Shown: positions 1 through 42,842 of the stretch, one piece after another
Numbering within the stretch: position 1 is the first letter of the stretch
Layout: each line of letters opens with the position of its first letter
NCBI GenBank assembly: GCA_008080595.1
Contig: VIKI01000076.1
Location: forward strand, 22,209 to 65,050
DNA length: 42,842 nt
Source of the DNA: Comamonadaceae bacterium
GTDB lineage: Bacteria > Pseudomonadota > Gammaproteobacteria > Burkholderiales > Burkholderiaceae_C
Direction of reading: 5' to 3'
Notes under the pieces: generated by a model
Databases searched by the model: none
What the model was told of the DNA's origin: nothing
What the model saw: only the letters and a program-made list of their open reading frames with translations
Program-made: the position numbers and the translations under genes

Positions 1-579
1 AATCAAACTTGAAAACAAAACACCAATCACAGGGTATTGAACTGCAGCCTTTTTCTTTTTCTTGGATGCGGCCGGATCTTCTTCACCACCACCGCCAAAA
101 GGGACAGAAGTTTCACGCAAAATGTCTTCTATCAATTTTTGCTTGCCCTCGGCAGAAAGCAGTTCCTCTGAAGTTTTTTGCGACAACAGCATGAGCACAC
201 CACTGCGAATGGTGGGCATATAGGCTTTGACTGAATCTGACGCATGCGCATCAACCACTTCCAGTGTGATACCGACTTGTGCTACCTTTTCACCACCTGG
301 ATCAGCCAAATTCACGACCATGTTATCCATAGGAAGATAAACCGGTGGCGTTTTAGCTGCACCATGCGCTGCAGCGGCTGGTGCGTGAGCTGCGGTAGCA
401 CCATCGCCGCCTTCCTCCTCTGCAGCAGCGGCAGCAGCTGCTGCCTTTTGCTTCATGTACAAAAAAGCACCGCCCCCGCCCAGCACCAATACCAGTACAA
501 CCCCGATGATGATGAACAATTTTTTTTTGCTTTTCGGTGCAGGCTTGGCCTCATCGCCTTCTTCATGTTTGGTAGCCAC
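1..579 (-). CDS. fliL: FliL, flagellar basal body-associated protein (3' end cut by window edge)
   Basis: FliL is a single-pass inner-membrane protein that surrounds the stator units and supports torque under load. The frame runs from a GTG at 579 to the window edge: 193 codons without a stop. A short basic cytoplasmic segment is followed by one membrane span at about residues 24-42 (LFIIIGVVLVLVLGGGGAFL), an Ala/Glu-rich linker, and a periplasmic FliL domain from about residue 85 (PPVYLPMDNMVVNLADPGG). The visible end resembles the family C-terminus, so only a few residues are likely missing. GTG is chosen because AAAGGAAA lies just upstream and no ATG fits before the membrane span. A run of nine A on the coding strand (520-528) encodes part of the Lys tract. 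It is last of the visible fliF-to-fliL series; fliM would be expected next, outside the window. Confidence 0.93.
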   Translation of the reverse strand, partial: MATKHEEGDEAKPAPKSKKKLFIIIGVVLVLVLGGGGAFLYMKQKAAAAAAAAEEEGGDGATAAHAPAAAAHGAAKTPPVYLPMDNMVVNLADPGGEKVAQVGITLEVVDAHASDSVKAYMPTIRSGVLMLLSQKTSEELLSAEGKQKLIEDILRETSVPFGGGGEEDPAASKKKKKAAVQYPVIGVLFSSLI

Positions 580-690
580 AATTTTTCCTTTGCAACACTA
601 TTTCAAAGTGATTATTGAGCACAAATGCGTGCTTGACGATGGGATAAACAGTCAAAAAACCCTGTACCCGTCAACCTACAGAGTCTACCG

Positions 691-2175
691 TCAGACAAAC
701 AAATCCAGAGAGCGCCCCACAGCCAGATTTACCGGACGCGAAACAGCCACATCAATGGCATCCGTTGACACCAAATTGACCTGCTGAGCAGCCGGTCGCT
801 GGTGTCGATCTCCGCCAGTCTGCTGACTCCCTGCGCCCGAGTTGCTTACAGACATCCCAGACAATTGGAGACCTTGATTTGAAAGCAAGTCTTTGAGCTG
901 TGCGCTTGCATTCTCAAGAACCTGACGAACACCTGGCTGATCTGTGCGGAAATCAATTTGTGCTTGGTCACCTTTGAGCGAAATGCTAACCTCCACAGGA
1001 GTTTCACCAAAACCATCAAGTGTCAACTCCGCAGAGTGCACGCCATGACTGGCCCAATATGTGACTGTTTCAGCCACCGCAGTTTCGGCGACCAAAGCTG
1101 AAGCCGGGGGTATTTCAAACACAGCATCTGAACGATTAGCGGCAGTCATGGCTTGACCAAAAACACCTTCAAATCCATTGGCACCCGTTTGTCCAAACCC
1201 TGATTTATTGCCCAAACGCGCCTGAGGCCGGATCAAATCACTCCCATTCAGCAGATTGATGGCTACATCAGAAGGTAAAACCATCGTCGTTGAAAGATCT
1301 GTTGATACCGATATTGGCTGCAAGTCTTGTGTAACATGACTGCTCGTGTTCGATAAATATGAACTTTTTTGTCCCCCAAAGGCGTGGATTGGTGATGCTG
1401 AAAATACCTCAGGTGCACCCTGATCTTGCCCATTGGCCCTATTTTGCTGCTGAGGATTGAGAGACTCCAGTGAAAACTTCTTGACTTCAGTCGTCAAAAT
1501 CGTCGAGTCACCTGAGGACTGGTTTTTTGGAGGGGCACCAAATTTTTGAGGGGCACCAGATACCGGTGCTTGTGGCAAGTTCAAAGTCAAAGGTGCAAAA
1601 GGTTCGGCATCATTCGGAGCAGGCTGCTGGGCAGGCAATTCCTTTGAAATGGCCTGCCCCATCACAGGAAGCGCAATACTTTGCAAAACATCTGTTGGTG
1701 GTGACAATAACTCTGCACCAGTTGAGTTGTTCAAGTTTGGCATTTCCATCATGGTGGACAAAGCCGAGGCAGCATCTATAACGGGATCAGGAGTCGTTGT
1801 TTGCGTCAAAGCGCTGAAATTCATCCCATTACCATTCAATATTGACAAGGTGTCGGTTTGAACTAATGCTAATGCTGATGCTGATGCTGATGAATTGTCT
1901 GTATTCAGAATCGATGGCTGCAATGCAGAGTTTGCAAATGTGAAGGAAAGCAGCTGGCTCGCCCCACCCACCGCTGAATCCGTATCTTCAGTTGATAAAG
2001 TCTTCACACCCAACCCCGCTTCACACTCGCCCGAAGTCGATAACAAACTCAAGACAGAGGCAAACCCGCCTCCAGCATCCGCAAAAGAGGTATTGGCTTT
2101 ACCCGTTTTGTTGGCATGATGGCTATGGGCAACCGCTTTGCTGCCAACGGTCGCGCTACCAGATTCAATGCTCAT
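691..2175 (-). CDS. fliK: FliK, flagellar hook-length control protein
   Basis: FliK is the secreted molecular ruler that measures hook length and switches the export gate from rod/hook to filament substrates. The 494-residue product has the usual low-complexity Ser/Ala/Gln-rich N-terminal two thirds. A compact C-terminal Flg_hook domain lies at about residues 375-460 (ELTLDGFGETPVEVSISLKG, then a LKDLLSNQGLQLSGMSV-type helix). The start at 2175 (MSIESGSATVG) is preferred over the longer upstream ATG at 2271, because the upstream 32 codons lie inside fliJ and look unrelated to FliK. With this start the gene overlaps the fliJ end by 11 bp. The N-terminal half carries a short hexanucleotide repeat encoding Ser-Ala and Ala-Leu pairs. 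The C-terminal domain is confident; the rest is identified by position and composition. Confidence 0.9.
   Translation of the reverse strand: MSIESGSATVGSKAVAHSHHANKTGKANTSFADAGGGFASVLSLLSTSGECEAGLGVKTLSTEDTDSAVGGASQLLSFTFANSALQPSILNTDNSSASASALALVQTDTLSILNGNGMNFSALTQTTTPDPVIDAASALSTMMEMPNLNNSTGAELLSPPTDVLQSIALPVMGQAISKELPAQQPAPNDAEPFAPLTLNLPQAPVSGAPQKFGAPPKNQSSGDSTILTTEVKKFSLESLNPQQQNRANGQDQGAPEVFSASPIHAFGGQKSSYLSNTSSHVTQDLQPISVSTDLSTTMVLPSDVAINLLNGSDLIRPQARLGNKSGFGQTGANGFEGVFGQAMTAANRSDAVFEIPPASALVAETAVAETVTYWASHGVHSAELTLDGFGETPVEVSISLKGDQAQIDFRTDQPGVRQVLENASAQLKDLLSNQGLQLSGMSVSNSGAGSQQTGGDRHQRPAAQQVNLVSTDAIDVAVSRPVNLAVGRSLDLFV
1865..1892 (-). repeat. Short hexanucleotide tandem repeat inside fliK
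   Basis: About four to five imperfect units of a 6-bp motif (plus strand GATGCT / AATGCT) encode alternating Ser-Ala and Ala-Leu residues in the FliK linker. Because the unit is a multiple of three, copy-number change would alter linker length without breaking the frame. Confidence 0.6.
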
Positions 2176-2612
2176 GGTTATGCTCCAATTTTTGACGAAC
2201 TTGCCGCAAAATTTGCATTGATGCAAACTCATCCATTTGTTTTTGATCCCGCCGCTGCAGCCGTTTTTCAACTTCTGCTTGGCGTTTGACCAGAACCTGC
2301 TTCAAACTTGCAATTCGAAACTCTGCCTGTAAAAGCTGCTGCTGTGCAAGCTTTACCCGGTCTTCAGATGCACGCAGAACATTTTCTTGCAACAAAATAG
2401 CATGCTGCAATCGCCCCATAAACTGGTAGTGGTGGTGCAATAACTCAGGCGTAGTACTGATCTGCGCGTTTGTTGTCCAGCGTTTTTCCGTCTCATCAGC
2501 GTACTGCTGCAACTGGTTCATCTGGTCATTGTTTATTCATTTCAGACAAAGCCTGATCACGCTTGGTAACCGCCAAATCAATCGCCAACTGAAGACTTCT
2601 AAATTGAGGCAT
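2165..2612 (-). pseudogene. fliJ: FliJ, flagellar export chaperone/stalk, frameshifted near the N-terminus
   Basis: FliJ is a small coiled-coil protein that forms the stalk of the FliI ATPase ring and links it to the FlhA gate. The natural start is the ATG at 2612 (MPQFRSLQLAIDLAVTKRDQ), 18 bp after fliI. That frame stops at TGA 2526-2528 after 28 codons. The rest of FliJ (QMNQLQQYADETEKRW onward) continues in another frame to 2165, where a 118-codon reading frame starts at ATG 2521. By comparison with the family I estimate that 20 or 23 bases, about seven to eight residues, are missing at the junction near 2520-2545. Reinitiation at 2521, 4 bp after the stop, could give an N-terminally truncated FliJ. 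The downstream part is well preserved and helical, so the lesion is recent or an assembly error. Confidence 0.8.
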
Positions 2613-2630
2613 GGTGTAAACCAATCATTG

Positions 2631-4043
2631 TCATGCGCGGCTGAAGCCAAGCGTTGTCTTCATGTCGTCAACACTGCCTTGCAGCTCTGCGGACTCAAAC
2701 ATGTCTTGCTGTAAAAATTGCATCATCGGCTCATGCAAGGCAATCGCTTCATCCAACGCCCGGTCAGAACCACCCACATAAGCCCCAATTTGAACAAGAT
2801 CATGCCCTTTTTGATAGCACGAATACACTGCCTTGAACCGTCTGGCCAAATCAAAATGCGCTTTGGGCACCACGTTTTGCATCACCCGAGAAGCGGATTG
2901 TTCAATATCAATCGCAGGAAAGTGCCCCGACTCTGCCAATGCACGTGACAACACAATATGACCATCCAAAATAGCCCGTGCAGCATCAGCAATAGGATCC
3001 TGCTGGTCATCCCCCTCAGACAACACGGTGTAGAACGCTGTGATTGACCCCACACCATTCAAGCCATTGCCGCTGCGCTCGACCAATTGTGGCAATTTGG
3101 CGAAGCAGGATGGAGGATAGCCCTTAGTCGCTGGCGGTTCACCAATGGCCAAGGCAATTTCACGTTGTGCCATGGCGTAGCGGGTCAGTGAATCCATCAG
3201 CAACAGCACATGCTTTCCTTTGTCCCTGTAGCTCTCTGCGATCGCAGTTGCATAGGCTGCCCCCTGCATACGTAGCAGGGGGGGGGCATCAGCCGGTGCA
3301 GCCACCACCACAGCACGGGCGCGCCCCTCTTCGCCCAGAATGTCTTCAATGAATTCTTTGACCTCACGACCCCGTTCACCGATCAAACCCACCACAATCA
3401 CATCTGCTTGGGTGTACCTGGCCATCATGCCCAGCAGCACGCTTTTCCCCACGCCCGATCCAGCAAACAATCCCAACCGCTGTCCTCGCCCCACAGTAAA
3501 CAATGCATTGATGGCACGAATACCCGTATCCAATGTCTCCCGCACGGGCGCACGATCCATGGCATTGATCGGCTGCCGATCCATAGGAACGGAAGACACA
3601 TCCAAGATAGGCCCTTTATAGTCCATCGGGTTGCCATGCGCATCCACCACCCGGCCCAACAAGCCTTCACCTAGCGGCAAACGTAACACACCTTGACCAA
3701 ACTCGCGCTGAACCTGTCGACGTTCACCCAGCATGGGTACGGTCACATAAGCGGGGGCAGGCTCCACACTAGCGCCACTGGCCAAACCGTGCACATCACC
3801 TGCGGGCATCAAAAACGCGCGGTCATTGGAAAACCCCACCACTTCGACCAACACCGGTGCTTGCGCCTTCATGCGTATCAAACATTGAGAACCCACGGGA
3901 ACTCGAATTCCCACCGCTTCAAGCACCAGCCCCGTCAAACGTGTGAGCGTGCCACGAACCTCCAGCGTCGTGCCGGTATGCACACGACGTGTCGCATTCT
4001 CAAAAAATGCCTGCCACTTGACAGCGGGATCAACTTGGCTCAT
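2631..4043 (-). CDS. fliI: FliI, flagellum-specific export ATPase
   Basis: FliI is the hexameric cytoplasmic ATPase of the flagellar type III export machine, related to the F1 beta subunit. The 470-residue product carries the Walker A loop GSGVGKS near residues 196-201, the Walker B segment [20 protein letters not shown], and the FliI signature [20 protein letters not shown]. The length is normal and no defect is seen. The start at 4043 ([10 protein letters not shown]) is chosen over the 8-codon longer form because GGGAGG lies 6 bp upstream; this start overlaps the fliH end by 14 bp. A run of nine C on the coding strand (3278-3286 on plus) gives ADAPPLL where many relatives have ADASPLM. The gene lies between fliH and the damaged fliJ, in the normal order. 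Confidence 0.97.
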
Positions 4044-4731
4044 TGGGTTCCTCCCAACTGGCCTCAAGACCTAAAGTGGCGACTGCACGTTGCCACCTAT
4101 TTTGTAAACTGGCATCGACCACCATTCCTGCGGATTCCACCAAACAACCGCCCTGTTTAAGCGCTGGATCTGCCCGAAGTGTCAGAGCCATACCTGCAAA
4201 CTCACCAGAAATCAAGCCCTCCAAAACCTCAATATCCTGCGGGTGCATCCGCACCAAAGCGCTGCGGTGTTCAGCACCCAACAATTCAAGCGCTTCATGG
4301 ATCACAGGCAACAGCACATTGGGATTGACAGACAACTCCTGGCGTAAAACCTGCCGAGCTAGTTCACACGATAAAGTCAACACACCATGAGCTACAACCT
4401 GTTTGGCTTGGATCAATTCATTTTGTGCAGCACGGAAAAGTTCAGTGAATTTTTGAGCTTCTTCACGGGCCTGGTTAGCCAAAAAATCCGCCATTTGCTG
4501 CTGCACTTCTGTTTGCACTTGCAAGCGTCCCTGAGCGATACCGGCGGCATATCCTTCCTGATAACTTTCTTGGCGACGAGCCAGCTGCTCTTGGTTTTCT
4601 TGCTCAACCTCTTGAGCCTTAGCTTGCGATTGCAACAACTGCGCCGCAGTGTCAATTGCACCAAAGCGCCACTGCTCGACTGCGTCAATTTCTTCTCCGG
4701 GAATAAAACGGGCATAGTTACGCATGGTCAC
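4030..4731 (-). CDS. fliH: FliH, flagellar export ATPase negative regulator/assembly protein
   Basis: FliH binds FliI and docks it to the C-ring protein FliN, limiting ATP hydrolysis until export. The 233-residue product shows a short N-terminal segment, a Gln/Glu-rich helical region with a GxxxG-type stretch ([12 protein letters not shown], about residues 57-68), and a C-terminal FliI-binding domain ending [12 protein letters not shown]. The GTG at 4731 shares GTGA with the fliG stop, a typical coupling overlap. An ATG two codons in (4725) is an alternative start. The 3' end overlaps fliI by 14 bp. The reading frame is complete. Confidence 0.93.
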
Positions 4732-5726
4732 ACCATTGCATCATCAGCACCACCACCAATAACAATCGTGCCTTCGTCAGCCAAACGACGCACCACCTTG
4801 AGAATTTCTTTCTGCTGCGCTTCCACCTCTGACAGACGCATGGGGCCACGTGACTCCAGGTCTTCGCGTAACGTTTCTGCTGCACGGGTGGACATATTGG
4901 ACAAGATTTTTTCTTTAAGCTCTGGCTGTGCCCCTTTGAGCGCCACAATAAGCACGTCAGACGACACTTCTTTGAGTACGGTCTGAATCGACTTGTCATC
5001 GAGTTTGATCACATCATCAAACACAAACATCTTGTCCATGATTTTTTGAGCCAAGTCAGGGTCATGGTTTCTGATGGACTCAATCACCGTGCCCTCAATG
5101 GCAGTACCCATCAGGTTGATCATCTCGGCTGCGGTTTTCACGCCACCCAATGATGATTTACGCATTTTGTCACCCCCTGCAAGCACCTTGAACAACACCT
5201 CGTTCAAGTCTTTCAAGGCAGAGGGTTGAATACCTTCCATCGTAGCTACACGTAACATCACTTCATTGCGTTGGCGTTCTGTAAAAAATTTCAAAATATC
5301 TGCAGCTTGGTCAAAGTCAAGGTGAACCAAAATGGCAGCCACAATTTGGGGGTGCTCATTGCGCAAAAGCTCCGCCACGCTGGAAGGCTCCATCCATTTC
5401 AGGCTCTCGATGCCAGACACATCACCGCCTTGCAAAATACGATCTATCAGCAAAGCCGCCTTGTCATCACCCAAGGCACGTTTCAAAACTGATCGCACGT
5501 AATCGCCCGAATTGGACACCAGCAAACTTTGCGCGGCGGCCACTCCAGTAAATTTGTCTACCACTTCATTGACACGTTCACGGGTGATGGCTTTGGTTTT
5601 GGCAATGGCCTCGCCCAGCTTTTGCACCTCTTTGGGTGACAAATGCTTGAACACTTCTGAGGCCTCGGCTTCCCCCAAAGACATCATCAGAATGGCTGCA
5701 TCTTCCAGTCCGTCAGTTTGCGACAT
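4728..5726 (-). CDS. fliG: FliG, flagellar motor switch protein
   Basis: FliG links the MS ring (FliF) to the C ring and receives stator torque through its C-terminal domain. The 332-residue product has normal length. The middle-domain EHPQIVAAIL motif (from about residue 124) binds FliM. The C-terminal domain carries the charged torque helix around residues 275-300 (TVLKEVSSDVLIVALKGAQPE and the following KEKILSNMSTRAAETLREDL). The start at 5726 (MSQTDGLEDAAIL) lies 47 bp after the damaged fliF. FliG looks fully functional, in contrast to its partner FliF in this sequence. Confidence 0.97.
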   Translation of the reverse strand: MSQTDGLEDAAILMMSLGEAEASEVFKHLSPKEVQKLGEAIAKTKAITRERVNEVVDKFTGVAAAQSLLVSNSGDYVRSVLKRALGDDKAALLIDRILQGGDVSGIESLKWMEPSSVAELLRNEHPQIVAAILVHLDFDQAADILKFFTERQRNEVMLRVATMEGIQPSALKDLNEVLFKVLAGGDKMRKSSLGGVKTAAEMINLMGTAIEGTVIESIRNHDPDLAQKIMDKMFVFDDVIKLDDKSIQTVLKEVSSDVLIVALKGAQPELKEKILSNMSTRAAETLREDLESRGPMRLSEVEAQQKEILKVVRRLADEGTIVIGGGADDAMV

Positions 5727-5773
5727 GTTTCATCATCCTCATCAATCCCTGTTCAGGCCCTGGCAGTACCGCA

Positions 5774-7376
5774 TCACGCGGGGGCCTCACCATTAATCCA
5801 AGTTTTGACTATGTTAGCCACTGCAGCGGGATTGTCGCGGGTTAATTTTCGTGCTTCATCCAATGCCAGGTCACTCGGACTGAGTTCCGACGCTTGACTC
5901 GAAGCGACCGTGGGCCCAGCAAGCAAAGGCCGCTCAGGTTCATCGGCTTCAATCGCATCCAGCTGACCAGCTCGTCCACCTTCCGGCACAGATACCGGTT
6001 GCGCCATAACCTTCAAAGCCGGACGCACCGCCCCCATCAAAACGAGTGTCCCAAACAGCAAGGTACCCAATGGCCAGGCAAAACTGCGCGCCAAATCCAA
6101 CAATTCAGGCTGTTGCCACAGCGGCAGCGGAGTCACATTCACAGTTTCCTTGGTGAAGGGTGCCGTGACCACATTGACGGAATCACCCCGATCCTTGCTG
6201 AATCCCACGGTTTCACGCACCAAAGCCGTCAGTTTTTCCATCTGGGCATCACTCATTGCAGCCGTGCTGGTCTTGCCCTTTGCATCGGTCACGGTTTGGT
6301 GGTTGATGATGACTGCCGCACTGATGCGTTTGACCATACCGGTGCTGCCACGCACCACACGTACCGTCTTGTCAACCTCGTAATTGATCACCGATTCGCG
6401 CCGTCCACCATTGGCACCGGTAGCCCCCCCCGCTGCAGTCATCGCCTGAGGTGCACCATTGATCGCCGCAGTGGTCGGGCCTGGGGGTTGGTTGGTCGTG
6501 GCACCCGGCACGCCAGTTGGCGGCGTTGCCGCAGCCGTTGACCCACCCGTTTCAAGCAGCTGCTGGCTGCGAATAGAGGTGGAGTCTGGCGTTTGATTTG
6601 GTTTGAACAATTCAGACGTGGACTCCGTCTGCGAAAAATCGAGTTCTGCCGTCACCTGAGCACGTACATTCTGGCGGCCCACCACGGGCTCCAAAATATC
6701 CAGAATACGACTGCTGTAAAGCTGTTCGATCTGCTGAACATATTGCAATTGCTGAGCATCTACACCCAAACCACCGACGGCATCGACTGGGGTCGAGAGC
6801 AATTTGCCTGTGTCATCCAACACACTCACAGCCTTGGGATCCATCTCTGGAACACTGGAAGACACTAAGTGAATGATGCCCGCTAACTGAGCACGGTCAA
6901 GCGTTCTGCCAGCATTCAAACTGACCAACACCGAGGCCGAAGGTTTTTGCTGGTCTCTGAAAAACCCATTTTGATTAGGCAAAGCCAAATGCACACGCGC
7001 ACTCTGCACGGAATTCAAGGCCTGGATCGAGCGGGTCAGCTCGCCCTCAAGTCCCCGTTGGAATGTCAAACGCTCTTGGAATTGAGTCATGCCAAACCAC
7101 CAAATTGGCTGGCACCAAAATCGCACCACCGCCTGCAGCATACTGATACGGCACATTCATCTGGGTAAGCTGCGCAACAATCGCCCCACCGTCTTTGTCA
7201 GGCAAATTGGCATACAACACACGCCATTCAGCCTGACGACCCATCATCAGACCAATGATGCCAATGGCCACAAACAGCACAATACCGACCCCTAAACGTA
7301 GTTTTTGGGCCTGATCCAAGCCAGCCAAGCGCTGGGAAAAAGTTGGGTTTACAGGTATTGCAAGTGCGGCAGTCAT
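5774..7376 (-). pseudogene. fliF: FliF, MS-ring protein, frameshifted with a missing internal segment
   Basis: FliF forms the MS ring, the base on which the flagellum is built. The start at 7376 (MTAALAIPVNPTFSQRLAGL) opens a normal N-terminus. A membrane span lies at about residues 29-45, then the ring-building domain runs up to AGGGAILVPAN near 7104. The next conserved residues, FGMTQFQERLTFQRGLEGEL (from 7096), lie in another frame. In relatives about 28 residues separate these blocks, so I estimate roughly 83 bases are missing. The rest is well preserved: the second ring-building domain, a Gly/Pro/Ala-rich periplasmic loop, the second membrane span (about 6050-6110) and the FliG-binding tail ending NPAAVANIVKTWINGEAPA. 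As written, only a truncated N-terminal product of about 109 residues could be made from this start. Confidence 0.88.
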
Positions 7377-7550
7377 ATCAATCTTCCATGGCAATAGGGC
7401 GTAATGCACCTTTGTTGCGGTTGATTATTGGCCTCACATCTGAAAACATGAGGTTAATAAGACTGGTTTTTACCCCTTACTTCAAATTAATGTTTGCACA
7501 AGTGCCTTGCTAGCATCCCTGACACGCACATGCTTTAGAGCGAAAACACC

Positions 7551-7868
7551 ATGAACCTCAGACTTACCCCAAACACGATGCCGGTTGCGGTACGCCCCAA
7601 CATCCTGGGCAGTCAATCGCAGAGCCAGGTGGGTGGTACCCAATCTGGTGGGTTTTCTGTGGCATTGAAAAGTGCACTCAACTCTGTGAGTGCCACACAA
7701 AATGAAGCAACCCGCCTGCAGCGGGAAGTCCAACTAGAGAACCCACAAGTCAGTCTGGAAGAAACCATGGTAGCCATTCAGAAAGCACAAATTGGTTTTC
7801 AAGCTACGCTTCACGTGCGAAACCGCATGGTGCAAGCTTACACCGACATCATGAATATGCAGGTATAA
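7551..7868 (+). CDS. fliE: FliE, flagellar hook-basal body junction protein
   Basis: FliE joins the MS ring to the proximal rod and is the first rod-type substrate exported. The 105-residue product matches the family length. Its C-terminal half is typical: ENPQVSLEETMVAIQKAQIG at about residues 64-83, then the amphipathic helix ATLHVRNRMVQAYTDIMNMQV that packs in the rod. The gene is divergent from fliF, with 174 bp between the starts. No clear sigma-28 site was found in that spacer. The weakly conserved N-terminus is rich in Ser and Gln, as usual. Confidence 0.95.
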   Translation: MNLRLTPNTMPVAVRPNILGSQSQSQVGGTQSGGFSVALKSALNSVSATQNEATRLQREVQLENPQVSLEETMVAIQKAQIGFQATLHVRNRMVQAYTDIMNMQV

Positions 7869-7900
7869 GCTCAATAAGTCAGACAGGTTTACACATATAA

Positions 7901-7950
7901 AAAGGCTTCTATCGCCTTAACCAATTGCGCTAGTAGCTATTGTTTTTATA
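7901..7950 (-). repeat. Dispersed palindromic repeat, copy 1 (fliE-fliT spacer)
   Basis: Reading the minus strand, this stretch aligns with three other places in the window (20239-20291, 23115-23170, 38447-38499). Shared core elements are ATAGCTNNTNGCGC, a short spacer, TAAGGCGATAG or TAAGCGCYAG, then an AGAAGCC/AGATGCC box. It lies between the convergent ends of fliE and fliT. Copies of this kind of element are, from memory, very frequent in Comamonadaceae genomes. Confidence 0.65.
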
Positions 7951-7993
7951 TCAAATTCAATCCATTCTTTTGGATCGATGATTCTTCACTAAC

Positions 7994-8293
7994 TTAGTGA
8001 AGATATTGTCTCTGTTCGTCCAGATTCTGCTCGCAATGCATCAGCCACGGCTCTGCCAAATAACGAATCTGGGCATCGTTATTCAAAATGCGCTGCATGA
8101 TGCGCGTTTTTTCAGCGCGATGCTCGGGTTGAAGCTTCTCCTGACCAGCACGGTCACGAAGTTGCTCTATCAATACCGCGCATGCACCTTCAAAATGCAT
8201 CACTTTTTCCCAATCTTCAGACTTGGCAGCATCCAGCATTTTGGCGCTGCTGTCTTCGATGGCTTTGTAATAGTCGATAAGAATGTGTGACAT
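7994..8293 (-). CDS. fliT: FliT-like flagellar export chaperone
   Basis: FliT is the cytoplasmic chaperone of the cap protein FliD and, in enterobacteria, an anti-FlhDC factor. The 99-residue product is helical with no membrane segment (MSHILIDYYKAIEDSSAKML, then an Ala/Lys/Glu-rich helix and a WLMHCEQNLDEQRQYLH tail). That matches FliT in size and general character rather than by a strong motif. The start at 8293 is preferred because it lies 17 bp after the fliS stop; longer forms would run into fliS. It is last in the fliD-fliS-fliT order. Identification rests largely on that position. Confidence 0.8.
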   Translation of the reverse strand: MSHILIDYYKAIEDSSAKMLDAAKSEDWEKVMHFEGACAVLIEQLRDRAGQEKLQPEHRAEKTRIMQRILNNDAQIRYLAEPWLMHCEQNLDEQRQYLH

Positions 8294-8309
8294 TTTCAAA
8301 CTCGATTCT

Positions 8310-8729
8310 TTACATGATTCGATTGCCTGATGCATTCGAAGGATCCATTTGTTTCCACCCATCGGCAATAGGCGACAAAATCCTAGAGACCTCTTGCAAA
8401 GCGCCATCATCATTTCGGACATTCGCTTGTGTCAACCGCACGACACAATAATCATAAACACCTTGCAAATTTGCAGCCAACTCGCCCCCCTCTTGCAAGT
8501 TCAAACTGCCTTTGAGGCCTTCTTCAAGAATCCTGACAGAAGTCGAAATATGCTGGCACTTTGATTTGATATCCCCTCGTGACAATGCACCTCTTGCGGC
8601 TGCAATGTTATTAAGCAAGCCATCAAAAAGCATGTCAACCAAACGATGTGGGTCAGCTTGAACAACCCCGGTCTCCACATTGATACGTTGATAGGCGTTT
8701 GCGGAACGAACACTGACTGAAGTAAACAT
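8310..8729 (-). CDS. fliS: FliS, flagellin export chaperone
   Basis: FliS binds the C-terminal helices of flagellin and keeps it unpolymerised before export. The 139-residue product shows the family hallmarks: an N-terminal AYQRINVETGVVQADPHRLV segment (residues 12-31), the following LVDMLFDGLLNNIAAARGAL helix, and RGDIKSKCQHISTSVRILEEGLKGSL. The start at 8729 (MFTSVSVRSANAY) has AAAGGAAA upstream. The longer possible start (8774) adds an unrelated charged leader. It lies downstream of fliD and upstream of fliT, and probably serves both flagellins. Confidence 0.94.
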   Translation of the reverse strand: MFTSVSVRSANAYQRINVETGVVQADPHRLVDMLFDGLLNNIAAARGALSRGDIKSKCQHISTSVRILEEGLKGSLNLQEGGELAANLQGVYDYCVVRLTQANVRNDDGALQEVSRILSPIADGWKQMDPSNASGNRIM

Positions 8730-8833
8730 GGTAGATTTCCTTTCATCCATGTTATCTTTATCGGCATTTTTCATCGTAAATCAAGGCCTCTAAACTGTTC
8801 AATTCGCCGGTATTACCCAATCAATTCAACCAA

Positions 8834-10261
8834 CTAAGCCGTACTCTTGTTCCACATGGTCACCTGTTGTCCGACATAGGCATTCAATGCATTCAAACTG
8901 GCCATTTGAGCATCCAGAGCACCGTAACGCCGATTCAACGCAGCCTCAACACGGCTTGCTTTTTCATTGACCCGCTGCTGATCTTTTGTATTGGCTTCAA
9001 GTGCCCGTTTTAACGCAGCATCCTTGCTGCTGAAAAAACCATCTGTCGCCAACAATCCGGTAGCGAATTTTTTTAATTTCAGCCCCATACCATTGGTCAG
9101 ATCATTGTTATTGTTTGTTGTGAAGAATTTTTTGACCTCATCGCCATTTTGAAGCGCGGTAGATAGTTTGCTACTGTCAACCACCAAATCCCCCCCCATC
9201 TGCTGGCTGATCCCGATGTCAGCCAAACGTGCATAGGCCGCCCCAGTGGTATTTGATTGCAAAATTCCTTGCAAAGCACGTTGCAACCCCACCGCAGTGG
9301 TGTCACCTTGTAACAGACCTGCGGTCTTGGTTCCGGCATCGTATTTGGTTAGATCCTGCAAAGACTGGTTGATGTCGTTATAAGCCTTTACAAAACCATT
9401 CACTGCATCAGTAATGGCATTTTGATTGGGAGTCACCGTGATTTCTGCAGCACTTGTCATCACAGTTTTGGCTGTAAGCGTCACCCCAGACACCACGTTG
9501 CTGAAAGTATTTGTTGCCGAGCTGATATCAATCCCATTGAGCTTGGCAGTTGCATCAGTCCCAATTTGCGTCATCGTAGAACCTGGTGTGGCCTCGTAGA
9601 CCAAGCGCGACAACCCTGCGTTGTCCGTCAAAGTGCCATCGCTAGTATCCGCTGTGACCGACATCTTGAAGCCCGCTTCGACACCGGTAGCTGTGGAACG
9701 CAACAGCAAGCGTTCACCAGAGGCATCTGTCAGTACCGTCGCACTGACCCCGGCACCGGCTCCATTGATTTTGCTGGCAATACTTGACACGGTATCGTCC
9801 ACCGCCACAGTGATATCCACTGCCGTTGCCGTACCTGGCGTAAAAGTGCCGCCCACAGCTGACCACTTGCCTAACTGAATTTGCAGTGTTCCTGCACCAG
9901 GCATCATCCCGGCAGGTGTTAAGGCTTGTGACGCATTGGACTGCGACTTGGCCAAGCCCATCACTTGCACACTGAAATTATTGGCCTGCGTGCCTCCAAT
10001 CGCAGAAACACCTACAGCAGCATCATTTGACGAAGTTGCTGATACCGCATTCCAGGTCGTCAAACTGTTCAGCGTGCCGACAGCACTTGACAATGTTGAC
10101 ACCAGTGACTTGATTTGTCCAAAAGCAGATATCTTGGTGTTGACCGTTGCCGCCTTCACCTTGAGGTTGGTCAATGGTTGCTTTTCAAGGGCCACCAACT
10201 GTGACACGATGGACTTGACATCTAGTCCACTACCAATGCCGGTTGAAGAAATGGTTGCCAT
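8834..10261 (-). CDS. fliD: FliD, flagellar filament cap protein (HAP2)
   Basis: FliD forms the cap complex at the filament tip and catalyses flagellin insertion. The 475-residue product begins MATISSTGIGSGLDVKSIVS, the conserved FliD N-terminal D0 motif. It has a Thr/Ser/Ala-rich variable middle. It ends with the FliD_C coiled region carrying DAALKRALEANTKDQQRVNE and a final helix (LNRRYGALDAQMASLNALN). The start at 10261 is set by GGAG 6 bp upstream and by the family N-terminus; the longer form adds 25 unrelated residues. It lies between fliC1 and fliS on the same strand, but a hairpin separates it from fliC1, and a possible own promoter lies upstream. Confidence 0.96.
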   Translation of the reverse strand: MATISSTGIGSGLDVKSIVSQLVALEKQPLTNLKVKAATVNTKISAFGQIKSLVSTLSSAVGTLNSLTTWNAVSATSSNDAAVGVSAIGGTQANNFSVQVMGLAKSQSNASQALTPAGMMPGAGTLQIQLGKWSAVGGTFTPGTATAVDITVAVDDTVSSIASKINGAGAGVSATVLTDASGERLLLRSTATGVEAGFKMSVTADTSDGTLTDNAGLSRLVYEATPGSTMTQIGTDATAKLNGIDISSATNTFSNVVSGVTLTAKTVMTSAAEITVTPNQNAITDAVNGFVKAYNDINQSLQDLTKYDAGTKTAGLLQGDTTAVGLQRALQGILQSNTTGAAYARLADIGISQQMGGDLVVDSSKLSTALQNGDEVKKFFTTNNNNDLTNGMGLKLKKFATGLLATDGFFSSKDAALKRALEANTKDQQRVNEKASRVEAALNRRYGALDAQMASLNALNAYVGQQVTMWNKSTA

Positions 10262-10326
10262 GATGAACTCCAGTCTTGTCAGGTGTTCCCGATTATCCAG
10301 TTGAGCGTCTGCCGTTAAACCGAAAG

Positions 10327-10353
10327 ATAGCGGCAAATCGCCTCAATAATCAA
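10327..10353 (-). promoter_or_regulatory. Possible sigma-28 promoter of fliD
   Basis: On the minus strand TTGATTAT is followed, 11 bases later, by GCCGCTAT, about 65 bp upstream of the fliD start. Spacing is exactly that of the three stronger FliA sites in this window, but the -35 match is poor. FliD is normally a late flagellar gene, which is why I list it. Confidence 0.35.
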
Positions 10354-10373
10354 TATGCTCCCAAAAAGCCAAT

Positions 10374-10401
10374 GGCGACGACAGGAAAACCTGCCGCCGC
10401 C
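10374..10401 (-). terminator. Hairpin after fliC1, possible terminator
   Basis: A 12-bp stem (GGCGGCGGCAGG paired with CCTGTCGTCGCC, including two G-U pairs) with a TTTT loop lies about 45 bp downstream of the fliC1 stop on the minus strand. There is no U-run directly after the stem, so termination may be inefficient. Confidence 0.5.
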
Positions 10402-10446
10402 CAACTTCAACCCAGAGCCAGTTGAAGTATTTTCAGATTCACCAGC

Positions 10447-11946
10447 TTACCGAAGCAGTGCCAACACACCTTGCGGCAATTGGTTAGCTTGTGCCACCAT
10501 GGCCGTACCGGCTTGTTGCAAGATCTGAGCACGTGACAGGTTAGCCGTTTCAGAGGCGAAGTCGGCATCCTGAATGCGACCACGGGCAGCAGATTGATTT
10601 TCAGACGAAATCTGCAGAGACGAAATCGTTGTCTCAAACCGTGACTGCAAAGCACCTAATTTGGCTCGCTCACCACTGATGAACTGTAGCGCAGAATCCA
10701 CCGTTTTTAATGCATCGGTCGCCTTAGTGAAGGTTGTGATGTCCAACTCGGACACTTTCTTCAAAGTCGAAGTCGCCGTAGTGAAATTGTTAAAAGTGGT
10801 TGATGTAGCTGCGAACGACTTTTCCGAGTCCAGCGTCAGGTAGCCAGAAACCGACACGTATTCACCAGCTGCAACAGTCGCTGCGCTGATAGCTCGTGCC
10901 GTGCCCACTGAACCCAAGGCACCAGCCGTATCAGCCTGCATTTTTTTCACGGTGGCTGCACCACCATTAGCAGACGTGCCTGCTTTGCCGATAATCATGT
11001 CATTGCCAGACTCATTGGTTAAGATGATTCCATCATTGGTCGCATTGAGCTCTGCAGTGATACCCGTCTTGGATGACTTGTCGTTAATGGCCTGAACTGC
11101 AGCAGACAAGCCATCCGCACCCGTTATGGCGGTCAAGCTGAAGCTGACGGTTTCTGCCGTGCTGTTATCCGCCTTGAGTGCAAGCGAATAGCCGCCTGTT
11201 GCACTAAAAGAGAGTTCGCTAACGGTGCGAGCTGTCGCCTGTACACCCGTGCTGGAAGTTTGTGCATTCACCTTGTCAGCGGTTGCCTTGGCAGTTTCAC
11301 TAACCAAGACAGAGATATCTTTGGTACCGAGAGAACCTGCAATACCGAGCGTCCCGGCCGCCACACCATTGGTCGCACCCGCAACCGTGGCTACCGTCGC
11401 TGCAGCCCCCAGTGTTGATGCTGCAGCCTGGTTATTTCCATACACGTTGGTACGCATATTGGCTGTAGCAGCCACAATGGTTTGATTGGCATTGGCACCC
11501 ACTTGATACCTGGCCGACCCAAAAGTACCATCCAGAATTTTCTGACCGTTGAACTCAGTGGTCTGCGCAACACGATCCAACTCACTTACCAGTTGGGTCA
11601 CCTCTTGGTTCAGCGCTTGGCGGTCACTTGCGGTGTTGGTGGCATTGGCAGACTGCACGGCCAATTCACGAACACGCTGCAAAATGTCGCCAGCAGCCTT
11701 CATGGCACCTTCTGTAGTTTGAGCCAAAGAAATACCATCATTTGCGTTCCGCACAGCCTGATTCAAACCACGAATTTGCCCAGTGAAACGCTCTGAAATG
11801 GCCAAACCGGCTGCATCGTCTTTGGCGCTGTTGATGCGCAAACCTGAAGACAAACGCTGAATAGCCGTACTGAGCGACGAAGCGCTGGCCCCGAGTTGGC
11901 GTTGAGCCGTCAACGAATTGACATTGGTGTTGATAGTGGAAGCCAT
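10447..11946 (-). CDS. fliC: Flagellin 1
   Basis: This is the filament subunit. The 499-residue product has the conserved D0/D1 N-terminus ([40 protein letters not shown]) and C-terminus ([20 protein letters not shown], ending [10 protein letters not shown]). Between them is a large Ser/Thr/Ala-rich surface domain that could carry O-glycans. AGGAGA precedes the ATG. A strong sigma-28 promoter lies about 125 bp upstream. It is divergent from a second flagellin of identical length. The two differ more in their first 130 residues (roughly 18% by hand count) than in the central domain (roughly 7%), opposite to the usual flagellin pattern. Symbol by family; numbering of the two copies is arbitrary. 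Confidence 0.97.
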
Positions 11947-12298
11947 GATGATCTCCTAAAAAAACTGACTGATACAAACAATATGGACCGACAACTACGA
12001 CTGGACAAATCCCACCACCAAGCACCACTGTAGACCGTTGATGCTGTGGCCTGAGCCGGCCGTTGTATGAGTTTTCGGCAAACCCAATACAAACTTAAGC
12101 CATGTTTCGTGTTTTTGCTTCACTCACATTGTTTTGAGCTGGTTAATCGTTTGAGAAACGGGGTTTATCTGCCATTTATTCGTCTTTTCATCTTCTGACG
12201 AATCCGCACAATTTACCCATCGATTCTTTCATTCCAGCCAAGCCGCTCCCAGTTAGGCCAGAAAGGAATGGATACACCAACCTTTTAGGAGTCAGACC
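11947..12298. promoter_or_regulatory. Divergent flagellin intergenic region
   Basis: The 352 bp between the two flagellin starts hold the ribosome binding sites of both (AGGAGA for fliC1, TTAGGAG for fliC2) and one convincing sigma-28 promoter, directed to fliC1. Toward fliC2 I found no site with a TTAAGTTT-N11-GCCGAAAA-like arrangement. No further gene is seen. Confidence 0.6.
12072..12098 (-). promoter_or_regulatory. Sigma-28 (FliA) promoter of fliC1
   Basis: On the minus strand TTAAGTTT is followed after exactly 11 bases by GCCGAAAA, nearly the enterobacterial sigma-28 consensus (TAAAGTTT-N11-GCCGATAA). The site lies about 125 bp upstream of the fliC1 start, giving a long leader. FliA, the sigma factor that would read it, is encoded at 31494-32210. 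Confidence 0.85.
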
Positions 12299-13798
12299 AT
12301 GGCCTCAACCATCAACACCAACGTCAGTTCCTTGACAGCACAGCGAAACCTGAGCGCAAGCCAGCTTTCACTCTCGACATCCGTCCAACGTCTCTCTTCA
12401 GGTTTACGCATCAACAGCGCCAAAGACGATGCAGCCGGTTTGGCGATTACGGAACGCTTTACAAGTCAAATCCGCGGTGTTGTTCAGGCTGCCCGAAACG
12501 CAAATGATGGTATTTCATTGGCCCAGGTGGCAGAAGGTGCCATGGGCTCAGCCAGCAATATTCTTCAGCGTGTTCGTGAATTGGCCGTGCAGTCCGCCAA
12601 CTCAACCAACAGCGCGAGTGACCGCCAAGCGCTGAATCAAGAAGTGACTCAACTGGTGAGTGAATTGGATCGTATTGCAGTCAATACCGAATTCAACGGA
12701 CAAAAGCTGCTCGACGGCACGTTTGGTACTGCCAAATACCAAGTTGGTGCCAACGCCAATCAAACCATTGTGGCGGCTACAGCCAATATGCGTACCAATG
12801 TGTATGGAAATAACCAAGCCGGAGCAACAACACTGGGTGCTTCGGCGACTGTTGCCACAGTCGCAGGTGCAACCAATGGCGTAGTGGCCGGGACACTCGG
12901 TATTGCAGGTTCTCTCGGAACCAAAGATATCTCTGTCTTGGTTAGTGAAACTGCCAAGGCAACCGCAGACAAGGTGAACGCGCAAACGCCCAGCACAGGT
13001 GTACAGGCAACAGCTCGCACGGTTGCTGAACTGACTTTTGGTGCAACAGGCGGCTATTCGCTTGCACTCAAGGCGGACAACAGCACAGTCGAAACAGTCA
13101 GCTTCAGCTTGACTGCCATAACGGGGTCAGATGGCTTGTCTGCTGCAGTGCAGGCCATCAACGAAAAGTCGTCCAAAACGGGGATCACTGCAGAGCTGAA
13201 TGCAACCAATGATGGTATCGTTCTGACCAATGAGTCTGGCAACGACATGATTGTCGGCAAAGCCGGTACGGCAGCTAACGGTGGTGCGACCACCGTGAAA
13301 AAAATGCAGGTCAATACGGCTGGTGCCTTAGGCTCAGTGGGTACGGCACGAGATATTAGCGCCGCAACTGTGGCTGCTGGTGAGTACGTATCGCTTTCAG
13401 GCTACCTGACGCTGGACTCAGAAAAGTCGTTCGCAGCCACATCAACCACTTTTAACAACTTCACTACGAATACCTCGACCTTGAAAAAGGTATCAGAGTT
13501 GGACATCACATCTTTTACCAAGGCCACCGACGCGCTGAAAACGGTGGATTCTGCATTACAGTTCATCAGCGGAGAGCGCGCGAAACTTGGCGCTTTGCAA
13601 TCCAGGTTTGAAACAAGCATTTCGTCTCTGAATATTTCAGCCGAAAATCAATCCGCTGCCCGCAGCCGGATTCAAGACGCTGACTTTGCAGCAGAAACCG
13701 CCAACCTTTCACGCGCACAGATTCTGCAACAAGCGGGCACGGCCATGGTGGCACAAGCCAATCAGATTCCACAGGGTGTCCTTCAACTACTGAAGTAA
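12299..13798 (+). CDS. fliC: Flagellin 2
   Basis: Second filament subunit, 499 residues, head-to-head with fliC1. It has the full flagellin D0/D1 ends ([40 protein letters not shown]; final [10 protein letters not shown]) and a central domain almost the same as that of fliC1. One run of 47 identical bases exists at 12920-12966 versus 11279-11325. TTAGGAG precedes the ATG. No clear sigma-28 promoter was found upstream, unlike fliC1, so the two genes are probably expressed differently. A strong hairpin terminator follows the stop. Both copies look intact. Confidence 0.97.
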
Positions 13799-13828
13799 GC
13801 AGGCTCTTCGAAACCTCCCACCCTACAG

Positions 13829-13862
13829 AAAAGTCGGATACTATGAATTAGTCCGACTTTTT
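13829..13862 (+). terminator. Rho-independent terminator after fliC2
   Basis: A perfect 10-bp stem (AAAAGTCGGA / TCCGACTTTT) with a 13-base loop is followed by further T residues, 30 bp after the fliC2 stop and only 12 bp before the ATG of the next gene. Genes on both sides are on the plus strand. Confidence 0.85.
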
Positions 13863-13874
13863 AATTTTCACATA

Positions 13875-16019
13875 ATGAAAAATCTTCAAACTCGCCTTAT
13901 CGATGCATTCAAGCAACAAAACTGGGGGAGTTTGAGTGATTTATGCAAAAAACAACTCGCAATCGACAAAAAAAATCTTTTAGCCAACCGTTATCTAGGA
14001 TTTTCTCTTCATAAATTACATCTGGAAAGTCAAGCGATTCAAGCTTTTAATGAAGCCATTCGCAGACATCCAAATGATTTAGAAATTAAATTAAATTTTG
14101 CCAATACCTTGATGGCGAATGGTAGTTATTTCGATGCCATTCCGCTCTTGGAAACCATATGCAAACATAAAAAAAATGCATTTTCTCCATGGGTTTTGTT
14201 ATCGCAATCACTTTATCTGACACAAGACTCGAGAAGAGGAATTAAGTGTGGCATTCATTTGCAAGAAATCGCAAAAACAGATCAGGAAAAATCTGTTGCT
14301 CTGCGGCAAAAAGCATTACATCGCAGAGAGTTAGGTGAAATTAGAGAAGCAATTGTAGATTGCCAAAATGCAATCAAACTTGATCCAACGGAAGCTGCAA
14401 ACTATACAAACAAACTACTCTTTATGCTTGCAGATCCAGAGTATAAAGTAAAATCAATCAAAGATGCCGCAGATGAATTTGCTGTTCAATTTGAATTGCC
14501 GATAAAGCACCTTTGGACACAACATGATCGAACCCTTCTGAAACCGTGGAAAAAACTTAATATTGGATTCTTGTCTCCTGATTTTAAGAGTCATTCGGTC
14601 ATGTATTTTCTCGAAGGGCTACTCGCCAGTCTAGATCGACATCAATTTAATATCATTGCCTTCCACTTGCACACTGGTTGTGATCTTGTAGTCAAAAATC
14701 ATGTTGATGTTTTTGTCAATTTAAACAATCACAGCTACCCAGAGCAAATAGATCTAATTACCGCACAACAACCAGATATCATTATCGATGTCGCAGGCCA
14801 TACTGGAAATAATGGCCTTCACTTAATGGCAAGAAAACTTGCGCCGATTCAAGTATCATGGCTTGGATATCCAGCTACGACTGGTCTCACAGCAATTGAT
14901 TATAAAATTACAGATGAAGTCACCGATCCACCAGGTGCAGACATAGAATATTCTGAAAAGCTATATCGACTCCATACTCTTTTTTGTTGCTACCGACCAC
15001 ATATTCGAAATCCACTATGGCGTTACCAACCTGCCTTTCTTGTTCAATCCACACCCGCATTGAGCAATGGTTACGTGACTTTTGGAAGTTGTAATAATTT
15101 GGGGAAATTGACAGATAATGTGCTGAAGTTATGGGGTCAACTGCTGCATGAAATACCGAACGCACGATTGTTGATTGAAGGTAAAAATCTAGACGAACCC
15201 GAATTCGGAAATAAATACCAGGCGCGGTGCGAATCATTGGGTATCCCGCTGGATCGACTGGAACTTATACCATTAGACAGTAACAACCAATATCTAACCT
15301 ACCACCGCATTGATATTGCACTGGATCCCTTCCCGCTGACAGGTGGTACAACTACTTTTGACTTGCTCTGGATGGGATTGCCGCTGGTTTCCATGCAAGG
15401 GGACTGTTTCAAAAGCCGTCTGAGCACGGGCATCTTGAGCTACCTGGATCGCAAACAATGGTTGGCAAACAGTCCTGAGGAATACATCGACATTGCGAAA
15501 AAGTTGGCATCTGACATTGATGCGCTCAATACATCACGGCTGACACAGCGGAAACAGGTTGAGGATTCGCCGCTGATGAATGAGCGTCACTATACAAAAT
15601 TGTTTGGCCAGGCAATGCGCGAAATGTGGCTGCGTTGGCTGGCGCAAGGCCCCCACCCAAAACAAGCACAGCTGATTGAGCAATGGCACAGAGAGATACC
15701 TGCGCCATTGCAAACGAACACCCCACCAGAGGTGGGTGTGGCTACCGGAAAACGGCTCAGTTTGAATCAGGCCCATGAAAAACTGCAACATTTGCTAGAG
15801 CAAGCAAAAACACAATCCCCAGATACAGCACAAGGTTCTGGACAAATCAGTGACAAAAACTGGCGAGAAGTCACTGAATTTGCGGAAACCGTTTTATCAG
15901 CGATACCCCATGAGCCATTGGCGCTTGCGTGCTTGGCCGAGGTAGAGCACGCACACGGGCACACCGATTTTGCTGTGACTTACTTGCAATATGCAGCCCA
16001 ATCGATAAGCGCTCAATAA
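13875..16019 (+). CDS. TPR-containing O-linked GlcNAc transferase-like glycosyltransferase (GT41, SPINDLY type)
   Basis: Soluble 714-residue protein. The N-terminal 180 or so residues are TPR-like helices (LANRYLGFSLHKLHLESQAI; AIVDCQNAIKLDPTEAANYT). They are followed by a bacterial OGT catalytic domain at about residues 225-620. Recognisable blocks are NIGFLSPDFKSHSVMYFLEG, DIIIDVAGHTGNNGLHLMAR, APIQVSWLGYPATTGLTAID and DIALDPFPLTGGTTTFDLLW. GT41 enzymes add sugars to Ser/Thr of proteins. The position beside the flagellins suggests flagellin as acceptor, which is inference. The first half is clearly more AT-rich than the second half and its neighbours, so the gene may be mosaic. No ribosome binding site is visible, and a terminator ends 12 bp before the ATG. 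Confidence 0.9.
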   Translation: MKNLQTRLIDAFKQQNWGSLSDLCKKQLAIDKKNLLANRYLGFSLHKLHLESQAIQAFNEAIRRHPNDLEIKLNFANTLMANGSYFDAIPLLETICKHKKNAFSPWVLLSQSLYLTQDSRRGIKCGIHLQEIAKTDQEKSVALRQKALHRRELGEIREAIVDCQNAIKLDPTEAANYTNKLLFMLADPEYKVKSIKDAADEFAVQFELPIKHLWTQHDRTLLKPWKKLNIGFLSPDFKSHSVMYFLEGLLASLDRHQFNIIAFHLHTGCDLVVKNHVDVFVNLNNHSYPEQIDLITAQQPDIIIDVAGHTGNNGLHLMARKLAPIQVSWLGYPATTGLTAIDYKITDEVTDPPGADIEYSEKLYRLHTLFCCYRPHIRNPLWRYQPAFLVQSTPALSNGYVTFGSCNNLGKLTDNVLKLWGQLLHEIPNARLLIEGKNLDEPEFGNKYQARCESLGIPLDRLELIPLDSNNQYLTYHRIDIALDPFPLTGGTTTFDLLWMGLPLVSMQGDCFKSRLSTGILSYLDRKQWLANSPEEYIDIAKKLASDIDALNTSRLTQRKQVEDSPLMNERHYTKLFGQAMREMWLRWLAQGPHPKQAQLIEQWHREIPAPLQTNTPPEVGVATGKRLSLNQAHEKLQHLLEQAKTQSPDTAQGSGQISDKNWREVTEFAETVLSAIPHEPLALACLAEVEHAHGHTDFAVTYLQYAAQSISAQ

Positions 16020-16023
16020 ACTG

Positions 16024-16803
16024 CTAACCCACGCGCCTTAAAAATCCATCAGGTGCCACTGTCACCATCAATTTGTTCGGCCAGGTGGGGTCAATTTGAA
16101 AATCAGATCGACTCTTCAGCCATTGATGCACCGCAGTCTTTGGGTTGTTGCCAACATCCCATGGTCTGTCAGCGAAAAACCCAGGCGGCATATCGTCCAC
16201 AAAAGAATCAAACACCACGCAATAGCTACCGACTGACACCATCGGCGCATACGCATTCAGTTCTGCCAATACATGTTCATGGGTGTGCATGGAGTCCAGC
16301 AACACCAGAACCCGCTTGTAACCCTGACTTTCTTGCCTTACTTTCGAGACGGTCACGGGATCAATGGAAGAACCCTGGATCATTCGAATACGGTTACCCA
16401 AGGGGTGTGATTCAATGGCTTGAAGATTGTGTGCACGAATGTCAATATCTACCCCGATAACTTTGCGTTGGCTCTTGCAGGGGTCTAACAGCGTACCTGC
16501 TTCGGTGGCATCGCAAATATCCAGCAAGGCCAAAAGACTGGCGCTCAGAACAAGCGAACCACCATGTGCAATGCCGGTCTCAATGATCAAATCAGGGCGC
16601 ACCCGCCAAACCAGCTCTTGTATGGCAACCATATCCTGTGGATATTGAATGATCGGGCGACCCAGCCAATCAAAGTTGTACACATATTTGCGCTGCATGG
16701 AGGCTTGAAGCCAATCGCGTGACAACGCCTGGAATTTATCGTCTTGACCGTAGGACGCAATGCGCTCACGTTGCTCGGCTTGGAATTGCTCATTTGGATT
16801 CAT
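16024..16803 (-). CDS. CmcI-like family protein (cephalosporin hydroxylase / sugar O-methyltransferase type)
   Basis: 259-residue protein of the CmcI/rhamnosyl O-methyltransferase family, a Rossmann fold using S-adenosylmethionine and a metal ion. Visible features are LIIETGIAHGGSLVLSASLL (SAM-binding loop, about residues 74-93), VIGVDIDIRAHN (about 116-127), and VLVLLDSMHTHEHVLAEL with the metal-ligand-like DSxHTHEHV. In polysaccharide clusters such proteins methylate sugar hydroxyls. The start at 16803 (MNPNEQFQAEQRERI) fits the family N-terminus with GGAG upstream; a longer start at 16917 would overlap the preceding gene by 20 bp. It is last in the minus-strand sugar cassette, 94 bp after the epimerase, and converges with the OGT gene 4 bp away. 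Confidence 0.82.
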   Translation of the reverse strand: MNPNEQFQAEQRERIASYGQDDKFQALSRDWLQASMQRKYVYNFDWLGRPIIQYPQDMVAIQELVWRVRPDLIIETGIAHGGSLVLSASLLALLDICDATEAGTLLDPCKSQRKVIGVDIDIRAHNLQAIESHPLGNRIRMIQGSSIDPVTVSKVRQESQGYKRVLVLLDSMHTHEHVLAELNAYAPMVSVGSYCVVFDSFVDDMPPGFFADRPWDVGNNPKTAVHQWLKSRSDFQIDPTWPNKLMVTVAPDGFLRRVG

Positions 16804-16897
16804 AGTGGGGACATCTCCAGAGGTTGAATAACACGATTCCTGCGTGATTGATTTTGAATCTTTGATTTCGGCACATTGACCATCACCCGTCCAACGC

Positions 16898-17710
16898 TCA
16901 AGCAGAATAGAAACCATGTGAATCTTTCATCACAGGCTTGGGAATAAAACCAAACTCGGACTGAATCCGCTCAATCCGAATTGGCAAGAATTGTTGTAAC
17001 GGTGCATTGGGCAGTACCGACCAAGTGCACCCGTTTTCAGCGCAAATGAATTCCAGCCATTGCGCATGAGTGGTTTGTATTCCACTGGCCAAGTTGTACA
17101 CCTTGTGCTGGCCACGCCAGGCAATTTGGGCCAATTGACTGGTGACATCATCCATGCAAATGTAGTCTTTTGCAGACTCAGGGGCGCTACGCAAAAGCAC
17201 CGCCCCTCGGCGAGCGTCTTGCATCAGACTGTACACAAAACTGTCGTGATTACCACCTGTGCCGCCCACCACATTGGACAAACGCACCACCTTGCCAGGC
17301 CGTCCCGAATGCAACACCAGGGATTCACCCAGCAATTTGGAAAGCTTGTACAAATCATCGGGGACTTGAGTATTGACGGTCAACGTTTGGTCTTCGTAGG
17401 TATCAGATGCCCCCAGATACACCCGTGTGCTGGAGAGGTAAATCAATTGGTCAAACCGGCCATGCTGAAGCACTTTACTCAACACCCCCACATGCGCATC
17501 GACGGTTTCAAATGGCCGACTGCGAAAGTCTGCAGTCAAACCGATGCAATAAAAAACCGTCCCCAGTGGCCGCTGCAAAATACTGGGATCGTCCCGTTGG
17601 GGCACCCAACAATCGTGGCCCAGTTGTTGCAAATAAGCGGCCAAGTGCTGACCAATATAGCCATGACCGCCGAGCACGGTGACCTGTTCAGGACTGTCCA
17701 CATGACTCAT
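16898..17710 (-). CDS. NAD-dependent epimerase/dehydratase family protein (short-chain, extended type)
   Basis: 270-residue extended SDR. The N-terminal dinucleotide loop GGHGYIGQHLAAYLQQLGHD lies at about residues 14-33. LIYLSSTRVYLG at about 90 gives the catalytic Ser/Thr strand. The active-site pair is YKLSK at about 122. It is shorter than full sugar-nucleotide epimerases (about 310-340 residues). In the cassette it could act as a 4-ketoreductase on the CDP-4-keto-6-deoxysugar intermediate; that step is otherwise unassigned here, so this is inference. ATG at 17710 overlaps the preceding acyltransferase stop by 4 bp (ATGA). Confidence 0.82.
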   Translation of the reverse strand: MSHVDSPEQVTVLGGHGYIGQHLAAYLQQLGHDCWVPQRDDPSILQRPLGTVFYCIGLTADFRSRPFETVDAHVGVLSKVLQHGRFDQLIYLSSTRVYLGASDTYEDQTLTVNTQVPDDLYKLSKLLGESLVLHSGRPGKVVRLSNVVGGTGGNHDSFVYSLMQDARRGAVLLRSAPESAKDYICMDDVTSQLAQIAWRGQHKVYNLASGIQTTHAQWLEFICAENGCTWSVLPNAPLQQFLPIRIERIQSEFGFIPKPVMKDSHGFYSA

Positions 17711-18195
17711 TCACGCCACCCCAACAATTTCAGCGGTTGACCGGCCTGGATTGAATACGCTGGCACCTCACCCCGCACCAAAGAACCCGCGCCAATCACA
17801 CACCCCTTGCCAAGCCGGGCTCCATCCAAAATGACGCAATTCGCCCCAATCCAGACATCATCCTCGATCACAATCCCGCCCTTGCTAGGCCCAAAGCCTT
17901 GCGCTCGAATAGGTACATTCCGGTTGCGAAATTCATGGTTCACGGGAGCAAAAGTACAGTTGGCAGCCACTGCGACACCATCACCCATGGTCAAACCGTT
18001 GCCGGTGTAGATGACACAACCTGAATTGATGGCACAGTCTTGACCAATCAGCACATCACCACTTCCACCTGCAGGTTTGATTTTGACAAAGCTGTCAATC
18101 ATGGTTCGTGCCCCCACCACAATGCGAGTTCCGCGAACCGAATTTTCAATATCGGCCAATGCTGAAACCCGGGCGGTGGCGTGAATATCGATCAC
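17707..18195 (-). CDS. Hexapeptide-repeat acyltransferase (left-handed beta-helix)
   Basis: 162-residue enzyme of the trimeric LbH acetyltransferase superfamily. Imperfect hexapeptide coils run through most of the chain (IHATARVSALADI; DVLIGQDCAINSGCVIYTGN; GIVIEDDVWIGANCVILDGA; ARLGKGCVIGAGSLV), with the usual NHEF loop carrying the catalytic-type His near residue 86. It probably acetylates a sugar or sugar-amine of the glycan; the exact substrate is unknown. GTG at 18195 is chosen: GAGGAG lies 5 bp upstream and the start shares GTGA with the preceding methyltransferase stop. The longer reading frame to 18291 lies within that methyltransferase and is not coding. It overlaps the downstream epimerase by ATGA. 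Confidence 0.85.
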   Translation of the reverse strand: MIDIHATARVSALADIENSVRGTRIVVGARTMIDSFVKIKPAGGSGDVLIGQDCAINSGCVIYTGNGLTMGDGVAVAANCTFAPVNHEFRNRNVPIRAQGFGPSKGGIVIEDDVWIGANCVILDGARLGKGCVIGAGSLVRGEVPAYSIQAGQPLKLLGWRE

Positions 18196-19457
18196 AAATA
18201 CTCCTCTAGACCGGGAACAGCTATGGCAAACCGCCCACCCCAATCCCGGATATAGCTCAGTTGATTCATCACTTCTTCTTTCAGATTCCACGGCAGGATC
18301 AGCACATAGTCAGGTCTGTGCATCCTTAAATGCGCTTCATCAGCGATGGGGATTCGGCTGCCGGGCATGTATTTGCCCTGCTTGGCCGGGTTTTTATCCA
18401 CCACATAGGGCAACAGGTCTGGCCGAACACCGGCAAAGTTCAGCAGTGTATTGCCCTTGGCAGCGGCACCATAAGCAGCCACTTGAAGCCCTTTGGCCTG
18501 TGCATCAAGCAAAAACAATAGCAGCTCACGCTTGATTCGTAAGCACTGGGACTGAAAATCAGTGTAAAAATTTGCCGTCGTCACGCCTGCGGCAACTTCC
18601 CTGGCAAGCAACTGCCCCACTTGCGGCTGCACCGGCTCTTGCCGTGGGCCCGCACAGCCATCCGTGCGCCGAGCAAACACTCGCAAACTACCTCCGTGTG
18701 TAGGCAGTTCCTGCACGTCAAACACAGTCAGTCCGTTGGCAGCCAATATACGCTGAACGGCTGTCAGCGAAAGGTATGAAAAATGTTCGTGGTACAGGGT
18801 GTCAAACTGGCACTGCTGCACCAGCTTCAACAGGTGTGGAAACTCAAACGTGACCACGCCCTCAGGCTTCAGCAGCACCGCAAAGCCAGCCACAAAATCA
18901 TTGATATCGGGCACATGGGCCAGCACATTATTGGCCGTTATCAGGTCTGCGCTATGCCCCTGAGCCACCAGCTCGCGCGCCAATGCCACGCCAAAGAATC
19001 GCTCAATCACCGCAATGCCTTTGGCTCTTGCCGCCGCTGCCGTGCTGGCCGTCGGCTCAATGCCCAGGCAAGGCACGCCGCGCTGCACCAGGTATTGCAG
19101 CAAATAGCCATCATTGGCAGCCACTTCCACCACTTGGCTGTGCCCACCGATCTCAAAACGCTGCACCATGTCAGCCACATAGCTTTGGGCATGGGCCAGC
19201 CAGCCACTGGAGTAGGAGCTGAAATAGGCATATTCGGCATCAAAAAGCTGGTCGGCCTGGGCAAAGTCTTCGGTTTGAACCAGCCAGCAGGACTCACAAA
19301 CCAGAACACGCAACGGATACCAGCGCTCAGGCTCGCGCAAAGCGGCCACCGTGAGATAGGCGTTGGAAGGCGGAGCGCTGCCCAAATCGGCCAGTGTCAA
19401 GGACACCGGTGCACCGCAGTGCCGACAAGCCATGGCAGACGAATGCTGAACAATCAT
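18192..19457 (-). CDS. SAM-dependent sugar C-methyltransferase (TylC3/NovU-like three-domain family)
   Basis: 421-residue enzyme with the three-domain layout of nucleotide-sugar C-methyltransferases. An N-terminal zinc-type module has CRHC near residue 12 and CESC near 55. A Rossmann SAM domain has VVEVAANDGYLLQYL near 108 and the catalytic-region YHEHFSYLSL near 220. A C-terminal methyltransferase domain follows (VAAYGAAAKGNTLLNF near 330; YVLILPWNLKEEV near 385). Such enzymes add a methyl branch at C3 of a 4-keto-deoxysugar nucleotide. With RfbF/RfbG upstream this points to a branched CDP sugar. The start at 19457 has GAGGA upstream and leaves a 10-bp gap after the rfbC-like gene; a start at 19496 is possible but would overlap it by 29 bp. 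Confidence 0.88.
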   Translation of the reverse strand: MIVQHSSAMACRHCGAPVSLTLADLGSAPPSNAYLTVAALREPERWYPLRVLVCESCWLVQTEDFAQADQLFDAEYAYFSSYSSGWLAHAQSYVADMVQRFEIGGHSQVVEVAANDGYLLQYLVQRGVPCLGIEPTASTAAAARAKGIAVIERFFGVALARELVAQGHSADLITANNVLAHVPDINDFVAGFAVLLKPEGVVTFEFPHLLKLVQQCQFDTLYHEHFSYLSLTAVQRILAANGLTVFDVQELPTHGGSLRVFARRTDGCAGPRQEPVQPQVGQLLAREVAAGVTTANFYTDFQSQCLRIKRELLLFLLDAQAKGLQVAAYGAAAKGNTLLNFAGVRPDLLPYVVDKNPAKQGKYMPGSRIPIADEAHLRMHRPDYVLILPWNLKEEVMNQLSYIRDWGGRFAIAVPGLEEYL

Positions 19458-19467
19458 CCTGGATTCC

Positions 19468-20050
19468 TCACAAACGCACTCCTTCAAAGTTGTCACTTAA
19501 CAGGGCATGCTGGCCATCACGCTCAGAACGCTCGGCAAACGCCAGCGGCCATGCAATGCCCAGGCATGGATCAAGCGCATTCAGTGCTCCTTCGGCCTCA
19601 GGTGCGTAGGCCGCAGAATGGCAATAAAGCAGCTCGGCATCATCCGTCAAAGTCTGAAAGCCATGGGCAAATCCCTGCGGAATCAACATCGCCTGCCCGT
19701 TTTTTGCAGACAGTTGCTGCGCATGCCACTGCAAAAATGTGAGCGATCCAGCACGCAGATCGACAGCCACATCCCACACTGCCCCCCGTAAACAAGTCAC
19801 CAATTTCATCTCGGCATGGGGTGGCTTTTGAAAGTGCAAGCCACGCACCGTGCCGCACCGTGCGGTGACACTGTGGTTGATCTGGGCTATCGGCATCCTC
19901 CAGCCCGCGGCAAGCAACTCTTGGCTGCGCGGCAAGCAACTCTTGGCTGCAAAACAGGCGGGAGAAATGCCCGCGTGCATCGCCCAGTTGTTGGCGCTGA
20001 ATCAACTTGAGTCCGTCCAATGGCAAGGCATGAATCGTCAAACGGGTCAT
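19468..20050 (-). pseudogene. rfbC: RfbC-family nucleotide-sugar 3,5-epimerase, frameshifted by a 22-bp tandem duplication
   Basis: Cupin-fold dTDP-4-dehydrorhamnose 3,5-epimerase family member; here the partner genes suggest a CDP-linked 4-keto-6-deoxy sugar as substrate. The gene starts at ATG 20050 (MTRLTIHALPLDGLKLIQRQ), overlapping rfbG by ATGA. After FCSQELLAA the frame is lost because a 22-bp unit is present twice (19907-19928 and 19929-19950). Removing one copy restores a complete 186-residue protein: QELLAAGWRMPIAQINHSVT, the catalytic-type RGLHFQKPPHAEMKLV, GAVWDVAVDLRAGS, and IPQGFAHGFQTL. As written, the N-terminal frame runs to 19640 as a 136-codon chimera. Everything else is well conserved, so the duplication must be recent and could be reversible. 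Confidence 0.92.
19907..19950. repeat. Perfect 22-bp tandem duplication inside the rfbC-like gene
   Basis: The unit beginning GCGGCAAGCAACTCTTGGCT and ending GC occurs twice in direct succession, with no mismatch and no spacer. The unit length (22 = 3x7+1) shifts the reading frame of the host gene by one base. Confidence 0.97.
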
Positions 20051-21105
20051 GCTGGGGCCTCAAATTGCGCAATTTCAGCCAGACACAGCGCACGGGCATC
20101 AGCGCCGGCATGCTGGGCCTGATACCAAGCCACGGTACGCGCCACAGATTCAGCCAAAGTCCAGCGCGCTTGCACCCCCAACAGCGCACGAGCCTTGGCG
20201 GTTTCCAGCGCCAGCCAATGGGCTTCATGCGGCTGATCACTATTATTTTGATAGTTTGTTACGCAATATTCATAAGCGCCAGATGCCAATTCGATCACTT
20301 TTTTAACAGAAGCCACCTCATGTGATGGGGGGCCAAAGTTGTAAGCCCCGGCCAAGGCGGGCTGCGCCCACAATTTTTGTGCCAAGCTCAGGTAGCCGGC
20401 CAGCGGCTCCAGCACATGTTGCCAGGGGCGCGTGGCCTGCGGGTTACGAATTTCAAGCGGCTGCCCGGCCTGCCAGGCGCGAACCACATCGGGCAACAAG
20501 CGGTCTGCCGACCAATCCCCACCTCCTATGACATTTCCTGCTCTAGCGCTTGCTACTGCTGCGCCAGACGCTTCCAAAAAAGAAGCACGATAGCTGGCAA
20601 TCACGATCTCACAGGCGGCTTTGCTGGCACTGTAAGGGTCATGGCCACCGAGTGCATCGTCCTCGCGGTAGGGGTAGCACCATTCCCGGTTTTGATAGAC
20701 CTTGTCGGTGGTTACCGCCACCACCACGCGCACCGTATCGGTAGCCCGCACCGCATCCAGCACATGGGCGGTACCCATCACATTGGTGGCAAAGGTGTCC
20801 AATGGATTTTGGTAGCTGGCCCGTACCAGGGCTTGGGCCGCCAGATGAAACACGATCTCTGGCCGTGCCGCTTGAACAATGCTTTTCAAGGCTGGCGCAT
20901 CCCTGATGTCACAGATCTGGCTGTTGATCCACGGCTGGGTGTCCAACAGCGCAAACAAACTGGGCTCGGTGCTGGGCGGCAACGCTACACCGACCACCTC
21001 TGCACCCAGTTTTTGCAACCACAAGGCCAGCCACGCGCCCTTGAACCCGGTGTGCCCGGTGAGCAACACACGCTTGCCCTGCCAAAAGCTGGCATCCATC
21101 TGCAT
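20047..21105 (-). CDS. rfbG: CDP-glucose 4,6-dehydratase
   Basis: Converts CDP-D-glucose to CDP-4-keto-6-deoxy-D-glucose, the branch point to CDP-dideoxy and branched sugars. The 352-residue extended SDR has the NAD loop TGHTGFKGAWLALWL (about residues 15-29), VFHLAAQALVRASYQNPLDT (about 77-96) and active-site YSASKAACE (about 151). A RAGNVIGGGDW signature identifies the RfbG subfamily. The start at 21105 overlaps the rfbF stop by one base (TGATG) with GGAAGG upstream; a second ATG at 21099 is possible. In the C-terminal third, LASGAYEYCVTNYQNNS is encoded by a copy of the dispersed repeat, after which family sequence (QPHEAHWLALETAKARALLG) resumes in frame. Confidence 0.93.
   Translation of the reverse strand: MQMDASFWQGKRVLLTGHTGFKGAWLALWLQKLGAEVVGVALPPSTEPSLFALLDTQPWINSQICDIRDAPALKSIVQAARPEIVFHLAAQALVRASYQNPLDTFATNVMGTAHVLDAVRATDTVRVVVAVTTDKVYQNREWCYPYREDDALGGHDPYSASKAACEIVIASYRASFLEASGAAVASARAGNVIGGGDWSADRLLPDVVRAWQAGQPLEIRNPQATRPWQHVLEPLAGYLSLAQKLWAQPALAGAYNFGPPSHEVASVKKVIELASGAYEYCVTNYQNNSDQPHEAHWLALETAKARALLGVQARWTLAESVARTVAWYQAQHAGADARALCLAEIAQFEAPA
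20239..20291 (+). repeat. Dispersed palindromic repeat, copy 2 (inside rfbG)
   Basis: Plus-strand sequence matches the shared pattern: CTATTATTTTGATAG, TTACGC, CATAAGCGCCAGATGCC. It lies inside the rfbG coding region on the opposite strand and stays open in the rfbG frame, replacing a variable loop before the conserved QPHEAHW. Its core shares about 29 of 40 aligned positions with copy 4 in flgH (hand count). Confidence 0.7.
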
Positions 21106-21875
21106 CACCACACCTTCCAGGGTGCGTGGCCAGACTGCCACAGGTCTTCCAGCATGGTTTTCTCACGCAAGGTGTCCATGGGTTGCCAAAAGCCATGGTG
21201 CTCAAACGCCATCAACTCCCCCTCACTGGCCAAACCAGACAAAGGAGCAGCCTCCCAGGGGGTGCTGTCTTCGGCTATGCGCGTAAGCACTTGGGGTGAC
21301 AGCACAAAAAAACCGCCGTTGATCAAGCCCCCATCACCGCGAGGTTTCTCTGTAAAACCACTCACCTGCTGGCCCTGCATCTGCAAGGCCCCATAGCGCC
21401 CTGGCGGCTGCACTGCAGTGACCGTTGCCAATTTGCCGTGCTGCCGGTGAAAGGCAATGGTGTCGGCAATGTTCACATCGGAAACACCGTCACCATAGGT
21501 AAAGCAGAAAGCGTCATCAGCCTCAACGTATTGCGCCACCCGCTTGAGGCGACCACCGGTCATGGTGTCTTCGCCAGTGTCCACCAGTGTCACCTTCCAG
21601 GGTTCGGCATGTTTGCAGTGCACCTGCATGTGGTTGTTGGCCATGTCAAAGGTCACATCCGACATGTGCAAAAAGTAATTGGCAAAGTATTCCTTGATGA
21701 GGTAGCCCTTGTAGCCACAACAAATCACGAAATCATTGACCCCATGGGTCGAATACATCTTCAGGATGTGCCACAAAATCGGTTTGCCACCAATTTCGAT
21801 CATGGGCTTGGGACGCAGGTGCGTTTCTTCACTGATGCGGGTTCCCAAACCACCCGCCAAAATCACTGCCTTCAT
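21105..21875 (-). CDS. rfbF: Glucose-1-phosphate cytidylyltransferase
   Basis: Makes CDP-D-glucose from CTP and glucose-1-phosphate, the first committed step of CDP-deoxysugar synthesis. The 256-residue product has the nucleotidyltransferase signature [20 protein letters not shown] at residues 7-26, YGDGVSD near 128, and the family C-terminus [19 protein letters not shown]. Length is normal. The start at 21875 (MKAVILAGG) has AAAGG 5 bp upstream; the longer frame to 21962 has no support. It is first gene of the minus-strand sugar cassette and diverges from flhD across a 340-bp spacer that should hold the cassette promoter. Confidence 0.95.
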
Positions 21876-22215
21876 GTGAACCTTTCCTGTGCACAGACCA
21901 GCCCATCGGTCAAAACAACCACCTCGATCACCATGCCCTGAAGGATAGGCCCAGCCGGGCATCCATTAAGCGTTGAAAACCCTTATTTAATCACCCTATT
22001 TGGCGAATCCGATTTGAATAAGCGCTGAATTGGGGCTGAAAAACCTCCCTTTGTAGGATTTTTTCTGACAAAAAAATCTGTTTATCTGACACCCGCATTA
22101 GCCACATACCGATTCAAGTTTCTGGCGCAGCCGCTCAGAATCGACTCCATGGTGATGAACAAGGCAATTAGGCCGTGAACACCACCCAAATGATCGAATC
22201 ACCCAGGAGCCCACC
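21876..22215. promoter_or_regulatory. Divergent spacer between rfbF and flhD
   Basis: 340 bp without a gene. It must hold the control region of the flagellar master operon flhDC and of the sugar cassette. Two direct repeats TCTGACA at 22064-22070 and 22085-22091, 21 bp apart, would lie on the same face of the helix and could be operator sites. A degenerate resemblance to the dispersed repeat (ATAAGCGCTG near 22018-22027) is noted but weak. AGGAG precedes the flhD ATG. No sigma-28 site was found. Confidence 0.45.
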
Positions 22216-22542
22216 ATGAACGACGAACAACTCTCCCAAGAAATCCGTGATGCCAACCTCACCTACCTGATGCTGGCCCAAAACGTGATTCGCAAAGACA
22301 AGGCTGAAGCCCTGTTCCGCCTGGGTATCTCTGAAGAATCAGCCGACCTGATCGCCATGTTGTCACCGGCTCAACTTCTGAAAATTGCTGCCAGTCCCAT
22401 GCTGCTGTGCCGTTTTCGGGTGGACGATGACATGGTCTGGGGCTTGCTGACCAACCACACCCCATCCAAGGTCAACAACGATGACACCACCAGATTACAC
22501 GCCAGCATCTTGATGGCCGGTCGTTTTGAGCAAGCCCTGTAA
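22216..22542 (+). CDS. flhD: FlhD, flagellar master transcriptional regulator subunit
   Basis: FlhD pairs with FlhC (FlhD4C2) to activate class 2 flagellar promoters. The 108-residue product has the FlhD fold: helices LSQEIRDANLTYLMLAQNVI (residues 5-24), RKDKAEALFRLGISEESADL (25-44), and the helix-turn-helix-like LSPAQLLKIAASPMLLCRFR (about 49-68). AGGAG lies upstream of the ATG at 22216. flhC follows after 24 bp. An FlhDC master regulator is typical of enterobacteria and many Burkholderiales. Confidence 0.95.
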   Translation: MNDEQLSQEIRDANLTYLMLAQNVIRKDKAEALFRLGISEESADLIAMLSPAQLLKIAASPMLLCRFRVDDDMVWGLLTNHTPSKVNNDDTTRLHASILMAGRFEQAL

Positions 22543-22566
22543 CCCCAAGTCCGAGGAGCAAACATC

Positions 22567-23112
22567 ATGGCCACCACATCCACCAAAAGCGTCTTGAATG
22601 ACTCCAAGCAAGTTGAACGTGCTGTGGCGCTGATTCAGCTCGGGGCTCGCTTGCAGGTTCTTGAGAGTGAAACCAGCTTGTCCTATGAGCGGCTGTTACG
22701 CCTTTACAAAGAGGTGGCAGGCAAGTCACCATCCAAAGGACAACTGCCATTCTCAACCGACTGGTTTCTCACTTGGCAACCCAATATTCATTCGTCCCTG
22801 TTTTTGAACACCTATGAGTACCTGAGCAAGGTCAGTGCATTGGATGGCATTGATGCCGTCATGAAAGCCTACAAGCTCTACACCGAGCAAATCACCACCT
22901 GCGGCATGGAACCCCTGCTCACCATCACCCGTGCCTGGCGCTTGGTAAAGTTTGTTGACAACCACATGCTGGCCATGACCAAGTGCAGCAAATGTGGCGG
23001 ACATTTTGTGACTGAGCCTTATGAAAATACCCGGCACTTCGAATGTGGTTTGTGTACCCCCCCTGCACGTGCAGGCAAAGGAGCCGGTGCAGGTGGCATT
23101 CTGCTCCATTAA
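22567..23112 (+). CDS. flhC: FlhC, flagellar master transcriptional regulator subunit
   Basis: FlhC is the zinc-binding, DNA-contacting partner of FlhD. The 181-residue product contains the four-cysteine zinc site at about residues 139-160 (CSKCGGHFV ... CGLC). GAGGAG lies upstream of the ATG. It ends with a Gly/Ala tail (ARAGKGAGAGGILLH). A dispersed repeat follows directly after the stop, separating flhDC from motAB. The gene is intact. Confidence 0.95.
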   Translation: MATTSTKSVLNDSKQVERAVALIQLGARLQVLESETSLSYERLLRLYKEVAGKSPSKGQLPFSTDWFLTWQPNIHSSLFLNTYEYLSKVSALDGIDAVMKAYKLYTEQITTCGMEPLLTITRAWRLVKFVDNHMLAMTKCSKCGGHFVTEPYENTRHFECGLCTPPARAGKGAGAGGILLH

Positions 23113-23114
23113 AT

Positions 23115-23170
23115 TACTACAACATTTGTAGCTACTTGCGCTTTGTTTATAAGCCATAGATGCCAATTTA
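23115..23170 (+). repeat. Dispersed palindromic repeat, copy 3 (flhC-motA spacer)
   Basis: Plus-strand sequence with the family pattern CTACAACATTTGTAGCTAC, TTGCGCTT, TTTATAAGCC, ATAGATGCCAATTTA. The first part can form a small hairpin (CTACAA...TTGTAG). It starts 3 bp after the flhC stop and ends just upstream of the motA promoter candidate, so it could also act as an insulating or mRNA-end structure. Confidence 0.7.
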
Positions 23171-23180
23171 ATGAATTGTT

Positions 23181-23207
23181 TTAAGACTTCACCATGAGTG
23201 ACGATAT
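23181..23207 (+). promoter_or_regulatory. Sigma-28 (FliA) promoter candidate of motAB
   Basis: TTAAGACT followed after exactly 11 bases by GACGATAT, 73 bp upstream of motA. Six of eight bases fit the sigma-28 -10 consensus GCCGATAA and spacing equals that of the fliC1 and flgM sites. motAB is a class 3 operon in relatives. Confidence 0.65.
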
Positions 23208-23280
23208 GATAGAGACCCGCTCACATGGGATGAGCACTCTAACTATTTGAAGTTAACACTTCTTCTGACACTCTCAAGCT

Positions 23281-24138
23281 ATGTTCGTCATTGTTGGTTG
23301 GTTGATTGTGATGGTGTGCGTCTTTGGCGTGTACATCTTCCACGGTGGCAACATCATGGTGGTGCTGAAGGCCTTGCCATTCGAGTTGATCACCATTGGC
23401 GGGGCCACCATGGGGGCCTTTGTCGCCAACAATCAAATGAAAGTGATCAAGTCCAGTCTGAAAGGTTTGGGTACATGCTTTAAAGGCAGCAAGTACACCA
23501 AAGCGCGTTACATGGACCTCTTGGCGTTGTTGTTTGACATCTTGCAAAAAGCCCGCAAGGAAGGCCTGATGGCTATCGAAAAAGATGTTGAAGAACCGCA
23601 CTCATCTGAAATCTTCAAAAAACATGGTGAGGTAGGACATGACCACCATGTCGTGGAGTTCATTACCGACTACCTGCGCATGATGGTTTCTGGCAATCTG
23701 AATGCCCACGAAATCGAGTCCCTGATGGACAGCGAAATTGATACGCATCACGCTGAAGAACACGCCGCAGTGGCGGCCTTGCAGCGCGTTGCAGGTGGTT
23801 TACCAGCCTTCGGTATCGTGGCGGCTGTGCTGGGGGTGGTCAACACCATGGGCTCTGTGGGTCAACCCCCGGCCGTGCTGGGTGGCATGATTGCCTCAGC
23901 TCTGGTTGGCACCTTTTTGGGCATTTTGCTGGCTTATGCCTTTGCCGAGCCATTGGCTGGCCTGCTGGAGCAAAAAGTGGAAGAAGCAGGCAAAGAGTTC
24001 CAGTGCATCAAAACTACCTTACTCGCCAGCATGCAAGGTTACAACCCAGCTACTGCCATTGAATTTGGCCGAAAAGTGCTTTTCTCAACCGATCGCCCCA
24101 CATTTGTTGAACTTGAAGCCTTTGTGAAGAAAAAATAA
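23281..24138 (+). CDS. motA: MotA, flagellar motor stator protein
   Basis: MotA forms the proton-conducting stator with MotB. The 285-residue product has four predicted membrane spans: about residues 1-20 and 27-45 near the N-terminus, then about 175-195 and 205-225. The large cytoplasmic loop between them carries the torque-related charged segment LQKARKEGLMAIEKD (about residue 88). The third-span proline block GGLPAFGIVAAVLGVVNTMG is conserved. No strong Shine-Dalgarno sequence is visible before the ATG at 23281. motB follows after 20 bp. The gene appears intact although its partner motB is broken. Confidence 0.96.
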   Translation: MFVIVGWLIVMVCVFGVYIFHGGNIMVVLKALPFELITIGGATMGAFVANNQMKVIKSSLKGLGTCFKGSKYTKARYMDLLALLFDILQKARKEGLMAIEKDVEEPHSSEIFKKHGEVGHDHHVVEFITDYLRMMVSGNLNAHEIESLMDSEIDTHHAEEHAAVAALQRVAGGLPAFGIVAAVLGVVNTMGSVGQPPAVLGGMIASALVGTFLGILLAYAFAEPLAGLLEQKVEEAGKEFQCIKTTLLASMQGYNPATAIEFGRKVLFSTDRPTFVELEAFVKKK

Positions 24139-24158
24139 GGCAACCGAAATAGCTCACC

Positions 24159-24990
24159 ATGGCCACTGAAGCCAAAAAACTACAACCCATCATCATCAAA
24201 CGGGTCAAAAAAGGTGGCCACTCTGCGCATGGTGGAGCCTGGAAGATTGCCTACGCCGACTTTGTCACCGCCATGATGGCCTTCTTTCTGCTCATGTGGC
24301 TGTTGGGGAGCACATCCGAGGGTGACAAAAAAGGCTTGTCTGATTATTTTCAATCCCCACTGAAAGTCGCTATGCAAGGCGGCAGTGGCGCTGGTGCGAG
24401 TGCCAGCGTTATTAAAAGCCAAGGCAGCGCGAGCCAAACAAGATGCCCAAAAATTGGCAGAGCTCAGTGCCAAGATCAGTGCTGTCATCTCCAATACACC
24501 TAAATTAGCTGAGTTCAGCAGCCAGATTCAGTTAAAAATGACCCCCGACGGCCTTCAAATACAGATTGTCGACGACCAGAAGCGCCCTATGTTTGACAGT
24601 GGCAGCGCCAGCGTCAAACCCTATATGCGAGACATCCTGCAGGAAATTGGCCTGGCACTTACGGATATTGACAACAAAATCAGCCTTGATGGACACACCG
24701 ACCAAACGCCCTATGGTGCAGGAGCCCGCAGCTACAGCAACTGGGAACTCTCAGCTGATCGTGCTAACGCCTCAAGGCGTGAACTGGTTGTAGCAGGTAT
24801 GCCAGACAACAAAATTGCCCGGGTCATGGGCCTCGCCTCAAGTGTATTACTTGATGAAGAGCATCCGCGCAGCCCTACTAACCGTAGAATCAGCATTACA
24901 GTGATGACTCGTGAAGCCGAGGAGCGTTTACTCGGACCAAGGCGTGCAGATGTCATCACAGAAACCAATGCTGCGCCGGTGCAAAATTAG
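24159..24990 (+). pseudogene. motB: MotB, flagellar stator/peptidoglycan anchor, frameshifted with missing linker
   Basis: MotB contributes the proton-binding Asp and anchors the stator to peptidoglycan. The N-terminal part is normal: IIIKRVKKGG, and the membrane span YADFVTAMMAFFLLMWLLG with the key Asp at residue 34, to GGSGAGASASVI near 24412. The frame then changes. LLKAKAARAKQDAQKLAELS and the full OmpA-like domain (PMFDSGSASVKPYMRDIL; ISLDGHTDQTPY; YSNWELSADRANASRRELV; NRRISITVM) continue in frame +1 to 24990. Relatives have about 30 extra residues between these parts, so I estimate roughly 89 bases are missing. As written, the product from the start is a 114-residue stub without the OmpA domain. 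Confidence 0.9.
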
Positions 24991-25076
24991 CCCAAGGCAT
25001 CGCAGCAAGTTCACCATGTTAATGATCGGATCGCGTGTAATGTCAGTCGTCAATTGTGATTTCAAAGGGTTGCTCC

Positions 25077-25466
25077 ATGGCAAATGATCTCAAGTTTTTG
25101 GTTGTGGACGATTTCTCAACCATGCGGCGCATTGTTCGCAATCTGCTGAAAGAAAGCGGTTTCACTGAGGCAGATGAAGCCGAAGACGGTGTTGTGGCGT
25201 TGCACAAGCTTCGCAATGGCAATTTCGACTTTGTCGTCAGTGACATCAATATGCCCAATAAGAATGGCTTTGAGTTACTCAAGGAAATCAAAGCCGACGA
25301 AAAACTCAAACACATTCCCGTTCTCATGGTTACTGCCGAGGCGCGCAAGGAAGACATTGTGTTAGCAGCTCAAAGCGGCGCTGCAGGCTACATCGTCAAA
25401 CCGTTTACCAAAGCAGTTCTCGAAGACAAAGTCAATTTAATCTTGACCAAGCTGGGGCTGAAATGA
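25077..25466 (+). CDS. cheY: CheY, chemotaxis response regulator
   Basis: Single-domain receiver that, when phosphorylated by CheA, binds FliM and reverses the motor. The 129-residue product has the acidic pair DD at about residues 13-14 ([16 protein letters not shown]), the phospho-acceptor Asp in [16 protein letters not shown] at about 58, Thr in [11 protein letters not shown] at about 88, and Lys in [15 protein letters not shown] at about 110. The start at 25077 (MANDLKF) has AAAGGG upstream; a 7-codon longer form is unlikely. The stop overlaps cheZ by ATGA. No cheA, cheW, cheR or cheB is found in the window. Confidence 0.97.
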
Positions 25467-26128
25467 GCACTTTGCCGGGCTCATCCACTTCAAACCAAGT
25501 GCCGCCAGATGTGCACCAAAGAATTGGTATCCTGACGCGGCAACTCCACGACTCACTCAATGGTTTGGGTTTGGCCGATAAAGTCAAAAACTGGGCTGGT
25601 GAGATTCCCGATGCGAAAAGCCGCTTGACCTACATTGCCAGGCTCACTGGAGAGGCCGCCGAGAAAGTACTCAACAGTGTCGATCAAGCCAAAGTGCATC
25701 ATGACCACATTGCGGCAGAAACTCGGCGCATAGGTACCCTGATTGTGAAAGACCCGGTGGCAGCTGTCGCTAAGGGTCATGTCATGAATTTCATCACCGA
25801 TGTTGAAGAGGCCAGCAAGGAAATTGACAAAAATCTGACTGAGATCATGATGGCGCAAGACTTTCATGACCTTACCGGACAAGTCATCTCCAAAGTAGTG
25901 ACCCTGGCTGCCAGCATTGAAGAGCAACTGGTTCAACTATTGGTCATTACCGCACCGACCGAAAGTAATGCAAAAACCGTGACACAAACAGTTCCACAGT
26001 CGGTTGAAGCGCTCAAAGAAGTCACCGAGCCCATTTTGCAAGGCCCAGTGGTGAATCCTGAGGGCAACCCGGATGTGGTTAAAGGTCAATCAGAAGTGGA
26101 TGACCTGCTGGCAAGTCTCGGCTTTTAA
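25463..26128 (+). CDS. cheZ: CheZ, CheY-P phosphatase
   Basis: CheZ dephosphorylates CheY-P and ends the tumble signal. The 221-residue product is a long helical hairpin with the catalytic segment [20 protein letters not shown] (about residues 129-148), whose Gln inserts into the CheY active site. A flexible Pro/Val-rich linker leads to the C-terminal CheY-binding peptide DDLLASLGF. The start overlaps the cheY stop by ATGA. A weak 7-bp hairpin (26146-26169) follows the stop. Confidence 0.95.
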
Positions 26129-26196
26129 ATCGAGCCAGATCAAGCGGGTAAACGCCCCTCTTTTTACCCTTTAGTTTAGGGGTGACATCATGACAA

Positions 26197-26221
26197 TGGA
26201 GAGAACCAAAGCATCTCTCCA
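26197..26221 (+). promoter_or_regulatory. Hairpin over the presumed flhB ribosome-binding region
   Basis: An 8-bp perfect stem (TGGAGAGA / TCTCTCCA) with a 9-base loop ends 2 bp before the flhB ATG. The only GGAG-like sequence upstream of flhB lies in its left arm, about 20 bp from the start, so pairing would hide it. A translational-control role is inference. Confidence 0.4.
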
Positions 26222-26223
26222 CC

Positions 26224-27381
26224 ATGGATTCCAGTAGCCAAGACCGCAATTTACCTGCCTCCGAGAGGAAGCTGCAGAAAGCTCGTGACGATGGTCAGGT
26301 CGCACGCTCACGTGAGCTGTCCAACTTGGCGATTCTGGGTGGTGGTGCGCTGAGCCTGATGTGGCTTGCGCCACTGATGCTGGAACGTCTCCAAACCCAG
26401 TTGAGTCTTCAGTTGATCTTTGATGCCCATGCGGTTCAAGAACCGTTGAGCATGATCAACCGATTGGCATCCATGGTCACCGTCGGCTTGGTGGCCTGCA
26501 CGGTGTTTGCAGCCATTCTCTCGACCATCGCCATTCTCAGCACATTGGCGGTTGGGGGCTGGGTCGCCAGTCTCAAACCCATCACACCAGACTTTAGTCG
26601 CATCAACCCATTCAGCGGTTTGGGACGTATGTTCACAAAAGACAAAGCCACTGAAGTGCTTAAAGTGGTTTTTATTGCCGGCATGCTGTTGGCTGTTGGT
26701 TTTACCTATCTGTCCAATGGTCTCGACACACTTGCATCTCTGGTCCTGCAACCATCAAGCTCAGCAATATCCTATTTATCGAACTGGTTAACCACCGGCA
26801 TGGGCCTGATGCTGCTGGTTGTTTTATTGGTGGCCATGGTGGACGTACCTCTGCAAACTTTTCTGCACAAATCACGCATGAAGATGTCACACCAGGAAAT
26901 GAAACAAGAACACAAAGAATCCGACGGCAATCCCCAAATGAAAGGCCAGATACGCCAACGCCAACGTGATATTGCCCAAGGCAATAGCATCAAGGCCGTG
27001 CCCAAAGCCGACTTTGTATTGATGAACCCCACACACTATGCGGTAGCCATCCGCTATGACGAAGGCAGCATGGCAGCACCACAGGTGATTTCAAAAGGCG
27101 CAGATTTGTTGGCTTTCAAAATACGTGACCTGGCCACAGAGCATGCCATTCCAGTGTTGCAGTCGCCGATGCTGGCACGCGCCTTGTATGCCAACGCCGA
27201 AATTGATCAGGATATCCCTATCAGTCTGTACACCGCAGTGGCGCAGGTGTTGGCCTATATTTATCGACTCAAAGCGGCCATGCGTGGTGAAGGTGTCATG
27301 CCAGGTGAGCCCCCTGTGCCCTTTGTACCGCCAGAACTGGATCCTCTTTCCAAAGTGGTTGCCACCACTGACACGCCATGA
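26224..27381 (+). CDS. flhB: FlhB, flagellar export gate/substrate-specificity switch
   Basis: FlhB is an inner-membrane part of the flagellar export gate. Its cytoplasmic domain is self-cleaved to allow the switch from hook to filament export. The 385-residue product starts ASERKLQKARDDGQVARSRE (residues 12-31), has four hydrophobic segments (about 36-55, 82-108, 140-165, 190-212) and the autocleavage motif NPTH at residues 268-271. The C-terminal tail beyond the core is Pro-rich (GEPPVPFVPPELDPLSK). The reading frame is intact. The stop overlaps flhA by ATGA. Confidence 0.96.
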   Translation: MDSSSQDRNLPASERKLQKARDDGQVARSRELSNLAILGGGALSLMWLAPLMLERLQTQLSLQLIFDAHAVQEPLSMINRLASMVTVGLVACTVFAAILSTIAILSTLAVGGWVASLKPITPDFSRINPFSGLGRMFTKDKATEVLKVVFIAGMLLAVGFTYLSNGLDTLASLVLQPSSSAISYLSNWLTTGMGLMLLVVLLVAMVDVPLQTFLHKSRMKMSHQEMKQEHKESDGNPQMKGQIRQRQRDIAQGNSIKAVPKADFVLMNPTHYAVAIRYDEGSMAAPQVISKGADLLAFKIRDLATEHAIPVLQSPMLARALYANAEIDQDIPISLYTAVAQVLAYIYRLKAAMRGEGVMPGEPPVPFVPPELDPLSKVVATTDTP

Positions 27382-29292
27382 ACCTGTCACTTCACACCCT
27401 CAAGACCTGGTTTAGCAGCAACTCTGCCTTGATGAAAGGTGCTGCCGCCCCGATGCTGGTGGTGGCCATTCTGTCCATGATGGTGCTCCCCTTGGCACCT
27501 TGGGTACTTGACACATTTTTCACCTTCAACATTGCCGTGGCTTTGATGGTGATGATGGTGGCCGCCTACATGCTTAAGCCACTTGACTTTGCGGCTTTTC
27601 CAGCCGTTTTGCTGCTGACCACCTTGATGCGCTTGTCCTTGAATGTGGCCTCTACCCGCGTGGTTTTGCTTGAGGGCCACACCGGCCCAGGAGCCGCAGG
27701 TGCAGTGATTGAGGCCTTTGGTCATTTCCTGATTGGTGGCAACTTTGCTGTCGGCTTGATCGTTTTTTCCATTTTGGTGGTTATCAACTTTGTCGTGGTC
27801 ACCAAAGGTGCTGAACGTATTGCTGAAGTGTCAGCCCGGTTTGCCCTGGATGCCATGCCTGGCAAGCAGATGGCGGTGGATGCCGACCTGAATGCCGGCC
27901 TGATTGACGAAAAGGAAGCCAAACGCCGCCGCTCCGAAGTTTCTGAAGAAGCTGATTTTTTTGGCTCCATGGATGGTGCTTCCAAGTTTGTGCGCGGCGA
28001 TGCCATCGCCGGTATCTTGATTCTCCTGATCAATATTTTTGGTGGTTTCACAGTCGGCGTGCTGCAGCACGGATTAACAGCGGCTCAAGCGGCTGACTCG
28101 TACATTTTGCTGGCAGTAGGTGATGCCTTGGTCGCACAGATTCCAGGCTTGCTCATTTCTGTCGCGGCGGCCATGGTGGTGTCGCGTGTGGGTAAGGAAA
28201 ATGATTTGAGCGACCAAATCGTCACCCAAATGTTCATTTCCCCCAAGGTGCTTGGCATCACTGCCACCATCATGGGTATTTTGGGAGTCATTCCAGGCAT
28301 GCCGCACACCGTGTTCCTGGGAATTGCCATGATCTTGGGTTACGGTGCATGGGTGCTAGCCCATAAGCCAGAACCGGTTGAACCCAGCACCATCGCCCCA
28401 GCCCCAACCTCGGACGGCGAAGCCAGCTGGGACGATTTGCAACCGGTTGACCAACTGGGCCTGGAGCTTGGCTACCGCCTGATCCCAGCGGTTACCGCAT
28501 TACCCTGCGTGGAGTTATTGTGGGTGAAGGTGAAGCATTCCCTGGCCAACACCTGGCCATCAACCCAGGCGGCATCTCCACCCCGTTGATTGGCACCCCC
28601 ACCACTGACCCCGCATTTGGTCTGCCCGCACACTGGATCGATGCCACACAAAAAGAAGCCGCACAAATGGCCGGATTTACCGTGGTTGATTCCGAGACTG
28701 TCATGGCCACACATTTGTCACACTTGATGCAAGTGCAGGCAGCCAAATTGCTAAGCCGCACAGAAACCCAACAACTGGTAGAACACTGGTCTCCATTGCT
28801 GTCTTTCAAAAAGTATTGCAATTGTTGCTGGAAGAGTCCGTGCATATTCGCGACATTCGCACCATCATTGAATCCATCGCCGAACACGCCACCACAGTCA
28901 CCGACCCGGCTGAGCTGGCCAAACGCGTCCGCATTGCCCTGTCACCGGCCATCGTTCAGCAAATATACGGAGCCATCAATGAACTCAACGTCATTGCCAT
29001 TGACCCACCGCTGGAACGGCTGCTGGTACAAGCCCTGGGCAATGCCTCTGGTCAAGGCCAGGCTCTTGACCCTGGCGTAGCAGACATCCTGACGAAAAAA
29101 GCCGCAGAAATGGCACTCAAACAGGAAGAAATCGGCATTCCAGCATGTTTGCTGGTACCGGATCAGATTCGCAGCTCGGTCGCCCGTTTGGTGCGCCGGG
29201 TTGCCCCACGACTGCAGGTGCTCGCACACAGCGAAATTCCTGAGTCACACTCCATTCGCATTGGCCCGATTCTCAAAGGTGCAGCATCATGA
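27378..29292 (+). pseudogene. flhA: FlhA, flagellar export gate protein, two frameshifts with missing segments
   Basis: FlhA is the nonameric export gate. The N-terminal membrane half is intact: eight hydrophobic spans, and the FHIPEP region around RLSLNVASTRVVLLEGHTGP and DAMPGKQMAVDADLNAGLID. The cytoplasmic half changes frame twice. After DQLGLELGYRLI (28484) the sequence jumps to SGYRITLRGVIVGEGEAFPG (from 28487) in a second frame, lacking about 44 residues. After TETQQLVEH (28786) it jumps to VSIAVFQKVLQLLLEE (from 28789) in a third frame, lacking about 16 residues. The end (CLLVPDQIRSSVARLVRR, RIGPILKGAAS) is normal and overlaps flhF by ATGA. Total span is about 638 codons against about 700 in relatives. 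As written, translation ends at 28589 after 403 codons. Confidence 0.92.
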
Positions 29293-30764
29293 ACATCCAA
29301 CGCTTTATCGCCCCTACCGCTCGCGAAGCACTTGCCAAAGCCCGCATGACATTTGGCGACGGCACACTGATTTTGTCCAACCGCCCAACGGCTTCGGGTA
29401 TTGAAGTGGTGGCCACTGGCGAAGACACCTTGGCCGATTTGGACCGCAATGAATTGAGCCGTCAAGGCAAACGCCAGCCATCGCCTCAGCCGATGAGCGC
29501 CCCCAAGGTTGATCCCAACAGCCAAGTGGTCGATGACACCACCCAACTGGCCATGAGCACCTTGTCGTTTCAAGACTACGTGCGCGAACGTATGCTGCGC
29601 CGCCGCCATGAAGCCCTCAACGGCCAGCCAAGCCTTGAAGAACGCACCCAACAACCCCGAGTCACACCAAGCACCGTTCGCTTTGCTCCCATTCAAATCC
29701 CATCATCCCAAACACCAACACCGCTGCCCACCCAAGCGGCCCAGAGGTCGGCAACACCACCCGCCACACGACCAGCACAGCGACCAGCGGCCAGCCCAAC
29801 TGCTGCTGCGGCAGCATCCATGCCACAAGGCATTGTGGACGAGCTCCAGGCCATGAAAACACTGATTGAAGATCGTTTCAACACTTTGACCTGGCTGGGT
29901 CAAACCCGGCAAAGCCCGATCCATTCCAACCTGATGCTCAAACTGATCCGCTCAGGCTACTCGCCGACCTTGTCCAGAACCATTCTGGAACGCCTGCAAG
30001 AAGACATTGCGGCACCAGAGGCGATGCGCTGGATCATCGACGTTTTGACCCGCAACCTGCGCACCGATGCCGACACCCGCCCGATTCATGAAGAAGGTGG
30101 TACTTACGCTCTGGTCGGGGCAACCGGTGTGGGCAAGACCACTACCGCAGCCAAACTGGCCGGTTTATGTGCTCGCACCCATGGGGCCAACAGCGTTGGG
30201 CTGATCACTCTGGACACCTACCGCGTCGGGGCCCATGAACAATTACGCGCTTATGGACGCATGCTGGGTGTGGTAGCCCACTTGGCGCATGATCGCGCCG
30301 CACTACAAGACTTGCTGGGTTTGCTTTCGAACAAAAAGATGGTATTGATTGACACCACAGGCATTGCCCCGAATGATCCACGCAAACGTGACATGCTCGA
30401 TGTTCTTGAGCTGCCTGGTGTCAACCGCCTGCTGGTACTCAATGCGGGCGGCCATGGCGACACACTCGATGATGTCGTGACCTCTTTCAAAACAGGTGGG
30501 ATTCAACAAGCCATTCTGTCGAAAATTGACGAAGCCGCAAAGATTGGCCCTGCACTGGATGCCGTGATTCGCCACCAACTGCTGTTGCGCGGCGTGACCA
30601 TGGGCCAAAAAGTGCCAGAAGACTGGGAACGTGCCGATGCCGCAAAACTGATCGCCATGTCGATGCGTGCGCCCACCAAATCGGCCTTCGACCCCAAGAG
30701 CACTGATCTTGGCTTCTTCTTTGCCGATAGCGCACCCATCCACACGAGGCCGCTCCATGCTTGA
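29289..30764 (+). CDS. flhF: FlhF, SRP-type GTPase for flagellar placement
   Basis: FlhF is a membrane-associated SRP-family GTPase that sets flagellar position and number. The 491-residue product has a basic N-terminal B domain (MNIQRFIAPTAREALAKARM), a Pro/Ala/Gln-rich linker (about residues 65-175), an N domain, and a G domain. The G domain carries the P-loop VGATGVGKTTTAAKLAG near residue 277, DTYRVGAHEQLRAYGRMLG near 307, LIDTTGIAPNDPRK near 352 and the closing AKIGPALDAVIRHQLLL. The gene is complete. Its start overlaps flhA by ATGA and its end overlaps the MinD-like gene by 8 bp. Confidence 0.96.
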   Translation: MNIQRFIAPTAREALAKARMTFGDGTLILSNRPTASGIEVVATGEDTLADLDRNELSRQGKRQPSPQPMSAPKVDPNSQVVDDTTQLAMSTLSFQDYVRERMLRRRHEALNGQPSLEERTQQPRVTPSTVRFAPIQIPSSQTPTPLPTQAAQRSATPPATRPAQRPAASPTAAAAASMPQGIVDELQAMKTLIEDRFNTLTWLGQTRQSPIHSNLMLKLIRSGYSPTLSRTILERLQEDIAAPEAMRWIIDVLTRNLRTDADTRPIHEEGGTYALVGATGVGKTTTAAKLAGLCARTHGANSVGLITLDTYRVGAHEQLRAYGRMLGVVAHLAHDRAALQDLLGLLSNKKMVLIDTTGIAPNDPRKRDMLDVLELPGVNRLLVLNAGGHGDTLDDVVTSFKTGGIQQAILSKIDEAAKIGPALDAVIRHQLLLRGVTMGQKVPEDWERADAAKLIAMSMRAPTKSAFDPKSTDLGFFFADSAPIHTRPLHA

Positions 30765-31494
30765 ACCCTGCATCAACCAGGCTGCTGGTTTGCAAGCTCT
30801 GGCACCACAACTTATGCCCAAATTGGTTGCGGTGGTCAGCCATGGCCAGCAGCAAGGTGAACTTCCCATGCTTTGGAGTTTGTGCACCAGCTGGGTTGAC
30901 ATGGGTCAGTCGGTGATCGTACTTGATGGTCATAAAGCTGAGACCGATCACAACCCCGGCTTGTGGCATCTGTTAAGTGACACCATGAGCCACTTCAGCG
31001 CCGATCAAGAAGCCGCTTCCTGGACCATCATGCCTGCCGCCTTGGGGTTTGAACAACTCGCAACATCAGGCTTTAACTCAAAAACGGTCGGCCATTTGTT
31101 TCAAAACTATGGCATCGTTCTACTTTATGCCGATGCCACTAAACTGACGTGCCTGCTCAAAGACAGTACGCTAACACCCTTGTTGGTGGTTGCGCCACTC
31201 AAATCGTCGTCACTTTCAGCCTACCAAGCCCTGAAAGAGCTTCTGCTGGATGCCCATTTGCACCCAACAGTTGCTAACATTGCACTGCCTCCCAAAACAA
31301 CAACTGCAATGTCCAGCCCTGTCCAAAACCTGCAAAACTGTGCCATGGCATTTTTGGGCTTGAAAATCAAACCTATCACAGTCTCTGCCATGGCCCATGC
31401 GGATGGTTCACAGGGTGAAATCAACCGCTTGGCACTACAGTTGCTGGAAAGTGCAGTGATTCTGGAACGTCAGCCCATCAAGAGGACACATTGA
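30757..31494 (+). CDS. FlhG/MinD-position protein without a recognisable P-loop
   Basis: 245-residue protein in the place where FlhG (FleN, a MinD-type ATPase) normally sits between flhF and fliA. The beginning LVAVVSHGQQQGELPMLWSL (from about residue 24) and VDMGQSVIVLDGHKAE (about 51) follow the MinD pattern of a beta strand, a loop at the Walker A site, then a strand and Asp. The GKGGxGKT loop itself is absent. The rest shows alternating hydrophobic strands (TPLLVVAPLKSSSLSAYQAL) as in Rossmann-like ATPases. It may be a degenerate, non-ATP-hydrolysing FlhG that still binds FlhF; this is inference. The start at 30757 has GAGG upstream and overlaps flhF by 8 bp. Confidence 0.7.
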   Translation: MLEPCINQAAGLQALAPQLMPKLVAVVSHGQQQGELPMLWSLCTSWVDMGQSVIVLDGHKAETDHNPGLWHLLSDTMSHFSADQEAASWTIMPAALGFEQLATSGFNSKTVGHLFQNYGIVLLYADATKLTCLLKDSTLTPLLVVAPLKSSSLSAYQALKELLLDAHLHPTVANIALPPKTTTAMSSPVQNLQNCAMAFLGLKIKPITVSAMAHADGSQGEINRLALQLLESAVILERQPIKRTH

Positions 31495-32210
31495 TGTATA
31501 CCGCCAAGGGACAGCTTGATCGCAATGCCCTGATCCGCCAATACCAACCTTTGGTACGCAAGCTAGCCCATCACATGATGGCCAAGCTACCGGCCAATGT
31601 GCAGGTAGACGATTTGATTCAGGTCGGTTTGATTGGCTTGTCAGATGCGCTTTCCCGGTTTGAGGCCACACAAGGTGTCCAGTTCGAGACTTTCGCCACC
31701 CAACGCATCCGTGGAGCCATGCTCGATGAGCTGCGTGAAAACGACTGGGCCTCACGCGGCACCCGTAAAAGCCAAAAAGACATTGAAGAAGCGATGCGTC
31801 GACTGGAACACCGTTTGGGCCGCAGCCCGCTTGAAAGTGAAATTGCTGCAGATCTGGACATGACACTGGCGGACTACCAAAGCCTGTTGAGCAAAGTTCG
31901 AGGTACCCAACTGGTTTACCTTGAAGACATGACCCATAACCCGGATGAAGAAGACGGTTTCCTGGATCGTCATATGGGTGATACCCAAGCTGATCCCATC
32001 AACATGCTCAGTGACCAGCGCATGCGCATGGCATTGGTTGCCGCCATCAAAAATCTGCCAGAACGCGAACAACACATCATGAGCATGTATTACGAAGAAG
32101 ACATGAATTTGAAGGAAATTGCTGCCGTACTGGACGTGACCGAATCAAGAGTGTGCCAACTACACAGCCAGTCAATTGCCCGTTTGCGGGCGAAAATGCG
32201 GGGACACTGA
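31494..32210 (+). CDS. fliA: FliA, RNA polymerase sigma-28 factor
   Basis: FliA directs transcription of late flagellar and chemotaxis genes and is held by FlgM until the hook is finished. The 238-residue product shows sigma region 2 (RKLAHHMMAKLPANVQVDDL, LIQVGLIGLSDALSRFE, FETFATQRIRGAMLDELREN), region 3 (LEHRLGRSPLESEIAADLDM) and region 4 with its helix-turn-helix (LPEREQHIMSMYYEEDMNLK, EIAAVLDVTESRVCQLHSQS). ATG at 31494 overlaps the previous stop by one base, with GAGG upstream; a TTG one codon earlier is less likely. Three good target promoters are present in this window. Confidence 0.97.
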   Translation: MYTAKGQLDRNALIRQYQPLVRKLAHHMMAKLPANVQVDDLIQVGLIGLSDALSRFEATQGVQFETFATQRIRGAMLDELRENDWASRGTRKSQKDIEEAMRRLEHRLGRSPLESEIAADLDMTLADYQSLLSKVRGTQLVYLEDMTHNPDEEDGFLDRHMGDTQADPINMLSDQRMRMALVAAIKNLPEREQHIMSMYYEEDMNLKEIAAVLDVTESRVCQLHSQSIARLRAKMRGH

Positions 32211-32262
32211 AACCCGGATATAAAAAAAGCCCGTCATCACGGGCTTTTTTTATATCCGGGTT
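32211..32262. terminator. Bidirectional terminator between fliA and flgN
   Basis: A perfect 24-bp inverted repeat with a 4-base loop (CATC): arms begin AACCCGGATATAAAAAAAGC and end CCCGT. It contains GCCCGT/ACGGGC stems flanked by A7 and T7 runs, so it can stop transcripts from both sides. It begins directly after the fliA stop, and its last base is the final base of the flgN stop codon. Confidence 0.93.
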
Positions 32263-32660
32263 TAGGCCGACAGCGACCTGAATTCGCCACTTTGACGGCC
32301 AGCACTGCCATACGGCTGGCGGGGGTAAGCGCCGGTTTTGGGTGCATAGGTATTTTCCTGGCACGATGGCATCAACGTGGCCAGCGCACGATCAACCACC
32401 ACACTGTTGCGCAATATCCCTTGACGCAAGGCATCAAGCTGCGCAGCAATTCTTTTAACCCGCCATTGAGCTGAAGGGTTGGTCTTGAGGCTGGCCGCAA
32501 CCGGTTGAATCACCTTGGCAAAAAGCACCACCATGGACTGCAATTCAGCCGAAGTCGCCACCAACTCACTGGGCTCATGGCGTAAAAATGCCGAAGACAA
32601 CAAAGCCAGTTGAGACTCAAAACGACTCAACTGGCTGTCCAGTGCTGTTTGGATATTCAT
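32262..32660 (-). CDS. flgN: FlgN-like chaperone for hook-associated proteins
   Basis: FlgN is the cytoplasmic chaperone of FlgK and FlgL. The 132-residue product is helical (LDSQLSRFESQLALLSSAFL, residues 7-26; ELQSMVVLFAKVIQPVAASL, about 39-58) with a less ordered tail rich in Pro, Gly and Arg. Sequence identity is hard to judge by eye. The gene follows flgM after 31 bp, exactly where flgN is found in relatives, and size fits. AAGGAAAA precedes the ATG. The stop codon lies inside the terminator arm. Confidence 0.8.
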   Translation of the reverse strand: MNIQTALDSQLSRFESQLALLSSAFLRHEPSELVATSAELQSMVVLFAKVIQPVAASLKTNPSAQWRVKRIAAQLDALRQGILRNSVVVDRALATLMPSCQENTYAPKTGAYPRQPYGSAGRQSGEFRSLSA

Positions 32661-32691
32661 GGTTTTTCCTTCAAAACCAGGAACAGTCGGC

Positions 32692-33018
32692 TTATCCGCG
32701 ATGGCGAGTCAGCATCTCCTGGGCGTTGGACAATAATTTGTCGGCAATGGCTTCTGGATTCACCACATAAGTCCCTTCGGCAATGGCTGCGCGCACCGCG
32801 TTGACCTTGCCCATATCGACATCGGGTGCTTCGCCACGATTGGCTGCATCCAGAGAACGTGCCAAACTCGAAACGGTCACGGCCACCCCGGCAGACTGCG
32901 TGCTTTTGGATGCTGTGGTTTTTGCAAGCGTGCTCGCTGCTGGGCCGTTTTTGGCGGCCACCGCAGCGGCATTGCTGCTCAAGGCAACAGATTTGTCTAA
33001 AGGCGGGTTGATCTTCAT
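32692..33018 (-). CDS. flgM: FlgM, anti-sigma-28 factor
   Basis: FlgM binds FliA and blocks late gene expression until exported through the finished hook-basal body. The 108-residue product has a long disordered Ala/Ser/Thr-rich N-terminal half, as expected for an exported intrinsically unfolded protein. Its conserved C-terminal sigma-binding helices are VDMGKVNAVRAAIAEGTYVV (about residues 67-86) and NPEAIADKLLSNAQEML (about 87-103). The start at 33018 (MKINPPLDKS) has GGAGAA upstream. A strong sigma-28 promoter lies 43 bp before it, giving the classical FliA-FlgM feedback. Confidence 0.94.
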   Translation of the reverse strand: MKINPPLDKSVALSSNAAAVAAKNGPAASTLAKTTASKSTQSAGVAVTVSSLARSLDAANRGEAPDVDMGKVNAVRAAIAEGTYVVNPEAIADKLLSNAQEMLTRHRG

Positions 33019-33060
33019 GGTGTTCTCCAAAACTACGATAGTTGTAGCCTCGTAGGATCA

Positions 33061-33087
33061 CTTTCGGCAAAAACTGGCCAAACTTTA
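33061..33087 (-). promoter_or_regulatory. Sigma-28 (FliA) promoter of flgM-flgN
   Basis: On the minus strand TAAAGTTT is followed after exactly 11 bases by GCCGAAAG; the -35 is identical to the enterobacterial consensus. It lies 43 bp upstream of flgM, in the gap after flgA, so flgMN can be expressed separately from flgA. Confidence 0.88.
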
Positions 33088-33114
33088 ACCCTATTTTGAA
33101 AACACCTGAATATT

Positions 33115-33873
33115 TCACAACTCAATCCTCACAGTACGGCTGTCCAAAACCTGCCCGGTCATGACACGACCATTGTCCATGCGCACTTTCGCACTCTGTC
33201 CCATGACACCTGCCGATACAGCCTGCCCACTGGCAGCAATTTCAAAACCAACCCCACGCGCCAGTACCCGCACCTGAGTACCTGCCTGAAAAACCTGGGC
33301 GGCTTTCACCATATCCTGACGCAAGGCTTGCCCGGTCGTTAGCAAACGGGTTGCCGTTTGTCCGATCCAGTCTGATGCATTCGCCACAATCGGACTGTTG
33401 AGTTCTGCCCAGTCCACCTCAACCGACATGGCATCCCCTTCTGACAACACCGCACCCTGCGGCACATGTCCCTTGACCACCCAAGCCGGCCCAAAGGCCT
33501 TGACCGTGACCGGCAAAAACACATTCCACTTGCTCACTCCTTGAACACATCGCAAACCAACACGGGTTTTGCCCCACAAACGGGTATTGGGGGGCAGATA
33601 AGGCTGAACCTGATCACAAGGAGCCAAACGCAAACGACGATCCAGCTCCCCCAATGTGACCTCCATACGCAAGGGCAAACTGGCCGCATGACTGACCAAA
33701 CTGTTGTCAAGCCATTGTTGTGCATGGTTGTACAGATTTTGGGCATCCGCCAACTCGGCAACAGGTTGTGCGTGCCCCGTACCCATGGCTGCAAAAACCC
33801 CCATCCATAGAAATGAATTTAATCCGACCCGCGTGTGCAATCTGCGAACAAAAGCAATTAAAGGGTTCAACAT
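33115..33873 (-). CDS. flgA: FlgA, P-ring assembly chaperone
   Basis: FlgA is the periplasmic chaperone that helps FlgI form the P ring. The 252-residue product starts with a signal peptide (MLNPLIAFVRRLHTRVGLNS, then FLWMGVFAAMGTGHAQ, with cleavage probably after HAQ). It ends with the conserved SAF/FlgA_C domain (ALRQDMVKAAQVFQAGTQVR; VLARGVGFEIAASGQAVSAG; GQVLDSRTVRIEL). The start at 33873 is chosen because GGAGAA lies 8 bp upstream; two further ATGs upstream would lengthen the n-region. It is divergent from flgB, with 183 bp between starts. The gene is intact, but its client FlgI looks damaged. Confidence 0.94.
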   Translation of the reverse strand: MLNPLIAFVRRLHTRVGLNSFLWMGVFAAMGTGHAQPVAELADAQNLYNHAQQWLDNSLVSHAASLPLRMEVTLGELDRRLRLAPCDQVQPYLPPNTRLWGKTRVGLRCVQGVSKWNVFLPVTVKAFGPAWVVKGHVPQGAVLSEGDAMSVEVDWAELNSPIVANASDWIGQTATRLLTTGQALRQDMVKAAQVFQAGTQVRVLARGVGFEIAASGQAVSAGVMGQSAKVRMDNGRVMTGQVLDSRTVRIEL

Positions 33874-34056
33874 GGCAGAGTTCTCCATAACGGAGCCCAC
33901 TGTAGGTCAATCCAGATTTGACAAAAAAATGAAGTAAGCCCGATTTAGCCTGTTTTTTACGGTTTAGAAAAATTCAAGCGTTTTCATAATCGTTCACCAG
34001 ACAAGTCCTCGTTTGCACTTACGGCGCGGACAAACTCAAGAAAGTCGAGGTGTTGG

Positions 34057-34470
34057 ATGTTTGCTCAAATGACCAGTGGTTTGGATATTCATGCCAAAGC
34101 CTTGGTGCTGCGTGCTGAACGCCAACGCATCCTGGCCAGTAACATGGCCAATGCAGATACACCCGGAATGACAGGTGACTACGGACGCAGTTTGCCCAAA
34201 TTAGGGCTTAACACAAGCACCCAAGGCGGCGCACCGACAACAGCATCCAACCCAAACCACATTGCACTTGGCAACATCAGCCAAGGCCAGCTCAACGGTA
34301 ACCCAACTTTGGCCTACGCCATGCAAAGCCAGCCCAGTGTGGACGGCAACAGTGTGGACATGGATCGCGAGCGTGCCAGTTTCGTCGACAACTCGGTCCG
34401 GTATGAATCTACCTTGCGCTTCATCAACGGCCAGTCAAAAACCATTTTGAGTGCCATCCAAGGGCAATAA
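34057..34470 (+). CDS. flgB: FlgB, proximal rod protein (probable small in-frame loss)
   Basis: FlgB is a proximal rod subunit exported to the periplasm. The N-terminal rod signature is clear (LDIHAKALVLRAERQRILAS, NMANADTPG at about residues 29-37). The C-terminal part is also normal (QSQPSVDGNSVDMDRERASF, then the final helix). The conserved GYxARDxDF block expected right after NADTPG is missing; instead MTGDYGRSLPKLGLNTST follows. The protein (137 residues) stays in frame, but by alignment from memory about 15 residues seem lost. This would be an in-frame relative of the frameshifting losses seen in other genes. ATG at 34057 begins the flgBCDEFGHIJK series. Confidence 0.9.
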   Translation: MFAQMTSGLDIHAKALVLRAERQRILASNMANADTPGMTGDYGRSLPKLGLNTSTQGGAPTTASNPNHIALGNISQGQLNGNPTLAYAMQSQPSVDGNSVDMDRERASFVDNSVRYESTLRFINGQSKTILSAIQGQ

Positions 34471-34494
34471 GCCACGGCATTCTGGAGAACTGAT

Positions 34495-34899
34495 ATGTCC
34501 ATGTTTTCAATTTTCAATGTCTCGGGCAGCGCAGTCAGCGCTCAATCGCAACGCCTCAACGTGGTCGCCAGTAATTTGGCCAACGTGGATGCAGTAGCTG
34601 GCCCGGACGGCAATGCCTACAAAAGCCGAAATGTCATTTTCCAAACCGTGCCCATGGGCAACGATGCCACGGCCGGTGTCAAGGTCAATGGTATTACCGA
34701 GAGCAATGTACCGTTCAAGCGTATTCACGACCCGAATCACCCCTCCGCAGACGCTGAAGGCTATGTGAACTATTCCAACGTCAATCCAGTCGAAGAAATG
34801 GTCAACATGATTTCAGCTTCGCGCTCTTACCAAAACAATGTGGAAGTCATGAACACTGCCAAAACCCTGCTGCTCAAAACGCTGCAGATGGGTCAATAA
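34495..34899 (+). CDS. flgC: FlgC, proximal rod protein
   Basis: FlgC is the second proximal rod subunit. The 134-residue product begins MSMFSIFNVSGSAVSAQSQR and continues LNVVASNLANVDAVAGPDGN. Its end is a typical FlgC signature (ADAEGYVNYSNVNPVEEMVN, MISASRSYQNNVEVMNTAKT). It lies 24 bp after flgB. Length and motifs are normal. Confidence 0.96.
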   Translation: MSMFSIFNVSGSAVSAQSQRLNVVASNLANVDAVAGPDGNAYKSRNVIFQTVPMGNDATAGVKVNGITESNVPFKRIHDPNHPSADAEGYVNYSNVNPVEEMVNMISASRSYQNNVEVMNTAKTLLLKTLQMGQ

Positions 34900-34917
34900 A
34901 CTTCTGAGGTCAACAAA

Positions 34918-35586
34918 ATGGTTACCGCAACATCCAACTCTACCGTTTCAGGCACCACATCAACGAGCACCAGCACCACCAAGTCTGCGTCCGGCAACTC
35001 GGCGGATATGACTGCAGCTCAAGACCGCTTCATGAAACTCCTGGTGGCCCAATTGAACAACCAGGATCCGATGAACCCGATGGACAACGCCCAAATGACC
35101 AGTCAGATGGCGCAGATCAATACCGTCACCGGCATCCAGCAAGTCAACGAAACCTTGAAGAGCATGGCCGAACAGTTCACCGCCTTGCAGGTGATGCAAG
35201 GCTCCAGCATGGTGGGACGCGATGTGCTGGTTGACAGCAACACCCTGAGCATCAACAACAATACCGCCAGTGGGGCCTTCGAGCTGGCAGGCCGCGCGGA
35301 AAGCGTGAAATTGGAAGTGTTATCACCCAGTGGTCAGGTGATTGACACCCAGAACCTGGGCGCACTGGATGCTGGCCGCCATGCCTTTGACTGGGATGCC
35401 TCTAAATACAACTTCAGCGGTGCCCCCAGCTTCAGAGTCAAAGCCACGCTGGGCGGCAAAGACATTGAGAACACCACCATGGCGCGTGCCACCGTGACCT
35501 CTGTCAGTAGCGATGCCAGCGGCATGAAGGTTCAACTTCAAGGTCGTAAGGATGTGACCTACAGCAACATCAAAGCCATTCTTTAA
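34918..35586 (+). CDS. flgD: FlgD, hook cap / hook assembly protein
   Basis: FlgD is the scaffold at the tip of the growing hook. The 222-residue product has the exported N-terminal region with the conserved DRFMKLLVAQLNNQDPMNPM (about residues 36-55), then MDNAQMTSQMAQINTVTGIQ. Next is a FlgD Ig-like fold (VKLEVLSPSGQVIDTQNLGA) and a Tudor-like part (FRVKATLGGKDIE). The first 35 residues are Ser/Thr-rich. It lies 18 bp after flgC and is complete. Confidence 0.96.
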   Translation: MVTATSNSTVSGTTSTSTSTTKSASGNSADMTAAQDRFMKLLVAQLNNQDPMNPMDNAQMTSQMAQINTVTGIQQVNETLKSMAEQFTALQVMQGSSMVGRDVLVDSNTLSINNNTASGAFELAGRAESVKLEVLSPSGQVIDTQNLGALDAGRHAFDWDASKYNFSGAPSFRVKATLGGKDIENTTMARATVTSVSSDASGMKVQLQGRKDVTYSNIKAIL

Positions 35587-35624
35587 TCTTTACTCTTTTC
35601 ACTTCATACTCAGAGGAAACCATC

Positions 35625-36833
35625 ATGTCATTCCAAACCGGACTTGCAGGACTCAATGCTTCCAGCCGCAGCCTGGATGTCATCGGCAACAACATTGCCA
35701 ACGCCAACACCACCGGCATGAAATCTTCGCGTGCAGAATTTGGCGATTTGGTTGCCAGCTCCTTGGGCCTTGGCGGCGGCGGCGGCCTGCAAGGCGGCAT
35801 TGGTGTCACCATTAACGCCATTGCCCAACAATTCACCCAGGGCAATATCACCATCACCGGCAACAATCTGGATGTAGCCATCAACGGCGGCGGATTTTTT
35901 CAATTGACCCAAGCTGATGGTTCCACCGCCTACACCCGAGACGGTGCCTTCAAGCTGGACAAAGATGGCTACATCAAAACCAACACCGGCTCCTTTGTGA
36001 TGGGCTATGACACTGACCTTACAGGGAAAACCACCAACACCACGCCCACCAAGCGCCAGTTACCCACCACTGCCCCGATTTCTGCCAAAGCAACCACCGC
36101 AGTGGTGACCGAGTTCAACCTGGATGCCAGAACGGTGTTGCCTGCGCCTGGAGCAACTCGCACCGATGGCACCGCAGTCACCGTCTACGACTCGCAGGGC
36201 TCAGCCATCCCGGTCAGCCTGTATTTTGAACGCATCGCCTCCACCACCACGGACAACTGGGATGTCTACGATGCCCCCACTGGCGGCAACCTGATTGCCT
36301 CATTGACTTTCGGTGCCAACGGCAGCCTGGTCAGCCCCATCGCCCCCGTGTCTTTAACCGTCACCAATACCGCCCACCCGGTCGCGGGTGATGTTGTGAC
36401 CACCATAGACTTCAGCAAAGCCACTCAGTACGGCGCTGCATTTTCCATCTCAAACCTCTCCCAAAACGGTTACCCGCCTGGCGAATTGACCGGCATGAGC
36501 ATCAATGAAAGTGGCTTGATTACCGCACGCTACTCCAATGGTCAGACCCAATACAACGGACAACTTGCCATGGCCGATTTCCGCAATGTGCAGGGCTTGC
36601 AACCGCTGGGTGGCAATGCCTTCTCGGCTACTTTTTCCTCAGGAGACCCCTTGGTCGGCTCACCCGGCGTGGGACGCATGGGGGTCATTCAAAGTGGTGC
36701 GTTGGAAGAATCCAACATTGACCTCACTGCTGAACTGGTCAACATGATGACCGCCCAGCGTTCTTACCAAGCCAATGCACAGAACATCAAAACCCAGGAT
36801 CAGATCATGTCCACCCTGGTCAACCTGCGCTAA
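35625..36833 (+). CDS. flgE: FlgE, flagellar hook protein
   Basis: FlgE polymerises into the hook. The 402-residue product starts MSFQTGLAGLNASSRSLDVI and shows the N-terminal GNNIANANTTGMKSSRAEFG rod/hook signature and the INGGGFFQLTQADGSTAYTR block (about residues 86-105). It has a variable middle and the C-terminal SNIDLTAELVNMMTAQRSYQ with ANAQNIKTQDQIMSTLVNLR. AGAGGAAA precedes the ATG. Length is in the normal range; a short Gly run (GGCGGC repeats) is present near 35770. Confidence 0.96.
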   Translation: MSFQTGLAGLNASSRSLDVIGNNIANANTTGMKSSRAEFGDLVASSLGLGGGGGLQGGIGVTINAIAQQFTQGNITITGNNLDVAINGGGFFQLTQADGSTAYTRDGAFKLDKDGYIKTNTGSFVMGYDTDLTGKTTNTTPTKRQLPTTAPISAKATTAVVTEFNLDARTVLPAPGATRTDGTAVTVYDSQGSAIPVSLYFERIASTTTDNWDVYDAPTGGNLIASLTFGANGSLVSPIAPVSLTVTNTAHPVAGDVVTTIDFSKATQYGAAFSISNLSQNGYPPGELTGMSINESGLITARYSNGQTQYNGQLAMADFRNVQGLQPLGGNAFSATFSSGDPLVGSPGVGRMGVIQSGALEESNIDLTAELVNMMTAQRSYQANAQNIKTQDQIMSTLVNLR

Positions 36834-36871
36834 AGGTCTGCCTGAAAACGTCTGATTAACTTGGAGCCATC

Positions 36872-37612
36872 ATGGATCGCCTGATCTACACCGCCATGAC
36901 CGGGGCCAGTGCAGCCGAGCACCGGCAAGCCGTTTTGGCCAACAACCTGGCCAATGCGAACACCAATGGGTTTCGCGCCGAGCTCTCCACTTACCGCTCG
37001 GTACCGGTGCGCGGCGATGGCTCCACGACCCGCGTCATGGCACTGGAAGCCACTCCAGGCTTTCTGGATCTGCCCGGCTCGCCCCAACGTACCGGTCGCG
37101 CCATGGATGCCATGACCACCGGCAACGCCTGGTTTGGCGTGCAAGGCCGCGATGGCACTGAGGCCTATACACGCAATGGCTCGTTTGAGGTGGCGACGGA
37201 CGGCACCCTCAAAACCAACAATGGCCTGACTGTGCTCAGTGACGGTGGTGCACCCATCACCGTCCCCACCGGTGCCGAAGTCACCCTGGGCAGCGACGGC
37301 ATCCTGACTGCCAAGGTCGGCAAGCAGCCCTCTACCGGCATTGGCCGCCTGAAACTGGCCACACCCACGCCAGAAGACCGGCTCCAACGCAGCAATGACG
37401 GCCTGTTTCGCACCACCTCGGGTGACCCCATGCCCAACGACACAAACGCCAAACTACAACTCGGCGTGATTGAAGGCTCCAACGTCAATGCCATTGAAAC
37501 CATGGTGAGCATGATTCAGGCCGCACGTCAATTTGACACACAAACCCGGCTGATGCAAACCGCCGAGGCGGACGACCGCTCAGCCGCCCAGCTCCTCAGC
37601 ATGCAAGGCTGA
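36872..37612 (+). CDS. flgF: FlgF, proximal rod protein
   Basis: Rod subunit adjacent to FlgG. The 246-residue product begins MDRLIYTAMTGASAAEHRQA with LANNLANANTNGFRAELSTY and a C-terminal GSNVNAIETMVSMIQAARQF helix, all typical of FlgF. AmiFlgF-type central domain (WFGVQGRDGTEAYTRNGSFE, about residues 88-107) is present. It lies 38 bp after flgE and is complete. Confidence 0.95.
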   Translation: MDRLIYTAMTGASAAEHRQAVLANNLANANTNGFRAELSTYRSVPVRGDGSTTRVMALEATPGFLDLPGSPQRTGRAMDAMTTGNAWFGVQGRDGTEAYTRNGSFEVATDGTLKTNNGLTVLSDGGAPITVPTGAEVTLGSDGILTAKVGKQPSTGIGRLKLATPTPEDRLQRSNDGLFRTTSGDPMPNDTNAKLQLGVIEGSNVNAIETMVSMIQAARQFDTQTRLMQTAEADDRSAAQLLSMQG

Positions 37613-37630
37613 TATTTCAAGGACATCATC

Positions 37631-38413
37631 ATGATCAACTCCCTGTGGATTTCCAAAACCGGGATGGAAGCCCAGCAAACCCAGCTGGACGTGATTTCCA
37701 ACAACTTGGCCAATGTCTCCACCAATGGCTTCAAGCGCTCCTCTGCCGTCTTTGAAGACTTGATGTACCAAAACCTGCGCCAGGTAGGAGCCAACAGCTC
37801 CGAACAATCCACCCTGCCAACCGGCCTGCAGATTGGTCTTGGGGTGCGCACGGTGGCCACCAGTCGCTCGTTTTCACAAGGCAGCCTGCAACAAACCAGC
37901 AACAAGCTCGACGTGGCCATTCAGGGTGACGGTTTCTTCCAGGTCACCATGCCCGACGGCACCACCGGCTACACCCGCGATGGTGCGTTCCAGATCAACG
38001 CGGCGGGCGCACTCGTCACCTCAACCGGCCTGCCCGTTGCCAACGGTGTCACCGTGCCAGCCAATGCCACCAGCGTCACCATCTCGGGTGACGGCACGGT
38101 GTCAGCCACCATTCCAGGTGCAGCGGCCGCACAAGGCATTGGCACCATTGCCACGGCCCGCTTCATCAACCCGGCCGGACTGACTCCCATGGGGGGAAAC
38201 ATCTATGCTGAGAGTGCGGCCTCTGGCCAACCCAATGCCGGCACACCAGGCGCAGACGGCATGGGCACGCTGATGCAAGGCTTTGTGGAAACCTCCAATG
38301 TGAACGTGGTGCAAGAACTCGTCACCATGATCCAGACCCAGCGGGCATATGAGATGAATTCCAAAGCCATCCAAACCTCTGACCAGATGTTGCAAAAACT
38401 CGGTCAGCTCTGA
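37631..38413 (+). CDS. flgG: FlgG, distal rod protein
   Basis: Distal rod subunit that crosses the P and L rings. The 260-residue product is a textbook match: [80 protein letters not shown] and [20 protein letters not shown]. It lies 18 bp after flgF; the stop at 38411-38413 is followed by flgH. No lesion is seen. Confidence 0.97.
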
Positions 38414-38428
38414 TGCATGAGGCTGATC

Positions 38429-39154
38429 ATGAAAAAATTTATGGGAAATAGCCCTGCAGCGCTTATGAAATATGCGCAAACAGCTATGTATTTAATAGTA
38501 CTCTCAAGCCTCGGCGCATGTAACTCTCTGCCCCAAACCGTGAGCGTGGACTTTCCAGAAACCACACAGGCCAAACCGATGGCTCCGGTCCCCGTTGCAC
38601 ACGCACCAGCCACCGGCAGCATGTTTCAGAAAGCCTCTTACCGCCCGGCCTTTGAAGACCCACGCGCCCGCGCTGTGGGGGACAACATCACGATCCAGAT
38701 CATTGAAAAAGTCACCGCCAGCCAGGTTTCCAAATCCACGGCCAACCGCACCTCATCCGGTTCGGCCAGCGTCAGCGCGTTTCCGATTCAGTCACCACTG
38801 GATCTGGCCAATTTGAAAGCGGGCATCACCACCGGCTCAGCCAATGATTTCTCTGGCAAAGGCGGCACCGAAAGCGCCAACACCTTTTACGGCACCATCA
38901 CCGCCACCGTGGTCGATGTGTTACCCAATGGCCATCTGCTGGTGGCAGGTGACAAACAAATCGGTGTCAACCAGAACGTCGACGTGATGCGATTCTCCGG
39001 CACCATCGATCCGCGCCTGATTCAACCCGGCAATTTGATCAACTCCACCCAGGTCGCCAATGCCCGCATGGAATCCAAAGGACGTGGAGCGCAAGCTGAA
39101 GCGCAAACAGTTGGCTGGTTAACACGGTTCTTTTTCAGCTTTCTACCGTTCTAA
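38429..39154 (+). CDS. flgH: FlgH, L-ring lipoprotein, with signal peptide built from a dispersed repeat
   Basis: FlgH forms the outer-membrane L ring. From 38429 the product has 241 residues. A lipoprotein signal peptide ends LSSLGAC (lipidated Cys at about residue 31). Then come the family blocks FEDPRARAVGDNITIQIIEK, GTESANTFYGTITATVVDVL, PNGHLLVAGDKQIGVNQNVD and the C-terminal WLTRFFFSFLPF. ATG 38429 has GAGG 6 bp upstream; an ATG at 38417 is also in frame. Most of the signal peptide (NSPAALMKYAQTAMYLIV) is encoded by copy 4 of the dispersed repeat, which replaced the usual sequence yet keeps a basic start, a hydrophobic core and a lipobox. Confidence 0.93.
   Translation: MKKFMGNSPAALMKYAQTAMYLIVLSSLGACNSLPQTVSVDFPETTQAKPMAPVPVAHAPATGSMFQKASYRPAFEDPRARAVGDNITIQIIEKVTASQVSKSTANRTSSGSASVSAFPIQSPLDLANLKAGITTGSANDFSGKGGTESANTFYGTITATVVDVLPNGHLLVAGDKQIGVNQNVDVMRFSGTIDPRLIQPGNLINSTQVANARMESKGRGAQAEAQTVGWLTRFFFSFLPF
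38447..38499 (-). repeat. Dispersed palindromic repeat, copy 4 (in the flgH signal peptide)
   Basis: On the minus strand the pattern CTATTAAATACATAGCTG, TTTGCGCAT, TTTCATAAGCGCTG, CAGGGC matches the other copies. It lies wholly inside flgH codons 7-24 and is read through in frame. Confidence 0.72.
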
Positions 39155-39187
39155 AGTTGCGCAGAATTGTGCCGAGGGGTAAACCAA

Positions 39188-40265
39188 ATGCACAATTTTT
39201 TCAACACACCAAAAACCAGCGCTTTCCACAGCGAAGCGCCTGCCCGTAGAAGGCGTGCGCAGCAATCAGCTCACCGGCTTTGGTTTGGTGGTCGGCCTGG
39301 ACGGCACCGGTGACCAAACCACCCAAATGCCTTACACCTCACAAGGCATTGCCAATTACCTGCAACAGCTGGGCATCACCCTGCCCACCGCGCAAGCTTC
39401 CCAGTTGCAAATGAAAAACGTGGCCGCAGTGCTGGTCACAGCACAACTGCCGGCCTTTGCCCGCCCGGGCCAAGCCATTGATGTCAACGTATCCTCCCTG
39501 GGCAACTCCAAGTCGCTCAAAGGCGGCATGTTGATCTCCACCCCGCTCAAAGGCGCGGATGGCGAGATTTACGCCATTGCCCAGGGCAGCCTGGTGGTCG
39601 CAGGCGCAGGCGCAGCAGCCGGCGGCAGCAAAGTGCAAGTGAACCACTTGAGTGCCGGTCGTATTCCCAACGGTGCACAGGTGGAACGCAGCGTGCCCAC
39701 CCCCTTGCAAGAAGGCAGCAGCCTGACGCTGGGCCTGGAAGCCAGCGACTTTCAAACCGCCCGCAAAGTGGCACAAGCCATCAACACCCGGTTTGGCGCA
39801 GGTTCGGCCCAAGCGCTGGATGGCCGCACCATCCGGGTCAATGCCCCGATGGAGCCCGATGCCCGTGTCACCTTCATGGCCGAACTGGAAGAACTGCCGC
39901 TCGAAGCCACCATTGCCGCAGCCAAAGTGGTCATCAACGCCCGTACCGGCTCGATCGTGCTGAACCAGGCCGTCACCTTGGGCCCGTGCGCCATTGCTCA
40001 CGGCAATTTGTCCATCAGCATCAGCAACACCCCCAGCGTGAGCCAGCCCAATGCCTTGTCGGGCGGGCAAACCACGGTGACCGAAAAATCCGACATCCAG
40101 ATCAAAAACGAACCCGGCATGCTGATCCAGCTGCAAGCGGCACCCCAACTCGCCGACGTGGTGCGCGCCCTGAACTCTTTGGGTGCCACACCCCAAGACC
40201 TGCTGGCCATTTTGCAAGCCATCAAGGCCGCAGGTGCCCTGAATGCTGAGCTGGAGGTGATCTGA
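39188..40265 (+). pseudogene. flgI: FlgI, P-ring protein, N-terminal signal region damaged
   Basis: FlgI makes the periplasmic P ring and needs a Sec signal peptide. The mature domain is complete from LPVEGVRSNQLTGFGLVVGL (codons from 39240) to the end at 40265 (ATPQDLLAILQAIKAAGALN, AELEVI), with the usual GLDGTGDQT and MKNVAAVLVTAQLPAFARPG. Upstream, the only suitable start, ATG 39188 (MHNFFNTPKTSA), is in another frame. No hydrophobic segment, cleavage site or the RIKDL-type mature start is present. I infer that roughly 70 bases were lost between about 39222 and 39240, where a GCGCTT/AAGCGC inverted repeat lies. A product from the in-frame GTG at 39255 (336 residues) would be cytoplasmic. 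The stop overlaps flgJ by one base. Confidence 0.82.
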
Positions 40266-41179
40266 TGAGCCTCGGTCAATCCACCTCTGTGTCGAGCGGG
40301 CTGGCCGCCGATGCCAAGTCGCTCAACCAGCTCAAGCTGCAAGCCGGGCAAAGCAGCCCACAGGCGATCAAAGAAACCGCCAAGCAATTTGAGTCGCTGT
40401 TCATGCGCGAACTGATCAAAAGCATGCGTGAAGCCACCATGAAATCCGGCATGCTCGACAGTCCTGGCTCCGACTTGGGCTCGGATTTGCTCGATCAACA
40501 ACTGGCGGTGCAAATGTCAGGCAAACCTGGTGGTTTGTCTGACATGATTGCAGCTCAATTGTCACGCCAAATGGGTGTTGCCACTCCAGACATGAAAAGT
40601 GTGGGCCAATTGCCCAGCCAAGCCACCAGTGCGTTGCAGCGTGCATCGTCGCTTGCGGCCTATGGCAAACAAGCCATCAACCCCACCAGCAATCAAACCG
40701 GTTTTGTTCAAAGCCACACCCAGGCCGCCATTCGGATCGAAAAAGAAACTGGCATTCCGGCCAGTTACATGGTCGGCCAGGCCGGGCATGAAACCGGTTG
40801 GGGCCAGCATGAAATCAAGATGCGTGGCGGCAAGCCGTCTTACAACCTGTTTGGCATCAAGGCCGATGCCAATTGGAAAGGCAAGGTGGCTGAAGTCACC
40901 ACCACCGAATATGTGAACGGTGTGGCCCAGAAACAAGTGGCCAAGTTCCGTGCCTACGACTCTTATGACGAATCGTTCCGGGACTACGCCCGAATGATCA
41001 CCACCTCACCGCGTTATGCCAAAGCCAAAGAGCAAACCGGTTCTGCCTTTGCCTTTGCCAGCGGTTTGCAAAAAGCCGGCTACGCCACCGACCCCAACTA
41101 CGCCGCCAAGTTGAGCCGAGCCATTGAAACCACCCAACGGTTACAAGCACGCACCCAAGTGCTTGCGCAAAGCATATGA
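40265..41179 (+). CDS. flgJ: FlgJ, rod cap and peptidoglycan hydrolase
   Basis: FlgJ caps the growing rod and cuts peptidoglycan to let it through. The 304-residue product has the N-terminal rod-binding domain (ETAKQFESLFMRELIKSMRE, about residues 37-56; DSPGSDLGSDLLDQQLAVQM). Its C-terminal glucosaminidase domain starts about residue 145. The catalytic Glu lies in VGQAGHETGWGQHEI, followed by YNLFGIKADANWKGKVAEVT, FRAYDSYDESFRDYARMI and AGYATDPNYAAKL. This two-domain form is typical of beta- and gammaproteobacteria. ATG at 40265 shares one base with the flgI stop; its stop overlaps flgK by ATGA. Confidence 0.96.
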   Translation: MSLGQSTSVSSGLAADAKSLNQLKLQAGQSSPQAIKETAKQFESLFMRELIKSMREATMKSGMLDSPGSDLGSDLLDQQLAVQMSGKPGGLSDMIAAQLSRQMGVATPDMKSVGQLPSQATSALQRASSLAAYGKQAINPTSNQTGFVQSHTQAAIRIEKETGIPASYMVGQAGHETGWGQHEIKMRGGKPSYNLFGIKADANWKGKVAEVTTTEYVNGVAQKQVAKFRAYDSYDESFRDYARMITTSPRYAKAKEQTGSAFAFASGLQKAGYATDPNYAAKLSRAIETTQRLQARTQVLAQSI

Positions 41180-42842
41180 GCGTCCTGAGTGTCAGCGCCC
41201 GGGCCTTGATGGCCAACCAGACCGTGTTACAAACCACGGGCAACAACATTGCCAATGTCAACACGCCCGGCTATTCGCGCCAAACCGCGCAACTGAAGAC
41301 ATCAACCAGCCAATACTCCGGCTCCGGCTACATCGGCAAGGGGATGGATGTCGCCACCATCACACGCAGCTACAGCGAATTCCTGACACGCCAGGCAGCG
41401 CTTGCGGGGGCCACCAGCGCCAGTGACACGACACGCACCGAAAAGCTCAAGCTACTGGAAACCTTGTTCCCCGGCGGAACCAATGGCTTGGGCGCAGCAG
41501 TAAGTGACATGCTGAACTCTTTTTCAGACGTAACTAGCGCACCGACCGACCTGACCGCGCGCACCGTCGCACTGACCAAGACCAACGAAACAGCCAGCCG
41601 CATGCGCAGTGCTTCGACCAATATGGACGATCTGCAACAAGGCGTGAAAATCGAACTCAACCAAAAAATCACCGCCATCAATACGCTGGCGGCCAGTGTG
41701 GCATCGATCAACGACAAAATTGCCCGAGCCAAGGGCAATGGGCAACCCCCCAATGATTTGCTGGATCAGCGCGATCAACTGATGCGAGAAATCAACCAAT
41801 TTATCCAAACCTCCAGCATACAAGCCGATGACGGAACCATCACCGTGTTTGTCGGTGGCTCACAAGCCTTGGTCATGGGCATCGACTCCTCGACCCTGGC
41901 CCTGGGCCCAGACGAATATGGCGACCCCACCAAAAGCAAGCTGACCATCACCCGCACCGGCCAAACCTCCACCTTCAACGAAGAGACGCTGGGGGGTGGC
42001 GAAGTTTCAGGTTTGCTGCGGTTTCAAAACACCGACATGAACGAGGCTCGCAACTTGTTGGGCCGCTATACCCTGGCCATCAGCTCCAGCATGAATGACC
42101 AGCACAAGCTGGGATTGGATATGGATGGCAATACCGGCACAAATCTATTTACCACCAGTGCCTTCGTTTCCGCCTCAAGCAAGACATTTACCACCGCCCA
42201 CGTCCTGCCCAAGAGTACCGGCAACAGTTCTACCTACACCTTGACCCTCTCTTTGCAAGATGCCACCAAGTTGGCCGCATCGGATTACCAGGTCAACTTC
42301 ACATCGAATTCATCAGGAACCATCACCCGCGCCTCAGATGGCAAATCGATCAATTTCTCTTACACACAAGCCACCGGTACTTTCTCATTTCAAGCCGCAA
42401 CCGACCCCGTTGCCGGGCCCTATACCGCCACAGATTTTGACGGCCTGAGCGTGACCGCCCCGGCAGGAACTGCGGTGGTCGCCAACGACAAATTTCAGAT
42501 CAAACCCTTCAGCATCGCAGCCAGCAATATCAGCACAGAATTTTCAACCCCCCGGGCTTTGGCTGTCGCCAGTCCAGTGGCGGGCCGGATGGGCGCCAAC
42601 AACACCGGCAGCCTGCAATTGCTGTCCATAGCTGCACGCACCAACCCACCCACCAACGTACCCGTCACGATCAGTTTTACCGGCAGCAACACCTACACAC
42701 GCAGTGACACCGGAGCTGTAAGCTACGCCTACACCTCGGGCCAGACCATTGAAGGTTCTGTTCCAGCGACTACCCCATTAAGCGAGTGGTCACTCACATT
42801 GCACGGCTCACCCAAAGCGGGCGACACCTTCGCTGTGATAGC
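41176..42842 (+). CDS. flgK: FlgK, hook-filament junction protein 1 (3' end cut by window edge)
   Basis: FlgK (HAP1) joins hook and filament. The open frame runs from ATG 41176, overlapping flgJ, to the window edge: 555 codons without a stop. The N-terminus is typical (MSVLSVSARALMANQTVLQT, TGNNIANVNTPGYSRQTAQL), followed by a helical D1 region (LLDQRDQLMREINQFIQTSS at about residues 195-214) and a long Ser/Thr-rich variable part. The C-terminal D0 helices lie outside the window. FlgN (32262-32660) should be its chaperone. Confidence 0.95.
   Translation, partial: MSVLSVSARALMANQTVLQTTGNNIANVNTPGYSRQTAQLKTSTSQYSGSGYIGKGMDVATITRSYSEFLTRQAALAGATSASDTTRTEKLKLLETLFPGGTNGLGAAVSDMLNSFSDVTSAPTDLTARTVALTKTNETASRMRSASTNMDDLQQGVKIELNQKITAINTLAASVASINDKIARAKGNGQPPNDLLDQRDQLMREINQFIQTSSIQADDGTITVFVGGSQALVMGIDSSTLALGPDEYGDPTKSKLTITRTGQTSTFNEETLGGGEVSGLLRFQNTDMNEARNLLGRYTLAISSSMNDQHKLGLDMDGNTGTNLFTTSAFVSASSKTFTTAHVLPKSTGNSSTYTLTLSLQDATKLAASDYQVNFTSNSSGTITRASDGKSINFSYTQATGTFSFQAATDPVAGPYTATDFDGLSVTAPAGTAVVANDKFQIKPFSIAASNISTEFSTPRALAVASPVAGRMGANNTGSLQLLSIAARTNPPTNVPVTISFTGSNTYTRSDTGAVSYAYTSGQTIEGSVPATTPLSEWSLTLHGSPKAGDTFAVI

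Follow-up and report, generated by a model that had tools for sequence, protein, structure and literature searches.

The DNA considered here, referred to below as the window, is a stretch of 42,842 nucleotides (bases 22,209-65,050 of scaffold C57, which has 84,605 bases). It carries flagellar genes, six of which lack short segments. The question that this locus raises is whether the lineage has recently lost motility through many small deletions or whether the segments were dropped during assembly. The source assembly has a size of 5.42 Mb, consists of 322 contigs and is 89% complete; a family search finds no match to rplB in it, which is a sign of incompleteness, and two of its contigs (C3 and C12) are N throughout. 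The FliG protein of the window is closest to that of Rhodoferax (99% identity), and the genome appears to be a Rhodoferax-like draft. A closed genome of the same genus, G010 (one contig, 4.94 Mb), was used as a yardstick. Its FlhA shares 95% identity with that of the window in the first 373 residues. The sample comprised about 696 kb of the source assembly, including the window, and 1.16 Mb of G010; 224,172 bases could be aligned.

The first-pass annotation of this DNA had placed seven junctions in six genes (fliF, fliJ, motB, flgB, flgI and, twice, flhA), estimating that 20-130 bases were lost at them. All seven are confirmed by the comparison with G010 (Table 1), which gives deletion lengths of 23-127 nt, in good agreement with the estimates. 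The block thought to be missing from flgB is indeed lost in frame. At the flgI junction the right flank aligns poorly to G010. In Pfam searches FliF and MotB are each split over two frames and FlhA over three, and tblastn likewise finds FliJ split over two frames. The neighbouring genes are intact, as annotated: FliG, FliI, FlhB, FlgE, FlgG, FliD and the two flagellins have open frames that fit their families.

Table 1. Broken flagellar genes of the window and the scaffold gaps that bound it; missing lengths are relative to G010
Feature	Position in window	Strand	Details
7-N scaffold gap	directly before position 1		flanks overlap by 5 nt
fliJ, two frames	2171..2612	-	junction ~2530, 23 nt missing
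fliF, two frames	5774..7409	-	junction ~7097, 83 nt missing
motB, two frames	24159..24990	+	junction 24383-24416, 89 nt net missing
flhA, three frames	27378..29292	+	junctions ~28484 (127 nt missing) and ~28787 (46 nt missing)
flgB, in-frame loss	34057..34470	+	42 nt missing at ~34167
flgI, broken near 5' end	39221..40265	+	junction 39221-39244, ~68 nt net missing
51-N scaffold gap	directly after the window end (42842)		120 nt in G010

The remainder of the broken genes is well conserved, as had been claimed. Third codon positions carry far more mismatches than first and second positions both in the broken fliF, fliJ, motB, flhA and flgI and in the unbroken fliG, fliH, fliI, flhB and flgH, and the values for the two sets of five lie in the same range (flgB was outside this test). 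The broken genes thus show no relaxed selection relative to the unbroken ones, a result that a very recent loss of function would also give.

The lesions of fliF, fliJ and flhA do not recur in the relatives searched. Of 80 named relatives, 74 have FliF in a single frame and six have it in part; for FliJ the figures are 30 in a single frame, 43 partial and seven without a match. Neither is broken in any of the 80, and a FliF or FliJ in two frames occurs in the window only. The best FlhA match lies in an open frame of 696-771 amino acids in all 21 relatives with a match, out of 29 searched, so that the proposal to look for the same lesions in sister genomes yields none. For motB, flgB and flgI the comparison was with G010. 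The 403-residue FlhA of the window forms a cluster of one protein from one contig (84,605 bases), and the other 119 FlhA proteins among the matches listed have 496-697 residues. The remaining eight of the 29 relatives gave no FlhA match. They include G001, G003 and G015, which belong to the same genus and have 98% completeness, and loss of the whole flagellum may therefore occur in this genus.

Losses of this type, 22-186 nt in length, recur in many other sampled parts of the assembly. A clean deletion was defined as one gap of 15 nt or more relative to G010, with no N nearby and at least 22 identical bases out of 30 on each side. This rule omits events whose flanks align poorly (motB and flgI in the window, and also infB), events less than 150 nt from the end of a stretch, and valS. 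There are 24 clean deletions and three insertions in the 224,172 aligned bases. Of the deletions, the 28,166 aligned bases of the window hold five and the 196,006 bases outside hold 19 (binomial p 0.22). If "coding" is taken to mean inside any G010 open frame of at least 100 amino acids, frame-breaking events comprise 14 deletions, four in the window and ten outside (p 0.09), and no insertions. The rates per 10 kb are 1.78 in the window versus 0.97 outside for all clean deletions, and 1.42 versus 0.51 for those that break the frame. The window rate is higher, but not significantly so, and the lesions are spread over the genome regardless of gene function. Some stretches lack such deletions, among them the 16.6 kb contig carrying rpoBC. 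The same count applied to loci of the named relatives gave no events in 42 kb, which come from the ten of 80 loci left after the identity filter.

A frame-switch hidden Markov model trained on G010 was used as a further measure. When the upstream stop is required to be more than 60 nt away, the assembly has 19 switches in 465 kb of coding sequence, four of them near N runs, versus six in 792 kb of the closed G010; this rule was picked after inspection of the list of switches, and the six in G010 were counted by eye. Under the same rule there are no switches in 667 kb from the fliG loci of 80 named relatives, which represent one homologous region many times over and are not independent. Under a looser rule the counts are 52 in the assembly and 42 in G010 (11.2 versus 5.3 per 100 kb of coding sequence), indicating that ordinary gene overlaps are among them. 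In the window the model finds three of the six frame-breaking lesions as direct switches, two of which pass the 60-nt rule. The two halves of 15 switch candidates were searched separately. In five cases both fall on adjacent regions of a single Pfam profile (those of a transketolase-type enzyme, a GGDEF/EAL protein, MacB, DUF1329 and UbiD), four cases are compatible with a protein divided at a domain boundary (CheA, a TPP enzyme, IF-2 and an outer-membrane efflux protein), and three gave nothing useful. The remaining three (L178:1362, L172:5907 and L163:14315) are pairs of separate adjacent genes. DNA alignment, as the sole evidence, adds typA, a degP-like gene and rimI to the broken genes.

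Essential genes are affected too. Nine core families (rpoB, ftsZ, rplB, nuoG, infB, dnaE, ffh, tsaB and ileS) were searched for in the assembly. A 29-nt gap (C257:927) puts dnaE into two frames, a 40-nt gap (C5:3161) does the same to ffh, and a 22-nt gap (C259:8845) to valS, which was met during the ileS search. All three genes are essential in bacteria. No intact copy of any of them was found in the 89% complete assembly; a second valS was judged by the ileS-family search, which would have shown one. A cell with dnaE, ffh and valS as written could not live, and the breaks are thus most likely artefacts of the assembly. Thirty nucleotides are missing in frame from nuoG. The infB gene is broken as well, but this case is weaker, since the gap falls within the variable N-terminal part and the gene is distributed between two contigs. 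The rpoB and ftsZ genes are intact, as is tsaB, whose position had suggested a break that the family search did not bear out, and ileS merely runs off the end of a contig.

In 46 events the junctions share 0-3 nt with the missing segment, which lends little support to microhomology-mediated deletion; the sharing was judged on segments of G010, which differ from the strain's own and may hide longer sharing. When the 24 missing segments are ranked among random windows they are ordinary, with mean ranks of 0.50 for GC and 0.51 for folding, which disposes of a sequence-specific drop-out related to these properties. Relocation of the lost sequence to a different contig was considered for the 127-nt segment of flhA, which matches nowhere else in the assembly. 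The scaffolds contain 21 N runs, each of 1-62 nt, and in eight of these the flanks overlap by 5-16 nt. Six runs could be located on G010, and in these the number of Ns deviates from the length of the G010 gap by 2 to 110 nt.

There is little doubt that the breaks are artefacts of some kind, and the segments of fliF, fliJ, motB, flhA, flgB and flgI were most probably lost where assembly gaps were closed without sequence, by joining contigs end to end. A genome that was presumably thinly covered would have been assembled into short contigs, which would then have been ordered by read pairs. If the gap between two contigs was estimated at zero or below, they may have been set end to end without Ns. 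In an N-free join of this kind the bases between the contigs would be lost and the frame would change in consequence. The gaps, their spread and one-sidedness, the broken essential genes, and the N runs of these scaffolds, some of whose flanks overlap, are all shown by the sequence comparison. Points against this explanation are the higher, though not significantly higher, rate in the window, the stretches and genes free of such deletions (the rpoBC contig, rpoB, ftsZ and tsaB), missing segments whose GC and folding give no reason for drop-out, and the size of the largest N-free gaps (up to 186 nt), which exceeds the size errors of the N runs. Errors of a related sort have been described for metagenome-assembled genomes: according to the sections of Chen et al. 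(2020, PMC7111523) on local assembly errors, draft scaffolds may contain Ns inserted during scaffolding despite overlapping flanks, as well as incomplete or wrong protein-coding genes. Unlike the cases in those sections, many gaps in the present scaffolds have no Ns at all, so that they resemble clean deletions. Simulations outlined in PMC11017572 show that spurious frameshifts and internal stops increase as coverage falls. The spurious pseudogenes treated in that portion of the work, from RefSeq and E. coli assemblies, are alike in that genes seem to be broken through sequencing and assembly; the present losses differ in measuring 22-186 nt.

An artefact of another kind, local misassembly of mixed strains through wrong graph paths or collapsed variants, would give the same genome-wide pattern, and local errors in metagenome assemblies are on record, at least in the sections of PMC7111523 cited above. 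We nevertheless consider it rather unlikely, since a graph path running through a common word would be expected to leave longer sharing than the 0-3 nt found at the junctions, even though the G010 segments may conceal some of it, and since the N runs show that these very scaffolds were built with read pairs. Recent loss of motility, with flagellar genes decaying by many small deletions, had been the other reading put forward in the first-pass annotation. It draws on the breakage of several genes required for motility while the rest appear intact, on a CheA-like gene that is probably broken too, on the eight relatives without an FlhA match, and on the higher rate of frame-breaking deletions in the window. 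Yet the lesions are not concentrated in motility genes, as 19 of the 24 clean deletions lie elsewhere and the same lesions affect dnaE, ffh, valS and unrelated genes; the broken genes keep their codon constraint, although a very recent loss would look alike; and the junctions, compared with G010 segments, share no more than 0-3 nt. This explanation is therefore very improbable. Flagellar decay in non-motile lineages is similar in that several flagellar genes have frame-breaking deletions, but differs from the present case, in which essential housekeeping genes are also affected.

Decay of the whole genome, as in a new host-restricted symbiont, would make the flagellar genes one part of a wider process and would agree with the functional variety of the genes found broken in the sample. 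At 5.4 Mb, however, the genome is larger than the closed G010 (4.9 Mb), dnaE, ffh and valS are essential and lack a detectable intact copy, and the broken flagellar genes have deletions without any relaxation of codon constraint; hence we give this possibility almost no weight. It is equally hard to believe that the deletions are real and represent a burst of blunt micro-deletions, tens of bases in size, that struck many genes together in a population that was seen before selection acted and whose intact essential copies were not assembled.

End-to-end joining of contigs thus remains the preferred explanation. The suggestion that short segments were lost during assembly agrees with the tests that were run and is in all likelihood right, given the spread of the lesions, the essential genes among them and the N runs. 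The statement that the cell, as written, cannot swim probably does not hold for the organism: the sequence feature is present as described, but the biology that it suggests is most likely not real. The strain's own flagellar genes are probably intact, and the cell may well swim. The locus is consequently ordinary as biology. Its value is as a warning that a draft genome from which 22-186 nt have dropped out without leaving Ns can mimic gene decay, and a comparison of a few essential genes with a closed relative is a quick way to tell such an artefact from decay.

Some further features were observed beside the broken genes and elsewhere in the assembly. The two flagellin genes of the window are divergent and equal in length, occupying positions 10450-11946 on the minus strand and 12299-13795 on the plus strand, and their products are identical in 444 of 499 residues. 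Positions 13875-21962, between the flagellins and flhC, show no long DNA alignment to the flagellar region of G010. Genes for a TPR/glycosyltransferase-41 protein, sugar-nucleotide enzymes, a methyltransferase, an epimerase and a hexapeptide transferase lie there, and these perhaps serve the glycosylation of flagellin. On contig C9, a RhuM-family gene is situated directly beside a gene for a Wadjet JetD C-terminal domain (L163:13046-14329 and 14278-14721, both on the minus strand).
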